64,000 nt of DNA, from positions 102,001 through 166,000 of the forward strand of contig CAMXCT020000368.1 in assembly GCA_947184155.2 (NCBI GenBank), in the 5' to 3' direction. The number at the start of each line of letters is the position of its first letter. Positions within the stretch are counted from its first letter, which is position 1. The stretch comes from Cladocopium goreaui (Eukaryota > Sar > Dinophyceae > Suessiales > Symbiodiniaceae). The notes beneath the pieces were generated by a model. The model was not told where the DNA came from, ran no database searches, and saw nothing but the letters and a program-made list of their open reading frames with translations. The position numbers and the translations under genes are program-made. This document shows, in pieces, positions 1 through 64,000 of this stretch.

Positions 1-165
1 CCGGACCGCAATGTCTACAATTCTACAATTAGAGTGCGTTTTGGGTGCTCGCTTTTCCGGATCGCTGCATGCCTTTCCGGACCGCAATCGCTACGATTAG
101 AGTACGTTTTGGGTGCTTGCTTTTCCGGACCGTTGCACGTCTTTCCGGACCGCATGTGTTTCAAG
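1..165. repeat. Imperfect tandem repeat containing TTTCCGGACCGC
   Basis: About two copies of a unit of roughly 78 bp with the shared segments TTTCCGGACCGCAAT, GATTAGAGTACGTTTTGGG and TGCTTGCTTTTCCGG. A further fragment with the TCTTCCGGACCGCGTTGG core lies at 709-729. The repeat runs off the left end of the window. Confidence 0.7.
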
Positions 166-232
166 TACAATCTGTTTTGAGCCCCTTCTTTTGGATGTCT
201 TAAGAATTAGGTAGCCCCATAACCGGCCCCAA

Positions 233-700
233 AAGAGGTCTGAAACCAGTTCGACACATCTTCCTGCTCACCGTCTCAAGACTTCTTCTTTCTCTCTGTC
301 TTTTTCTCCCTTCTCTTCTTTCTTTTCCCGTTTTTTCCTGTTTTTTCTCCAAAGCTGAGGTAGCCTACGGACAAAAAGAGGTCTGAAACCACTCTGAAAC
401 ACCCCGCTGCTCACCATTTACAACGCTCTCTCTCTCTCTCTCTCCTCTCCCTCTTCCTCTCTCTGTTTCTCTCTCTCTCTCTCGCCTTCTGTTTGTCTCC
501 ATCTTCCATCTTCCTCGCTCCCTCTCTTTCTCTATCTCTCTCTCTCTCTCTTTCCCTCTTCCTCTCTCTGTCTCTCTCTCTCTCTTTCTCTACCTTTTCT
601 CTTTCTTTTTTCATCTCCCAAAGCTGGGGGTACCCAAAAAACAAGCCCAAAAGAGGTCTGAAACCACTCTGAAACACCTTCCTGCTCACCATCTCCGGGC
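233..700. repeat. Dispersed short repeat GAGGTCTGAAACCACTCTG with CT-rich spacers
   Basis: Copies of the motif GAGGTCTGAAACCACTC followed by TTCCTGCTCACC occur at about 236, 379, 653 and (variant GGGGTCTGAAACC) 962. The DNA between them is almost pure pyrimidine (CTCTCT, TTTCTC) from about 285-350 and 419-611. The reverse-strand reading frame rich in Arg/Glu here is a product of this low-complexity DNA. Confidence 0.7.
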
Positions 701-736
701 TGCTGCTGCATGTCTTCCGGACCGCGTTGGCTGCTT

Positions 737-768
737 TATCTCTATCTATCTATCTATCTATCTATCTA

Positions 769-818
<50 letters not shown>

Positions 819-836
819 CTATCTATCTATCTATCT

Positions 837-867
<31 letters not shown>

Positions 868-871
868 GTCT
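737..871. repeat. (TATC)n microsatellite
   Basis: Nearly uninterrupted ATCT/TATC tetranucleotide repeat, about 33 units, with three small interruptions (TATATC, TTCTATC). Confidence 0.95.
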
Positions 872-1015
872 GCTCTTTAAATGTATTTCCTTGTATGTTG
901 TGTTCAAGTCTTTTCTGTCTGTAAATTGTTCTTTTCATCAAGGTCAGCTAGACCCCCCGAAGGGGTCTGAAACCACTCTGAAACCGCTCTGAAACCACAG
1001 AAGTTCAACACGTAC

Positions 1016-1792
1016 AGAGCTACTTCCCAGTACTACTTCCCAGTACTACTGTGTACTACAAAGCTTGCACAAACCATTTCCCAGTACTACTGTAAACTAC
1101 AAAGCTTGCACAAAGCACTTCCCAATACTATTGTGTACTACAAAGTTTGCACAAACCACTTCCCAGTACTATTGTGTACTACAAAGTTTGCACAAAGCAC
1201 TTCCCAGTACTACTGTGTACTACAAAGCTTGCACAAAGCACTTCCCAGTACTACTGTGTACTACAAAGCTTGCACCAACTACTTCCCAGTACTACTGTGT
1301 ACTACAAAGCTTGCACAAAGCACTTCCCAGTACTACTTTGTACTACAAAGCTTGCACAAACCACTTCCCAGTACTACTGTGTACTACAAAGCTTGCACAA
1401 ACTACTTCCCAGTACTACTCTGCACTACAAAGCTTGCACAAACTACTTCCCAGTACTACTTTGTACTACAAAGCTTGCACAAACTACTTCCCAGTACTAC
1501 TGTGTACTGCAAAGGTTGCACAAACTACTTCCCAGTACTACTTTGCACTACAAAGCTTGCACAAACTACTTCCCAGTACTACTTTGTACTACAAAGCTTG
1601 CACAAACTACTTCCCAGTACTACTGTGTACTACAAAGCTTGCACAAACTACTTCCCAGTACTACTTTGCACTACAAAGCTTGCACAAACTACTTCCCAGT
1701 ACTACTTTGTACTACAAAGCTTGCACAAACTACTTCCCAGTACTACTGTGTACTACAAAGCTTGCACAAACTACTTCCCAGTACGAAATACT
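1016..1792. repeat. 41-bp tandem array (about 19 copies)
   Basis: The unit is CTACAAAGCTTGCACAAAC followed by TACTTCCCAGTACTACTGTGTA, 41 bp. Since 41 is not a multiple of three and the unit has no stop in any forward frame, three long overlapping frames (215-246 codons) stay open. These are artefacts of the repeat, not genes. The 3' end stops abruptly at CAGTACGAAATAC. Confidence 0.95.
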
Positions 1793-2560
1793 AAGTGAAT
1801 ACTAAATATTTAACATTCGAAAACAAGTACGAGAATAATGATTAAAAACAACTGAAATGATGAAAGTGATCCGGGAGTGTGGTCGCGCAAGAAACGCGCA
1901 AGGTTGGCGCAAGCTCGGCCCAAGAGGCCTTTGTGGGAACAGTAATTTAGGACAACCCCCAGATGCAAATGGATGTAAATGGTTGTAAATGGATGTAAAT
2001 GGATGTAAAGGACTTATATGGTACTTCCTGAGGTACTTCAGTATGATCTTTTCTAATCCACGGGAACATTTACCAAGCAGCGCGCGTCCCCAGTTTCCAC
2101 CCATGGCCAACAAAAAACTCCCAAGCTACGCTAGGTGTTGAAGTGATCAGCAAGTTGGTGGCCAATAACTGGAGTAGCTCGCTGGAGGCTTCATAGACGG
2201 CTTGGTCGACATGACAGCCGTGGGCCACTGAAATTTGACCAAGGCAACACATAATTGATGGAGTATCAGGGAGGCATCTGCTGACACTGGAGTAAGAACG
2301 GGAATATACGGGAATTCACTTTGGTCATTGGCAAGTTTTATGATCAAAGAAAACATGTATCTTTTTCCAGTAAACCTGAGGTTTGCTTGATCTTTTTTGA
2401 GAGGTGTCTTGTGTGCTTCCATGATTTTCTGTTCTTCACACTTCCTTCGGAGATGGATTGTTTAAGTCGTGCTACGCATGGTCTTTAGACCCTGGCCCAG
2501 GGTGATGATTTTATGTTTGGGGGAAGGGATTGATGAAATATCATCATTATATCAATTATA
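1793..2560. other. No supported gene
   Basis: Overlapping frames exist on both strands but none has convincing splice sites or codon bias. A GC-rich patch at 1870-1940 (GCGCAAGAAACGCGCAAGG) may be an exon remnant. Short direct repeats of ATGGATGTAAATGG lie at 1967-2010. Confidence 0.4.
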
Positions 2561-2568
2561 TCATTATA

Positions 2569-2754
2569 CTGCTTGGTGGTGACTGGAACATGAAGGTTTA
2601 GTATGGGATAATGATGGTTAATGATGCTTAATAATGGTTAATAATCACTGGTTGGTGGTGACTGGAACATGAATGGATTATTTTGCCATATATTGGGAAT
2701 CATCATTCCAACTGGCGAACTCATTTTTTCAGAGGGGTTGAAACCTCCAACCAG
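2569..2754. mobile_element. Family B element plus a solo 5' half
   Basis: A complete copy lies at 2648-2754: it starts CTGGTTGGTGGTGACTGG, has the internal CAGAGGGG block, and ends ACCTCCAACCAG (107 bp). A 5' half of the same family (CTGCTTGGTGGTGACTGG) lies at 2569-2600. Confidence 0.8.
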
Positions 2755-3031
2755 ATATTATTATGGTATAATCATGATAGCTACTGCAGTCCATCATTAT
2801 ACCATCATTATACTATGATCATGATACTGCACTTGTGTCCCAATGTTTGCTTGATACCTACCTTCTTCAGTCGAACTTCGCTGAGGTATTCTGAAGGTCT
2901 CTGTTTCTTGGCTGCGAAGATTGGTGGTTGGAACTTAACCCCAGCTCTGTGTGATTGGAAGGTAGAGTCACGTTGCGTCCCTGAGAGAATGTCAATTTGG
3001 TTTTGGGAGTCCAAATTAAATCTTAACAGTT

Positions 3032-3144
3032 GGGATTGTCTGAAAATAGGGAACCCCAAATGTTGACTAATCGTGACTAGCCAATATTTGTGTCACTATC
3101 TTCCTATTAACGGTTGGTCAATTCACGATTTTCAGACACGACGC
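3032..3144. mobile_element. Family D inverted-repeat element
   Basis: Left end GGGATTGTCTGAAAATAGGG and right end GATTTTCAGACACGAC form an inverted pair about 113 bp apart. The same ends recur at 46305-46408, with half copies near 24486, 26125, 31280, 57338 and 57990. Confidence 0.65.
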
Positions 3145-3327
3145 CCCAGCCCAGGCGGGTTATCTGATGGCATACCAGTTTGCGTTTGATATCTATGTAC
3201 ACAACCTATACAGAAGAGACATGAAGAAACATGAAGAAATACTATGTCAACACACATTTACAATCATTTACATATATATATATACATATTATAGATATAG
3301 ATAGATCAATAGATCGAGAGGACACAC

Positions 3328-3615
3328 CTATTCAGTATTACATACGCCTGTCAACATGAATCCCCACCGTCCCCACCAAAGATTGGATGACCATTCCAAT
3401 CCAGGCACCTTCGACCTCTCCGTGCCAAGGTTCATTTGTTGTGTGCGACGTGGTTCACATGTAGCACCATTCACTACTTGACGCTTGGTGAAAAACGCGG
3501 CGTTCGTGGCAGATCTGGATCCAACGCCATCCTTAAGAGGTACGGCACACACAAAATGATACCCAGCGGACTTGCTCAGAGTGCACTCCACAAGAAGCTT
3601 TGATTTGTTCGTCAA
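3328..3615 (-). CDS. Candidate coding segment of unknown function
   Basis: Open minus-strand frame of 95 codons with a balanced composition and an even spread of Cys, Lys and Thr (for example KSKLLVECTLSKSAGYHF). It lies between a microsatellite (3270-3310) and a family Q element. No family is recognised. Part of it is also open on the plus strand, so strand and boundaries are uncertain. It may be one exon of a longer gene or a decayed copy. Confidence 0.3.
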   Translation of the reverse strand: MTNKSKLLVECTLSKSAGYHFVCAVPLKDGVGSRSATNAAFFTKRQVVNGATCEPRRTQQMNLGTERSKVPGLEWSSNLWWGRWGFMLTGVCNTE

Positions 3616-3673
3616 TCGTCAATCCACAGCTTGGATTGGTCAATGTGTCAACTTTCAGCCAAAGATGCTCATA

Positions 3674-3771
3674 CCCATGACGGATCCATGGTGCTGCTAT
3701 ATATGGTAACATGCATCCCATCAATATACCCCCTTTATGTTAGCATATATACCAGCACCACGGATCCTATG
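3674..3771. mobile_element. Family Q inverted-repeat element
   Basis: CCCATGACGGATCCATGGTG...TATATATGG is mirrored by CATATATACCAGCACCACGG...ATCCTATGGG. A second, diverged copy is at 54219-54330. Confidence 0.65.
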
Positions 3772-3854
3772 GGATATCAATTCATATCTCATTTCGAGGT
3801 CTTTTTTTGTGTCCTGGATTTCAGGGGTAGCATCCGGTTTTTAGGATGCCATGG

Positions 3855-3977
3855 CCTCTGGTTATGACTAACATAGCTAGCCATGGAAGCCATGGCCCAT
3901 AAAAATAGATGGTTTACCTTTACCTATTAAAAATGGGCCATGGCTTCCATGGCTAACTGTTAGTCATAACCAGAGGG
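3855..3977. mobile_element. Family A element, near-perfect hairpin
   Basis: CCTCTGGTTATGACTAAC is the inverse of GTTAGTCATAACCAGAGG, and the internal CCATGGAAGCCATGGCCCA pairs with TGGGCCATGGCTTCCATGG. Almost the whole 123 bp can fold back. TA follows the right end. Confidence 0.85.
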
Positions 3978-4029
3978 TAGTAACGCACTGGACGAGATGA
4001 AACTGCACTGCTGGAAATTCAACAAGTTT

Positions 4030-4090
4030 CAGTAGGCAAATAATCTATAAATGGGCCATTTTCTATAGCGATGTTAAATTACCAGAGGGT
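4030..4090. mobile_element. Family A element, 5'-truncated
   Basis: Only the right half remains: AATGGGCCATTTTC, then TAGCGATGTTAAATTACCAG, then AGGG followed by TA. No matching left TIR is found upstream. Confidence 0.6.
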
Positions 4091-4641
4091 ATGTTTTTCT
4101 CCAAAAGAAAGTTCCCAAGAGATTGCAAGAAAAATCAGTTTTTGCATGTTTTTGCAGAGACTCATCCAATTTTGGGGTTCGTAATCTAATTATGTCCCCA
4201 AACCAATTCCAACTACCTCAGCAAGAATCGTAAAGGTTGGTTAAGATTGGGAAAAAAAAAACACATGAAACATGGCCCGGAATATCATGCAATGATGTTT
4301 AGCATCATTCTGATGTATCCACATGATATGAAGCTTTTTACAAACGCCAGCTGGAATGTTGACTGATAAGATGTCAAGCTTTGGGTCAGAAACAAGCCTT
4401 TGGCCTTTCCAAATGCAAGCGATATTATTGATTTGGAGAACGGAGCATCGCCACATGCTGAAGGTTCTGCATATTTACCGTAAATTGGGGTTTGGACAGG
4501 TTTTGTTTTCCTTTTGTGAACTTCCACAACTATTTATATCTCTATATATTTATAGTGATAGTGTATTTTTTGTGAGCTGCGGATAGCTGCGGTACAAAAG
4601 GCTCGTAAGTGGAATAACATATCCCTCTGAAGAAACTTGAT

Positions 4642-5001
4642 TCAATGTGGTTGTAAGCCTTCCAAAGCACACATATCACATTGTATGCCTCCCATGAAAA
4701 GATCGAAGTACTCGCACTGGGACAGCAATGACATCCACTACAAGGTGGTGCCCCCCTAGTTCTAAATTGGTGATAAGCCCATTAACTATAGATATATCAC
4801 CTATAAACCATAGTTATTGGAGTTATGTTCACCAACTTAGCTATCGAACGGGGGCACCACCTTGTATGAGTTGTCTTTAACATTGCGTTTTATCGCCACA
4901 AATATGATATGGAGCACAAATCCTCCATTTTTTCCTGCGTCGGTAAAAAAGCCCTGCAAAGATGGCTCTCCCAAGAAGGACTTCTGCATCCAAGACATTC
5001 C
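4642..5001 (-). CDS. Candidate two-exon coding segment interrupted by a family C intron
   Basis: On the minus strand an exon (about 5001-4861, including SLQGFFTDAGKNGGFVLHI) reaches ...NSYK and meets AAG|GTGGTGCCCCC, the left TIR of a family C element. The element ends CACCTTGTAG|TGGATG at 4738. Removing 4738-4860 as a GT-AG intron (123 bp) joins two phase-0 frames and continues for 31 codons (WMSLLSQCEYFDLFMGG...) to a TGA at 4644-4642. The upstream boundary of the first exon is not clear; GATGCAG|AAGTCC or TTTGCAG|GGC are possible. If one extra G were kept at the junction, a second open frame (VDVIAVPVRVLRSFHG...) would be read, so the exact 3' site is unsure. Function unknown. Confidence 0.4.
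4738..4866. mobile_element. Family C element (introner candidate)
   Basis: CTACAAGGTGGTGCCCCC at the left and its inverse GGGGGCACCACCTTGTA at the right, 129 bp. Read on the minus strand it carries AAG|GT and TTGTAG| at its ends, matching an intron of the adjacent exon pair. Confidence 0.75.
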
Positions 5002-5169
5002 AAGACCATTGATGGTTGACATTATACCCCATTTGTGTTTCTTTCATCCTCCGCACAGTGCTGCCCCCAAATTCTAAATTGGTGTTTAAACCCACCTATA
5101 TATATATATATATATCAAAAACCATATACTACGTACAAAACCAACTTGGCGAAGTACAGTAGGTTTATA

Positions 5170-5300
5170 CCCTCTGGTAAACTTTATACCCTCTGGTAAA
5201 CTAACATAGCTATGGAAAATTACAATCTTTAATAGGTAAATCAACTATACATGTGCCATTTTCAATAGCTATATAAAGCTATTTTGACATAACCAGAGGG
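5170..5300. mobile_element. Family A element with duplicated left end
   Basis: TACCCTCTGGTAAACTTTA occurs twice in tandem (5168 and 5187) before the body. The right end is CATAACCAGAGGG-TA. The left TIR therefore appears duplicated by 19 bp. Confidence 0.8.
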
Positions 5301-5373
5301 TAACGATTTTTATTGGACCAATTTTGCGGGTCAATGGGTACTCCGGTTTTCTGCTCGGCATGGCCTGAGTTAG

Positions 5374-5500
5374 GTACAGGATGGGGCCCCATGGTTAGCT
5401 AAGTTGGTTTGTAACTATACTAACAATAGTGTATGATACTTATAAATTATGTTTAGAAAGGGTTATAAACCAACTTAGAACTAAGGGGCCCATCCTATAC
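5374..5500. mobile_element. Family C variant element
   Basis: GTACAGGATGGGGCCCC and inverse GGGGCCCATCCTATAC, with the C-family interior (AAGTTGGTTTGTAAC...GGTTATAAACCAACTTAGAAC). The donor-like TTAG|GTACAGG adjoins an open segment at 5299-5373 (GNDFYWTNFAGQWVLRF in one frame), which may be an exon between this element and the family A element to its left. Confidence 0.6.
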
Positions 5501-5836
5501 GATTTTATGTGATTATCGTTCATGGAGTTGGGACAGAAAACATCAAACATGGTGATTGGATGGTGGTTGCCCTCTGCCAAACCAACATCACGCTTGACTA
5601 TTTGCAATGACAGTGACAGTGGATAATTCACTCCAATATGAAGATCCAGCGAGTTACACCCCCTGTCAATTTAACCATAGTAAAAATATCTTTGGGAATC
5701 CCATTGTTCAGGTTCCCTGTTCAGTGTAGGCTTTGTGTGTGTGTGTTACCCTGGGGCAAAGTACCATTGCCCATTTATGGATGAATTTCCCATTAAAATG
5801 TTTGATTTTCCACATCTATATTAGTTTACCCCGTGG

Positions 5837-5967
5837 TACAAGGTGGTGCCTCCGCCAGTTCTAAATTGGTTATAAGCCCATTAACTAGTTCGATATATCA
5901 CCAACAAAAACCATAGTGAAAAACGTTCACCAACTGAACGCTATCGTGGCCGGGGGCACCACCCCCA
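5837..5967. mobile_element. Family C element, right end degraded
   Basis: TACAAGGTGGTGCCTCCG...GTTCTAAATTGG...ACTAGTTCGATATATCACC, ending GGGGGCACCACCCCC. The last 8 bases of the right TIR differ from the consensus. Confidence 0.7.
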
Positions 5968-5995
5968 GTAAATGACCAGAGAGTCATCACAGTTG

Positions 5996-6099
5996 GCTAT
6001 GGATCAATACCTATAAATAGCAACTTCAGGGGGATGAACATCCATTTACCAGCTATTTTGATGTTCACCAGGGGTACAAGGTTTTGACCCATCCCCAGT
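5996..6099. mobile_element. Family H element
   Basis: CTATGGATCAATACC at the left and GGTTTTGACCCATCCCCAG at the right are inverted. The interior GATGAACATCCATTTACCAG matches the copy at 60986-61091 closely. Confidence 0.7.
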
Positions 6100-6773
6100 T
6101 TACCCAAAAGGAAACCACGGAAACCAGCCACCGTGAGCCACCCAGGACTGAGTTTGAGAACGACCAGATGATCTGGGGTGTTGAGCCAGGCCAGGCGGTG
6201 ATCCGGCAACACAACTGGGGTGACGTCTTGGAGTGTTCAAGAATTGTCATAGTTATAATGGTTATATGGTTTAGTATAGATTAGAACTCTGGTATAGTAT
6301 ACCGTAATCCGGTGTGCGTTTCTTTATGTTTTTGATTAAAGCATACGTTCAAGGGTCAACAAAAACAGGTTGATGTTCCAAGCAGAATGGTCTGAGGGTT
6401 TTCGAGATCCTGCAGGAAGCTCATCTACACCATTTTGATGCTTCGACTGAAAGATGAAAGTTAGGAATAGATTTTACAACCTCAAACATCCTCAAACATA
6501 TCCTTGATTCAAGGTATGTTGATTTCTGCTGTTTCTATGTTGTCTTTCGTGTCTACACTGGAACCGAAGTCACAGATGTTTGACTCCCCAAAAGCTACCA
6601 GAATGAACTCCCACAGGGCTGTATTTGCACATATTTGCATTTTTTTTTAATCAGCTGATTTGGGTAAGAGTTAACACCGTTGGACCCTAGGCACCCTCAA
6701 ATGGCTGCTTGATGGATGTTTATTCCCCAAAATATATGGTAATTTCCATAGGTTTTGACACATCCCCTTTTTA
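6100..6773. other. No supported gene
   Basis: Low-complexity and diverged repeat DNA. Small frames exist but none has a consistent codon bias or splice context. Confidence 0.4.
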
Positions 6774-6874
6774 CCCTCTGGTAATTTAACATAGCTATGG
6801 AAAATCACCATTTTTAATGCGAAAACTCACTATTAATGGCCATTTTCAATAGCTATTTTGACACAACCAGAGGG
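6774..6874. mobile_element. Family A element
   Basis: TA-CCCTCTGGTAATTTAAC...TTTTGACACAACCAGAGGG-TA, 101 bp plus the TA duplication. Confidence 0.85.
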
Positions 6875-6897
6875 TAATCACTTTCAATCGTTGATCC

Positions 6898-7348
6898 TTG
6901 CACCCTTCCCCATGGTTCCATCTCGCCGCCAGGTTACCACAGATATATCTCCATTCCTTCGGCCATGTACTATGCAACTTGCGCAACAAGTGGTGCGAAG
7001 ATCCCGATGCCTCAGAAGAATGTGTTGTCTCGAATTTTACTTGTTCTTTTGTCAATGGGAATTTCAGGATCCAATTGATGGAGGTACGTTAGTACCATAT
7101 AAGACCATATTTTATGGTTTTTTTTGCCTTGCATGGGCCTAAAACATAGGCTAAACATAGATGGAATCGGTACCTCCAATGAATCGGTTCCTGACATGGC
7201 CATTGATTTTGCCACGGCAGATGTTCCCTCCAAGTGTCTTGGAGCAAGAAACAATTGCACCGGCTGCACCGGCTGCAAAAGTCTGGATGAAAGTGTCATG
7301 ATGTGGATGTGGGTCAAAATGGAAGACCTAGGGGACCACAGATGTTAG
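6898..7348 (+). CDS. Candidate two-exon cysteine-rich segment, spliced through a family E element
   Basis: Exon 1 (to 7083) reads ...NKWCEDPDASEECVVSN...FVNGNFRIQLME and ends GAG|GTACGTTAG. Exon 2 starts at 7187 (GTT CCT GAC ATG GCC) and reads VPDMAIDFATADVPSK...NNCTGCTGCKSLDESV. Removing 7084-7186 joins phase 0 to phase 0. Both exons favour GNN codons in this frame. The intron has a normal GT donor, but its 3' end is AATCG|G where other family E copies have TTTAG|G. A family H-like repeat starts at 7306, so the coding part of exon 2 may stop before the TAG at 7346. The Cys pairs and NNCT/NFT sequons suggest a secreted or extracellular domain. No family is recognised. The start of exon 1 is not resolved, since all three forward frames are open near 6900. 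Confidence 0.45.
7064..7194. mobile_element. Family E element (introner candidate)
   Basis: TCAGGATCCAATTGATGGAG|GTACG is the inverse of GGTACCTCCAATGAATCG|GTTCCTGA, about 24-bp TIRs. The splice points lie inside the TIRs, so about 20 bases of TIR remain in each exon. Confidence 0.75.
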
Positions 7349-7406
7349 TCTAGTTTAGTATTAACCATCCATAATTTTGGGGTACCTAATTTTGACCCAT
7401 ACCCAT
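7306..7406. mobile_element. Family H-like inverted repeat
   Basis: GGATGTGGGTCAAAATGG pairs with TAATTTTGACCCATACCC across about 100 bp. Confidence 0.5.
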
Positions 7407-7510
7407 GTGTCATGTTATTTATCAAGTAAAACTTGCCAAACAACGTATTTATATCGCATCATGTTGAATTAATCTTATTGTTGGAAAATGTTAGATGAAA
7501 CATCCAGACA

Positions 7511-7629
7511 CATGCTGGTTGGTGGTTTGGAACATTAAGGATTATTTTTCCATTCAGTTGGGTATGTCATCATCCCAACTGACGAAATCCTATTTTTCAG
7601 AGGGCTAGGCTCAACCACCAACCAGCATG
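7511..7629. mobile_element. Family B element with CATG flanks
   Basis: CATG-CTGGTTGGTGGTTTGGAAC...CTCAACCACCAACCAG-CATG. The 4-bp CATG on both sides is a likely target duplication. The element core is 7515-7625. Confidence 0.85.
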
Positions 7630-7652
7630 TCTTTAACAGATTGAATAACACT

Positions 7653-7758
7653 AGGTCAATCTTGCATGGGTACTTTAATCCTTTAGTCTTTTGGTATTAA
7701 TGAGAATATCTACTAACCAGCAAAGAATTTATTTGTTTGCAGGGTATCTAAGATTGGC
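7653..7758. mobile_element. Family L repeat
   Basis: GGTCAATCTTGCATGGGTAC...CTTTAGTCTTTTGGTATT...GTTTGCAGGGTATCTAAGATTGG. The ends are weak inverted repeats, and TTTGCAG|G near the right end is a good 3' splice site. Copies lie at 10977-11090 and 53347-53456. Confidence 0.65.
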
Positions 7759-7799
7759 AATGAACATGTCTCCCTATTATTCATTAATGTATCTGGATG

Positions 7800-8845
7800 A
7801 AACCCATCCCCTTCTTTTTCGTGGCCGAAGTGATGATTAACCAGCTACATAGGGAAACCCACTATATGGGTGGTGTATTTGCCAATGGGGAAACATTTGT
7901 TTGAAGTTATTTGAGATTGTGATTGTATACGTGTTTGTAGGAAATATACTAAACATAAACATACTAAACGTAGGAAACATACTCAACATCTATTTTGCTG
8001 CAAGGTGCCGAAGATGGACACATGTTACATATGTTCACTGCAAGATGGATTTTGTTCCACTGAACAAAAAGTGCATGTTTCAGTGTTTAACCTTCATTTT
8101 GGCTGGTTACACCTTCATGTTGAATGGTTAAACAATGTTAAACCTCCATTGTTCAGCGTGTTCCATGTGTTTTTGAACATATCTGCAGCGCAAAAATTGT
8201 GGGTGCACAGTGAGACACACCAAGGCCCTGATTGATTTCAACGGCGCCTGGGCGATGCATATTTTTCATGGCAAAACCATCGTAGAAATACGGAAGAAAA
8301 GGGGCATTTAACGTTATTTAACCATGAAAACTATGGATATTTACTATATGGTTTTACTATGGGATTTATATTATATACAGCATAATGAGTAAAAACAACA
8401 GTTGATGTTGACCCACAGCCACATATGAGAGATGATTAGAGACAGATGTGTGGAACCTTAAGTGATTGATCTATTTAAAACCATTCACAACAACTCTCAA
8501 AAACCACATATCTTTAGTAGATTTTACAGTAATACGTTTACCAGTTTACCACTTTGTAGTGGCTACTTTGAGAGCCAAACTGTTCAAACATACCTGGCCA
8601 TTGGAACCATCAGCAACAGCCTGACGTCAGGCCTGACAATGCCTGTCTGGGTCAACCGTAAGGATGGGTAGAATGGGTATAACCATAGTTATAAACCCCA
8701 ATAAGTTGAGATACAAACCCCATCTCTATGGTGATATATCCACTTAGTTCACTGGAACTGCACTTCCAAGTAGTAGATGACCATTTTTTTGATATGCAGG
8801 GGAATGTTTACTAACCACCTAAAGATCCATCTAGTTGAAGGGTAT
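7800..8845. other. No supported gene
   Basis: AT-rich DNA with short tandem echoes (AAACATACTAAACGTAGG at 7940-7990; CCTTCATTTTGGCTGG at 8090). Several 60-76 codon frames occur, but none has convincing composition. Confidence 0.4.
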
Positions 8846-8859
8846 CCAAGGTCAGTGCC

Positions 8860-9101
8860 ATGGGCAGCGCTTACGCGGGCCCGTGGCAAAGCTCCAGTGT
8901 TCCAATACACACTGGCACGGTCCCGGTAGAACGACTATGGTCAGTCTTCAAGTCCTAGTTTCCCGACTTGCGCTCAAATTCTCTCAATGAAGATACGTTG
9001 GATTTTCCCAGCAATTTAGCATTCCTACGCTACAACTACAGGCACTTCCACAAGCAAGGCCTACATGTTCGCAGACAAGGTGATATCATCCCTGAGCCGA
9101 G
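8860..9101 (+). pseudogene. Fragment of a transposase-like or repeat-encoded protein with one in-frame stop
   Basis: One frame from ATG 8860 reads ...VPIHTGTVPVERLWSVFKS, then TAG, then FPDLRSNSLNEDTLDF...SNLAFLRYNYRHFHKQGLH to a clear CCGAG|GTAAGC donor at 9101. The block T.PVERLWS resembles the C-terminal dimerisation region of hAT-type transposases (S.PVER.FS), and LAFLRYNYRHF resembles repeat-encoded dinoflagellate proteins I recall. This is inference from motif likeness. The single TAG suggests a recent pseudogene. GC content is higher than in its surroundings. Confidence 0.5.
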
Positions 9102-9169
9102 GTAAGCTTCGCTTGATATACAAGCTTGACATGACAGGACTTGCGATGGAAGTTGATTCAACTTTATTT

Positions 9170-9280
9170 CTGGTTTGTGGTTTCAAAGATGAATTTGATT
9201 TTCCATTTCATATATGGGATGTCATCCGAACCCATTGACGAACTCATATTTTTCAGAGGGGTGGCTCAACCACCAACCAG
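9170..9280. mobile_element. Family B element
   Basis: CTGGTTTGTGGTTTCAAAG...TTTTTCAGAGGGGTGGCTC...ACCACCAACCAG, 111 bp. An open segment ending ...MEVDSTLFL (about 9125-9172) runs into its CTG|GT. Confidence 0.8.
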
Positions 9281-9289
9281 TACTAACCA

Positions 9290-9917
9290 TTGCAAAGCAT
9301 CCATGATCATCCCATAAAACAACACTATTGGTCAATGATCATTGCAAAACATCATCCTTCTGGTGACATGTTCAAAATGTTAAAAATGTTCATCCAATGG
9401 TCGTGGAATTTAAGCTGAAGGACCCTGAGTTTCTTCCATCCCCAAATCGCTTGGGGATGGTTTTTGGATGTTGTCGCAGTTGTCGCTTGCGCGAATCACC
9501 CATGGGGATCTTAAGAAACCTTAAGCCGTTTGTTCGGCGCTTCTTTTTCTTTCGGATAGATGAAACCAACATCAATGGCTTATGGGAAAGGTTTTTTTTT
9601 TTAAAATCCGTTTTAAGGGGATAAAACCAACATATTTTGAGTGAGATAAAAGATGATAAAAGCAACAGATGGGATTTGCACAGGGGATATCATGGGATCT
9701 TAAGAACATACTGGGCTAATAGCTGTAGCAGCTGTAGCCATGGCCCATGAAGATCCATGGCCAGTTCGTTGATTAATCATGATCCCGTTCAGAACCCCAT
9801 GAAATACGAATAACACGAAAAAAAACATGCTGAAATCTCACGAGAAAGCTCACCACATCCCACGAAATCCACTGAAAAATCCCGTGAAATCCCACTAAAT
9901 CCAATCTGTTACAACAG
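9290..9917. other. Mostly non-coding; weak exon-like patch
   Basis: A plus-strand frame at 9397-9621 (KLKDPEFLPSPNRLGMVF...) and a minus-strand frame overlap. Neither is convincing. From 9780 to 9905 there are repeated CACGAAATCC/CCCGTGAAATCC words. Confidence 0.3.
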
Positions 9918-10091
9918 TTTTCCCTTTCAAAAGACACCCTTTAAGAACGGTGCTCCGTTCAACGGCCGAGCTTCTCTAGGTGAATTCCCGGATGCCGACC
10001 AGTTTTCGGCGCCCTTTGGGAGAATCAATTCGATGGCAACTGGGATGACAGTTGGAGATGCAACGATGGAAGATGTTGGTGGAAATGCTGG
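9918..10091 (+). CDS. Candidate internal exon, unknown protein
   Basis: ACAACAG|TTTTCCC acceptor and GCTGG|GTAAAATG donor enclose an open frame of 58 codons (KTPFKNGAPFNGRASLGEF...MATGMTVGDATMEDVGG). The frame is rich in GNN codons and clearly more GC-rich than the flanks. The minus strand is also open but reads a Pro/Ser-rich peptide typical of an antisense shadow. No domain recognised. Confidence 0.5.
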
Positions 10092-10128
10092 GTAAAATGT
10101 TGGGAACATAGCCATAATGGATGACCAT

Positions 10129-10205
10129 GGGCATAGAAATAGTTCATTTACCTATAAAAAATGATGATTTTCCATAGTTATGGATGATTTACCCTCCAGA
10201 AAATT
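10129..10205. mobile_element. Family A remnant
   Basis: Right half only: ATAGAAATAGTTCATTTACC...GATTTTCCATAGTTATGG...TTTACCCTCCAG. Confidence 0.45.
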
Positions 10206-10266
10206 AACACTTCGACCCTGAAGATAGCCAATTTTGTGTGGACACTAATCTTCCAACCCCCGAAGA

Positions 10267-10413
10267 ATGCCAGGTTTCTTTGTGAATTTACTAGAGGGTG
10301 ACATGATTAAACCAATTTGTGAAACGCATGTTATAGATTCTAAGCAATCCCCGCAGAAGGGAATGAAGGGTTTTGTAAATGATTTTCTTATGGATGATGT
10401 TTACTTTATTTTA
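10267..10413 (+). CDS. Candidate exon ending at a family B element
   Basis: The frame from ATG 10267 reads GDMIKPICETHVIDSKQSP...MKGFVNDFLMDDVYFILL and ends with the first bases of the family B TIR, CTG|GTTGGTGG. A GT-AG intron made of that element (about 10417-10525) would continue IVIYIYNML then stop. Function unknown. Confidence 0.4.
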
Positions 10414-10525
10414 CTGGTTGGTGGTGTCAAACACGAATTGTATTTTCCATCATATATGGGATGTCATCCCAACCCCATTGACGAACTCCATCATTTTTCA
10501 AGATTGTTATTGCACCACCAACCAG
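10414..10525. mobile_element. Family B element
   Basis: CTGGTTGGTGGTGTCAAAC...ATTTTTCAAGATTGTTATTGCACCACCAACCAG (112 bp). It is the CAAGATTGTTATTG subtype, also seen at 21547 and 56153. Confidence 0.8.
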
Positions 10526-10673
10526 ATAGTCATATATATATATAATATGTTATAATCCCATCATATAACCATATATAACCACTATGATTGGTATTATGTC
10601 ACCACCATTATGGTTACTGGATCTTCCAAAAAAGCACTGCTACTTTTCCGGTGCAATAAGCATCTCTTTTTGG

Positions 10674-10760
10674 GCTTGCTGAAACTAAGGCCTAAAAAAT
10701 AGGCCAAACATATATGGTGCGGCACCTCCAATGTTTATCGGTTCCTGTTGCATGGCCATG
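10674..10760. mobile_element. Family E element, right half
   Basis: TGAAACTAAGGCCTAAAAAATAGG...GCGGCACCTCCAATG...GGTTCCTG, matching the right part of the copies at 36649 and 46654. Confidence 0.55.
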
Positions 10761-10854
10761 GTTCCAAGGAGCAGTGTATCCAGGACCATGATGACCGACC
10801 GATTAGGATTGATCCCTAGATCCCAATGGATGTTCATTCACTTTACAGGTTGTT

Positions 10855-10976
10855 GATTTAATGGGATTTAATGGGTTTAATTGGGGTTTAATTGGGGTTT
10901 AATGGGGATTTAATGGGATTTAATGGGTTTAATTGGGGTTTAATTTGGGTTTAATGGGATTTAATGGGGTTTAATC
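10855..10976. repeat. GGGATTTAATGGGTTTAATT minisatellite
   Basis: About 11 imperfect 10-11 bp units of TTTAATGGGA / TTTAATTGGGG. Confidence 0.85.
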
Positions 10977-11090
10977 TAGCTCAATCTTACATGGATACAA
11001 ACTAATCCTAACTAGTCTTTTGGTATGGGAATATCTACGTTCAACAGCAAAGAATTTGTCATTTTTTGCAGGGTATCTGGCTGATTGGCA
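10977..11090. mobile_element. Family L repeat
   Basis: CTAGCTCAATCTTACATGG...CTAGTCTTTTGGTATGGG...TTTTTTGCAGGGTATCTGG, homologous to 7653-7758. Confidence 0.65.
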
Positions 11091-11190
11091 ATGATCTATT
11101 GAAACATAGACTTCTTTATTCATGGCAACAGAGAAAAGGACTGCCCCACTGAGCACAAGAGTCACAAGAGACGCTTTGTGAAACAAAACA

Positions 11191-11829
11191 ATGCAGAGAA
11201 CCTCTTTTGCGTACGACCAACAAAAACCTGTGTTGTGGGAGCAGGACCAAAGCGACGACGAAGATCTTGAATCACCGGAGCCTACAAACCAATACCCTCT
11301 GGTAATCAAACATGGCAATTGAACATCTTGAAATCCCCTAACTAAATGCCAAAAATCAGTGGGAAAATCAATGATTTGCCCAGTAAAACCTGCAATTAGT
11401 GCGGGGATTTTCTTGCAAGCCACGTTTTCACCGGAGAGTTGGCTTTCAAAGGCCTGGAGACCGTGCATGAATCAACCCTCCCAAAGTCAATGGATGTGAT
11501 ATTCACTGGACATAGATCTACCATAATCAATGTGTCACTTACCCTCTGGTAATTCAACAAAGCTATTGAAGATGACAATAGAAATAGTTGATTTACATTG
11601 TTTACATATAGAAAATAGTGATTTTCCACAGCCGCTGTTAGTTTACCATAGGCCAAAACAAACCATTCAAGAACTTTTGGGTCATCACTCCTCCACTGCG
11701 ACCTATAGGTCATCTGCTTGGTGGGCACCTACATTCTCAGCATTCCCGCGGGTGTTCTCGGTGCAGCCTTTCACGCCGCTTGTTCGAAGCACCAATCTGG
11801 ATACCCTCCCGTGCGAAATGGACCTTTGA
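11191..11829 (+). CDS. Three-exon gene model, 145-residue protein of unknown function, introns made by family A elements
   Basis: Exon 1, 11191-11301: ATG start (in-frame TGA just upstream), 37 codons, acidic middle (EQDQSDDEDLESPEP), ending ...NQYPL at CTCTG|GTAATC. Exon 2, 11400-11548: acceptor GCAATTAG|TGC, reading CGDFLASHVFTGELAFKG...DVIFTGHRSTIINVSL, ending CTCTG|GTAATTC. Exon 3, 11652-11829: acceptor TTACCATAG|G, reading PKQTIQELLGHHSSTATY...TLPCEMDL and TGA. Phases match at both joins (0/0 and 2/2). Intron 2 (103 bp) is a family A element end to end; intron 1 (98 bp) begins with a family A TIR and has a decayed right end. Another forward frame is also open through exon 3. No known domain is recognised. 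Confidence 0.6.
11294..11406. mobile_element. Family A element, decayed right end, acting as intron 1
   Basis: TACCCTCTG|GTAATCAAACATGGC at the left; the right end AATTAG|TGCGGGG is a diverged form of AATTACCAGAGGG. Confidence 0.55.
11542..11653. mobile_element. Family A element acting as intron 2
   Basis: TACCCTCTG|GTAATTCAAC...GATTTTCCACAGCCGCTG...GTTTACCATAG|GCC. The splice sites fall at the same places in the TIRs as in the copies at 19352, 37455 and 47384. Confidence 0.75.
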
Positions 11830-12342
11830 ATAGGAAAATCCATAACTCACGTATGACCAACTGAGGTCCGTAAGAGAAGTGGTGTGGCCTTATTTCAGCT
11901 ATCGTTCAGGTTAGTTAACTTCATAATTCAGCGATAATTCCATCCAACGGCCATTAAAATCTTCCACTAAAGTCCCGCTAAATGCCAGTAAATGCCATCT
12001 AACTCTTGTAATTCAGCCAGATAAGCCAGATGGCCAGATATGTGGAATTATCTTGTGATATGGGCAGAAAAAGTTTCCAAAAAATCCGCCACTTACCACT
12101 CACCAGTTTTCTCGAATACCAGAGCCCATCCAAGTAAGTCATTCAGCCATAATTCAGCCAGATACATGGAATTATCTGGTGATATGAATGATTTAATCAT
12201 CTTTTTTGTTCCGCCAGTTACCGGAAATCAGGTGTGCAAAAACAAGCATTATTTACTCCTGATTTTTGTGTTTACGCCACTAATCATCTAACATCAACTA
12301 ATCCCATTGAAGTAGGGAAGTAGGTCATTCTTGGCATCTCAG
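11830..12342. other. Non-coding; local duplication of a GGAATTATCTTGTGATATG segment
   Basis: AATTCAGCCAGATA...TGGAATTATCTGGTGATATG occurs at 12012-12062 and again at 12151-12187, separated by a short unrelated segment. No gene is seen. Confidence 0.4.
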
Positions 12343-12497
12343 GAACATGTGACCAAGAATCACAACGCGAGTTCCACTGCCTGGGAGCGAGTACAGGTGA
12401 ACTCGCCGCCGGAAACCGTGCGATCTCAGAGTTCACGAAGAGTTGTCCCCCCAAAAAAATCTATGAAACCATAGAACAAAATGGTAGAAAATGGTGA
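12343..12497 (+). CDS. Candidate terminal exon, unknown protein
   Basis: Acceptor GGCATCTCAG|GA followed by 50 codons (TCDQESQREFHCLGASTG...NRAISEFTKSCPPKKIY...) to TGA at 12495. Strong GNN codon bias and an isolated GC rise. A possible early donor ACAG|GTGAAC at 12396 would shorten it. No domain recognised. Confidence 0.45.
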
Positions 12498-13252
12498 TTT
12501 CATAAGATTTCATGGGATAAACCAACAAATTGGTACACAACATGCTATAAAATTGTGATTTAACCCAACAAAACAATGGGATTGTTCATTGATTTCATGA
12601 CTTCATGGGTTTGTTTAAGCATTCTGCTACTTGGGGCTGCAGGACTGAGGTTTCTTTCACGGGTATAACCATGGTTGACCAAGCCCATATGTTGGGATAT
12701 AGTAAAAATATAATATACACTAATATTAATATATTCCTATATATGCCACTATGGTATGTTAATGCACTTAATATGAGATACTTCTATTCCATATGTGTTG
12801 GATATGATTATTTGCATTCCAATGTTGTGGTCATAATTCATTTTCCAATCCCATTAGTTTGCGATTCCTAGGTTTCAGGGTGTACTGATGCGACCGGTCG
12901 TTCATCCTCGTTTTGGGATGCTGGAACTGATGGTTTCTGGTAAGTCATCCCAGAAATGACGATTTCATTATGGGATGACTGTGAACATGTCAAAATTGTA
13001 ATGACTCAGAAGCCACAAGCTGTGACACATTTTCACCCCAGTTCATGTTCACAAGATTCTGAAAAATGTGATTTCATTGTTGGGGACTTGTGAACATGGA
13101 CACTCAACATTAAGTTAACAATGCACACACAGAGATTTCACCCATGAGCACTCAAATTACACGTTCATTGTAAGAATGAGGATTGTAATATATTACAAGC
13201 TACATGTTAAAGTCACATGGACACTCAACCTTGCAGCAATTGAAAACGTTTG
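12498..13252. other. No supported gene
   Basis: AT-rich DNA. Repeated words GTGATTTCATTGTTGGGGAC and CACAAGCTGTGACACATTTTC suggest old repeats. No convincing frame. Confidence 0.4.
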
Positions 13253-13374
13253 CCCTCTGGTAGTTTAACAGTTTGCTATAGAAAAAATTGGAAAAATGCC
13301 CATTTATAGATCATTTACCTATTAAACGGATTTAAAATTACGATTTTATATAGCTATGTCAAATTACCAGATGG
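13253..13374. mobile_element. Family A element
   Basis: CCCTCTGGTAGTTTAACAG...TAGCTATGTCAAATTACCAGATGG-TA. The right TIR has ATGG instead of AGGG. Directly followed by an open exon-like frame. Confidence 0.8.
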
Positions 13375-13561
13375 TAATTATATCACCTTTTGGCCATATA
13401 TTGGGGGTTTTGTTCATGTTGACCATGTTGACTGGATTGATGCTTCGACGTTCCTGGCAGACATCTCATCCAGCAAATGTGGAAAGCCACACCTTTCGAG
13501 AACAAGTGGGGCGAAAACAACACATCTCATCTTGTTCTTCTCAAATAATACTGGCAACTGA
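13371..13561 (+). CDS. Candidate exon directly downstream of a family A element
   Basis: From the ACCAG| at the end of the element the frame AT GGT AAT TAT ATC ... is open for 63 codons (NYITFWPYIGGFVHVDHV...DASTFLADISSSKCG...) to TGA 13559-13561. A GC donor (AATACTG|GCAACTG) just before the stop may instead join it to the next island. Function unknown. Confidence 0.45.
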
Positions 13562-13675
13562 GACTAGTTACCAGTTGCTATCCTTTTCACACTCATTTTT
13601 GCATGTGAAGGCCATGAACGCGCTTTGGAAAATCCTATGATTTTGGGAAGAAAAACCGTCTTCGCCCTTCCGCAG

Positions 13676-13831
13676 ACCCGACCAACATTGGTTCCCTGGG
13701 GCTGCAGAGGCAGCTGAAGCAGTGCGACGACCTTCGCTGTTTTTCTCCTCGGTGCTGATTGTGTTGGTGGTCCGGAAAACCCAGAGCCGGAGAAGCCGTT
13801 TAAAACGCAACGGTTGAGAAGTGGCCATTTA
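13676..13831 (+). CDS. GC-rich exon island with two overlapping open frames
   Basis: After the acceptor CTTCCGCAG|A one frame reads PDQHWFPGAAEAAEAVRRP then a hydrophobic LFFSSVLIVLVV and a basic tail, ending TGA 13815. A second frame (FAVFLLGADCVGGPENPEP...) is open from about 13720 to the CTCTG|GTAATTT donor of the next family A element and has the stronger GNN bias in its second half. Either could be real. The minus-strand 101-codon frame is an antisense shadow. Confidence 0.4.
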
Positions 13832-13935
13832 CCCTCTGGTAATTTAACATAACTATGGAAAATCACCATGTTTAATGGGAAAATCCACTATTTCTATGGC
13901 CATTTTCAATAGCTATGTGTTAAATTACCAGAGGG
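13832..13935. mobile_element. Family A element
   Basis: TA-CCCTCTGGTAATTTAACATAAC...GTTAAATTACCAGAGGG-TA, 104 bp. Confidence 0.85.
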
Positions 13936-14176
13936 TAAGTGGGATTCAGAGTTTCATAGAGTTTCAATTCCAGTTTGAATGCTGTAACTATAGTTATATC
14001 GGTCATATCCCAGTTATAGGTTTACACATCCATTTTCTATACTACTACGAGTATATATAATTATATCACCCTGAATCAACCCAACAGTTAAGCATGTATA
14101 AATCCATATAAATCCCATTAAACCCCATTAAATCTCATTTTGATTCGCGACATCACCACTTTTCCCATGGGTTTCG

Positions 14177-14574
14177 TTGAATCGTTCGGAGAACGAGGTG
14201 CTGTCCACCGCAAACTTCATCCTGCTCACGGCGGTCTACCAGATGCCGGTCTATGCCGGTGATACGCGAGGTGCGGGCGCGGCGCGGGGCACGAAGAGGA
14301 ACCTCCGGTGTCATGGGAAATCCGTAGCACAGCCATGGACTGGTTGGTGCTTTGGAATTTTATTTTTCCATTCAGTTGGGAATGTCATCATCCCAACTGA
14401 CGAACTCATATTTTTCAGAGGTGTTGAAACCACCAACCAGTGGAGCTTTTAATAAGAGAATCGAACGAATTTTTGGGATTTTTCCAGCTAACCATCTCTG
14501 ATTACCCAGTTACAACCAGAGAGTATAAGTGGTTAATAACCATTATACAAGGCAGATGTATGTATAGGATATAA
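14177..14574 (+). CDS. Candidate two-exon segment spliced through a family B element
   Basis: Exon 1 (frame open from about 14167; SENEVLSTANFILLTAV...MPVYAGDTRGAG..., GC-rich, GNN-biased, with a hydrophobic stretch) ends at 14342 inside the B left TIR: ACTG|GTTGG. Exon 2 begins at 14441 after CCAACCAG| and reads VELLIRESNEFLGFFQLTI...YPVTTREYKWL to TAA 14572. Removing 14343-14440 (98 bp, GT-AG) keeps the frame (phase 1). Without splicing the first frame stops soon after 14450. Function unknown; the hydrophobic part could be a membrane segment. The upstream acceptor is unclear. Confidence 0.5.
14340..14440. mobile_element. Family B element with TGGA target duplication, acting as an intron
   Basis: TGGA-CTGGTTGGTGCTTTGGAA...TTTTTCAGAGGTGTTGAAAC...CACCAACCAG-TGGA. 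The TGGA repeats are at 14336-14339 and 14441-14444. Confidence 0.85.
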
Positions 14575-14815
14575 TGGATATACATACCCCAGTTGTGTGT
14601 GGGTTAATTGTGGGTTATAACCACTTGTGGGATTTATCCCCGAGTAGGGAAAAGCAGGGAAGGAAATCAATGGTGGCAAGAAACATGGTATAAACATGTA
14701 TAAACATATTATGTTCAGTGAATATTTGGTGATTATTGGTGAATACTGGTAAATATTGGGATACCAAACTTGGCAAATATGCTAACTGGTTGGTGAATAG
14801 TTGGTCAAACTGCAT

Positions 14816-14998
14816 ATCTCCCAAACTTGTTCCGACCCTGAGAAGTACATGTGGTGATTTCGTAGAGAAACCATTTCCGCTTTGGGTTTTGGTACGGAAT
14901 ATCCAACGATACCTTCATTTGTTTCAGGCGGGGTCTGGTTTCACCTACACAGTTGTTTCATGCCAAACCTGCTGGTTTAGTTCACTTAGACAGTAGGT
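14816..14998 (+). CDS. Weak exon candidate
   Basis: The frame SPKLVPTLRSTCGDFVEKP...WVL reaches TTTTG|GTACGG. ATTTGTTTCAG|GCGGGG 48 bp on would continue AGSGFTYTVVSCQTCWF in the same frame. The small intron and low codon bias keep this uncertain. Confidence 0.25.
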
Positions 14999-15324
14999 TC
15001 TATGCCCCCCAATTTTGTCAGTTGACCAAGCCTATCTACCCCGTTTGAGGATTTCAAAAGAATGCGGTATCTACCTAAATCATTGTTCTCCCCAATGAAC
15101 ATAACAACTCTTGGATAATTTTGCGGGAGTTGATTTTAAGGAACTCACCAATGCACTTTATTCTCAAACCCTTTATATTTTTGTAGTCTATTTAAATTGG
15201 ACTGACCACCCCATAATTCACCTTTAACTTGTTTTTTGAGCCAATAGACATTAATAAAAACGTTGCTAAATCCTTGTGATCTCTATATTTTTTAATGGTA
15301 ATTTGCTGTAAAACCATAACCACG

Positions 15325-15437
15325 TTTGAGCCGTACTGCGTGGTGTCAGGCTTTTCGTATCCGAAGAATTCCTGGCAACGTTCCTTGAAGCTCGGTCCAT
15401 GGGACATAGCATGGGTCGGGACAGGCATTCACAGGTG
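15325..15437. CDS. Exon-like island, strand uncertain
   Basis: GC-rich segment open on both strands. Plus reads CVVSGFSYPKNSWQRSLK...WVGTGIH to CACAG|GTGGGT. Minus reads HAMSHGPSFKERCQEFFG...KPDTTQYGSN to AAC|GTGGTT. Both have donor-like ends. No product recognised. Confidence 0.3.
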
Positions 15438-15455
15438 GGTAGCTGATAGTTGCAT

Positions 15456-15566
15456 GGAGGTTTCCTCAATGGGGGTACCCGGGGTACCCCAAAACCATAG
15501 GTTTCAACACTTAAATAGTCTAATGACTTGAATGATTTGGGGGTACCCCCAATTTTAGGAAACCCC
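15456..15566. mobile_element. Family G element
   Basis: GGAGGTTTCCTCAATGGGGG...TACCC is the inverse of GGGTACCCCCAATTTTAGG...AAACCCC. An inner inverted core ACCCCAAAACCAT is shared, in the other orientation, with the copy at 17697. Confidence 0.75.
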
Positions 15567-15639
15567 AAATGAGTTTGTTTACCGAATTATTGGTTTATCA
15601 TTATATGTAGTCTAACTATCAGTTACTGGGTATAGTACC

Positions 15640-15845
15640 CAAATGATGGTTTAAACCAACAAATACCCTCTGGTAAACAGCCACATAGCTATGGAAAATC
15701 ACATTTTTTTCATGGGTAAATCCACTATTTCGACTGGGCCATGTTCAATAGCTATGTTAGTTCACCAGAGGGTACTACCTATATATTAGTGGTGATGACT
15801 GGGGGATGGTTGGATGGTTTATGGTTGTTTTATCCACATTAATAT
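15640..15845. repeat. Segment homologous to 19305-19533 (family A element plus flanking coding-like sequence)
   Basis: Contains a family A element (15666-15772) flanked on the left by GTTTAAACCAACAAATACC and on the right by CTATATATTAGTGGTGATG...GGATGGTTGGATGG..., both matching the 19.3-kb locus. In the left flank the frame that is open at 19.3 kb carries a TAA here, so this is the decayed copy. Confidence 0.75.
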
Positions 15846-15874
15846 CATAGGAATATATACAGATACATATATTT

Positions 15875-15912
15875 AGCTATAAATAGCTATGCAAACGTTT
15901 ATCAGAGGGTAA
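15875..15912. mobile_element. Family A right-end remnant
   Basis: TAAATAGCTATGCAAACG...TTTATCAGAGGGTA. Confidence 0.5.
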
Positions 15913-16073
15913 TGGTAAACCAGGTACCTTTAATTTTGATGATAAACATCATGATTTACCTCGGCAAACACCCATGTTGGGGACGGGTCAACACCCATGT
16001 TGTACCAGATTTGAGGGGAAATCATCTTGGAGATATAATTGTGATGCAATCAGGGAGTATATGTATAATTATG

Positions 16074-16170
16074 TACATTATATATATATATATATGTGTA
16101 TATATATATATATTTATATATATATATAGTATGATTTTACTCACATGACATGTTATATATATATATATGT
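16074..16170. repeat. (TA)n-rich microsatellite
   Basis: Alternating TATATA/TGTATA blocks interrupted by GTATGATTTTACTCACATG. Confidence 0.9.
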
Positions 16171-16310
16171 ATATCTCCAAACGTATGGTATGTGGGTTGG
16201 TGTGAGAATGGTGGATTCAATCAAACATATTGCTAACTTTTTATGTGCAAAAATGATGTTAAAGCATTAGATTTGGGGGTACCATATTTTTAGACAACAT
16301 GATATTTTTC

Positions 16311-16404
16311 AATGGATTGGTTTAAGGGAAAATTTACAGGAAAGCCCCATATCTAATGGGAAAATCTATGGTTTCCTGTAGATTTTCCCTTAAACCAATC
16401 CGTT
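16311..16404. mobile_element. Short inverted-repeat element, family R
   Basis: CAATGGATTGGTTTAAGGG...AAAATTTACAGGAAA pairs with TTTCCTGTAGATTTTCCC...TTAAACCAATCCGTTG: about 34-bp arms around a 26-bp loop. A single complete copy in the window. Confidence 0.7.
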
Positions 16405-16660
16405 GAATTTTGGATCTCATTGGACAGCCAGCAAAATGATTTCACCGGTTCAAAATGTATCACAGTCATGTCTGTGTTGTGTGTTTTTGCTTGGTTGGTT
16501 TCACCCAAAGAATGTGGCGATATGTGGCGCATGGAACTACAAAATGTGGAACCAACGCGAAGCTGAAAGCTGGGATTGTTCCACAAAAATACATGAGTTT
16601 TGGTGCAAACAACGAATGGCCTGCCTGTTTTTTCAAGCCTTGCTCTTGATCGTGTCGTGA
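16403..16660 (+). CDS. Candidate terminal exon, frame uncertain
   Basis: Two plus frames are open across 16505-16655. One reads NVAICGAWNYKMWNQREAE...ALLLIVS and TGA 16658; the other reads WRYVAHGTTKCGTNAKLK...FFKPCS and TGA 16647. GNN bias is equal in the two. The segment is flanked by family R (left) and a family A fragment (right). No family recognised. Confidence 0.35.
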   Translation: MNFGSHWTASKMISPVQNVSQSCLCCVFLLGWFHPKNVAICGAWNYKMWNQREAESWDCSTKIHEFWCKQRMACLFFQALLLIVS

Positions 16661-16805
16661 CCCCAAGAATCTCTCCACACGAAAAGTGACATCCCGATAC
16701 ATCCCGATGCCTTCAGGGTTCAGGGCATTTTCTTTGAATCATTGCTTAGGCTGCCTAGGTTTGCAGATTACCAATTGCATTTGTGGGGTAGGAATTTGTT
16801 CGGTA

Positions 16806-16875
16806 CCCTCCAGTAAACGTTTACATAGCTATGGAAAATCACCCTACATTTATCGATCATTTTTCCATTGAAACG
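16806..16875. mobile_element. Family A element, left half
   Basis: GTACCCTCCAGTAAACGTTT...ACATAGCTATGGAAAATCACC, then diverges. Confidence 0.6.
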
Positions 16876-16958
16876 TCCATAGGGGATTTCCCAGCTAGAC
16901 ACATTTGATTGTCGAAGGGTACCCTACATCACTTCATAGGCCAACAAGAATTGTGACC

Positions 16959-17159
16959 AAGGATAGCGCCCTGTCGATATGTCGACACCTTGCTGGCATT
17001 GCCCTTCTGTTACATGTGGGCATCGAAGTTGCTCCGTTTGGCGATCCTTGGCCGGTTTTTCCTTGGGGTGTTATTGTGGATCTAAGGTCCAGTTGCATGC
17101 CTTTACAGAGAAGATTAAAACCATATACAAAATCCTATTGTCTTGAGCTAACAGAATGA
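16959..17159 (+). CDS. Candidate exon, unknown protein
   Basis: The frame KDSALSICRHLAGIALLL...GIEVAPFGDPWPVFPWG...VIVDLRSSCMPLQ has strong GNN bias to about 17108, then continues weakly to TGA 17157. A small second island at 17160-17253 (RFSELRPGVALQEGNYSR...) may be the next exon. Hydrophobic N-terminal half. No domain recognised. Confidence 0.4.
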   Translation, partial: KDSALSICRHLAGIALLLHVGIEVAPFGDPWPVFPWGVIVDLRSSCMPLQRRLKPYTKSYCLELTE

Positions 17160-17351
17160 GAGATTTTCTGAGCTCAGACCCGGAGTTGCACTTCAGGAAG
17201 GCAACTATTCGCGGGGTACAGGGATGTGCCAGTTCAAGGCTGGTTAGCCAACCCTGATGCTTGTAACAGGATTTATAGTCATTGCTAGTCATATCATGTC
17301 ATATCTATAGTTAATTGTGATCGGGATTATCAACCACTTTGCTTACATCCA

Positions 17352-17699
17352 TTGTCTCTTACCATTACATCGGAAAATTGTTCCAAGTGGTGGCCCCAGA
17401 CACTAAACAGACAGCCTTTGGGAACCTCTAAGGAATTTATTTTTGTTCTCGTGTGTATTACTGGTGAAGACCCAAAAGGATGTGAATTGAGTGAATTGTG
17501 GGCTGGAATTTTGTTGATTTTAGATTCAAGAAATCGTTGGAATATTCATGTGTTGGTCTCTCCAACTCTGAAGAAACTTTTTAAGCAGCCATCAGCTTTT
17601 GAGAATTATCGGATTACCCAGTCTGACCTATTTGTGCCAGGGCTTGTAGACAAATACAAAGCAATCCCAAAGAGTATCAGGATGACCATAGCCCTGGAG
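17352..17699 (+). CDS. Candidate exon (116 codons) ending at a family G element
   Basis: Long open frame including NRQPLGTSKEFIFVLVCI...GCELSELWAGILLILDS...LKKLFKQPSAFENYRIT...KYKAIPKSIRMTIALE, ending exactly at GGAG|GTTTCC, the left TIR of a family G element (phase 0). One of the longest non-repetitive frames in the window. A soluble protein with no recognised family. The 3' partner is probably in the GC-rich island 17791-17990. Confidence 0.5.
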
Positions 17700-17782
17700 G
17701 TTTCCTAAAGTGATGGTACCCCAAAATCATCCAAAATTTGACTATTTTCTACTATTTTGGTATTGAAACCCATGGTTTTGGG
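17697..17782. mobile_element. Family G element (partial)
   Basis: GGAGGTTTCCTAAAGTGATGG...TACCCCAAAATCATCC...GAAACCCATGGTTTTGGGG. The right TIR is incomplete. Confidence 0.6.
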
Positions 17783-17790
17783 GATCGCCC

Positions 17791-17990
17791 ATGTTTCACA
17801 ACAGCACATCACTGCCCGAGGCATGTTCGCCGTTACCTGGTGAGTGTGACGCACCTTGCGCCCTGCCTGGTCCAGCAGAGCGCGGCGTGGTGCAGCCTTT
17901 GTTTTGTACCGGAAGGGGTCCCCTCCCCCGTTCTGTCTGTTGGAACCCCAATGGAATTATATGGAATTTACCTACACAGTCTGGCTAGTG
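17791..17990 (+). CDS. GC-rich exon island, frame uncertain
   Basis: Acceptor TTCACAACAG|CAC at 17804. All three frames are open for parts. The frame with PLPGECDAPCALPGPAERG is Cys/Pro-rich. A short exon with TTACCTG|GTGAGTG donor (17805-17839) is another reading. Probably belongs with 17352-17699. Confidence 0.35.
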
Positions 17991-18017
17991 GTTTTCAATG
18001 ATCTTTGAATTTCAACT

Positions 18018-18218
18018 ATGTCTGGGATGGTGATCCCTAATGACAAATACAAGATGGGTTCAAACCACCGATTCGAAGATATCTCCACCATAAATCCCAT
18101 TTTGATCCGTTTTGCCTTTCTTATTTCGAGGGACCTTCCTGTACTAGCAGCATATATCGGCTTTGTTGTGATTGAACAAATGACTCACTGGGACCCAGAA
18201 CTGTACGATCGCCACTGA
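18018..18218 (+). CDS. Candidate terminal exon, membrane-like
   Basis: The frame reads MVIPNDKYKMGSNHRFED...TINPILIRFAFLISRDLP...VLAAYIGFVVIEQMTHWD...PELYDRH and TGA. It contains a plausible hydrophobic segment (VLAAYIGFVVI). It follows 17352-17990 and may be the same gene. No family recognised. Confidence 0.45.
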   Translation: MSGMVIPNDKYKMGSNHRFEDISTINPILIRFAFLISRDLPVLAAYIGFVVIEQMTHWDPELYDRH

Positions 18219-18243
18219 TCTGTCTCTGGAATATTGTCCTGCG

Positions 18244-18349
18244 GTGGATGGTTGCGAAATCCTGCACCAGTTGATAGGTGGTTTATCCCATTATCTATAG
18301 GGTTTCAAGTTTCAACCATCCAAGGTGATGCAGGATTTCTTCCATCCAC
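18244..18349. mobile_element. Family F element
   Basis: GTGGATGGTTGCGAAATCC...TGCACCAG and inverse TGCAGGATTTCTTCCATCC...AC, about 106 bp. Another pair of ends encloses 36131-36454, and a lone right end is at 24314-24338. Confidence 0.75.
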
Positions 18350-18389
18350 AGTATGTTAAGACATGTCAACATTCTATTTAAAGTTCGGA

Positions 18390-18585
18390 TTGGTATGTCA
18401 AATCGTTTGCCCTTGGACTGTTTCCCCACGCTTCTTGGGTCATTGAGTGGCAGCCTTGAAGATCCCTTCTTGGTTTCCAAAGAGGATGTCATTGCATGTC
18501 ATTGCGTCATTTGCTGGAGATGGCCCATTTGCGATCGGCAGCAGAGCATGGCTGACGCGATGTTCCATGGAGTTTTTTACAGCTG
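18390..18585 (+). CDS. Candidate exon
   Basis: The frame reads MSNRLPLDCFPTLLGSLSG...SLEDPFLVSKEDVIACHC...SMADAMFHGVFYS and TGA. Moderate codon bias, no recognised family. The minus-strand frame through 18507-18710 overlaps and is taken as a shadow. Confidence 0.3.
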
Positions 18586-18609
18586 ACGTATTGTGTGTTG
18601 CCTTCAGCA

Positions 18610-18690
18610 GGCAAGGGTGAACTGACTTTCACAAGACAGACCTTTGAGAGTAATTTGGCGATGGCTGTCTTCATGCGTGAAGGTACAAAC
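18610..18690 (+). CDS. Candidate short exon
   Basis: TGCCTTCAGCAG|GC acceptor, frame KGELTFTRQTFESNLAMA...VFMRE, donor GTGAAG|GTACAAAC. Continues unspliced to SPELMFIVGPLPLESRP. Confidence 0.35.
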
Positions 18691-19216
18691 AGCCCAGAGC
18701 TGATGTTCATTGTTGGTCCCCTACCATTGGAGAGTCGACCCTTGCAAAGAAGCTCGACTCAACTTCGTCTTTCCTAGATCTTTATTTTTGGACACTCTAA
18801 AAGGACCCCAAAAAGCATGCCCAAATTTGGGGTTGTTGTTATATTATGTTATATTCGTATCTTCTAACTTCTATCCCAGCAACATATCTACCATGAGAAA
18901 ATGTTGGTTTGAACCCCTCCCCCCATTTTGGGACCCAAATGAGCCATTAAAAGCATTCCTATCCGCCCTATCCCATCTCATTGTGCTACTTGGTTGATAG
19001 GTTTCCCATTCATATGGGTTATCACAATTCCCAAATTAGTAAAAGTCCCAACAGTATCAACAGTTCTTAACCTTTCTCAACCAGGCTATTTTCATAACGG
19101 CTCAAGTGAAAATGTTCACAACTCGGTTATATACTATATATATATATAATAGATATATTTCATCATATAATAACCATATTGACCAACATTATTTAACCGA
19201 CATCAACCAACCTTAG

Positions 19217-19425
19217 CCGTTGCGGTCTCGCTGAAATTTCCTTGGGATCCCAAGGGATGGATGATCCATCAAAGTCAGGATCCAGCGATAGCGAAAAAGG
19301 GGTAGCCCCCATGACTATGGGTGGAAACCAACAAAAAATATACCCGGCCTGGTAATGACTAACAGTTTGCTATTGAAGCCATGGCCCATAGAAATAGTGG
19401 ATTTACCAATTGAAAATGGTGATTT

Positions 19426-19457
<32 letters not shown>

Positions 19458-19869
19458 CAATACTACTTGTACCTATATATTAATGGTGATGACTGGGGGA
19501 TGGTTGGATGGTTTATGGTTGTTTTACCGACATCATTATTAGAACAAGCAAGTTCCATCGCTTACCCATCTCGCTGTGACCGAAGAAAAATTATACCGTT
19601 CAGTGAGTATCACATGAATAGACGAGTAAAATTGCTTGGACACATATTAAGAAGCAACGGCAACGACCCTATGAGGCAAATTTCCTTTCTACCTGATTCT
19701 GCGCACAGAGCTGAATACGGAACCAAGCGAGTTGGAAAGCCTCGTCAAAATTGGCTGCATCATACCAAAAAGTATGTTTATGAAAACATATTAGGGCATT
19801 ATGATTATGGTGAGACTCACATGAACGATCAAAGGGTGTATGAAGCAGCCGTAAGCAGACAGTTTTAGC
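19217..19869 (+). CDS. Chimeric coding segment: host exon, family A intron, exon, then LINE C-terminal tail in frame
   Basis: Exon 1 (19217-19351; acceptor CCAACCTTAG|C) reads CGLAEISLGSQGMDDPSK...SSDSEKGVAPMTMGGNQ...YPA with very strong GNN bias and ends CCGGCCTG|GTAATG in the left TIR of a family A element. The right TIR gives CCAGAG|GG at 19453. The joined frame (phase 2) reads WVQYYLYLYINGDDWGMVG...WFMVVLP and then runs without a stop into a LINE tail (SRCDRRKIIPFSEYHMNRR...VKLLGHILRSNGNDPMRQ) to TAG 19866-19868. The first part is of unknown function. The fusion may be an insertion into the gene's exon or 3' end. Confidence 0.5.
19343..19455. mobile_element. Family A element acting as an intron
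   Basis: TACCCGGCCTG|GTAATGACTAAC...GCAAACTGTTAGTTTACCAGAG|GGTA. The left TIR is the CCCGGCCTGG subtype, also found at 28272 and 48181. Intron 19352-19453 is 102 bp. Confidence 0.8.
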
Positions 19870-19915
19870 GTTCAGTCTCTTGCTGCGCCAACGCCTCGCA
19901 GCTCAATCGCGCTAT
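19530..19915 (+). mobile_element. 5'-truncated LINE (non-LTR retrotransposon) 3' fragment
   Basis: The encoded RRVKLLGHILR..(N)DPMRQ..F..........R.GKPRQNWL is the conserved segment after the reverse transcriptase domain in many LINEs (RRL.LLGH..R......R.GRPR..W). The following CTTGCTGCGCCAACGCCTCG may be the LINE 3' end. No RT or endonuclease domain is present, so the copy is dead on arrival. Confidence 0.7.
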
Positions 19916-20019
19916 AGGTGGTGCCTCCTCCCTCATGATGTTGGTTGGTTGAGACGGATATTTATTCAATGACAATACGGGATTTGCCATGGTGAAATAT
20001 GCATATATATTTATGGAAA

Positions 20020-20216
20020 GCCCCAAATACAACACTAGTTATTATCCCATCAAAATCCACGTTCATTCCTGGGATTTCCCATAAATTCCTAATGTGGTTA
20101 AATCAATAATAAACTATCCATTTGGGAATGATTTATACCACGTATAAAAGCGGAAATTTGGGGGATGGTTTATTATTGTTTTAACCACATTTAATCAATT
20201 TATGGAAACCCCCAAC
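20020..20216. repeat. Imperfect inverted repeat around TTTATGGAAACCCCC
   Basis: TTATGGAAAGCCCC at the left; GATTTCCCATAAATTCCTAA...TGTGGTTAAATCAATAATAA... pairs loosely with TTATTATTGTTTTAACCAC...TTTATGGAAACCCCC. Confidence 0.4.
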
Positions 20217-20217
20217 A

Positions 20218-20899
20218 TCTCCGCACGAGGTTGATGTCATCGCCTGGCTCCCATCATACTTCCTCTTCGAATCCATGCTGGTCTCTGGCAGTTGCATTGC
20301 GCCTAGCAAGGCATTTTGTGAGATGATGATGTTGGGCAAGTTCCGGGAAAACTCATCACAATCAATGATATAGTCCTATATACGTATAACATTGATATAG
20401 CATTATATAGTACACATACATGCTAACCCGCAAAAAGATAGAAAAGTGAATCTTCACTATTTTAATGGGGCTATACCAAAAAAAACATAGATTGTGTAGA
20501 TGATGAATCACTTGCATTATTAGCCGTCACCGGAACTCATCACAATCAATGATATAGTCCTATATACGTATAACATTGATATAGCATTATATAGTACACA
20601 TACATGCTAACCCGCAAAAAGATAGAAAAGTGAATCTTCACTATTTTAATGGGGCTATACCAAAAAAAAACATAGATTGTGTAGATGATGAATCACTTGC
20701 ATTATTAGCCGTCACCGGCGATTTGGGGATTTCTCCCGCGTGGAGTTGCCAAAGGACAAAACAAATGGATAGCACGGCTTACTTCGGGGTGCATCCCAGT
20801 TAGCAAGTGGGTACTTCCCATATCAGAACCCAATGTATGGAATACCTCCACTTCTATTTTTGGATAAACCACTTTCTAAGTGGGACGCATGTCTACATG
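20218..20899 (+). CDS. Candidate three-exon segment with an intron made of a 184-bp tandem duplication
   Basis: Exon a (about 20229-20346) reads EVDVIAWLPSYFLFESML...CIAPSKAFCEMMMLGKFR. Exon b (20719-20754 or to TAG 20770) reads RFGDFSRVELPK(DKTNG). Exon c (20827-20899; acceptor CCCATATCAG|AAC) reads NPMYGIPPLLFLDKPLSK...WDACLH and ends CATG|GTGAGC in a family C-like element. Joining a to b needs removal of the duplicated DNA between two CCGG words, with a GA rather than GT start and no AG end. Joining b to c in phase 0 would use a GA donor (CCAAAG|GACAAA), a class reported for dinoflagellates. No family recognised. Confidence 0.4.
20350..20718. repeat. 184-bp direct tandem duplication
   Basis: AACTCATCACAATCAATG...ATTAGCCGTCACCGG occurs at 20350-20533 and 20534-20718, identical apart from one extra A in an A-run. 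Each unit ends in CACCGG, and the left flank also ends in CCGG. Confidence 0.95.
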
Positions 20900-21005
20900 G
20901 TGAGCCCCCCCAGTTATGTTTGTTGGTTTATAAACCCATGCCCTACAGTTACATTCCCCTAATCAACCCAACGGTTCACCGAAGTATATGCGTCAACTTT
21001 GCTAT
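20895..21005. mobile_element. Family C/M-like element, left part
   Basis: TACATGGTGAGCCCCCCCAG...TTATGTTTGTTGGTTTATAA...ATCAACCCAACGGTT, matching the left half of 60822-60962. The right TIR is lost. Confidence 0.5.
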
Positions 21006-21135
21006 CACAAATCAGTTCAACAAATGACAAATCCATCTAAATCCATCTAAATCTAAATCCATTTAAATCCACTTGAATCCATCTAAATCCCATGAAATCC
21101 TCATGTTCCCTGGTGAAACTCTACCCTTTTTTTAG

Positions 21136-21252
21136 GCCAGGTTTCGCTCTAACGGCGGCACCGAAGTCGGGGGCCGCCATGGCCATGGGGCCGAGGAACA
21201 CAGCCGCAGTCTGCGGCAGACGTCGACCGCCAAGACGCAACTGGCAGCTTAG
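21136..21252 (+). CDS. Candidate terminal exon, GC-rich
   Basis: A textbook 3' splice site, CTACCCTTTTTTTAG|G, opens a 38-codon frame (ARFRSNGGTEVGGRHGHGAE...QTSTAKTQLAA) ending TAG. A second frame (FALTAAPKSGAAMAMGPR...) is also open to TAA 21281. Phase with the upstream exon at 20899 is unresolved. Likely the 3' end of the same gene. Confidence 0.5.
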   Translation, partial: ARFRSNGGTEVGGRHGHGAEEHSRSLRQTSTAKTQLAA

Positions 21253-21546
21253 ATCACTTTGGTCATCCGTTTCTTTGTTTTAAATGGGATATAGTGGGGA
21301 TGATCATGGGATATTACTAGAATGGATCTGATTTGGAGTTTGTAGTTCTCTTAATTATTAATGGGATATAGTAAGGTAAACAGTTCGCGAATATCATCGA
21401 AGTAAATGCCAAGTTTCATAGGATTCATAGGTAGGATATTCATGGGATTTTCATAGGAGACTTAAGCATCAACAGTAGTAGCATAGTAGGGATAATAGGG
21501 GAATAGTTCATGGAATATTCATGAAATATAATGGTAATGATATAAT

Positions 21547-21655
21547 CTGATTGGTGGTTTCAAACATGAATGTTATTTTCCATTTCATATAATGGGATGT
21601 CATCCTTCCCATTGACCTTCATATTTTTCAAGATGATTATTGCACCACCAACCAG
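21547..21655. mobile_element. Family B element
   Basis: CTGATTGGTGGTTTCAAAC...TTTTTCAAGATGATTATTGC...ACCACCAACCAG. The following exon-like frame (21656-21728: VIKDGGWEIPNRRRFRSQF...) begins exactly at its CCAACCAG|. Confidence 0.75.
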
Positions 21656-21728
21656 GTGTCATCAAAGATGGCGGGTGGGAAATCCCAAATCGGCGGAGAT
21701 TTCGTTCGCAATTTCAGAACTTTGAACA
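21656..21728 (+). CDS. Candidate short exon after a family B element
   Basis: Frame GT GTC ATC AAA GAT GGC ... reads VIKDGGWEIPNRRRFRSQ...NFEH to a possible CAT|GTCACC donor. Basic and compact. No family recognised. Confidence 0.35.
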
Positions 21729-21734
21729 TGTCAC

Positions 21735-22125
21735 CCACCTATAACCTTGGTTTTGCTCAAATTTTGCCGGGAAATTCACTTTCTTTTGGGGGGTAATTTT
21801 TCGAAGATAACTGGTATTTTTTGGAGCGTCGCAAATCCAGGTGGTTGGTTGTTGGCTTGTTGAACTACCATTTTTGAGATGTTTTTCTCCAGGGTCACAG
21901 AGATGATAAATTTTTCTGGTGACGGTTCTGAGTTTGTGCCAGTTTTCTGAGGATGTTTCCGGAGCTGAAAAAAATATTTAGAACTCAGCGATAGCCATGG
22001 AGATCTTTGAAAAATGGGACCACCATGAATCCCAAGAATGGGGATCTAGGTCTACAGAAAAGGCGATTGTTGGCATGAAGAAAATAGGAATGAAATGTTT
22101 GTGTACAATCTCCACAAGCACGTGA
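21735..22125. other. No supported gene
   Basis: Mixed-composition DNA without convincing frames. Confidence 0.35.
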
Positions 22126-22159
22126 TCAACTTACATATGGAGCCGCATCACAAATCGCT

Positions 22160-22351
22160 ATGCCTGAAACAAGCAACGGGCTGTTTTGCAAGATTTGCGA
22201 AACGCAATTGAATGGGATGATATCTATAAAGTGGGTTTTGTGCAGAGTCAAGAAGCCGAAAGGGAGCAGCAAACAAACACATGAGGACTTCAAGCTTGGA
22301 CCCACCAGACGACTGAATCCAACACAGTTCTCTCCACGACTGGTTGTTTGA
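22160..22351 (+). CDS. Candidate exon with a CxxC pair
   Basis: Open frame of 63 codons: PETSNGLFCKICETQLNG...WVLCRVKKPKGSSKQTHE...RRLNPTQ. Two Cys in CKIC and a further Cys could be a small metal site, but this is speculative. ACACAG|TTC or the TGA at 22349 ends it. Confidence 0.35.
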   Translation: MPETSNGLFCKICETQLNGMISIKWVLCRVKKPKGSSKQTHEDFKLGPTRRLNPTQFSPRLVV

Positions 22352-22465
22352 ACCACTTACACTGTAGGTTTCGGTCTGCGTAGATTTCAGTTTCGTTCAC
22401 ATGTTGCTGACTTGGCAGAGGTTTCAGTCAGGCGTAGTTTGCAACATGTTTACATCAAGCTCAGA

Positions 22466-22652
22466 AGTTAGAGTGTGGAGTGTAGAGTGTAAAGTGTACA
22501 GTGTAGAGTGTGGAGTGTGGAGTGTAAAGTGTGAAGTGTGGAGTGTCTCAAGTGAGGAGTGTGGAGTGTAAAGTGCAGTGTAGAGTATGGAGTGTGGAGT
22601 CTAAAGCGTAAATTGTGGAGTGCGAAGTGTAAAGTGTAGAGTGTGGAGTGCG
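22466..22652. repeat. AGTGTGGAGTGTAAAGTGTAG minisatellite
   Basis: About 20 imperfect 8-10 bp units GAGTGTGGA / AAGTGTAGA. The minus-strand frames here are low-complexity His/Leu/Thr peptides. Confidence 0.9.
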
Positions 22653-23418
22653 GAGCTTCCCCCATAGACACGGCGACGCCACAGGAAAACCAGAGACTCG
22701 AGACGAGACACCTGGGTGCAGAAAAACACACATTTCGTAGGAGACTTCCTCCAATTTTGACATTTTCGACACGTTAGCAAAGAGGTTGGAATGTCACAAA
22801 GTGCCACGCCTGCCACGCAAAACGACATGACAACTTGCTTGGAAACCTTCGAAGAGGAGAGGTTTTGCAGCTTCCCCCATAGACACGGCGACGCCACAGG
22901 AAAACCAAAGACTCGAGACAAGACACATGGATGCAGCAAAACACACATTTCGTACGAGACTTCCTCCAATTTTGACATTTTCGACACGTTAGCAAAGAGG
23001 TTGGAATGTCACAAAGTGCCACGCCTGCCACGCAAAACGACATGACAACTTGCTTGGAAACCTTCGAAGAGGAGAGGTTTTGCAGCTTCCCCCATAGACA
23101 CGGCGGCGCCACAGGAAAACCAGAGACTCGAGACAAGACACGTAGGAACATCAAAACCAGCATTTCGTGCGAGACTTCCTCCAATTTTCACAGTTTGAAA
23201 CATGCCGAAAGGACATGTTTTGCAGCTTCCCCCATAGACACGGCGAAGCCACCAGAAAACCAGTAACCCGAGACGAGACAGGTGGGAGCACCAAGACGAG
23301 CATTTCGTGCGAGACTTCTTCCAATTGTCACACTTTGTAGCTTCAAAATCGACGTTTTCCTACGAGTTTTCGTAGGAACATCCAAATTTTGTTTCGTGCG
23401 AGGCTTCCGTCAATTTTC
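22653..23418. repeat. 214-bp tandem array (about 3.5 units)
   Basis: CTTCCCCCATAGACACGG recurs at about 22658, 22871, 23086 and 23226 (spacing 213, 215 and 140). Each full unit holds GTGCCACGCCTGCCACGC. The last unit is shortened. The overlapping 80-136 codon frames are repeat artefacts. Confidence 0.9.
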
Positions 23419-23765
23419 AGCACATGTCAGAAAATGCCACGCCTGCCACGGAATTTGCAACTTGTGGCCACTGCCAATGCGATTTGCAAAAAACACTCAA
23501 CACGACACGTCTAAAGTGCTGCGCCTGCCACGAAAAATGACGATGGACACGTCCAAAGTGCTGCGCCTGCCACGAAAACTGCAACGCATCTTCTGAAAAC
23601 GTCGCAAAAGTATTGCACCTGCCACACAAAACAACTTTCGACACGTTACAAAACACATCTGAATGTCACGAAGTGCCACGCTTGCCACGCGAAACGAAGC
23701 AACGAGACGTTTGAAACCTCCAAAAATGACCACCTCTGCAAAACTTACCATAGGCACGGCCATAT
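23419..23765. repeat. Degenerate repeats of the TGCCACGCCTGCCACG core
   Basis: The word GCGCCTGCCACGAAAA or a close variant occurs at about 23432, 23520, 23559, 23608 and 23670 at irregular spacing. Confidence 0.8.
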
Positions 23766-23890
23766 AGCAATCGCGCGAACGGTTGCGGATGGGTGCAGAC
23801 GCTAACGCAACGTCGAGCTTAACACACCCTCAACCTCCAGACCCCCAGAGTGAAACGGGAACCCTTGCTACGCATTCGGGAAAAATGCAG

Positions 23891-24244
23891 TTAGAATTTA
23901 AACAGTGTTGAAATCAAATTGCATCCAAGGCTTTGAACGGGTGGCATCAAGAGGTTGTTGGCGACTTGAGCCAGCGCTTGGCCTCTTTGGAGGAACGCCG
24001 GACATCTGAGAGTGTCGATCCACTTGTCATGGTCGTGGCACATCAACTTGGAACAGCGCAAATTCGTTCCCACGCAGCACGTGTGGAAATTGTTGACACC
24101 TGAGCCACCCACAGGTAAATGACTGGAGTCCTCAAGCGGACTGGCTGTTGTCAGCAGGTTGTGTGGATGATTAGCCACTGAACGAAACATCTCCAGAGCG
24201 ATTTGGAGAGACTCTAGATGGACCAGGTCCTGGTGTGGCCTCAT
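23891..24244 (-). CDS. Candidate coding segment, 117 codons
   Basis: Minus-strand frame from ATG 24244: LVHLESLQIALEMFRSV...SKLMCHDHDKWIDTLRCP...GQALAQVANNLLMPPVQS, ending TAA 23891. Balanced composition with His/Cys. A second minus frame at 24290-24180 (LLVPSAPMNLEITPDEATP...) also looks coding, so there may be a frameshift or intron. Function unknown. Confidence 0.4.
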   Translation of the reverse strand: MRPHQDLVHLESLQIALEMFRSVANHPHNLLTTASPLEDSSHLPVGGSGVNNFHTCCVGTNLRCSKLMCHDHDKWIDTLRCPAFLQRGQALAQVANNLLMPPVQSLGCNLISTLFKF

Positions 24245-24313
24245 CAGGTGTGATTTCCAAATTCATTGGAGCACTGGGAACCAGAAGCCCAGCTTCAGCC
24301 ACTTTTTAGAAGC

Positions 24314-24338
24314 CTGTGCAGGATTTCTTCCATCCACC
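24314..24338. mobile_element. Family F right-end remnant
   Basis: CTGTGCAGGATTTCTTCC...ATCCACC with no partner nearby. Confidence 0.5.
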
Positions 24339-24485
24339 TTTTTTGTTTTTTTCTGGAACCAACATTATATTTCAAGATCATAATAGGCAGCCAAGTTCCA
24401 AAAGACAAGTGGACGGGTTTCTGGACGTTGAGAGAATTTTGACAACCATGATGACAAACAGATGTCTTACCAAATTTGAGTAGGG

Positions 24486-24590
24486 ACTGTCTGAAAATAA
24501 GGTGCACAAAATCCACTGGTTCAGAGTTCTTGTCCTATCAAAATCATCTTTGTGCGGGTTTTTACCCGATTTTTGGACACACCCACCAAT
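24486..24590. mobile_element. Family D element, diverged
   Basis: GACTGTCTGAAAATAAGG at the left and CGATTTTTGGACACACCC at the right, about 105 bp. Confidence 0.45.
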
Positions 24591-24667
24591 CATAGGAAGA
24601 TATGTATAGGATTTTATAGGTGTTCAGCGCGCTTGGGGTATTTGATGGTCTTGTATGTTTTCCAGTG

Positions 24668-24765
24668 CAACAATGGTGGGGAAACTGGGGGGTCGGATCG
24701 TAGGAATGCCAGGAATATTGATGAATGTAGAGCAAAGACAAGCAAGACGGGAATATCGCGTTGAA
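24668..24765 (+). CDS. Candidate terminal exon
   Basis: Acceptor TGTTTTCCAG|TGC, frame CNNGGETGGSDRRNARNI...DECRAKTSKTGISR and TGA. Hydrophilic, no family recognised. A second frame (MVGKLGGRIVGMPGILMN...) is also open. Confidence 0.35.
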
Positions 24766-24889
24766 AGGGTTCATGTGTTTTTTATATTCAAGGGAATATT
24801 TGAATATCATTTACACTTATACTGTCATAACAGCTAGATCTCTATGAGTGGAGAAAAAACGAACCAAGAATCTAACCGAACCTGTCTAG

Positions 24890-24933
24890 AATATATATAT
24901 ATATGTATATTGTGTATATATATGTATATATAT

Positions 24934-24983
<50 letters not shown>

Positions 24984-25078
24984 TGCATTATACAGTATAT
25001 AAATTTAGATTTTATATATTAATGTAAGTTTGGCGCTGGTAAATAACATAGATATATGCATATATATATATATTGTGT
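24890..25078. repeat. (TA)n and (GATA)n microsatellites
   Basis: ATATATATGTATAT blocks, then GATA x about 11 (24937-24980), then further TA-rich DNA. Confidence 0.95.
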
Positions 25079-25104
25079 CAATTACTTCATATATACTGTA
25101 TGTA

Positions 25105-25538
25105 TGCCAGAAATGCTGACGAGTATCCGTGTTTCGAGTATAAACATTAAACCTGTCGACCATCACCAGGCTCCATCACTTCAGGTAAGATTGGAGCAGT
25201 TAGATAAACAGCATTTGCAAGTTTTGTGGACAACGGATGTAGTGTGTTCAGTTCCAAGATTGATGTTTTCCAGTTTTGCGGCGTTCTTTTTGGGGGAACA
25301 AACTTTTCATAGAACAAGTATAAGTATCGCATTGAGAGGGTTGGAACAACTGACCCTCAAGGTTTGTTACTGTAGCTTCAGGAAGGCAATGCCAGTGATT
25401 GGTTCAAACTTTATCATATACCCTGCTTGCAGACATAACTGCAATGATTCTTGCAACTTTGCCGAGGCATTGCACGGAATGTGCATGCTGCATTGGTTCA
25501 AGCTAGATAGTGCCTTGTCCTTCAAGACGCTTCGCTAG
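25105..25538 (+). CDS. Longest non-repetitive plus-strand frame, unknown protein
   Basis: Open from before 25105 to TAG 25536: LTSIRVSSINIKPVDHHQ...VRLEQLDKQHLQVLWTTD...RLMFSSFAAFFLGEQTF...GLEQLTLKVCYCSFRKAM...NFAEALHGMCMLHWFKLD. A consensus donor CACTTCAG|GTAAGATTG sits inside it at 25182, so the true exon may end there and the rest may be a second exon. No known domain. Confidence 0.4.
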
Positions 25539-25539
25539 T

Positions 25540-26311
25540 TGGTACCGGTGCGTTTCTTTTCATGGCTGGGAAAACCCTCAAACCAAATTTGTTCTTTTCC
25601 ATTGCCATGTTTGATTGCCAGATGGTACATGTGACACGATGGATCCCTAAGAATGAGCGCAGAATGAGAGATGGGGCACTTGTGAGTACATTCAAACATA
25701 ATAAATCATATATGATGGTACGTACTGTGTGAATCTACATCGATTTGACCCATAGAATTCAGGATGAGATATTCAGTAGTAAAGGTTTTCGGTCATATGT
25801 GGTGTTCTGGTCATTTGGAACCGGCCAAGATGGGTCGAAAAGATAAACGGAAGAGCACAGGAAAGGTAGACCGGCAACACAAATGGAGATGCAACTAGCA
25901 ACATTGACAGGTAAACAAGCATGTAAGCCATTTTTGTGATGGACATGGTTCACGAGCAACATGAAAGGAATTCATTCAATAGAACGATAAACTTACATGT
26001 TTCATGCTTTACATTCAGGTACCTTAGACTAGAAACCATGATATCACAATTTGAATTTCTACTGCTTGCTTCATGGGCTCCAAAACAGCAGTACTGCTTT
26101 TGAAAATCATGGTTTAAATGTTTGTGTCTGAAAATAGGGATAAAGCACCCGTACAAGCCCCAACATTGCCATTTTAATACAGATAAGTATGCTTAACCAT
26201 CAAATTAACCATCACATTAACCATCAAAAATACCATCAAATTAACACTAACATTGCCATTTTAATAGATTGACTTGTTAACCATCAAATTTGAGTGGTTA
26301 CTGCGCTATTT
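25540..26311. other. No supported gene
   Basis: Two minus-strand frames of 67-68 codons occur without codon bias. A D-family end (TTTGTGTCTGAAAATAGGG) is at 26123. AAATTAACCATCACATTAACC repeats at 26200-26290. Confidence 0.4.
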
Positions 26312-26414
26312 TGAGCCATCCCGATGGATTCCGCACGGCGTCAGACGCAGGTGTCGTTGGTGGAATGTTCAAGCAGCTTCAGTTGACCCTGGTGGACAAC
26401 AAAGTGATCTTCAG
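26312..26414 (+). CDS. Candidate internal exon
   Basis: Frame HPDGFRTASDAGVVGGMF...KQLQLTLVDNKVIFR with strong GNN bias, donor ATCTTCAG|GTCAGATG. Left end ATTTTGAG|C is a plausible acceptor. No recognised family. Confidence 0.45.
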
Positions 26415-26743
26415 GTCAGATGTTGGGATGTTTGGGATGTTGTTTGAGTAGAATCCCATTTCCACATGCAAAAAATGCATGCGATATGTTCCTACATGTG
26501 TTTTTCCTATAGGGAAAACTATTGGTAAATATTCCAGCGCAAAACATGCGGGTTTGATTAGCCAGAACCACCAACGAGATGGATGCGTCACTTAAAGTAC
26601 ATGTATATGCGAATATCGTGTAGAAACCGAAGATTGGGAAGAGAAGAAACTAAGACTTGGATGGCATCAACCGCAGAAATGGGGGCTTACAGTACCATTT
26701 GGCTAGTACAGTATCTGCCAGTTGAGATGAGCTGCCATAGCTA

Positions 26744-26847
26744 CCCTCTGGTAAACTAACATAGCCATGGAACATCACCATGCTATTAATGGGTGAATCA
26801 ACTATTTCTATGGCCATTTTCAATAGCTACGTTTGTTTACCAGAGGG
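26744..26847. mobile_element. Family A element
   Basis: TA-CCCTCTGGTAAACTAACATAGCC...GCTACGTTTGTTTACCAGAGGG-TA. Confidence 0.85.
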
Positions 26848-26868
26848 TATGTTTTGTTTACCAGAGGC

Positions 26869-26960
26869 ATTTGGATTATGGTTCCATTCAGTTGGGGATT
26901 TCATCATCCCAACTGACGAAGTCCATCATTTTTCAGAGGGGTAGGTATACCACCAAGCAG
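26869..26960. mobile_element. Family B element, 5'-truncated
   Basis: GCATTTGGATTATGGTTCC...GGGGATTTCATCATCCC...GGGGTAGGTATACCACCAAGCAG. The left TIR is missing next to the family A copy. Confidence 0.65.
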
Positions 26961-27067
26961 TTATATAGTTATTAACCACCATTAACCATATAATAACCAT
27001 ATATTAACCATTAACAGTATATTAGCCATCATTTATCAACCACCAAGCAGCTAAAAAAAGCGCAGCG

Positions 27068-27630
27068 TTGTTTCTTTCCTTTATTGACCTGGTAAACCTG
27101 GTAGAAGTTTTGGCGAAAAATGGACCAGGTAACTACCTGCCGAAACCCTCATCCCAGCATCCTTCGAAACACTGCGAACATGTTTACCATGTTACCCTCT
27201 GGTTATTTGTTACAGGAATTGCTGTGGAACATGACCATGACCCACTTAGTTTTATAGATTATGATTTGTGATTATGATGATTTAGCTACTAAACATGGTG
27301 ATTTTCGAGTTTAGCAACACAAATAACCAGCGGGTTCAGCCCATTGTTGGACCTAGTTGGGCTTCCATACCCAGCCGCAGGATCCGCCATGGAGGTTATA
27401 CTGGTTTTGCTGGGGGAATTCTGGCCATCTTTGACATTGGAGGGTAGCCAAAGTTCTTTGGGGCCCACCAGGTCACCCTCTGGTAAACAAACATAGCTAT
27501 TGAAAATGGCCAAAGAAATAGTTGATGTTTACACTTAAAAAAATGTGATTTTCCATAGCTATGTTAGTTTACCAGAGGGTATATTTGCTGGTTTATATAT
27601 GAACCATAGATTCATAACCCATCGATTCAT
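27068..27630 (+). CDS. Candidate exons joined by two family A elements
   Basis: Exon 1 (27068-27201) reads FLSFIDLVNLVEVLAKNG...YLPKPSSQHPSKHCEHVY...TL and ends TTACCCTCTG|GTTATT. After the first A element (to about 27333) the phase-2 frame is WVQPIVGPSWASIPSRRI...GGYTGFAGGILAIFDIGG if the 3' cut is at CCAGCG|GG (CG where other copies have AG), or CGFSPLLDLVGLPYPAAG... if it is at ATAACCAG|C. A second A element (27476-27579) would join ...HQVTLW to VYLLVYI and stop. FLSFIDLV resembles an S3-type helix start, but this is not enough for a call. Confidence 0.35.
27191..27333. mobile_element. Family A element, expanded interior
   Basis: TTACCCTCTGGTTATTTGTT...GATTTTCGAGTTTAGCAAC...ACAAATAACCAGCGGG, 143 bp. 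Confidence 0.6.
27476..27579. mobile_element. Family A element
   Basis: CACCCTCTGGTAAACAAACATAGC...GATTTTCCATAGCTATGTTAGTTTACCAGAGGG-TA. Confidence 0.85.
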
Positions 27631-28080
27631 ATGTATATATATATGTATATAATTATATATATAAACCCACCAGTTCATAACCCACCAGGTTATAAAGTTT
27701 ATATATGAACCCACTTTACCATAGATTCATCTTTCGTAACCCTATCCCTATGTCCGCTGTAAATCAGCCGGATCTTACAGACTTGTAACCCTGAAAACGT
27801 TTTTTGTTTTATGGGATTTGAACTCCTATAACCAACTAGGGTTTAAATTTTAAACATAATTATATATATACAGTATATATTATTTATAATATATATTATT
27901 TATAATATATATATATGTTATATTATATATTATATATTATATATCATATATTTATTTGTTTATTTATTATATATTATTTATTATTATATATATATATAAT
28001 ATATTATATATTATAATCTATATATTATATATATTAAATATATTATATATACTATATATACTATATATATACATATCATG
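27600..28080. repeat. AT-rich low complexity, (TA)n and TTATATATTA repeats
   Basis: GAACCCAC/CATAGATTCATAACCC repeats at 27596-27740, then dense TA/TATTATA tracts at 27855-28075. Confidence 0.9.
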
Positions 28081-28119
28081 ATAAGCCACTTATAACTGTT
28101 AAGGACCATTTTATTCTAG

Positions 28120-28280
28120 TCATTTGAGTTTCCATGTTCCATTTGGAGGATGTCGATGATTTTCGCCACAACTTTGTGGCTCCTGGGCTCGATCCTCATG
28201 TACTATGCGGAGAGAGATAATCCCGCCGAAGGCAGGGTGGCTGGCTGCAGTAAAGAGAAAGTCACTGGTTACCCGGCCTG
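28120..28280 (+). CDS. K+-channel-like S5/turret exon
   Basis: Acceptor TTTTATTCTAG|TCA, frame SFEFPCSIWRMSMIFATT...LWLLGSILMYYAERDNPAEG...KEKVTGYPA, ending CCGGCCTG|GTAAACG in a family A left TIR (phase 2). The hydrophobic stretch followed by M.Y.AE.DNP is what the S5 helix and outer turret of voltage-gated K+ channels look like (compare the S5-turret junction YFAE in Kv channels). This is family inference; the selectivity filter is not in this exon. Either part of the same gene as the S6 exon at 36985 or of a related copy. Terminal exons of other candidates lie between. Confidence 0.45.
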
Positions 28281-28480
28281 GTAAACGTTTACGTTTAACT
28301 GACTGGAAAATATCACCATGCGATTTTCATGGGTAAATCAACTATTTAATGGGGAATAAACCATGATATAAGATCATACTGTTTGGCGGTTTGGAACATG
28401 GCTTTTATTTTTCCCAATAATTGGGATGATGATCCAATCTGACTTTAATATTTTTCAGGCGGGTTGAAACCACCAATTAG
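28250..28480. mobile_element. Composite of a family A left part and a family B element, duplicated at 48163-48378
   Basis: GAGAAAGTCACTGGTTACCC...GGCCTGGTAAACG...AACTATTTAATGGGGAATAA...AGATCATACTG, then a B element (CTGTTTGGCGGTTTGGAAC...ACCACCAATTAG). The same order and sequence occur at 48163-48378. Confidence 0.75.
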
Positions 28481-28756
28481 TATTATGGTGATATTGATGG
28501 ATTTTAAATGATTTTTAACTGTTGTTTGTTTGATATATTCCATTGACATGTGATGTTGGCATATTCCATTATGTGGATATGGATTATCATTATTGATATG
28601 GATTCCATTGCAGATGACATGGGGAATGATACCCATTATGGGGGTATTGATAAATGGATTTTACCAATTTTATTCGTCAAATATTCATGCCATTGACATG
28701 TGATTTTAAGCATTATTGGGATATTCATTTATAATGGATCAGAATCGATAAACATT

Positions 28757-28855
28757 ACCCTCTGGTTATTTAACATAGCCATGGAAAATGACCCATTTAT
28801 AGAAAATTTTCCCAGCTATAAACCTCCATTTGTGGTTGGGATTTTCCATGGCTAT
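28757..28855. mobile_element. Family A element, right end lost
   Basis: TACCCTCTGGTTATTTAACATAGCC...GGGATTTTCCATGGCTATG, no ACCAGAGGG. Confidence 0.6.
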
Positions 28856-28883
28856 GATTTTTTTTATTGTCATATTTCTTGAT

Positions 28884-29120
28884 ATGGAGGTTTCCTAAGT
28901 CATGGGAGTACCCCTACAAGGTGGTGCCCCCGTTCGATAGCGTTCAGTTGGTGAACATAACTCCAATTTCACTATGGTTTATAGGTGATATATCTATAGT
29001 TGCCCCCAAGATAGCTAAGTTGGTTTATAACTCCAATAACTATGGTTTTTGTTGGTGATATATCGAACTAGTTAATGGGCTTATAACCAATTTAGAACTA
29101 GGGGGGGCACCACCTTGTAG
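28884..29120. mobile_element. Family G fragment followed by a family C element (double-core)
   Basis: GGAGGTTTCCTAAGTCATGGG...AGTACCCC (28886-28913) abuts a C element 28914-29120: CTACAAGGTGGTGCCCCC...GGGGGGGCACCACCTTGTAG. This C copy is 207 bp and contains a second internal TTGCCCCCAAGATAGC...AAGTTGGTTTATAAC block, as if two C copies merged. Confidence 0.75.
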
Positions 29121-29167
29121 TTCTCATCCATTTATAGATGGTACACTGACATGTGATTTTTTACCAG

Positions 29168-29541
29168 TACAACATGGGGATTCAGCTGTGAGGGAGAACA
29201 TAGCACCATGCCGTCCAGTGCTTGGGAGAAGCTGTACAAGAGCTTCGCCAAAGAGACGAAGGCGGCCGGAGACTTCCGCACCATGCCGTACACTGCTTGG
29301 GAGAAGCTGTACAAGAGCTTCGTTCGCCAAAGAGACGAAGGCCAATGAGATATCGCAACATGATCTGAAAACCATTGAAGAGAAAGCTGAGGTGGGCGAT
29401 TTTCCGGAGGTGCTCTCCGACCAAGTGGATGTTTCAATCAATCGCCCGGAAGGCCTGATCCTGAACCAAGACATTTTCCGCACTTTTATTGACAAGGACA
29501 TGTCGCGGAAGGAGAAGGAAATTTGGGCGGCTTGTCTATAA
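29168..29541 (+). pseudogene. Coding segment with an in-frame 75-bp duplication and a 4-bp frameshift
   Basis: Acceptor TTTTTTACCAG|T; frame TTWGFSCEGEHSTMPSSAW...EKLYKSFAKETKAAGDFR, then a second copy TMPYTAWEKLYKSF. The units start at 29205 and 29280 (75 bp, 25 codons). In the second unit TTCG is duplicated (GCTTCGTTCGCCAAAG) and shifts the frame; ignoring it, the frame continues AKETKANEISQHDLKTIEE...PEVLSDQVDVSINRPEGL...RTFIDKDMSRKEKEIWAAC and TAA 29539-29541. Acidic, helical, no recognised family. Either a recent pseudogene or a sequence error in an otherwise intact terminal exon. Confidence 0.5.
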
Positions 29542-29796
29542 GCTGCCAGTGAGACTGCACTTGACGGCAAAGCCGTCAATGGAGCTTGCAAAGGTAGATC
29601 AATGTCAATATGCAAGGCTGAGAGCTATGACCTACAGTAACAAGCAATCCTTCAGTCGTAGCTTCGCTCGGCTACTTTCACACACGCCGGAAAAAAAACA
29701 TAGCACCAAGGGTTCCAGCCATTGCCGGTGGATGCCCCTACAAGGAAGCCCCCTCCAGTGATGTTAGGTTATATAAAACCCTTTTAACAATAGCTA
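29542..29796. other. Possible 3' UTR or non-coding
   Basis: Follows the TAA at 29541. A frame on the same strand (ending 29759) has no codon bias. Confidence 0.3.
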
Positions 29797-29907
29797 CCAT
29801 CTGGTTATTTAACAGTTTGCCATGGAAAATCAGCATTTTTAATAGGTCTAGGTAAACCATCTATGAATGGGCCATCAATACCATGGCTATGTTAAATAAC
29901 CAAAGGG
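29797..29907. mobile_element. Family A element
   Basis: TACCATCTGGTTATTTAACAG...GGCTATGTTAAATAACCAAAGGG-TA. Confidence 0.75.
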
Positions 29908-29909
29908 TA

Positions 29910-30293
29910 TATCCTTCATAAATCTCAGTTGACAAGTTATGTGGGTTAGATATCGTTCGGGGCCTCAACTTAAGACAAACATATGTTTCTACATGTTTCG
30001 GCATTTAAGTTCTGCATTGATCGTTTGTCTCACAACACCATCTGACACGATGTGACCATCCCCTTAAGTCCCGTTATTGGCAACACTTGCCTCATGGTTG
30101 GACTGTTGCCACGATGCCTGAAGGGCCCACAACAAGGCTGGTCGTATGGCTGGTCTTTCTGAAACATATCATGGGAAGAATATGGATTGATTGGATCTAT
30201 AATTGGGGTTTCATTAGGGTTTTTATACCCAACTCAGAACAGTTGGGATGAAAAGGAATGACTTGGATTATACACTGAACATGTGATTACCAT
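29910..30293. other. No supported gene
   Basis: No convincing frame or repeat family. Confidence 0.3.
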
Positions 30294-30546
30294 GTGGGTT
30301 TCACTGAAATAGAGTACCCAAAAAATTATCCACTGGATAATTATCATTGTCCCTGTTTTTTACATGACCATAGTGAGGGCAATTTCACCGCATTGCCCTG
30401 GCTCCAATTTCTCCGACCGGCCATCAGTAGCGGACAGGTACCCGAGAGCATTTCAAGACGCTGGGTTTTGGGCCAGGAATACATGGGATTTTTCACTAGG
30501 CTGTGCTTCTGACATCTCGATTCAACAAGAAATTATGTCAGTCTAG
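30294..30546 (+). CDS. Exon-like island, frame uncertain
   Basis: Two frames are open. One (SEGNFTALPWLQFLRPAI...SSGQ) ends at GGACAG|GTACCC. The other (SNFSDRPSVADRYPRAFQ...DAGFWARNTWDFSLG) continues to TAG 30544. It lies between the S5-like and S6-like exons, but neither frame contains a TxGYGD-type filter. Confidence 0.3.
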
Positions 30547-31476
30547 CAGGAAATGTCAGGGTTCTACGGTTCTACCAGCAACAAAAAAGGATCCAAGCCT
30601 CTGAGATAGGGTATCTTTGGGGGTTTGTAGTTTCGAAGTATTTAAGCATCGGATCCATAAAGGGTGAAAAAAAATACCACAATGGAAATATTAACCCAAT
30701 CTATACCCTAAGGATAATAGATCTAAAATTAAACATGAGTTTAATATCATAATATCTCTATATTTAATCATATAATATATATACCCAAAACATCCAGAGA
30801 ATCACACACCACCGACGTCATCATGATGTTTCTAAGCTTAACAGTTCATGTTTTGGGGCCCGTCCCCATACAGTATCATAGGTCTGAAGTAGTTTGTGTA
30901 TCGGGTCCCAGTCATGAATCAATTAGCTAAGCTCAAGCAACACCCACAGACTCCAGGGTTTCTGACGCCATGAGGGAAACGGAATTTTCCGGAGTTGCCA
31001 TTGTTAGTTCAATCATGTTCTATCCTCTTGTTGTCTTTTTTTTTGTGTATCTTCTATTACAATCATCACGGTTCTTGTGATTTGGGTCCTTGAAATTAGG
31101 TTTTTCCAGTATACCAAATCCAATGGTTTATCTTTGACTGACAAAGCCAACTAGTAGGGTTAAGTGCACCATGACTTCAGACACAAATCTTATGACTTGT
31201 TGAACCATGACTTGTTCATAAAGGATACTAAATTATGTGTATCTATGTGTATATCTACATATAGATTAGTTCCTCGATTTTCAGACACAACCCAGATGAA
31301 CATGTTCAAAACCGGAACTGTTGGCTGGTTGATTGGCTATTCTTCGGTAGAATTTAACAACCGAAAAATGCAATTATTACAAATGAATCCACCAAGAGCG
31401 GGTAAACCAATCCGATATTATATTTTGTATACATAATGTGTATATATATGTATATATATTATTATTTCAATGTTTA
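30547..31476. other. No supported gene
   Basis: AT-rich DNA. D-family half ends at 31170-31290 (ACTTCAGACACAAATC; TTTTCAGACACAACCC) and a TA microsatellite at 31437-31460. Confidence 0.4.
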
Positions 31477-32425
31477 AGCATGACGCTGGGCGCTGCGGCT
31501 TTTGGCGTGGCAGGTGTGGCACTTGGCGACATCTATCTTCACTTTGCGTGGGAGGCATGGAGTTGGCGATATCTATCTTCACTTTGCGTGGCAGGCGTGG
31601 CACTTATGGCACTGGGCTGGCTTTGGTGGCGCGCTTGGTTCTCAGGTGTGACGCTGGGCGCCGCGGCTCTTTTGGCGTGGCAGGCATGGCACTTGGCGAT
31701 ATCTATTTTCACTTTGCGTGGCAGGCGTGGCACTTATGGCACTGGGCTGGCTTTGGTGGCGCGCTTGGTTCTCAGGTGTGACGCCCTGCGCCGCGGCTCT
31801 TTTGGCGTGGCAGGCGTGGCACTTGGCGATATCTATCTTCACTTTGCGTGGCAGGTGTGGCACTTATGGCACTGGGCTGGCTTTGGTGGCGCGCTTGGTT
31901 CTCAGGTGTGACGCTGGGCGCCGCGGCTCTTTTGGCGTGGCAGGCGTGGCACTTGGCGATATCTATTTTCACTTTGCGTGGCAGGCGTGGCACTTATGGC
32001 ACTGGGCTGGCTTTGGTGGCGCGCTTGGTTCTCAGATGATGTGGGCGCTGCGGCTCTTTTGGCGTGGCAGGCGTGGCACTTGGCGATATCTATCTTCACT
32101 TTGCGTGGCAGGCGTGGCACTTATGGCACTGGGCTGGCTTTGGTGGCGCGTTTGGTTCTCAGATGATGCAGCTTTTGGCGTGGCAGGCGTGGCACTTGGC
32201 GATATCTATTTTCACTTTGCGTGGCAGGCGTGGCACGTATGGCACTGGGCTGGCTCCGGTGGGGCGCTTGGGGCGGAGTGGCCGCGGTGGCCGCTGCGGC
32301 TGTTGGCGTGGCAGGCGTGGCACTTGGAGACATCCACCTTCGTTTCACGTGGCAGGCGTGCTACTTGGTGACAACGACTTCCACTTCGTGTGGCAGGAGT
32401 GGTACTTGCTGACATCGCACCAAAT
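31477..32425. repeat. 130-bp GC-rich tandem array with GCGTGGCAGGCGTGGCAC
   Basis: The unit CTTTTGGCGTGGCAGGCG...TTGGCGATATCTATCTTC...CACTTTGCGTGGCAGGCG...GGGCTGGCTTTGGTGGCG... repeats at a spacing of 128-130 bp, about 6.5 copies, the last ones shortened. Frames up to 334 codons across it and the next array are repeat artefacts. The core word is the reverse complement of that at 22.8-23.7 kb. Confidence 0.95.
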
Positions 32426-32429
32426 TGTC

Positions 32430-32998
32430 ACACACCATCTTTCACACACAACTTTGTCACACACACCCCATCTTTTACCACACCATCTTTCACACACCAC
32501 TTTGTCACACACCATCTTTTACACACAACTTTGTCACACCCTCTCTTTCACACCCAACTTTCACACACACTATCTTTCACACACAACTTTGTCACACACC
32601 ATCTTTGACACACCACTTTGTCACACACCATCTTTCACACACCATACTGTCACACATACCATCTTTCACACCACTTTGTCGCACCATCTTTCACGCACGC
32701 AGATTTGTCACACCTTCTGTTGCGACACCACTTTGTCACACACTGTCTTTCACACACCACTTTGTCACACACCATCTTTGTCACACACCATCTTTCACAC
32801 ACAACTTTGTCACACACCATCTTTGTCACACACCATCTTTCACACACAACTTTGTCACACACCATCTTTTACCACACCATCTTTCACACGCAACTTTGTC
32901 ACACACCATCTTTTACACACAACTTTGTCACACACAATCTTTCACCACACCATCTTTCACACACACACAACTTTGTCACCCACCATCTTTCCTCCACC
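32430..32998. repeat. 29-bp CA-rich tandem array
   Basis: TCACACACCATCTTTCACAC...ACAACTTTG, about 18 imperfect units. It gives long false frames of Ser/His/Thr/Phe in all phases. Confidence 0.95.
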
Positions 32999-33114
32999 TC
33001 CTCCTTTGTCTTTCCTTCCTTCCCCGTCCCCGCTACAACATTTGTTGCTCATCATTGGAAGAAGTTGACTTGTGGGGTTATCCGGTCCTTCAATTTCCGA
33101 CCCCCTGATGTTGC

Positions 33115-33532
33115 AGGTGGTTTCAACCCTCGGCAATATTGGCGAGTTGGGATCATCAACTCAAATGTGCTTGAGGACGGTGCTGGGTTTCGAAGTCGAG
33201 AACAACGTGGAGGTCAGGCGTCAAGCGGACGTTCCTTGAGGTGAACCAGCGTCAGCATGAACCCAAGGACAGTCAGTGCCACGCATCCATTTTTCGACAC
33301 AAAATCTGGAACATCTTTCATAGCTTTACCTTGGCAGGAATTGTTGCGGGCAAGGTCAACCGTATATGCAATATACCAGATTATATACCAATCCAATCCT
33401 ACTATCCATCCACAAATCGCCGGCTACCCCATTGCTCACTGGGCTCAGCATCATCACAAGTGGCACTGTTCACCCAGCCATGCCGATGAGGCAGCGGTGC
33501 TTGGCATCGGGCTACATGCCAGTTAATAAATT
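33115..33532 (+). CDS. Candidate exons, last one terminal
   Basis: Acceptor GATGTTGCAG|GTGG opens frames through 33240. The segment 33241-33341 reads NQRQHEPKDSQCHASIFR...IWNIFHSFTLA. The best part is 33413-33526, IAGYPIAHWAQHHHKWHC...HADEAAVLGIGLHAS and TAA, with strong GNN bias. Linkage between the parts is not shown. No recognised family; His-rich HWAQHHHKWH is notable. Confidence 0.35.
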
Positions 33533-33656
33533 GATATGACCCCTAGTTGTAAGTTGGGTGATTGACCCATCCAACTAAATCTACGTATATTATATTATAT
33601 ATATACTATATATTTGATAAATATATATATTCTACATTCTAACCATGACTTTTTTT

Positions 33657-33796
33657 TTGGTGACCCATTCGTTCACCGAGGACTCTGCCCTTGTCGCTGT
33701 GGATGACTGCGTTATTCTTCACCAGCGAAGCACCGGTGAACGACCACGGGGCTCAGGCGGCGATGACCGGGATGATCGGGATGGATATACAATGTA
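33657..33796 (+). CDS. GC-rich exon island
   Basis: The frame THSFTEDSALVAVDDCVI...RGSGGDDRDDRDG has very strong GNN bias. Another frame (RTLPLSLWMTALFFTSEA...) is hydrophobic and also open. No donor or acceptor could be fixed. Confidence 0.3.
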
Positions 33797-34056
33797 ATGT
33801 CAACCCCGGATTAATAAACCATGGTTTATCAATTAGGGGAGTACTCCTCCAATAGTCATACTTACATGGTACCCTCCCAATTAAACAGCCCAGGGTTGAC
33901 ATTATACTGAACCATTATTTTGAGGAGGGTACCCTCTGGTTAACCACCATTCATGGGATTTTTCATGGGATTTCATAGGGATAAAGAAATCCACACAGAA
34001 TGGAATATACCCTCTGGCAAACGTTTACATAGCTAGTGAAAATGGCCATAGACATA

Positions 34057-35003
34057 CTGCGGGTGCCAGAATTATAGAACGGAGCCAGGAGTACAAAAGT
34101 ACGGTAAAGTACCGTACCTTTGTACTCCTCCGGGTTCCGATTCCGCGCGGAGTCGGGAAATTTAATTATAGAACGGGGATCCGTTCTATAATTAAATTTC
34201 CCCGTTCTATAATTAAATTTCCAGTTCTATAATTTCTGGCACTGACTTGATATTTACTGCATATTTGTACATATACAATCTATAAAATGAAGATTTAATG
34301 AGTAAATTCAGATACGTTTTTTTTCATACCTTCCGAGGAAAACAGAATTATAGAACAACAGGGTACGGTAAATAACCGTACCTTCGTACTCCTCAACTTC
34401 CGTTCTATAATTCTGTTTTCCCCCATTTTTCCCACATTGACCAGGTGATTTTCTTAGATTTCATGAGATTTCATGGTGGTTTTCTGGGATTTCATGTTGA
34501 TTTTATGGGATTTCATGGTGATTTTCTGAGATTTCATGTTGTTTTTGTGGGATTTCATAGTGATTTCATGAGATTTCATGGTGATTTTCTGAGATTTCAT
34601 GGTGATTTTATGGGATTTCATGGTGATTTTATGGGATTTCACGGTGATTTTCTTAGATTTCATGGTGATTTTGTACGATTTCTGGGACCCCGGAAGAGGT
34701 TCTATAATTCTATAATTAATTTTTCCGTTCTATAATTAATTTTTCCAGAACGGGGCCCGGGAAACATTAATTATAGAACGAAAATGGGAAATAAATGTGA
34801 GAGAAATGGGGGAAAACAGAATTATTGAACAGCAGCGCTCCGACAAGAATTATAGAACGACGAAAAAAGTTAGGAGTAAATTCAGATACGTTTTTTTTTC
34901 ACACCTTCCGAGGAAAACAAAATTATAGAACAACAGGGTACGGTAAATAACCGTACCTTCGTACTCCTCAACTTTCGTTCTATAATTCCGGCACCCGCTG
35001 CAG
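34057..35003. mobile_element. 947-bp non-autonomous DNA element with TIRs and TA flanks
   Basis: Ends CTGCGGGTGCCAGAATTATAG and (right) CTATAATTCCGGCACCCGCTGCAG are inverted, flanked by TA on both sides (34055-34056 and 35004-35005). The interior is built of many GTTCTATAATT / AATTATAGAAC words in both orientations, the palindromic GTACGGTAAAGTACCGTAC, a long repeated block (CAGATACGTTTTTTTTCA...ACGGTAAATAACCGTACC at 34300-34420 and 34888-34983), and a 21-bp array. No transposase is encoded. Confidence 0.8.
34446..34690. repeat. 21-bp tandem array inside the 947-bp element
   Basis: GATTTCATGGTGATTTTATG-type units, about 11 copies. Period 21 keeps one frame open on each strand (FHGDFMG repeats). 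Confidence 0.9.
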
Positions 35004-35061
35004 TAAATTTACCAATTAAACATGGTGAGTTTCCATAGTTAATCGTTAGTTTACCAGAGGG

Positions 35062-35530
35062 TATAATATAATATACTGATATAAACTGGACATATATAAA
35101 TATAATGATATACAATGCCCTCAGTTTTATATGGCTGTAAATAAATATATATATATATAATGATGTAATGGGATATAATTCTAGATGTATCTACATTATA
35201 ATGGGAAACATGGACATATTATGATCTATGATGGGAAATACAATGGAAATAGGGGAACATAATATCCTGATAAACTGATAATATTATTTGAATATTCATG
35301 ATCATGAGGTATTTCATCTCAGAAATGCTCATAGAACCAGCAATATATATATATATATATCAGAAGGTCTTGATGGGATTGGAATGGGTATTTATTGATA
35401 CTGGTTTGGGATTTGATATGGGTATCGTGAGAAGGGAGTTACCCAGCAGTAATGGTACTGTATGTATATATATATATATATGTATATATACACATGTATA
35501 TGCACATACGAATGGAGCTTGTAGATGGTC
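35062..35530. other. AT-rich DNA with (TA)n tracts, no supported gene
   Basis: Microsatellite-like TA tracts at 35140-35160, 35342-35360 and 35460-35490. Confidence 0.5.
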
Positions 35531-35544
35531 AAAATTATCTATTA

Positions 35545-35637
35545 TATAGCTATATCTGTGGACAAAATGTCCCACATGTTTGGGCTAATACGAACAAGGC
35601 GGGCCAACAGGCGTGGGCAAAACGAGGTGTTTGGCCG
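35545..35637 (+). CDS. Candidate internal exon
   Basis: Frame YICGQNVPHVWANTNKAG...QQAWAKRGV (GNN-biased) or the overlapping LIRTRRANRRGQNEVFG frame ends at a consensus donor TTTGGCC|GTAAGTATAC (35637). No family recognised. Confidence 0.35.
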
Positions 35638-36130
35638 TAAGTATACTATAACTTGGCTACTAGACGTGGCTCTATCTATTGCCAGACAAGGACTTCCAAA
35701 CCCAGATTGTTGTGCCTTGCAATCCAAAATGCGGACTTGTAAACCAAAACAGTGTAATCACATGCATAGGCATATATATATATATATATGATATATATAT
35801 ATATATGATATAACAGGACTGTCCTCTTACTTCTAAAACTGCACTTTTCTTCCACATCCCAAGGCCGAAGCATGCCACATAATTTCCACAGAAAATTATC
35901 CCGCTTCCAATATCAACTGTGGCTTTGTCCAAAAATTGGTTTACCATAAACTCAATGGTTAACAACCATATTTTCCCATTTCAAATGATTTTACGATGCC
36001 AACTTTGAACATGCCCATTTCTGGAATGAATGCAGCCAATAAACGTCCCTGGTTAGCCATCATTTCATTGTCATGCCAGTAACGCATTGTAATTATAGAT
36101 ATATCCTCAGCATATATCCACAATCCTACT
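35638..36130. other. No supported gene
   Basis: A (TA)n block at 35771-35812 and AT-rich single-copy DNA. A minus-strand 97-codon frame has no codon bias. Confidence 0.35.
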
Positions 36131-36454
36131 ATGGATGGTTGCGAAATCCTGCACCACCAAAAGGATTGTTGAACCCCTATCTGGTTGGTGGTTTGGAAGA
36201 TTTGGATGATTTTTCCATTCAGTTGGGAATGTCATGTTCCCAACTGACGAACCCCATCATTTTTCAGAGGGGTAGGGCTCAACCACCAACCAGTTATATA
36301 GTTATTAACCATCATTAACCATATAATAACCATTAATATTAACCATTAACAGTATATTAGCCATCATTAATATTAACCATATAATAACCAACCAGCTATA
36401 AATGCTGGGAGAAACCACCGTTTTCAACTCGTGCAGGATTTCGCAACCATCCAT
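36131..36454. mobile_element. Family F element with a nested family B element
   Basis: Ends ATGGATGGTTGCGAAATCC...TGCACCA and inverse TGCAGGATTTCGCAACC...ATCCAT enclose 324 bp, including a complete B element (36181-36293: CTGGTTGGTGGTTTGG...AACCACCAACCAG) and AT-rich CATTAACCATATAATAACC repeats. Confidence 0.75.
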
Positions 36455-36486
36455 TGTGGCTGTTCGTTTCCTTTTTTTTTCTTTCA

Positions 36487-36783
36487 CTAGGATTTCATCC
36501 AGCCACTATATATCTATGGAGGTTTCCTGAAATGGGGGTACCCCCAGTCATCATCCAGCTATTAGATTGGGATTTTCCATGAAATACACCAACCAGCTAT
36601 TGGGGAACCCCTATGGATTGGAAATCCCCATATATCAATGGGAGATCTTCAGAATCCTAAAATTGACGTACGTTAGTACCACATTTTTGCGCATATGTTC
36701 ATATATGTTCTAGGGATATCACCTTACATAGGCCTAAAAAATAGGCCTTATATATGGTAGGTACCTCCAATTTAGGTTCTTGA
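36487..36783. mobile_element. Family E copy carrying a nested family G element
   Basis: AGGATTTCATCCAGCCACTATATAT, then a G element (36514-36631: GGAGGTTTCCTGAAATGGGG...AACCCCTATGGATTGG), then TATCAATGGGAGATCTTCAG and an E element (36649-36783) ending GGTACCTCCAATTTAGG. The copy at 46613-46781 has the same order without the G insertion. Confidence 0.8.
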
Positions 36784-36789
36784 AATGAC

Positions 36790-36960
36790 CATTTATATAT
36801 CCATCCAAATAACTATGATGGATATAGTTAATTTATGGATATAATTTATAGTTATATACAACTGAATATATATCACTATGGATATACCTAGTTATGATTT
36901 ATCCATATAACCATCCCCTATAGTATATATAGTTGGCCTAGAGAAATACGCATCGTAATT
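36790..36960. other. AT-rich repeats ATAGTTATATCCATAT
   Basis: Diverged ATGGATATAGTTAATTTATGG-type words, no gene. Confidence 0.4.
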
Positions 36961-36984
36961 CAAACAGAAACATATCAACCACAG

Positions 36985-37757
36985 AATTTGTTTTTGCCTG
37001 AGGGCAAAGCGATCCACACGATCATCATGCTCCTGGGTGTGGGTCTTTTCACCGTGCCCATGGGACTTTTTGCTTCGGCCTTCCGAGAACGTCTCTCGGA
37101 TCCCGGAGTTTTTTCGCAGGGTGGCCTGGGATGGCCTGGGATTTAAATGGGCCTCTTAAGTGGGATGAAAGAAACTCCTATAAATTATGAATAGTTGATG
37201 ATATATGATGACATAAGTTATTTATAATTTATTTATAATCATAGTATTTAGTGATGTCCCATGACTTTCCCATCATGTTCCCATTCGTTCAGGGCTATAA
37301 CTGTACCAACGGGACATGTGTTAGAGTTTTTGTTGGGCTACAACTGTGGGTGTTGGACCTGACGACCTGACTTCTTGGAAATAAAGTGGATCCAAGTGGG
37401 AACACCTTTTTGAGATCTAACTGGGAATCAAAATGACTGGGAACTTACCCTCCGGTAAACGTTTACATAACTATGGAAAATCACCATGCTATTAATGGGT
37501 AAATTAAATATGTCTATGGCCATTTTCAATAGCTATGGAAACGTTTACCAGAGGGTAAGAATCAAACATGATCCACTGGTTGGCTGATTGGTGGTTTGGA
37601 ACATGGGTTTTGTTTCCATGTATTGTGAATAATCATCTCAACTGACTAATATTTCTTCAGAAGAATTGAAACCACCAACCAGTTAAGAATCAAACATGAT
37701 CCATTGTTGGAAACGATCTACGTTCTTCTTTGGGAATCCAGTAATGTCAAGTTGTGA
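36985..37757 (+). CDS. 3' part of a voltage-gated K+-channel-like gene (S6 helix and C-terminus), four exons
   Basis: Exon 1, 36985-37120: acceptor CAACCACAG|AAT; NLFLPEGKAIHTIIMLLG...VGLFTVPMGLFASAFRER...LSDP, ending G|GTGGCC (phase 1). The GVGLFTVPMGLFASAF stretch is a typical pore-lining S6 of Kv channels. Exon 2, 37415-37454: TTTTTGAG|AT...; DLTGNQNDWELTL, ending CTCCG|GTAAAC. Exon 3, 37554-37578: CCAGAG|G...; VRIKHDPL, ending CTG|GTTGG. Exon 4, 37683-37757: CCAACCAG|; LRIKHDPLLETIYVLLWE...NVKL and TGA. All three joins are in phase. Intron 2 is a family A element (99 bp) and intron 3 a family B element (104 bp). Pore helix, filter and voltage sensor are not seen next to it. The sequence supports a K+ channel by the S6 motif only. 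Confidence 0.6.
37448..37555. mobile_element. Family A element acting as an intron
   Basis: TACCCTCCG|GTAAACGTTTAC...AGCTATGGAAACGTTTACCAGAG|GGTA. TIRs extend about 18 bp. Confidence 0.85.
37576..37682. mobile_element. Family B element acting as an intron, with 19-bp flanking direct repeats
   Basis: CTGGTTGGCTGATTGGTGG...GAATTGAAACCACCAACCAG. AAGAATCAAACATGATCCA lies immediately left (37557-37575) and again right (37685-37703). Confidence 0.8.
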
Positions 37758-37785
37758 TTAATAACCCCCCCCTGTTCGCCCGGAA

Positions 37786-37899
37786 GTGTTCATTCGATGA
37801 CAAGCTTGCTATCTTCATCTATTTCTATCGACGATGAGATATTGGGCATGAGGAGTTTTGGATTGTGCTCGCTAGGAGCCAAGACCCTGAACCATTGAA
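37786..37899 (+). CDS. Candidate exon with stop
   Basis: Frame CSPGSVHSMTSLLSSSIS...DDEILGMRSFGLCSLG...KTLNH and TGA just before a family B element. Ser-rich. It may be an alternative C-terminal exon of the channel-like gene or unrelated. Confidence 0.3.
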
Positions 37900-37902
37900 T
37901 GA

Positions 37903-38037
37903 CTGGTTGGTGGTTTGGAACATTTGGATTTTATATTTTTCCATTCAGTTGGGAATTTCATGGAATGTCATCATCCCAACTGACTTTCACTCACTCCATG
38001 ATTTTTCAGAGGGGTAGGCGAAAAACCACCAAACCAG
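37903..38037. mobile_element. Family B element (135 bp)
   Basis: CTGGTTGGTGGTTTGGAAC...ATGATTTTTCAGAGGGGTAGG...ACCACCAAACCAG. Confidence 0.8.
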
Positions 38038-38510
38038 ATTATTATTAGGGAGGGGACTGTTGTGGCCGCCTCTTTTTTAACTATTGTTGTCAAGTTTTTA
38101 ATTAACCATGAACTATTTCACTGGGAAACCTACACAAAAAAGTCATGAATAACTCTTGAACCATTGTTTAGCCAAATGTCTTGCAATTTTATTTGGTAAG
38201 TTCCAGGCAGTCTTGACAAATGTCATGGGACACATATGAAATTATTTCGTGAGAAACATTATTTGCAGCCTTTACCAAGTTTTGAAGAGGATCTGAAACT
38301 TTAGCAGCAATGGCCCTCAGGTTCATTTCATCAAAGTATCTTTGGTTCAGTTAGTGGTCTGCCTAAAAGGTCTTGCATGTGTATATATATTTTTTCTTTC
38401 TAAGTTGTCATCCTTGAAAATCACAAATTTTCTTGCAGCAGCAGTTCAAAATCTCAAGCTTTCAGCTTTCCAGGCATGTCAAAATCATTCAAAATCTGTA
38501 GATTTTTGGT

Positions 38511-38692
38511 ATGCAGTTTATATGCAGTTTATATGTAGTTTATATGCAGTTTATATGCAGTTTTCAAAACTGCATATAAACTACATGTAGTTTGGTCACA
38601 ACTGCATATAAACTACATGTAGTTTTGAAACTGCATATAAACTGCATATAAACTGCATATAAACTGCATACAAACTGCATATAAACTTCATA
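38511..38692. repeat. Head-to-head inverted arrays of an 11-bp unit
   Basis: TATATGCAGTT repeated about 5 times, then inverted AACTGCATATA repeated about 8 times, with CAAAACTGCATATAAACTAC at the centre. Potential long hairpin. Confidence 0.9.
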
Positions 38693-38939
38693 TAAAATTT
38701 ATATGAAAATTCAAGGGCTGACATGTGGTTTTTAAGGATTTTGATTATACATTTGGACTTGATTCCACTGATTCCCAAACCTTTGGACACCAATATGGAC
38801 ATATAAAATTCATAGTGTGATGCAATCAAAACTGGCAATGCCAGCAACTTGTTTCCTTTCCCAAAACTTTGAAACAATTGCAAGTGCAAAGGCCCAGTGC
38901 ACTTGTTTACAAAAATGATTTGAAGAATCATAAAAGGTT

Positions 38940-39350
38940 ATTTCTGTTCACAAGCAAGTAAGCATCTCTAAAGATCCAAGATCATCATATGTAAATCTCA
39001 AGTAAAGAGGTTTCAAGGAACCATAAAAGATTCTTTTGGCTCACAAGGAAACATCTGTACAGGCCCAGGATCATCCCCTACACATGTAAATCTCAAGTAA
39101 AGATGCTCTAATATACCACAAAAATCCAAGAACATCACATGTAAATCTCAAGTAAGGATGTTTTAGGCAGGACAATGCAAGTTTCTGTTTGTGTTCACAA
39201 GCAAACATCTGTACAGGTCCAAGAACATCACATGTAAATCTCAAGTCAAGAGGTTTTAAACAAAACAATAAACTTCTTTGTATTCACAAGTAAGCATTTG
39301 TACAGATCCAAGAGCATCACATGTAAATCTCAAGTAAGAATCTTTGGAGG
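38940..39350. repeat. Diverged tandem repeat with CACATGTAAATCTCAAGTAA
   Basis: Five copies of (G)TCCAAGAACATCACATG...TAAATCTCAAGTAAG at about 38971, 39064, 39124, 39216 and 39306, with related AAACATCTGTACAGG words between. Confidence 0.85.
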
Positions 39351-39576
39351 AAACTGTCAGTGAACATATAGAGATTGAAGTGCTAGCTACTATTGGAAAA
39401 ATGTATATGGAAAATCCAAAACTGTTTCAAGTATCCCCAGGTTTTTGCCTGCAACAAAGAAGCATGTTTCAAATGTTATGGATGCTTGGTCCCAAAATGG
39501 TAAAAAGACAATGATATGATCTTTACATGAACCTGCGCCTGGCATAAAGTACTCAGGCTTTGTTTGGAGGGTCACT

Positions 39577-39730
39577 TGATGGATCCTTAATTGAAGAAAC
39601 TTCTATGTGCCAATCTTTACTTGTGGATTCAAACAATATGGTATATATTTGATGGATCCTTACTTGAGGAAACTTCCATGTGCTAGTGCTTACTTGTGGA
39701 TTCAAACGACATGGCCTATATTTGATGGAT
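39577..39730. repeat. Two-copy 75-bp direct repeat
   Basis: TTGATGGATCCTTAATTGAAG...GTGGATTCAAACAATATGG is repeated from 39648 with few changes. Confidence 0.9.
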
Positions 39731-39735
39731 GAGCA

Positions 39736-40165
39736 GGGAATATAGAAAATTAGCTAACCACATGTTGGAAATTAGTAGTTAAATAGATCTGATGATCTTA
39801 GATTAACTTGCTTCAGTAGTCCAGACACAGAGAGAGCGGCGCTAAAAGCCAATAAAGGCAGATGACCAGAGAATATAGAAAATTAGCCAACCACATGCCA
39901 TAGCTTCAGGAGTCCAGACACAGAGAGAGCGACGCTAAAAGCCAATAAAGGCAGATGACTAGGGAATATAGAAAATTAGCCAACCATATGTTAGAAAGTA
40001 GTAGTTAAATAGATCTGATGATCTTAGATTAACTTGCTCCAGGAGTCCAGACACAGAGAGAGCGGCGCTAAAAGCCAATAAAGGCAGATGACCAGAGCAT
40101 ATAGAAAATTAGCCAACCACATGTTAGTACTTAAATGTTAAATAGATCTGATGATCGTAGATTAG
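39736..40165. repeat. Tandem repeat of about 130 bp (3.4 units, one shortened)
   Basis: GGGAATATAGAAAATTAGC...CCAGACACAGAGAGAGCGGC...GCCAATAAAGGCAGATGAC. Units begin at about 39737, 39865, 39963 and 40096. Confidence 0.9.
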
Positions 40166-40169
40166 CTTG

Positions 40170-40372
40170 GATTAATCTGGATTAATCTGGGACCAAAAAA
40201 ACCAAAAAAAAAAACCAAAAAAAAAAACAATGTTTTGGAGACTAGTCTAAAGATAGCCCTGATCCAAGTAGTCCTGAAAACATTGTTTTTTTTTGTTTTT
40301 TTTGTTTTTTTTTGTTTTTTTTGTTTGTTTTGGTTTTTTTGGTCCCAGATTAATCCAGATTAATCCTTGGGG
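40170..40372. repeat. Long inverted repeat around A/T-runs
   Basis: GGATTAATCTGGATTAATC...TGGGACCAAAAAAACC... pairs with ...GGTTTTTTTGGTCCCAG...ATTAATCCAGATTAATCC. AACAATGTTTT and AAAACATTGTT pair near the centre. Confidence 0.9.
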
Positions 40373-40384
40373 CTTGAACAGATA

Positions 40385-40486
40385 TCAACACACAAGTTAT
40401 CGGAAGGGAATGTTGTGACACCCAAATCTCACAAGAACACAAGTTATCGGAAGGGAATGTTGTGACACCCAAATCTCACAAGAAGT
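40385..40486. repeat. Two-copy 47-bp direct repeat next to the right TIR
   Basis: AACACAAGTTATCGGAAGGG...ATGTTGTGACACCCAAATC...TCACAAGA occurs twice. The inverted GTGAGATTTGGGCGGCC follows at 40507. Confidence 0.9.
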
Positions 40487-40540
40487 GTTCTTTATACATA
40501 TTAAGTGTGAGATTTGGGCGGCCACAACAGTCCTTTCTGT

Positions 40541-43100
40541 ATTATTAACCATCATTAACCACCATTAACCATCATTAACCATCATTAACCATCATTAACC
40601 ATCATTAACCATCATTAACCATTAATAATAACCATTAATAATAACCATTATTAACCATTATTAACCATTAATAACCATTAATAACCATTAATAACAATTA
40701 ATAACCATTAATAACCATTAATAATAACCATTATTAATAACCATTATTAATAACCATTATTAATAACCATTATTAATAACCATTATTAATCACCATTATT
40801 AATAACCATTATTAATAGCCATTATTAATAACCATTAATAATAACCATTATTAATAACCATTAATAATAACCATTAATATTTTAACCATTAATAATAACC
40901 ATTAATGATAACCATTATTAATAACCATTGATATTATAACCATTACTAATAACCATTAATAATAACCATTACTAATAACCATTATTAATAACCATCAATA
41001 ATAACCATTAATAATAACCATTAATAACCATTAATAATAACCATTAATAACCATTAATAATAACCATTAATAACCATTAATAACCATTAATAACCATTAA
41101 TAACCATTAATAATAACCATTCATAATTACCATTATTAATCATTGTTAATAACCATTATTAATCATTAATAATAACCATTATTAATAACCATTATTAATA
41201 ACCATTATTAATAACCATTATTAATAACCATTATTAATAGCCATTATTAATAACCATTAATAATAACAATTAATAATAACCATTAATAATAACCATAAAT
41301 AATAAACCATTAATAATAACCATTACTAACCATTATTAATAACCATTAGTAATAACCATTAATAATAACCATTCATAATAACCATTAATAATAACCATAA
41401 ATAATAACCATCAATAATAACCATTTTTCTCATTAATAATAACCATTAGAAATAACCATTTATAATAACCATTAATAATAACAATTAATAATAACCATTA
41501 ATAATAACCATAAATAATAAACCATTAATAATAACCATTAATAATAACCATTAATAATAACCATTAATAATAACCATTAGTAACCATTAATAACCATTAA
41601 TAACCATTAATAATCACCATTAATAATCACCATTAATAATAACCATTATTAAGCATTAATAATAACCATTATTCATCATTAATAATAACCATTAATAATA
41701 ACCATTAATAATAACCATTAATAATAACCATTACTAATAACAATTAATAATAACCATTATTAATAACCATTATTAATAACCATTATTAATAACCATTATT
41801 AATAACCATTATTAATAGCCATTATTAATAACCATTAATAATAACAATTAATAATAACCATTAATAATAACCATAAATAATAAACCATTAATAATAACCA
41901 TTACTAACCATTATTAATAACCATTATTAATAACCATTATTAATCACCATTATTAATAACCATTATTAATAGCCATTATTAATAACCATTATTAATAGCC
42001 ATTATTAATAACCATTAATAATAACCATTATTAATAACCATTAATAATAACCATTATTAATAACCATTAATAATAACCATTGATATTATAACCATTACTA
42101 ATAACCATTAATAATAACCATTACTAATAACCATTATTAATAACCATCAATAATAACCATTAATAATAACCATTAATAACCATTAATAATAACCATTATT
42201 AACCATTAATAATAACCATCAATAATAACCATTAATAATAACCATTACTAACCATTAATAATAACCATCAATAATAACCCTTAATAATAACCATTAATGA
42301 TAACCATTTATAATAACCATTATTAATAACCATTATTAATAGCCATTATTAATAACCATTAATAATAACCATTATTAATAACCATTAATAATAACCATTA
42401 ATATTTTAACCATTAATAATAACCATTAATGATAACCATTATTAATAACCATTGATATTATAACCATTACTAATGACCATTAATAATAACCATTACTAAT
42501 AACCATTATTAATAACCATCAATAATAACCATTAATAATAACCATTAATAACCATTAATAATAACCATCAATAATAACCATTAATAATAACCATCAATAA
42601 TAACCCTTAATAATAACCATTAATGATAACCATTTATAATAACCATTAATAATTTAACCATTGTTAATAACAATTTTTAATAGCCATTATTGACAACCAT
42701 TTTTAATAACCATTATTAATAACCATTATTAATAACCATTAATAATAACCATTATTAATAACCATTTTTAATAGCCATTAATAATAACCATTATTAATAA
42801 CCGTTATTAATAGCCATTATTAATAACCATTATTAATAACCATTATAAATAACCATTAATAATAACCATTAATAATAACCATCATTAACCACCATTATTA
42901 ATAACCATTAACAATAACCATTATTAATAACCATTAATAATAACCATTGATAACAACCATTAATAATAACCATCATTAACCACCATTATTAATAACCATT
43001 ATTAATAACCATTATTAACAACCAGTATTTATAACCATTATTAATAACCATTATTAATAGCCATTATTAATAACCATTATTAATAACCATTATTAACCAT
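40541..43100. repeat. AT-rich minisatellite, ATTAATAATAACC family
   Basis: About 2.5 kb of 10- to 13-bp units (CATTAATAATAAC, CATTATTAATAAC, CATTAACCAT) with local higher-order runs; several kilobase-scale segments (for example 40730-41010 and 41750-42150) look like duplications of each other. Confidence 0.98.
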
Positions 43101-43198
43101 GATGATGTCGTGAAGGTCTGTGATTCCCAGAAGATCATCGACGAATGCTGGCCATGACCATCGTTCCACATCCTTCGACACTGTGGGACGATGTGGAA
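43101..43198 (+). other. Unique island inside the minisatellite, copy 1
   Basis: GATGATGTCGTGAAGGTCTG...CATGACC...GTTCCACATCCTTCGACAC...GATGTGGAAC. The frame DDVVKVCDSQKIIDECWP is open to TGA. The end forms a hairpin (GTTCCACATC/GATGTGGAAC). Copy 2 is at 43635-43740. Confidence 0.7.
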
Positions 43199-43200
43199 CT

Positions 43201-43634
43201 CATCATTAACCATCATTAACCATCATTAACCAATAATAATAACATATAGTAACCATTAATAATATCCATTAATAATTTAACCATTAATAATAACCATTAA
43301 TAATTTAACCATTAATAATTTAACCATTAATAATAACCATTAATAATTTCACCATTAATAATTTAACCATTTATAATTTAACCATTAATAATAACCATTC
43401 ATAATTTAACCATTAATAATTTAACCATTAATAATTTAACCATCAATAATTTAACCATTAATAATTTAACCATTCATAATAACCATTAATAATTTCACCA
43501 TTAATAATTTAACCATTAATAATTTAACCATTAATAATAACCATTAATAATTTAACCATTAATGATTTTACCATTTATAATTTAACCATTAATAATTTAA
43601 CCATTAATAATAACCATTAATAATTTAACCATTG
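43201..43634. repeat. AT-rich minisatellite, ATTAATAATTTAACC variant
   Basis: Continuation with CATTAATAATTTAAC units, distinct from the TAATAACC units to the left. Confidence 0.97.
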
Positions 43635-43890
43635 ATGATGTCGTGAAGGTCTGTGATTCCCAGAGGATCATCCTGCGACGTGGCTGGCCATGACCAGAAC
43701 GTTCCACATCCTTCGACACTGTGGGACGATGTGGAACTTCTTGATGTGACACCTTGGGGCCTTGGGGTGGGCTGACCTAAGGATGACCCAGGATGGATGG
43801 CTGAAATCCCATTAAGGTCGACCTGCCGCAAGCCACTTCTCCACCCTGGACCAGTGGGACCGTCAACCCAGATGCAAGGATTCAGGCTAA
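43635..43890. other. Unique island, copy 2 with extra downstream DNA
   Basis: Same start and hairpin as copy 1, then 150 bp of GC-rich DNA (GGGTGGGCTGACCTAAGG...). A minus-strand frame (TSRSSTSSHSVEGCGTFW...) and a short plus frame are open. No function assigned. Confidence 0.5.
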
Positions 43891-43894
43891 AAGA

Positions 43895-45468
43895 AATCTG
43901 AAGGTTTGTCAATTGATATCAACCTACTTTCAATATCGTTCAATGATTTTTTCTTTTAATCCAAAGCCAAAAAGAAATCTGAAGGTGTGTCAATTGATAT
44001 CAACCTACTTTCAATATCGTTCAATGATTTTTTCTTTTAATCCAAAACCAAAAAGAAATCTGAAGGTTTGTCAATTGATATCAACCTACTTTCAATATCG
44101 TTCAATGATTTTTTTTTAAATCCAAAGCCAAAAAGAAATCTGAAGGTTTGTCAATTGATATCAACCTACTTTCAATATCGTTCAATGATTTTTTCTTTTA
44201 ATCCAAAACCAAAAAAAAATCTGAAGGTTTGTCAATTGATATCAACCTACTTTCAATATCGTTCAATGATTTTTTCTTTTAATCCAAAACCAAAAAGAAA
44301 TCTGAAGGTTAGTAAGGATGTCAATTGATATCAACCTACGTTCAATATCGTTCAATGAATTTTCCTTTTAATCCAAAACCAAAAGGAAATCTGAAGGCCT
44401 GTCAATTGATATCAACCTACTTTCAATATCGTTCAATGATTTTTTCTTTTAATCCAAAACCAAAAAGAAATCTGAAGGTTAGTAAGGATGTCAATTGATA
44501 TCAACCTACGTTCAATATTGTTCAATGAATTTTCCATTTAATCCAAAACCAAAAGGAAATCTGAAGGTTTGTCAATTGATATCAACCTACTTTCAATATC
44601 GTTCAATGAATTTTTTCTTTTAATCCAAAACCAAAAAGAAATCTGAAGGTTAGTAAGGATGTCAATTGATATCAACCTACGTTCAATATCGTTCAATGAA
44701 TTTTCCTTTTAATCCAAAACCAAAAGGAAATCTGAAGGTTTGTCAATTGATATCAACCTACTTTCAATATCGTTCAATGATTTTTTCTTTTAATCCAAAA
44801 CCAAAAAGAAATCTGAAGGTTAGTAAGGATGTCAATTGATATCAACCTACTTTCAATATCGTTCAATGATTTTTTCTTTTAATCCAAAACCAAAAAGAAA
44901 TCTGAAGGTTAGTAAGGATGTCAATTGATATCAACCTACGTTCAATATCGTTCAACGAATTTTCCTTTTAATCCAAAACCAAAAGGAAATCTGAAGGTTT
45001 GTCAATTGATATCAACCTACTTTCAATATCGTTCAATGATTTTTTCTTTTAATCCAAAACCAAAAAGAAATCTGAAGGTTAGTAAGGATGTCAATTGATA
45101 TCAACCTACGTTCAATATCGTTCAATGAATTTTCCTTTTAATCCAAAACCAAAAGGAAATCTGAAGGTTTGTCAATTGATATCAACCTACTTTCAATATC
45201 GTTCAATGATTTTTTCTTTTAATCCAAAACCAAAAAGAAATCTGAAGGTTAGTAAGGATGTCAATTGATATCAACCTACGTTCAATGTCGTTCAATGAAT
45301 TTTCCTTTTAATCCAAAACCAAAAGGAAATCTGAAGGTTTGTCAATTGATATCAACCTACTTTCAATATCTTTCAATGATTGTTTCATTAAATCCAAAGC
45401 CAAAAGGAAATCTGAAGGTTAGTAAGGATGTCAATTGATATCAACCTACGTTCAATAGTCAATAGATG
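43895..45468. repeat. 81-bp tandem array with a 170-bp higher-order repeat
   Basis: The monomer AAGGTTTGTCAATTGATATC...TCAATATCGTTCAATGATT...AATCCAAAACCAAAAAG is 81 bp in the first five copies. From about 44305, type 1 (AAGGTTAGTAAGGATGTC...CTACGTTCAAT...GAATTTTCC) alternates with type 2 (AAGGTTTGTC...CTACTTTCAAT...GATTTTTTC). The AAGGTTAGTAAGG marks lie about 170 bp apart (one gap of 89). Confidence 0.95.
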
Positions 45469-45479
45469 TTCTTTTTAAA

Positions 45480-45955
45480 CCTAGAAGAAAACCTCGAACA
45501 AAAAAAAAAGGTTGTTCTCTGTGGGGATTGATTATACAATCTGGTGATTACCCCCCGTTGATTAATCAAGGGGAACCAACCCATGTTAGTATTGCCCGAA
45601 CATGTTTCCTGTTGGGGGGTTGATTAATCCCTAGAAATTTTATATCATTTTATGATCACAACTATACATTATTCAAAATTAGCATGACTAGGAACATCTA
45701 GGAATCTAGGAACCAAAGATCTGTATCCCAGGTTTGGGCATGAACTATGAACATGGCAATCCCTGCGGTGCATCCTGGTTAACACATCGGTGTTGATCTC
45801 CCCAGTTGCTGGTTATCGTTACCCATTAACTGGTTCAATATGTGACCCGTAAATCCAATATGTGACCGAGTCACCGACCTATTGAAAAATGAACTTAGCT
45901 ATGAAACTGGCGACCCAGCTTGTAGATTCTTAGTTATTCGGGAAATTCCAAAGCT
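45480..45955. other. No supported gene
   Basis: GGGGATTGATTATAC...GTTGATTAATC words form a weak inverted repeat at 45515-45640. A short exon-like stretch (YSGNSKATL) may precede the next family A element. Confidence 0.35.
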
Positions 45956-45956
45956 A

Positions 45957-46059
45957 CCCTCTGGTAAACGTTTACATGGAAAATCGCCATGCTATTAATG
46001 GGACGACTCACTGTTTCGACTGGGCCATTTTCAATAGCTATTTTGACATAACTAGAGGG
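45957..46059. mobile_element. Family A element
   Basis: TA-CCCTCTGGTAAACGTTT...AGCTATTTTGACATAACTAGAGGG-TA. Confidence 0.8.
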
Positions 46060-46065
46060 TAAACC

Positions 46066-46180
46066 TCCATTTTCCTATGGTTTTCCTATGGTTTTCCTAT
46101 GGTTTTCCTATGGTTTTCCTATGGTTTTCCTATGGTTTTCCTATGGATCCCATGGTTTTGACATCACCAGAGGGTAACTT
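46066..46180. repeat. 11-bp tandem array inside a second A-like right end
   Basis: GGTTTTCCTAT x about 7 (46070-46148), then GGATCCCATGGTTTTGACATC...ACCAGAGGG-TA, suggesting an A element whose interior expanded. Confidence 0.8.
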
Positions 46181-46304
46181 GCGAAATGGCCACCGCCAGC
46201 TAGCCAGGCTTGGATGAGATGCACGCCAAGAAGTTGAGGTTCAATCTCATGGGGAACATGAAAAAAACAGCCGGTAGCCGGTAAGGCCATAAGGTTTTTG
46301 ATAT

Positions 46305-46408
46305 GGGTTTGTCTGAAAATAGGGTATATTCCCAATTATAGCCATTTAATATAGGGATAATGATCGTTAACCATTGGGTTTAGGGGTACACTATTTTCAG
46401 ACACACCC
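46305..46408. mobile_element. Family D element
   Basis: GGGTTTGTCTGAAAATAGGG...ATTGGGTTTAGGGGTACACTATTTTCAGACACACCC. Confidence 0.8.
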
Positions 46409-46545
46409 AAGGTTAATAACCATTAAAAACGGGGCTAGTCATCCAATGGTTCAGGATGGGATTTATAATAACCATTATTTTTGGATCCTTATTATGGATG
46501 GGATGACCATCAACCATATAGTGAGTATTGACCATGGCTCATATG
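46409..46545. mobile_element. Family P repeat
   Basis: GGTTAATAACCATTAAAAAC...GGGGCTAGTCATCCAATGG...ACCATATAGTGAGTATTGACC. Matches 60327-60475. Confidence 0.65.
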
Positions 46546-46612
46546 ATTTCATTGGATATTAATGGGATGTATATGATTCCATAACTAGGATTTCCACTTT
46601 GTTTTTGTTTCG

Positions 46613-46781
46613 CTAGGATTTCATCCATCCACTATATATTCAATGGGAGATCTTCAGGATCCAATTGATGGAGGTACGTTAGTACCATATGTTTGGCCAT
46701 ATTTTGTGGGGATATTCACTGAAACTAAGGCCTAAAAAATAGGCCTTATATATGGTAGGTACCTCCAATTTAGGTTCCTGA
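46613..46781. mobile_element. Family E element without nested insertion
   Basis: CTAGGATTTCATCCATCC...ACTATATATTCAATGGG...TCAGGATCCAATTGATGG...AGGTACCTCCAATTTAGG...TTCCTGA. This is the empty-site counterpart of 36487-36783. Confidence 0.8.
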
Positions 46782-46876
46782 GATGGCCAGTGATATGATT
46801 TCATGGGGTATTAATGGGATGTATATGATGTATAGATATCATCCCATTATATAGTATCATATGAATTTAAATTATT

Positions 46877-47001
46877 CTGATTGGTGGTGACTGGCACCAT
46901 GGCATTTTATGACTTTCCATTCAGTTGGGAATGGAATAATCATCCCAACTGACTTTCACTCCATGATTTTTCAGAGGGGTAGGCGAAAAACCACCAACCA
47001 G
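46877..47001. mobile_element. Family B element
   Basis: CTGATTGGTGGTGACTGGC...GGGGTAGGCGAAAAACCACC...AACCAG, 125 bp, the same subtype as 37903. Confidence 0.75.
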
Positions 47002-47236
47002 AAACATGATTTAATGGGATTTAATGGAGTTGAATAGTGAATATAGTGATATGATGTTATAATAGTGATATGGGTTTGAATATCTGATTGGGATATTAAT
47101 GGGATATATTAATGGGATGTATATGATGATGTCATCCCATTAGTATCATATGAATTTAAATGATATGATGTTATATAACCTCTGGTATCATCAAACATAG
47201 CAAGTGGAAATCCCTCATAATTGATGGTTCTCCCAG

Positions 47237-47506
47237 CCACAGAAGCCAGCGTTTTCTTCGAGGATTTTTCAGCCACGTTTTTGAGGATATCGGTTATGGG
47301 AATTTTGAACTATGGACTTTGGATCCTATTTTCAGAGAACATGTCTCAAGATGTCTCAAGATGCTGAAAAAACTTACCCTCTGGTAAACAAGCATAGCTA
47401 TTGAACATGGCCATTTATAGTGGATTTACCCATTAAAAATTGTGATTTTCCATAGTTATGTTATATAGTTTACCAGAGGGTACTTTTATTATGTATCAAC
47501 TTATAG
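47237..47506 (+). CDS. Two-exon 3' gene end spliced through a family A element
   Basis: Exon 1 (47237-47383; acceptor TTCTCCCAG|C) reads HRSQRFLRGFFSHVFEDIG...NFELWTLDPIFREHVSRC...KMLKKLTL with good codon bias, ending CCCTCTG|GTAAAC. Exon 2 (47479-47506; CCAGAG|GG) reads WVLLLCINL and TAG. The join is in phase 2. Intron 47384-47478 (95 bp) equals the family A element. Unknown function; helical and basic. Confidence 0.5.
47377..47480. mobile_element. Family A element acting as an intron
   Basis: TACCCTCTG|GTAAACAAGC...GATTTTCCATAGTTATG...TATAGTTTACCAGAG|GGTA. Confidence 0.85.
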
Positions 47507-48039
47507 ACATGCACTTCCAGATGTTCCATCGAAATCAAATTAGAAACCAACAGTTAATACAGTTTTCAGCTGTTTTCCGATTTTCCTTGAACCATGCCAG
47601 CGATTGATGAGCACAGTACTAGGACAATCAACCATATGACGACCGCGTTCAACTTAGAATTATGGTGAAAATCACATAAAATCACACCATTTTTTATGGT
47701 TGCCTAGATCCCAATTCTGTTGCTTAAAGTCGAAAGCCCGCATTTTGTACGTATCAACCAGTCAGTCATTATAGACTTGAAACTCTTCAAACGTCCGTTT
47801 TCTGTTGCTTAAAATCCCATACTTTCTTGTTCAACCATAGTGCAACCACTAGTTACATACTTCAACGGCTTTAAAATGCTTTGAATAGTTTTTAACATCA
47901 ATTTCCGATTGATGAAACCATATTAAACCCCATATTAAACGACATTAAATCACATGTTTCCATAGTAGTTGTTTCCATCTTTTTCCAATTCCACGTGTTT
48001 TACCCGTTTTACCCCTTTTCTGGCGCCTCTTTCCGCCAG
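47507..48039. other. Non-coding; includes a pyrimidine-rich tract before the next exon
   Basis: AT-rich DNA with no convincing frame. 47940-48038 is pyrimidine-rich and leads to the TTTCCGCCAG|G acceptor. Confidence 0.4.
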
Positions 48040-48189
48040 GCCCCTCCTGCGCCCCGAGCGTCACATGACCCACGGGCGCCGGGTGAGCGAGACAGCAATG
48101 ATCTTGGCGGAGGACGGGAAACACGACGAACACGAGCCGCGTGGAGGATCTGCCAATCTGCCGGAGAAAGTCACTGGTTACCCGGCCTG
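48040..48189 (+). CDS. Strong single-exon candidate, hydrophilic protein of unknown function
   Basis: Acceptor CTTTCCGCCAG|G, frame LLRPERHMTHGRRVSETA...MILAEDGKHDEHEPRGG...NLPEKVTGYPA, ending CCGGCCTG|GTAAAC in a family A left TIR, phase 2. GC about 60 percent against AT-rich flanks and 18 of 42 codons GNN (counted by eye). The last residues EKVTGYPA are shared with the K+-channel-like exon at 28120 because both run into the same duplicated element. Confidence 0.55.
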
Positions 48190-48378
48190 GTAAACTAACT
48201 TTTAACTATGGAAAATCACCATTCTACTAATGGGTAAATCAACTATTTAATGGGGAATAAACCAGGATATAAGATCATACTGGTTGGTGGTTTGGAACAT
48301 TTTTATTTTCCCCAATAGTTGGGATGATGATCCTATCTGACTTTCATATTTTTCAAGATCGTTAAAACCACCAACCAG
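48163..48378. mobile_element. Composite family A left part plus family B element
   Basis: GAGAAAGTCACTGGTTACCC...GGCCTGGTAAAC...ATGGGGAATAAACCAGG...ATCATA, then B (48280-48378: CTGGTTGGTGGTTTGGAAC...AACCACCAACCAG). Duplicate of 28250-28480. Confidence 0.8.
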
Positions 48379-48395
48379 TCATAGTTCACCCATTT

Positions 48396-48532
48396 CTACA
48401 AGGTGGTACACCCCAGTGATGTTCGTTGGCTTATAATCCCCATTAACTAGTTCGATATAACCCCCATTCATCAACCCTAGTTATTGGACTTATTTGCACC
48501 AACTTAGCTAACTATGGGGCACCACCTTGTAG
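48396..48532. mobile_element. Family C element
   Basis: CTACAAGGTGGTACACCCC...AACTATGGGGCACCACCTTGTAG. Only 17 bp after the B element. Confidence 0.8.
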
Positions 48533-48645
48533 ATGGGGGTTTCCTAAAATGGGGGTATCGCTAAATCATCCATTTTGGTTTGGGATTTTCCATGATAAAC
48601 AATCCAGCTATTGGGTACCCCCATGGCCATGGAAAGCCCTGGGAT
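48533..48645. mobile_element. Family G element
   Basis: ATGGGGGTTTCCTAAAATGG...GGTATCGC...AATCCAGCTATTGGGTACCCCC..., directly after the C element. Confidence 0.7.
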
Positions 48646-48779
48646 AAGCCACTGAATGGGCACTACAGATCACCAGGGTAAAACCTCTTACGATTCGTGG
48701 AGAATTTGGCCACATCCCAGGGTCCCTCAGTGTCTTAAAGTATTATGGCCTTGGTATAGCTGAAAATCTGTAGCCCGCA

Positions 48780-49040
48780 TTGGATCCGAGCCCTGAAAAA
48801 AATCTTGTACAGTGCATTCTTTTACAATACTCAAGCTGTATTCGCCCATCAGCATTCCAGCCCACCACATTGAAAGATAAAGGCATGGCACACTGTATCT
48901 TCATTACTCTGATTGGTGCAATTATGTTTGCTGTTTGTTTCTGTGTTGCTTGTTTGCATAGAAACGTTTTCAACACCCTTCCCATCAAAAAATCAGTTGT
49001 TCTGTTTTTTTTGTCTTTTGAGTTTTATATATCTGGGTAA
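48780..49040 (+). CDS. Open frame with a membrane segment, weak
   Basis: 86 codons: DPSPEKNLVQCILLQYSS...AFQPTTLKDKGMAHCIFI...TLIGAIMFAVCFCVACLH. One clear hydrophobic segment. Low GNN bias; no splice context. A minus frame overlaps. Confidence 0.25.
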   Translation: MDPSPEKNLVQCILLQYSSCIRPSAFQPTTLKDKGMAHCIFITLIGAIMFAVCFCVACLHRNVFNTLPIKKSVVLFFLSFEFYISG

Positions 49041-50446
49041 AGTATAACGACCTCACTGTTCTCTCTCTCTGGAATCATGGCTAATAAGGGAAATCATCCC
49101 CGAATGGCCCAACTATACAGGTTCGTGAAATGTTATATTTTACCCATGTATATATATATATATGGTACTAGGGATATATTAATGGATACACCATATTTTC
49201 ACTAGTATGATTTAGTGAAATATAATAATTTACCCAGATATAGTGAGCCCTACTTGCTTCCTATGTTTTTTTTTACATCTTCACAACACATGTCCTTTAT
49301 GTTTTGGTTATACCTTGTGTGCATATGTGCTGTGTATATTAATGTTTCATTGTAACCATGTCTCAATAGATATGTGATATGATTTGCATATGTGTACATC
49401 ATAAATTTTAAATGCTTGAACCTTATTCAAAATATATCTAAGTTTCTTCGGGGTGCACATCGTCATTTTGGCTGTTTATTCCAATTCTGGTTGAGTTTAT
49501 TTACCTTCCACATCATGAAATAGAAAAACATGGATTCTTGGCGTTTCATTTCTATGTGTTTTGGCTTGCAATGGTTAGCATCCCATTTGCTAGGGCGTTT
49601 GTTTTACCATGTTCCCCAGTGTTTGTTTCCCCCTCTTTAGAACATGTGAGCGCAGCCTCACATGCGGCGAACCACTGCTTGCTGCAGGAACAAAACGCAA
49701 GCATGATTGTAACTCGGAAAATTGTGACACTAATTATGAACTGATGTCTTGTACCGTGGTAAGCCCAATGCCATAGTCATAATCCCAGCAACCAAAGAAT
49801 AATCAGGGGTCATTATACGTGCATGGTACATCATGCCATCACTAAGGGAGGGCAGGGTACATTGTTTGCACCCGGATGAAGGTTTACCATTGGGCTGTTG
49901 ATCCTTCTGGGGACACAATTTCAGTAGCAACCAGTCATTATTCAACCTGCACTAGACTTTTTGGAACCCTATTCGTTGCAAATGGTGTGCTTGGCACGTG
50001 TTTCGCATTCACATTCGGGCATGCGTTTTTTTTATTTCATTAATCTTCATTAGGTTTTTATTTGTATTGACTGTTGAATCAATTTGATTCATATAGACAC
50101 CCAAACTGCAAGTCTTCCACTTGGATTTTGCAAAGGAGACGTTTCCCACTAGAACCGGGACCATCGCACCTAACATGTTCCATGTTTTTTCCCTGTCATT
50201 GGCTGCCTTTCGATATTGGTCATGAAACCAGTTTCTGAAGAGGTAATACTGCGATCAATGGGGGGGCCTGATTCAAGAAAACGTACGTTCACCAGAATCC
50301 AATGTTCAAATCACTTCAGTGGCCCAAACCGTTAAACCACTGGTTGATGGTTGCATCGGGATCATGATGGATCATGTATATACAACAATCACATATACGA
50401 GTTAACTATCACAACATGTTTTCTTCACAAAACATAAACATCGATC
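49041..50446. other. MITE-poor AT-rich DNA, no supported gene
   Basis: Contains none of the inverted-repeat families, unlike its surroundings. A 68-codon frame at 49538-49741 (FYVFWLAMVSIPFARAFV...) starts with a signal-like hydrophobic stretch but has no other support. Confidence 0.35.
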
Positions 50447-50880
50447 CACAACTGAAATTCTCGAACTGAAAGTAACCACATGCGGCACATGGTCCGGGTG
50501 AAACATCCGATTTTGGGATTTCCTGCGGCAGTTCGATAGACTTTTCAAGGTGGTGCCCCCATTTGGAAAGACGCGAAGTTGGTGCAAATAAGTCCAATAA
50601 CGAGGGTTGATGAATGGGAGTTACCCTCTGGTAAACAAACATATTGCCATTTATAGTGGATTTTCCATGATGTTAGTTTACCAGAGGGTATATCGAACTA
50701 GTTAATGGGGTTTACAAGCCAACAAACATCACTGGGGGGTACCGCCTTGTAGAAACTGCCTTCGAGGCCGCCTTAACGCAGCTGGAAGAAGAACGTGCAC
50801 AAGGAAATTTTCGACGCTTTGGAGAAAAGTCAAGTGGTCAAGAAGGGCTGAACGCCGAAGGCTTTCGATCCTTTTCGTAA
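50447..50880 (+). CDS. Candidate exon pair around a family C element; terminal exon well supported
   Basis: The downstream exon (50753-50880) has a very coding-like frame, ETAFEAALTQLEEERAQGN...FGEKSSGQEGLNAEGFRS, ending TAA, with about half its codons GNN. Upstream of the element, 50470-50549 is open in two frames (AAHGPGETSDFGISCGSS...; FWDFLRQFDRLFK). Canonical removal of 50550-50752 (AAG|GT...TTGTAG|AA) does not put either upstream frame in register with the downstream one; a 1-nt shift would join RQFDRLFK to ETAFEAAL. The exact boundary is therefore unknown. Confidence 0.45.
50546..50752. mobile_element. Family C element with a nested family A element
   Basis: TCAAGGTGGTGCCCCCATTTGG...GGGGGGTACCGCCTTGTAG. 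A short A copy (50624-50688, 65 bp, CCCTCTGGTAAACAAAC...GTTAGTTTACCAGAGGG) is inserted after GGGAGTTA. The uninterrupted form GGGGGTTATATCGAAC can be read (reverse strand) at 48455-48480. Confidence 0.85.
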
Positions 50881-50980
50881 TTTGACATAGCGAACTGGCA
50901 AATCACAAGTTTCAATATGAATCATCTATAAATTGGTCATTTTCCAAAACCATGTTCATCAATTTTCCTTCTGAAGATTG
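50881..50980. mobile_element. Family A remnant
   Basis: TGACATAGCGAACTGGCAAATC...CATCTATAAATTGGTCATTTTCC, TIRs lost. Confidence 0.35.
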
Positions 50981-51213
50981 CAGCCCCCCATTTTCGGACA
51001 AACCAAGTGTGATCACTGTGATATCCTACTGTTTTTGATATATTTTGATATTAGCTGGTATTTGAGATACCTCTTTGGTGATATCCTATGATATCCTATG
51101 ATAAAAACAAACATCGGATCGGATATCACCGACCAGGTGGGACAATCCCCCCTGAGACGTCTAAGATGAATTGGTGCAATACTAAACCGAGTTTCAAGGA
51201 TCAAACTAGCATA

Positions 51214-51313
51214 CCCTCTGGTAATTTAACATAGCTATTGAAAATGACCATTTATAGTGGATTTTCCCATTAAAAATGGTGATTTTCCATATCTATGTTA
51301 GTTTACCAGAGGG
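51214..51313. mobile_element. Family A element
   Basis: TA-CCCTCTGGTAATTTAACATAGC...ATCTATGTTAGTTTACCAGAGGG-TA. Confidence 0.9.
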
Positions 51314-51369
51314 TAATGAACCTCGCCTTTTTTGGTGTACTTGAACTAATTTTTGCCCCCTTATCGGTT

Positions 51370-51465
51370 GATACCTTTCTTGTTCACTTTCCATCCCTGA
51401 AAGCAGCAAAGCAAGGCCATGTTGGATCGTCCAAATGTGGCCATTTCAGGGACCTAAGTTATAGA
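51370..51465 (+). CDS. Candidate exon ending in a family E element
   Basis: Frame FLVHFPSLKAAKQGHVGS...SKCGHFRDLSYR ends at AGAG|GTACTTAG, the E left TIR. The right TIR gives CCAATTTTAG|G, after which LLKFAIEPSPRKISDS and a stop can be read in one phase. Confidence 0.35.
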
Positions 51466-51578
51466 GGTACTTAGTATGAGGCCATTTTTTTAGGGCGACA
51501 TTTCACGGAATATCCCGCCCAAAATATGGCCTTACAAATGGTACCGGTAGTACCTCCAATTTTAGGCTTCTGAAATTT
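51439..51578. mobile_element. Family E element
   Basis: CCATTTCAGGGACCTAAG...TAGAGGTACTTAG...GGTAGTACCTCCAATTTTAG...GCTTCTGAAAT. Confidence 0.75.
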
Positions 51579-51727
51579 GCCATTGAACCAAGTCCTCGCA
51601 AAATTTCCGATTCATGAATCATGGTTTTGTGAAAAGTGGCGATTTCGCTGTCGAAGTTGGGACTTGATGAATGGTTCGATCTTGGGCGGAGGCCTTACGA
51701 TATGCTTAGTAAAGATAATTTTCATCT
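51574..51727 (+). CDS. Candidate exon ending at a family A-like donor
   Basis: Frame LNQVLAKFPIHESWFCEK...RSWDLMNGSILGGGLTIC...VKIIFIF ends ATCTTTG|GTAAACTG, the left end of a diverged A element. Its 5' boundary is unclear (in-frame TGA at 51571). Confidence 0.35.
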
Positions 51728-51826
51728 TTGGTAAACTGACATGGCTATCGAACATGGCCATGTATAGATGATTTACCGATTAAAGATTGTGAATGTTCAT
51801 AGTGATGTGAGTTTACTGGAGGGTGT
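51724..51826. mobile_element. Family A element, diverged
   Basis: TTTGGTAAACTGACATGGC...GATTGTGAATGTTCATAG...GTGAGTTTACTGGAGGG. Confidence 0.6.
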
Positions 51827-52039
51827 CCCTCAAAATTATGTGACTTGGATTTGCTGAAGGTGATGTTTATTTTCCCAATGTTAAGCCATCATTTCGGGAA
51901 TCTATGGGGAACATAGTTCTTTACTTTTGATGGTCCCCTTAATCTAAATGTAGTGTTCTAATTATTAAGCTGACAAAGGTGGCTTTGGCAAGCTCCCTGC
52001 CCAGGAGATATTCATGATGTCTCTCAACCGCAGCTGCCA

Positions 52040-52312
52040 TTGGAAAGGGATAGGAAAAATCAGGACTTCTTTTGGATGATGAAGTGGTGTTTTGATGAAA
52101 CAGTGTTACTCCCAATGCGAAAAACACATTTTATGGAGCAAATTTATCACAATGCATCATCCCAAATAAGCCAATTTATGGAGGTTTTTGACATTGGCTT
52201 ATTTGGGATGATGCAAAATTACACCCATAAAAATGGTTGGTCACTGAGATGGTGTTTCAAAAGGCCAACTGGGCCAACTGGGTTTACCACATTGGTTCCA
52301 CGATCTCCGAAA
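52040..52312 (+). CDS. Open frame containing a perfect 22-bp hairpin
   Basis: 90 codons: RDRKNQDFFWMMKWCFDE...RKTHFMEQIYHNASSQI...FDIGLFGMMQNYTHKNGW..., TGA just before a family B element. GCATCATCCCAAATAAGCC at 52154 and its inverse at 52196-52214 form arms within the frame. Coding status uncertain. Confidence 0.3.
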
Positions 52313-52315
52313 TGA

Positions 52316-52521
52316 TTGGTTGGTGCTTTGGAACATTTGGATTATCCTCTGGTAATTTAACATAGCCATTGAACATGGCCATTTATAGTGGATTTACCAA
52401 TTGAAAACGGTGATTTTCCATAGTTATGTTAGTTTACCAGAGGGTATTTTTCCATATTGGGAATAATAATCCCAACTGACGAACTCATATTTTGCAGAGG
52501 GGTGGCTCAACCACCAACCAG
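52316..52521. mobile_element. Family B element with a nested family A element
   Basis: TTGGTTGGTGCTTTGGAAC...ATTTGGAT, then an A copy (52346-52444), then TTTTTCCATATTGGGAATA...CTCAACCACCAACCAG. The empty B sequence GGATTATTTTTCC exists at 7540-7552. Confidence 0.9.
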
Positions 52522-52663
52522 ATGATGTTCCTCAATAGTATCCATGTACTGTATAGTTAATCCATGTTAGTTCATTCGCTTAATAAAAAACATCATGTCG
52601 ATGATCTCCATGTTGATCTCAATATATCATGACGATCTCATCATGTGCAATCATACATATATA

Positions 52664-52783
52664 CCCTCCGGTGTCATCAAACGTGGCAATGGAAATGTTC
52701 CGCCATTTAGTTCGATGCTTTTGTTTTTTCAACGAACTCAATGGGCCATGGCTTCAATAGCAAACGATTAGTTTACTAGAGGG
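52664..52783. mobile_element. Family A element, diverged interior
   Basis: TACCCTCCGGTGTCATC...GCAAACGATTAGTTTACTAGAGGG-TA. The interior GTTCGATGCTTTTG...CAACGAACTC forms its own small inverted repeat. Confidence 0.7.
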
Positions 52784-52789
52784 TATATC

Positions 52790-52985
52790 CCATTAAGTGG
52801 ATTATAATCCCATTAAATCCTATTAATTAAATCCCATTAAATCCCATTAAATCCCATTAAACCCCATTATAATCCCATTAACTCCTATTATCTCCTATTA
52901 AAACGCTCCTATTGAATCCCATTATGATCCCAGTATAATCCCATTATAATCCCATTAAAACCCATTAAACCGTCCATATAGTTTG
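52790..52985. repeat. AATCCCATTA minisatellite
   Basis: About 17 units of 10-11 bp, AAATCCCATT / TAATCCCATT. Confidence 0.9.
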
Positions 52986-53039
52986 GGGATTTCCCGGCCA
53001 CTGGGCTGATGACGATGATCCCCAGATGTCTAACAGCTT

Positions 53040-53346
53040 ATGCTTCATGGGTAAGTCAGTGGTGGTCGAGTATTGACTCCATGTTGCAAAGTATACACTA
53101 AACTAAGCGTGAAATCTTTAGGAGTCGTTCAAGAGGTCCTAGGGGTGGCTAAATGTTCCATTTTCTTTGTGATTTTGGATCTCCTTTGGTCATTTGACAT
53201 ATGGAAAATCAACTTGCTTAATAGTAAAATCATCTATAAATGGTCCATTTTCCATAGCACTCTGCCAGTAAAAAAATACCTGAAGTTTTCCCAGAATATT
53301 ACAGGATGTTGGACATGGCTTATAATTCTCAGCGTGTCAGACTTCT
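53040..53346. other. A-family remnants; 91-codon plus frame not supported
   Basis: CATTTGACATATGGAAAATC...CATCTATAAATGGTCCATTTTCC is an old A element without TIRs. The overlapping plus frame reads through it. Confidence 0.3.
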
Positions 53347-53456
53347 AGGTCAATCGACTGGATGGTAGAAACTAATCCTTTAGTCTTTTGGTATGGGATT
53401 ATCTACGTTCACCAGCTAAGAATTCGATTTTTTTGCAGGGTATCTAAGATTGGTCA
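53347..53456. mobile_element. Family L repeat
   Basis: TAGGTCAATCGACTGGATGG...CTTTAGTCTTTTGGTATGGG...TTTTTTTGCAGGGTATCTAAG...ATTGG. The following frame 53478-53672 (FFSGFVSGITCLFPPCPC...) may be an exon but lacks support. Confidence 0.65.
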
Positions 53457-54020
53457 TGGAAAAACAACTATGCTATAATGATACTCTATATAGTTTCTGA
53501 TGATAAACATGACTTCTTTTCTGGATTTGTTTCCGGGATAACATGCCTTTTTCCACCGTGCCCGTGTTGGTTTAAAATGACGGCTCAGTTGTTTCAACAG
53601 AAATCCTATACGACTCCGAGGATGCGTAAGTGGCTGAATTCTATGGTTCCTGGTAGATATAACTATTGTGAATAGGGGTTACAATGGTTTATCAACCAAC
53701 AAACATCACTGGGGGGCCCCATCCTGTATTATGTGACCTAACTTTATTCATCTTTATTCCCTGCCCCACTGCTTGGTTGATCAATAGAGGGAGGGATCGC
53801 CCCCAATGAACAGGGTATTTAACTGACACTCCTCAATTTTTTCATACACCAAACCATACAGGGGTTGACCTTTTCAGTATGTGAATGGGGGTCACCCCTA
53901 TATTACTCACGGAATGTTGGTATAGTAGGGGATAAATGATGGTAAATAAGACTTAGGTTGGTATCTCAGTGTGGTATCTCAGTTTGGTAAATGACAATAT
54001 GATTATATATTTCTTCCAGA

Positions 54021-54165
54021 TAGATAATGATAAATGGCATACCAGAGCAACTCTATGTTGTCCCCAAAGACATGGTGTTTTTTTCATTCCCTGGCGCCCA
54101 GATTGATGATGAAGTGCTGATGCAGTTACAACCAGCCACTGGTCGTTCACGTGCAGCCTGGGTCA
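54021..54165 (+). CDS. Good internal-exon candidate, unknown protein
   Basis: Acceptor TTTCTTCCAG|ATAG, frame IPEQLYVVPKDMVFFSFP...GAQIDDEVLMQLQPATGR...AAWVK with about 40 percent GNN codons, donor GTCAAAG|GTCGAAG. It continues unspliced to TGA 54270. No recognised family. Confidence 0.5.
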
Positions 54166-54218
54166 AAGGTCGAAGTGGTTTGGGGGAATCATCCCCAAAA
54201 GGCCCCAGATTAATTTCA

Positions 54219-54330
54219 TTACCCATAGGATCGATGGTGCTGGTATATATGCCAACATTTGGGGTATATTGATGGTAAATGTTACCATATATATATTATA
54301 TTATAGTATACATGGATCCTATGGGTTAGA
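54219..54330. mobile_element. Family Q element
   Basis: ACCCATAGGATCGATGGTG...CTGGTATATATGCC and, at the right, TATACATGGATCCTATGGGT. Confidence 0.55.
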
Positions 54331-54992
54331 CTTTTGAATTATCATCATTTTGAGCCAGAAGAACTTGTTTGGATGGAACATAGTTGGATACTATTCTGGC
54401 TATGAACTATTATAACTAATGTATTCTAACAGTGGATTGGCAGATTTTATTCTGCAAAACATCTGACATTGCAATGGTGACTCACGAAAAGGAACGTCAG
54501 TGGAAGGAGGTGGTGCCCCATTGGTTAGAGTTTTATGTCGGCTAGGTCATGACCAATAAGACCTCATCTAGATGAAATTATAACCAACATAAAACCATAG
54601 TAAGTTGCATCGTCTAGAGTTTTTGTATGTTTTTGTTGGTTATGACTACAGTTAGATTTAGTTAGATGGGTGCTACTAGATCAGTTTGGGTGCCACCTTA
54701 TGGTCATTTCACTGCCTAAACACGATACACTCCAAATTTTGACATAGACATAGAATGACATAGATATGAACGTGGACCCAATCCCTTGATAGAAACTGGT
54801 TAACGATCCTTTTCATCAAAATCAGGTAACCTAATCCTAACGCGTTGTTTCTGCTCAACAAATGCATATTCGAAAATAAATATCCTCAATTATTCATGTT
54901 CTGTTTTTTTTTTCTAAGGTTCAATCAACCTTTCTGCATTTGTTTCCTATTGTTTCCTATGGTTTTCCCATGGTTTTCCCATGGTTTTCCAG

Positions 54993-55088
54993 GACACCTG
55001 GAAGTACCGTTGGTATCGATTGCTGATGGGCAAGCGTCACCCAGGCATCGGGTTGGTCACCGGCCTTTTGGGTGTTGTATGGGTTTGA
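54993..55088 (+). CDS. Terminal exon, hydrophobic C-terminus
   Basis: Acceptor ATGGTTTTCCAG|GAC, frame DTWKYRWYRLLMGKRHPG...IGLVTGLLGVVWV and TGA (31 codons). The last 13 residues are a hydrophobic tail, as in a tail-anchored or multi-pass membrane protein. The TTTTCC(C/T)ATGG repeat upstream forms the pyrimidine tract. Confidence 0.5.
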   Translation, partial: DTWKYRWYRLLMGKRHPGIGLVTGLLGVVWV

Positions 55089-55214
55089 ATAGGAATTAAT
55101 GGGTTTTAAAAGGAGTTAATGGGTTTTAATAGGAGTTAATGGATTTTAATAGGAGTTAATGCGTTTTAATAGGAGTTAACAGGTTTTAATAGGAGTTAAT
55201 GGGTTTTAATAGGA
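55085..55214. repeat. 20-bp tandem array GGGTTTTAATAGGAGTTAAT
   Basis: About 6.5 copies, starting at the stop codon region of the preceding exon. Confidence 0.95.
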
Positions 55215-55315
55215 AGTTGGTTTATAACCGCAATAAACTAGGGTTTATGGTAGTTCTAACTATAGTTTGATTGGGTTATAAACCAACTTATAACTAGGGG
55301 GCCCACATTGTAGTA
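55214..55315. mobile_element. Family M element, right part
   Basis: GTTGGTTTATAACCGCAATAA...AAACCAACTTATAACTAGGG...GGCCCACATTGTAG. Confidence 0.5.
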
Positions 55316-55423
55316 AGTAGGGTATAACCCTGAATATAAATGGGCGAAGTAGGGGCAATGTTCACTTATAACTGGGGTTATAACTCACTTACTGGGATGC
55401 ACCACCAAGTAGTAGCCTGACCA

Positions 55424-55567
55424 ATTTGATGTTCAAATGAGAAAGAAACCGACTCTGTGGTCAATGGTTTTTACCCTGACATGGGCGATGTTATGCTATG
55501 GAATGCTATGGAACTGGAAAATGACGACGGATTTCAAGCGTTTCAAACACTGTTTGCTAGGCCATAG
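55424..55567 (+). CDS. Candidate terminal exon, acidic
   Basis: Frame NEKETDSVVNGFYPDMGD...VMLWNAMELENDDGFQAF...QTLFARP and TAG, with about 40 percent GNN codons. A second frame (LWSMVFTLTWAMLCYG...) is hydrophobic and less biased. Confidence 0.45.
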
Positions 55568-55569
55568 AT

Positions 55570-56150
55570 CCTTTAAAGCCTGGCCAGCTTCAGTTCATTG
55601 TTCCAGATGAATCCTCATATGCTACATCCTATGCAATGATCCTACGTGTTTTTTGCCCGTTTAGCCATTTAGTCAATCTGAAGACCTCCCTGCACAGTCG
55701 TGTATCAAGGAAGCTGAATAGAGAAAACAGACCAGCTCTGTCACTCAACCACTTATTTTTCCTGACAAATTCCAGAAATGCGGGGACATTTCAGGCATGA
55801 AATCAAGTTGGTTATGTTTTGCTAAACTCAATGACAGTTCTTTCCATGTTGTGACCTCCCATGTTCCGGTGGTTTGTGTCTCTACACCTCCAACATCAGG
55901 TTTTCACGTTGTTTCCATCTACTGCAAAATCAGTTCGCCAGACATATCATCAGGGAACCCCGTAGTCCACTGATTAATTATCAATATCCCTATATTGAAA
56001 TGGCCATTTGAGGGTAGACCCTCACTTTCGGACACAACCATAAGAAACGCAGTTTTGAATAGATTTGATATTTCACAATCGGCTCGAACCAAAATCGAAG
56101 CCTTAAACATGTGTGTGTTTTTCTTGATCACCAATGATCACTATCTACGC
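55570..56150. other. No supported gene
   Basis: No convincing frame; a D-like GTTGTGTCCGAAAGTG (reverse) at 56020-56040. Confidence 0.35.
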
Positions 56151-56152
56151 TT

Positions 56153-56298
56153 TATGGGATAATCATTCCATTGACGAACTAATATTTTTCAAGATGGTTA
56201 TTGCACCACCAACCAGTGTGTTTTTTTTTTCCATATATTGGTAAGAATGATCCCAACTGACTAATATTTTTCAGAGGGGTGGCTCAGCCACCAACCAG
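56153..56298. mobile_element. Two family B right halves in tandem
   Basis: ...ATTTTTCAAGATGGTTATTG...CACCACCAACCAG (to 56216) followed by ...TTTTTCAGAGGGGTGGCTC...AGCCACCAACCAG (to 56298). The left TIRs are absent. Confidence 0.7.
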
Positions 56299-56572
56299 AT
56301 GATCACTAGCTTCCCTTAATTGGAAGCCTTGCAGGCAATGGAAGGGTTGCCAGATGGCTTCAAGACTTGATTGTCATCAACACGCTTTGGTGTTGCTTCA
56401 CATCATGCCTTGAGACTTGGCGGATATCGACGACGAACACTTTGCGAACTTGAAACCATGGCCCAGTTGAAATTGCTGACTTGAAAATGGCCATAGAAAT
56501 AGTTGATTTAGTTGATTTATTCATAAAATATGGTGGATCTTTCCATAGTTATGAGTTAACTAATTTGATTTA

Positions 56573-56683
56573 CCCAGCCTGGTAAACATACAACAAACGA
56601 TTGGAAGATCATCATCTTTAATAGGTAAATCAACTATAGATGTGCTCCATTTTCAACAGCAAACTGTTAAATTACCAGAGGGT
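56573..56683. mobile_element. Family A element
   Basis: TACCCAGCCTGGTAAACATAC...CAGCAAACTGTTAAATTACCAGAGGG-TA. Preceded at 56450-56560 by an A remnant without TIRs. Confidence 0.8.
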
Positions 56684-56689
56684 AATCTG

Positions 56690-56764
56690 CGCCTGGTGAT
56701 CTGCGCCTGGTGATTTCATATGGGTTTACCCAAAAGGGTGATTTCATATGGGTTTACCCAAAAG
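56690..56764. repeat. Short direct repeats before an exon
   Basis: GTGATTTCATATGGGTTTAC...CCAAAAG occurs twice in a row, and CTGCGCCTGGTGAT twice. Confidence 0.9.
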
Positions 56765-57343
56765 GTGCCAGAGGTTGTTGCAGAAAGTGCTTTCTTCTGC
56801 AAGGAACATTGGTTTTTGCTCAGAATTGCATCGAAGGATTGGAGAATCTTGGAGCTCTGTTTGAGCTTGCGCCTGGGGCATCCCAGGGATGTCATGCTTC
56901 CCATAGACTCAGTGAGGATGGGCCTGGCCAGGGATTCCCCCAGGACGACTCAAAATGGCTACGATGCCGGAGTGGAGCTCCTAGGAATCGTCCCCATTTG
57001 ATCCATCATTGGACCGTGCATTGAAGCTCAAACTGCCAGTGTTTGGACCTGGAACCTTGAAGCTGCATGCGAAAAAGAAGTTCGCAGTTTCATCCGAAAC
57101 ACCATGTCTCTGGGAGTGCATGCAGGGCATTTCAGGAACTGGGGATTCGTGGTGTTTCCAAATGACAACAACAAGATGGAAGAGGATTCTCTGAGACCAA
57201 CGGAGAACACCACGATCTTTGAAGCAGACTCCAGTACATTGGCTGATGTGTTGAGAGACATGTATTTCCTTCCTCGGATGCATGCACCTAGTGATGAATC
57301 TGGCACAAAACAGGGAAAAATGCTCATTGACCATTGGGTTTAG
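56765..57343 (+). pseudogene. 193-codon open segment with a single in-frame TGA
   Basis: Acceptor ACCCAAAAG|GTG. Frame VPEVVAESAFFCKEHWFL...SKDWRILELCLSLRLGHP...NGYDAGVELLGIVPI, TGA (56999-57001), then SIIGPCIEAQTASVWTWN...EKEVRSFIRNTMSLGVHA...NNKMEEDSLRPTENTTIF...DVLRDMYFLPRMHAPSDE..., stop at 57341-57343 inside a D-family right half. Codon bias is the same before and after the TGA. In the first part a second frame (GLENLGALFELAPGASQG...) is equally biased. The TGA could be a decay mutation, a sequence error or, less likely, a recoded codon. No family recognised. Confidence 0.5.
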
Positions 57344-57372
57344 GGGTACACTATTTTCAGACAAACCCATAT
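57336..57372. mobile_element. Family D right half
   Basis: ACCATTGGGTTTAGGGGTAC...ACTATTTTCAGACAAACCC, identical in most bases to 46372-46408. Confidence 0.7.
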
Positions 57373-58040
57373 GAGTAACCAACAAGATTAGCCGAAGACT
57401 ACAGTAGTGGGGAGTGGACATGGAATGTTCAAATTTGTGCGAAAACATTCACAACCGATAGGGGACCACCCACTTACTGATACCCTATTTTTGCACATAG
57501 CATGGAAGGACAAACCTTCACAACCGATAGGGGACCACCACTTTGGCCATGTCTATTGCGGGTAGTAAACAAGTTTGTTCGCCACTGATATGGTTTCGTG
57601 TGCCTTCATTTAAAACATGTTAAACCCCTAGTTTGGATGATAATCCTGACTATATATATAATATCATTCAGATGGGTTGAAACCACCAATGAGTTAATGA
57701 GTAGTTGGATTTAATGAGATTTAGAATGGATGTGGCATTATCATGGGTTTGATAAGGGTGTTGATCATGGAATTTATGATGGGATTGAATCGGAACATGG
57801 TGGTTAACTATCAACTCAACAGTTGGGCAACGTAAAGTACTGAGCGAGATACAGCGGGATTTATATTTTACTTTTTGATGGGATTTAATAGGCATAGAAC
57901 CGATGAAATGACGATGGGATTTGTTTGACGCTCATAGGAAATCCATCAAATGGTGGCTGGAAACCGTGATGATTAACCGTTGGATTCTGACCCTATGTTC
58001 AGACAAACCTAGATCTGACATGAGTGTAGATCAAACCTGT
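57373..58040. other. No supported gene
   Basis: Direct repeat CACAACCGATAGGGGACCACC at 57451 and 57518. D right end at 57985-58007. AT-rich single-copy DNA. Confidence 0.4.
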
Positions 58041-58041
58041 A

Positions 58042-58130
58042 CTGGTTGGTGGTTTGGACCTTTTTTTTTCCATAAAATTATATAATATATGGGATAATCC
58101 TTCCCATTGACTAATATTTTTCAAGATGGT
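58042..58130. mobile_element. Family B element, 3'-truncated
   Basis: CTGGTTGGTGGTTTGGACC...TTGACTAATATTTTTCAAG...ATGG, with no right TIR. Confidence 0.65.
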
Positions 58131-58371
58131 TTTAATCTCTGGCAATATTTACCTATCCCATGTCACGGTATGCAACTGGGAAAAACTTGGTAGGATATTT
58201 CGAGACCTGAAGTTCTTTCCATAAATGCAGATAGAAGGGTGTCTAAGATTCGGCAACTATGATCTTTAAACTTTGAATAGTTGATTGCTTGATCAACAAC
58301 GAGCCTTCAAGCACGGCTTAGCAAACCATTTCGGACGAGGCACTTGTACATTCACCAAATTGACCAATAGA

Positions 58372-58617
58372 TGAGGGGTTCCTAAAATGGTACCCCTAAA
58401 TCATAACATGTTTTTTTTGGTAAAATACCAAACAGTAGCTATATAAAAGTAGCTCGATGGAGGTGTCCAATCCATGGGGGGACCCCCTAAATCATCCATT
58501 TTCATACTGGTTGGTGGTTTGGACCATGGCTTTTATTTTTCCATTCAGTTGGGAAGTTCATCACCCCAACTGACGAAGTTATATGTTTCAGAGGGGTGGC
58601 CAAAAACCACCAACCAG
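58372..58617. mobile_element. Family G fragments with a family B element
   Basis: GGGGTTCCTAAAATGGTACCC and GGAGGTGTCCAATCCATGG are G-like ends. A complete B element lies at 58507-58617 (CTGGTTGGTGGTTTGGACC...AAAACCACCAACCAG). Confidence 0.65.
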
Positions 58618-59362
58618 ATCCAGTAATGTAAGACCATCATTAATATACAATAGTTATCAATAATTACCACCATTCTTGCTACTAGACCAATAACTATCAC
58701 CATGAATAATACCAACTTTCATAGGTTTTTTGTTCCATGAAATAACATATTTTGGATTAATCATAGAATTCAAATGGTGGTTTCCTAAAATAGGGTTATC
58801 CCCAAATCATCCATTTGTAGATGGATTTTCCATGAACTACACCATCCAGCGAGCTTTTTGGGTGACCCGACCCGACCCAGGTGACCCGACCCTTAGGTGA
58901 GCCATGAAGAAAGTAGCCTGGTTGGTTGTTGTAACCCATAGATATGGGAATACCATGAGAATATCATGGGGGAAGACCATATAAACGTGATTTATATGAT
59001 ATGAACCAATCGAAATGCCCAACTGTTGATTGGTTATTCAATGGGGATTTCACCATCAACATATGGAATCTCATAAGGAAAATTCATGGAGAATATATTG
59101 ATAAATGATTCTTGATCGGTTCTGAACTAGGGAGGTTTTTGGTGATGAATTAACCCTGGGGAAACGTATCAACCAACTCCTACAATGAGATGGGAAAAAA
59201 ATGTGTGTTTTCAATGGCTCAGGTGATGGGCTTTGTCCCCGATTCTTGGGGTGATCGTTTTTTTGTGCACCCAGTCCTCGGATTGAGATTGACATCTTGA
59301 AATTCATGAGGATCCAAAAATGGATCCATTATGAGATGGACCAGAAACATCCAGAAACCATA
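58618..59362. other. G-like fragments, no supported gene
   Basis: TGGTGGTTTCCTAAAATAGGG...TTATCCCC at 58773-58870 followed by GACCCGACCCAGGTGACCCG. Otherwise no convincing frame. Confidence 0.35.
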
Positions 59363-59464
59363 CCCTCTGGTAAACGTTTACATAACTATGGAAAATCACC
59401 ATTTTTCATGGGAAAATCCACTATAAATGGCCATGTTCAATAGCTATGTTAAATTACCAGAGGG
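59363..59464. mobile_element. Family A element
   Basis: TA-CCCTCTGGTAAACGTTTAC...TAGCTATGTTAAATTACCAGAGGG-TA. Confidence 0.9.
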
Positions 59465-59761
59465 TATATTAAATCATTTTTGAAGATCATGGCACATAAA
59501 TTATTGTGGCTGGTATCCCCATTTAGCACCCGGTATGATCCTCCAAGTCCGCGCTGCTGTACTGATTTGTTGTGGGAATTACATATTTAAACCATGTAAA
59601 TACGCCATTGCATGGACCTACAATGTTTCTTCTATGTCATTGCATGTTTCATTGCAATGTCAACCATTTGCCATTTGCCACACACACACACACACGCAAC
59701 AAACAAGAAAACAAGATAAAGAAGTTCTAGGAGACCTGTTCCGGGGTAGGGGGAAGGGGGG

Positions 59762-60052
59762 GTGGACCCGTCCACAAACAAAAAAGCAGAAAACAAACAG
59801 TTTCAGGAGACCTGCTTTGGGGCGTGGGGGTGTCTCTGCATATGCTGTCTAAGCAAAAATGATGTCAATGATCCTCCTCCGCCAATGCACGATTTTTCCC
59901 AGAAGTACTATGTAGTCAATGTAGTCTCCTTTTGCCACTGGCTTCACTCAGGAGACGTTGCTGTATATTGCAACTCGTCAAGGTCCCAGCAAATCGCAGG
60001 AAGGGAACGCCATTTAAGCCATCCTACCTGGGATGTGTATCCTCTGACTTAA
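59762..60052 (+). CDS. Candidate coding segment
   Basis: Open frame of 96 codons, best in its second half: SKNDVNDPPPPMHDFSQK...YYVVNVVSFCHWLHSGDV...SQQIAGRERHLSHPTWD, ending TAA. A second frame (59535-59849, KEVLGDLFRGRGKGGW...) overlaps its start. A (CA)n tract lies at 59679-59696. No family recognised. Confidence 0.35.
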   Translation: MDPSTNKKAENKQFQETCFGAWGCLCICCLSKNDVNDPPPPMHDFSQKYYVVNVVSFCHWLHSGDVAVYCNSSRSQQIAGRERHLSHPTWDVYPLT

Positions 60053-60173
60053 TGGCATGATGTTTGATGATGGGGATATAACATGAGTTAACCATCAAAA
60101 AATATGGGGATATATGATATATATACACATAGAATTGATAGGTATGATGGTTGATGATGTTTGATGATGTTTG

Positions 60174-60323
60174 ATGATGATACTCTTTGATATTCCATCG
60201 GATGAATTGAAACCTGTGGTCCCAGCTGAGATCGCGAGATCGCCTGAGGATAGCTGCGATGACACTACTGATGACCTTGAAACTGGGCAGTTTGAACATC
60301 TGTTGACCATCTCCAGCACATGA
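60174..60323 (+). CDS. Candidate terminal exon, acidic
   Basis: Frame MMILFDIPSDELKPVVPA...EIARSPEDSCDDTTDDLE...QFEHLLTISST and TGA, rich in GNN codons. Preceded by TGATGATGTTTGATGATG repeats. No family recognised. A minus frame through the same DNA is a shadow. Confidence 0.45.
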   Translation: MMILFDIPSDELKPVVPAEIARSPEDSCDDTTDDLETGQFEHLLTISST

Positions 60324-60326
60324 GCT

Positions 60327-60475
60327 ATGGTCAATACTCATGGTTAATAACCATTAATAGGGGCTAGTCATCCAATGGTTCATAGGGATTTCTAATAACC
60401 ATTATAAAGATCCTTATTGTGGATGGGATGCCTATCAACCATATAGTGAGTATTGACCATGGACCATGGCTCACA
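60327..60475. mobile_element. Family P element
   Basis: CTATGGTCAATACTCATGG at the left and ATAGTGAGTATTGACCATGG at the right are inverted. The interior matches 46409-46545. Confidence 0.7.
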
Positions 60476-60639
60476 TGTTGATCATGCTGGAGAACATGCT
60501 GGAGACTACTTTTTCTTTATACTTGTTTGGGCGGGGTTAGAGTGCCCTTACAGTCATGGCTAAAAAAGCCAGTTCTAAATGGTATTCTAACTCCTATAAC
60601 TAGTTGGTCATATGTTGGTTATATATCAATGAAAGAAGC

Positions 60640-60830
60640 CAGTTATCACTGCTAAGAGCCATAATTGTAGATTCTTGGATTGCATTTCATCAGAAACTTG
60701 GTTTCATGTTGCAAATTTGTAAGAAACTTGAACGGGCTGATGGAAGGCGACTCCGCACTGGACAAGTAAGAGGTTGGTATTTTTGGCATCGGAGAACCAG
60801 ACTTATCACTTCAAGATGCTTTACAATGTG
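60640..60830 (+). CDS. Candidate exons before a family M element
   Basis: Frame LSLLRAIIVDSWIAFHQK...FMLQICKKLERADGRRL to GGACAA|GTAAGAGG, then GIFGIGEPDLSLQDALQ or ASENQTYHFKMLYN up to TACAAT|GTGGGCC, the M left TIR. Downstream of M a short MTDDLVIW frame runs into the family H donor TGG|GTATGG. Frames are plausible, but the joins are not uniquely in phase. Confidence 0.35.
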
Positions 60831-60962
60831 GGCCCCCCCGCTACGTTATGTTTGTTGGTTTATAAGCCCCTCTATATCAAGTTCCTTCGAACTACCATAA
60901 ACCCAACAGTTATTGCGTTTATGTTCACCAACTTGGCTATCGAACGGGGGCCCCACATTGTA
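60822..60962. mobile_element. Family M element (C-related)
   Basis: TACAATGTGGGCCCCCCCG...TATGTTTGTTGGTTTATAAG...CGAACGGGGGCCCCACATTGTA. Confidence 0.75.
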
Positions 60963-60985
60963 AGTATGACAGATGACCTAGTTAT

Positions 60986-61091
60986 CTGGGTATGGGTCAA
61001 TACCTATTAATACCATTTTTAGGGGAATGACCATCCATTTACCAGCTATTTTGATGTTCACCAGGGGGATAGGGTTTTGACCCATCCCCAT
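60986..61091. mobile_element. Family H element
   Basis: CTGGGTATGGGTCAATACC...CCATTTACCAGCTATTTTGATG...GGTTTTGACCCATCCCC. Confidence 0.8.
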
Positions 61092-61765
61092 CTACTTTCT
61101 TCCACAACAGGACAAGCAAGGCAACTGGCAATGGCGTTTTCCCGTGGCGTTCGATTGAATCATCTAGCGGAAGAGCGTGCGATTGGATGGTGTCGCGAAT
61201 CGTAGTATTGATTTGTTGCTGTTTGTTTTGCACTACTACTACAATTCGCTGGTCAATACGAAGTGGATTTTGTACTAATTGATTTAGCGAATTGATTTGT
61301 TTTGCAAGCCATTTTTTTCTTTATCTCCAATCTATTCTAAGGTTCCGTCCCTATCAGGGAGGATGATGCAAATGGATGCAAATGGGCTTTTGTCTGTCTT
61401 AGAGGACCATCACCATCTCAAATTCAGGGCTGCAAATAATACTATGTGGTGGATTGTCCAATGCTCACGGCCAGTTCTGTGTTTGAATTGTTTTGAATGA
61501 TTTGTTTCTTACTCTGTCTCAGCCAGTGGCTGCACTTTAAACTTTCTGTCTTTGGTCCAGCGTAGCGCATGTAAATACATCAAAGGAAACATGCCTTGTC
61601 ATCATTGGGGGTCCTTGAAATCGCATATGAAATCGCCACGAGTCCCTAAATATATGCTTTGGTTCCTCCTAGTTCTTAGATAACATTGACAAATAGTTAC
61701 AGTAACCCCGTCAAATTGTAGGAAAACACAGGAAATTTGGAGAAATCAGTCCACTAATGGATTGT
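61092..61765. other. No supported gene
   Basis: Frames of 64-67 codons occur on both strands without bias. Family-free DNA. Confidence 0.35.
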
Positions 61766-61775
61766 GACATTCCCA

Positions 61776-61940
61776 TATATATATATACATTATATATATA
61801 CATTATATATATATATACATTATATATATACATTATATATATATACATTATATATATACATTATATATATACATTATATATACATTATATATACATTATA
61901 TATATACATTATATATATACATTATATATATATATGTATA
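61776..61940. repeat. (TATATATACAT)n microsatellite
   Basis: ATATATACATTAT repeated about 14 times. Confidence 0.97.
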
Positions 61941-62159
61941 TTGGTTGGTACATGTTAGTATAAACCCCGAACTAATTTGGTGCTCCACAGTTGTTGCCCT
62001 GAAGCATTGCTCAGATTGCTCAGACAACTTCCATTTAAGTGATATAACCACCGACATTTATAAGATCCAGAAGTGCAAACACCAAATCAAAAAAAGGTGA
62101 TACTTCACCAAACCAAGCCATGGTCATTTTCCCATTTAACTATCATGTATCCCAAATGT

Positions 62160-62243
62160 TTTTCCTGAAAAGGGGGTACCCCAAATCATCCATTTGTTTT
62201 TGAGATTTTCCATTATAAACCATCCATTTTGGGTATCCCCAGT
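62160..62243. mobile_element. Family G element, partial
   Basis: TTCCTGAAAAGGGGGTACCCC...AAACCATCCATTTTGGGTATCCCC. Confidence 0.6.
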
Positions 62244-62329
62244 TGTTTCTGTTGGTTTACAAACCCATGAATATGTCATTTCCATGTTTTTCCCCATTTA
62301 CCCATCGTCATTTTCCCATTGAGCTGTCA

Positions 62330-62500
62330 TTTATCCAAGGATACGGGTCTTGGCTTTGTGCTCCCTGCCGAGCAGTGCCAGTCCTATGGACAATGCTTGG
62401 CGGTCTTGGCGGTGTCGCTTGGTCGCAAAAAATGTGGTGTTTGAGTGGAAGAAACGTGCAGTTATGTCCCTTAACAGATGAGAAAGTGATGTCAAAATGA
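62330..62500 (+). CDS. Weak exon-like patch
   Basis: Frame YGSWLCAPCRAVPVLWTM...GGLGGVAWSQKMWCLSG... open to TGA 62498; the minus strand is open too. No product recognised. Confidence 0.2.
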   Translation, partial: FIQGYGSWLCAPCRAVPVLWTMLGGLGGVAWSQKMWCLSGRNVQLCPLTDEKVMSK

Positions 62501-62811
62501 TGGGAAATCACCAAATAATGGGATTATAGTTGACTGATTTCATGATAGAACCTTAGTTATAGGAGTGATTTCATCCCATTTATACCTGTTCAGGGCCATA
62601 ACTGTGTCAACCGGACCACCCCCAATTGCGCCAATGAATCTGGAAAATCGGTACCGCCGCCATGCTATTGGCAGCCAACAGTTCAAGCCCCAGGAGGCCA
62701 AGGACATGCCTTGCTCCCCGTCCCTTCTTCCTAGGATGCCTTGAGCTCCTTTTGAATCTTTGTTTTGTTGTAATACTGGAAACTAGTACTAGTTATCATT
62801 GTTATTGCTGG

Positions 62812-62870
62812 GAGTAGTAGCAGCAGTAGTAGTAGTAGTAGTAGGAGGAGTAGTAGTAGTAGTAGTAGCG
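62812..62870. repeat. (AGT)n microsatellite
   Basis: AGTAGTAGTAG with AGC and AGG interruptions. Confidence 0.95.
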
Positions 62871-64000
62871 ATAAGACGCTTCATATCTTTGCGGTTGGTT
62901 TCGATGCATGATCCTCTCAGCTCCTTTTTCTAGTCTGGCAGGATGCTTTGAGCTTCTTCTGGTTTCTCCTTTTGCTGGAATACTAGTACTAATACATGCG
63001 AGCAGCAATTAGTAGCAGTAGCAGTAGATTAAGCAGACAATTATTGCCTAATAGGAACACAGAGCTTGGAGACAGAGGAACACTTATAATATAATTACTG
63101 CAATCATGTCATTTGTTGGTAACGGATTTGTGGACAAAGTTCGGTGATGCTTGGTGTTTCGCCATGATTCGTTTTGTTTTTGTTAAATGGTAGAATGCCA
63201 TTGCTATTTTTGAGATTACCCATTGCGATCACAACAATCGGTTGATGTACTTGGGATTATATTTACCACGTAATTTGGTGCCAACTGCGCATACCAACTC
63301 ATGCAAACATGTAGGTCTTTCAATAGTACCTGCCAATTGCTACAGTTGACCTTGATATTCATGTGTGTACAAATCGAAATTACGCTAGTGCTTTGGGCAA
63401 ATGACGTTGTACGTGCATTTTCTCCATCGTTTTGGTATGTACGTATGCATGTTACAGAATGTTGTTTTGCGATTACACAGTCTATACATATACTATTGAA
63501 AGTACTTTAGCTTGAGACAACATGTATTGATATATGTCATAATAGGCATTGATAAGCCATGACAAATCTTCTGCTTTTCCTCATGGCATATGGCAAAAAC
63601 ATTTCCCATGTTTTTTCCACAGTTAAAGCCCCTTTGAACGGTTATAACTGGTTCAAACAATTTCAGTGTCGGTGATAATTTTCACCAACTATAGTTGCAG
63701 GATGTTTTTTTTCATCTTGTGTTGCATCCCATTTAAGGCCCTCTTAAGGGCCAGAACTGCAAATGCCAAATCTGATGATGCATGTCAATAGGTCAATAGA
63801 CATTTACATTTTCCATGTTTCCCATTGACCCATGGTCATTTTCCCTCTATAAGGCCCATGTTTGTTTTTTCATTTTCGATTGTCCCATTTACATATTGGT
63901 GATAGTGTGTTGTAATGATATCCCATTATCATCCCCAATCAGATGTAATACTAGTTATCAGTGAATCAGTGGTACATTTTTTAGTCTAGATTCTACATTC
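62871..64000. other. No supported gene
   Basis: Single-copy AT-rich DNA; GGATGCCTTGAGCTCC...TTTTGCTGGAATACTAGTAC echoes suggest an old duplication of 62730-62790 at 62938-63000. No convincing frame to the window end. Confidence 0.4.

Follow-up and report, generated by a model that had tools for sequence, protein, structure and literature searches.

TA-duplicating MITEs of the Tc1/mariner-like kind are short, non-coding and dispersed elements with terminal inverted repeats (TIRs), and the TA duplication is a hallmark of the Tc1/mariner superfamily. Introners, transposons that land in coding exons and are then spliced out as introns, can carry comparable marks: TIRs are seen in 72 of 177 introner families and TSDs in 49 of 130 (PMC9860276), and dinoflagellates are introner-rich (PMC11453091). 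The introners of Symbiodinium microadriaticum have TIRs, a 4-bp TSD and DNA-transposon anatomy and bring their own 3' splice site but rely on the TSD for the 5' one, while those of Aureococcus sp. carry both splice sites, leave extra bases in the transcript and add 12 bp with the frame kept (PMC9860276). The introner elements of Amoebophrya are RNA-seq-backed introns with hairpin-capable inverted repeats and direct repeats of 3-5 nt at their borders (PMC7789003). The internally symmetrical (stw)introns of the Hypoxylaceae are ~100-200 nt long, resemble their own reverse complement, fit seamlessly into genes and lack flanking duplications (PMC8469720).

The family analyzed here, family A, lies in a 64-kb window, i.e., the whole stretch of DNA that was analyzed. 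Like the Tc1/mariner-like MITEs, it is short and multicopy, has TIRs and a TA duplication, and shows no coding capacity; unlike them, it has no transposase or autonomous partner that we could find in the window. The combination of TIR and TSD, a feature of only some introner families, is present, and the DNA-transposon anatomy is that of the S. microadriaticum introners, but family A duplicates TA, holds both candidate splice sites inside the TIR and yields a net 11 or 13 nt. As in Aureococcus sp., the element itself would supply both sites and the transcript would keep extra bases, but a standard copy would add 11 or 13 nt instead of 12. Hairpin-capable inverted repeats and bordering direct repeats are shared with Amoebophrya, whose introns, in contrast, have transcript support and whose direct repeats are longer. 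Finally, family A matches the Hypoxylaceae (stw)introns in length and symmetry but differs from them in duplicating TA and in lying, where this could be tested, within repeats.

We observed 73 profile matches, which resolve into 38 loci (4,091 nt in total, overlaps counted twice), and 35 of these loci were matched on both strands. The end motif TTACCAGAGGGTA, at no more than one mismatch, occurred 40 times, whereas 100 shuffles averaged 0.05 occurrences. Copies have the near-palindromic MITE anatomy TA-CCCTCTGGTAAA…TTTACCAGAGGG-TA, and 42 of 50 ends agree with the terminal inverted repeats at no fewer than 9 of 15 positions. Most two-ended copies (22 of 25) are 100-126 bp long, the remaining three being 69, 143 and 147 bp, and the predicted hairpin unites both ends (z -1.3 to -14.6). 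The 25 two-ended copies diverge from the consensus by 5.8-43% (median 14.7%). Copies at 51212-51315 (self-complementary 0.82) and 13830-13937 both lie 5.8% from it, and the closest pair in a filtered self-comparison reached 92.5% identity, the value between the copy at 59361-59466 and 51211-51315 in reverse orientation. Given this divergence and the identity of even the closest pair, the window gives no sign of a recent burst, and the proposal of an earlier note that the family is currently or recently spreading finds no support here. The window also contains numerous tandem arrays.

Clean empty sites, all paralogous, were found for 2 of the 34 copies queried, both within other inverted-repeat elements. 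At both, insertion had occurred at TA with TA duplicated, and the junctions were exact or near-exact. The short 69-bp copy at 50622-50690 sits within a family C element, and its empty relative, a family C element on the minus strand at 48398-48508, aligns through the empty site at 92.8% identity (111 nt). The copy at 52343-52446 lies within a family B element, of which empty copies occur at 7516, 2643, 14338 and elsewhere. Alignments for 6772, 10190, 26742, 27474 and 34008 were incomplete or uninformative, and the remaining copies among the 34 gave no empty site; the copy at 26742-26849 adjoins a damaged family B copy (26873-26960). With its terminal inverted repeats, TA duplication, short length, many copies and absence of a transposase, family A is a MITE family and putatively a new one. 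The superfamily hallmark, the TA duplication, is that of Tc1/mariner. No Pfam transposase or DDE/D enzyme with matching ends was seen in the scanned 55 of 64 kb. We read family A as a ~105-bp non-autonomous DNA transposon, palindromic over nearly its whole length with ends CCCTCTGGTAAA/TTTACCAGAGGG; a transposase of the Tc1/mariner kind that targets TA and acts in trans would bind the terminal repeats and move the element by cut and paste. The 38 loci, the two TA empty sites and the 40 end motifs bear out the earlier view of a TA-flanked, DNA-transposon-like family of some 30 copies or more.

Four copies had been cited as spliceosomal introns. The four sequences do lie at 11549-11651, 19352-19453, 37455-37553 and 47384-47478 with the borders reported for them, at lengths of 103, 102, 99 and 95 nt. 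The first belongs to the copy at 11540-11653, whose right end is degenerate and without the right TA, the second to the copy at 19341-19457, whose left end is of the longer, variant type (TACCCGGCCTGGTAA), and the third and fourth to the copies at 37446-37557 and 47375-47482, both with TA on both sides. GGT, reading inward, lies close to each of the two ends in 20 of the 25 copies. The outer CCCTC, which would be exonic under the intron model, is conserved at 0.95-1.0, as compared to 0.98 and 0.95 for GT (42 of 50 ends). Since the GT…AG borders belong to the terminal repeat and look the same on both strands, they cannot be taken as evidence for splicing. The proposed junctions leave a net +11 nt (or +13) in standard copies with outer acceptors, and therefore a frameshift. 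Frame-neutral site pairs amounted to 19 of 83 and came from variant or damaged ends or from an inner TAG: variant-end copies give +15 nt with a CAG acceptor, and the inner TAG acceptor gives +21 nt in nine rows. Splicing that restores or keeps the reading frame was not found to be a property of family A.

We evaluated the frames by comparing the longest open run across each junction with 5,000 random excisions. For 11549, 19352, 37455 and 47384, the plus-strand runs were 108, 189, 24 and 80 codons (random shares 0.10, 0.005, 0.95 and 0.28), and the shares for the shorter arm were 0.026, 0.022, 0.72 and 0.22. The minus-strand runs were 55, 55, 38 and 54 codons (shares 0.57, 0.57, 0.80 and 0.59). 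Removal had been said to join two open frames in register at all four places, but two copies do no better than chance, a third is borderline and 19352 alone is high. The upstream arm of 11549 (149 nt, 11400-11548) shares 40 nt with another family A copy (11293-11439), and the downstream arm of 19352 starts in repeat DNA common to 15741-15845 (81% over 118 columns). Over all 25 two-ended copies, the shorter arm averaged 96.8 nt for the real GT/AG pairs, versus 81.0 at random places (P 0.0175; 400 sets with the same offsets as the real pairs). A fixed-offset version gave P 0.043 and 0.075, its top value (298 nt, at 11293) having taken TG, not GT, as donor. Upon shifting the donor by -2, -1, +1 and +2 nt, the mean shorter arm was 93.9, 96.6, 95.4 and 98.1 nt. 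There is hence no register signal, since the real sites open frames no more than sites shifted by 1-2 nt.

No gene was recognized around any family A copy. The earlier note's proposal of an introner that forms introns in several genes is not supported: the splice-like borders belong to the terminal repeat at both ends, the junctions leave +11 nt, and shifted sites equal real ones. Six-frame Pfam scans of 55 of 64 kb, run without a positive control, returned no domain. Open reading frames of at least 80 amino acids numbered 103 (75 simulated, SD 8) and those of at least 160 amino acids 4 (1.1 simulated, SD 1.1), and the count at 120 amino acids was in line with simulation; given the excess at 80 and 160, an unrecognized gene is possible. 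The frame at 19398-19868, which by eye resembles the terminal part of a non-LTR reverse transcriptase, matched nothing in Pfam at E 1 or in the PDB at E 10, so we assign it to no family; the frame at 29059-29541 likewise matched no PDB entry (E 10). Translations of family B and of 56981-57448 presumably resemble peptides in Symbiodiniaceae gene predictions. The family A end-gap-end pattern was absent from IMG/VR and GTDB contigs, words of 21-22 bases from families A and B had no match in IMG/VR, and one near-consensus copy had none in phage or plasmid records; these absences say little, because the collections consist of prokaryotes and viruses. In the window, we found no Rfam match at gathering score, no tRNA (bacterial settings) and no dinoflagellate spliced leader at up to three mismatches.

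Judged from the sequence, family A is very probably a non-autonomous MITE whose four cited copies are insertions in repeat-rich non-coding DNA and not introns. Its GT…AG ends would imitate those of introns, and introner status for the copies in the window is unlikely and unproven. Counted against a MITE-only view are the 189-codon run at 19352 (P 0.005), the joined frames that exceed random places yet not shifted sites, some frame-neutral site pairs, a possible unrecognized gene and the failure to find a transposase. Some of these also speak for family A being an introner, whose insertions into coding exons would become spliced introns and hence do little harm: most copies have donor- and acceptor-like ends, joined frames are slightly longer than at random places with 19352 standing out, and with a CAG acceptor the variant end yields +15. 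TIRs and TSDs are moreover known in introners (PMC9860276), and dinoflagellates have many introners (PMC11453091). We nonetheless regard this as quite improbable, given the +11 or +13 nt of standard copies with outer acceptors, the performance of shifted sites, the lack of a recognized gene and the location of both empty-site insertions within other repeats.

A reading with somewhat better prospects, although still doubtful, is that these are ordinary MITEs that, unadapted and in either orientation, would sometimes serve as cryptic or alternative introns where they fall in UTRs or in non-coding DNA that is transcribed. The donor- and acceptor-like ends on both strands of most copies and the predicted hairpin that pairs both ends are consistent with it, whereas the conservation of the ends reaches beyond the splice dinucleotides. 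That the similarity reflects chance, or a tandem or satellite repeat instead of a mobile family, has next to no probability: the window is indeed rich in tandem arrays, but the copies are dispersed and bounded, and their end motifs far exceed the expected 0.05. The empty sites refute such an origin.

Some copies may still be spliced. One terminal repeat would then be used for transposition as well as for splicing in both orientations, and frame arithmetic would offer a simple test of a route from MITE to introner. Terminal repeats that start CTGGTAA and finish TTACCAG mimic introns and call for caution with intron calls in repeat-rich genomes. We consider it highly improbable that the terminal repeat combines a transposase site with an either-orientation splice-site pair and that copies with the longer left end represent a derived, frame-neutral form (+15 nt or five codons, with a CAG acceptor) intermediate between MITE and introner. 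This longer left end, CCCGGCCTGGTAA or CCCAGCCTGGTAA, occurs in the copies at 19341, 28270, 48179 and 56571, the last of which spans 56571-56684 (TACCCAGCCTGGTAA). The copy at 48179-48276 has no recognizable right end and is fused to a family B copy, and this same unit was found again at 28255-28476, with 86.5% identity over 222 columns.

An iterated nucleotide profile search of the window, seeded with nine copies of the TA-flanked repeat family A, returned 73 matches that we merged by eye into 38 places (4,091 nt in total, overlaps counted twice), with both strands matched at 35 of them. Its end motif TTACCAGAGGGTA occurred 40 times at ≤1 mismatch, whereas 100 dinucleotide shuffles averaged 0.05. 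Copies have the structure [TA]CCCTCTGGTAAA…TTTACCAGAGGG[TA], and 22 of the 25 two-ended ones measure 100 to 126 bp (the remaining three 69, 143, and 147 bp). Identity to their own reverse complement was 0.64 to 0.82 in 18 of these 25 and 0.01 to 0.33 in the other seven, for which free end gaps may partly account. Relative to 100 mononucleotide shuffles, the copies had stronger predicted RNA folding (z = −1.3 to −14.6). In the variant copies 19341, 28270, 48179, and 56571 (named by start coordinate), CCCGGCCTGG or CCCAGCCTGG replaces CCCTCTGG, making the left end two bases longer. The family had been described as currently or recently spreading; copies lie a median of 14.7% (range 5.8 to 43%) from the consensus, and the closest pair in a filtered self-comparison of the window was 92.5% identical, so we see no sign here of a current burst.

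Queries of flank, TA, and flank found clean empty relatives within the window for 2 of 34 copies. The host of the 69-bp copy at 50622 is an element of family C, a dispersed repeat with inverted-repeat ends TACAAGGTGGTGCCCCC…GGGGGCACCACCTTGTA (4737-4866, 5837-5963, 28915-29121, 48396-48531, and 50546-50755); the empty copy at 48398-48508 matches this site at 92.8% identity across 111 nt, and three more family C copies align through it. At 52343 the insertion lies within a family B element (ends CTGGTTGGTGGTT…AACCACCAACCAG), and nine family B copies align through that site. Both sites fit TA insertion with TA duplication. Family B is an inverted-repeat element of ~100 to 112 bp with ends CTGGTTGGTGGT…ACCACCAACCAG, aligned at 16 places (7515-7625, 36181-36293, 48280-48378, 58507-58617, 10414-10525, and ~11 more), with both ends intact in five. 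Possible direct repeats flank two copies (CATG at 7515, TCATA at 48280), and family B ends likewise resemble GT…AG. Copies 28270 and 48179 each adjoin a B copy within a recurring unit, a truncated A copy fused to B (28255-28476 and 48164-48374, 86.5% over 222 columns), in which the two have been copied together. Copies 15664 and 19341 have a downstream repeat in common.

The earlier note proposed that family A creates introns, and the four sequences it cited (11549, 19352, 37455, and 47384) are present as described. The candidate donor and acceptor fall within the terminal repeat itself, and GGT occurs in both end regions in 20 of 25 copies. The outer CCCTC, exonic under the intron model, is no less conserved than the GT (0.95 to 1.0 versus 0.98 and 0.95), as scored on 42 of 50 ends; omitting the eight poorly matching ends flatters both. 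Counting the TA duplication, removal from standard copies leaves +13 nt (CTG|GT…CAG|AG) or +11 nt (CTG|GT…AGAG|GG), and for copy 19352 the note's own acceptor yields +13. Across 83 site pairs, net length modulo 3 was 0 in 19, while remainders of 1 and 2 each occurred in 32. The 19 frame-neutral pairs include +15 in variant copies 19341 and 56571, which follows from their longer left end, +21 via an inner TAG (nine rows), and pairs from damaged-end copies, whose net sum is unreliable.

As to the claim that removal joins open frames, the joined frame was high for 19352 (189 codons, P = 0.005; P = 0.022 by shorter arm) and was borderline for 11549 (108 codons, P = 0.10; P = 0.026 by shorter arm), while 37455 (24 codons, P = 0.95) and 47384 (80 codons, P = 0.28) were at chance. 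The upstream arm of 11549 overlaps a different A copy; the downstream arm of 19352 starts inside repeat DNA, and its remainder does no more than resemble a retrotransposon tail. With actual GT/AG pairs, the mean shorter arm over all 25 copies was 96.8 nt versus 81.0 nt at random places (P = 0.0175, 400 sets), with per-copy P from 0.02 (16804) to 0.985 (56571). Displacing the donor by −2, −1, +1, or +2 nt gave 93.9, 96.6, 95.4, and 98.1 nt, about as much as the real donor. The small excess thus shows no dependence on reading frame and may stem from stop-poor element ends. Flanks joined over a single TA, the pre-insertion state, gave 79.0 nt.

The placement of these putative introns "in several genes" found no backing: six-frame Pfam scans (stops read as X, no positive control) gave no family at E 0.1 in 2.0-39.0 and 46.0-64.0 kb, leaving out 1-2.0 and 39.0-46.0 kb, mostly tandem repeats, and searches of the window for Rfam families, tRNA, and spliced leader were empty. 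A gene without known domains may lie within the window. Across 49,310 nt devoid of long tandem arrays, open reading frames (ORFs) numbered 103 versus 75 (SD 8) in 60 simulations at ≥80 amino acids, 34 versus 28 (SD 4) at ≥100, 10 versus 10.25 at ≥120, 6 versus 3.8 (SD 2.2) at ≥140, and 4 versus 1.1 (SD 1.1) at ≥160; the longest had 166 amino acids versus a simulated mean maximum of 176. ORF 19398-19868 had no Pfam or PDB match; its end resembles a non-LTR reverse transcriptase tail. Two overlapping ORFs of 160 and 166 amino acids on two strands at 29059-29541 hold an internal repeat (29203-29263 and 29278-29342, 91%) and gave no match in PDB.

We class family A as a TA-inserting MITE, a putatively new family within a known kind. 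It has transposon anatomy in common with introners, but our tests of gene context and reading frame do not support counting it among them. Introners themselves are well documented: one survey lists 548 putative families across 175 genomes, of which some carry TIRs and TSDs, and states that most leave mRNA length unchanged, with one example adding 12 bp (PMC9860276). Amoebophrya introners are described as hairpin-capable with direct repeats at their borders (PMC7789003), and Prorocentrum cordatum introns are reported to be enriched in introner elements (PMC10666404). Some family A copies may yet be spliced elsewhere.

The window also holds long tandem arrays at 1032-1784 (unit 41 bp), 31546-32360 (130 bp), 40616-43624 (13 bp), and 43889-45420 (81/170 bp). 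Family D, a dispersed repeat whose ends resemble imperfect inverted repeats, lies at 7052-7207, 36630-36798, 46640-46796, and 51438-51587, and more small dispersed families occur at 36516/48533/58774/62161, 46405/60336, and 5994/60987.
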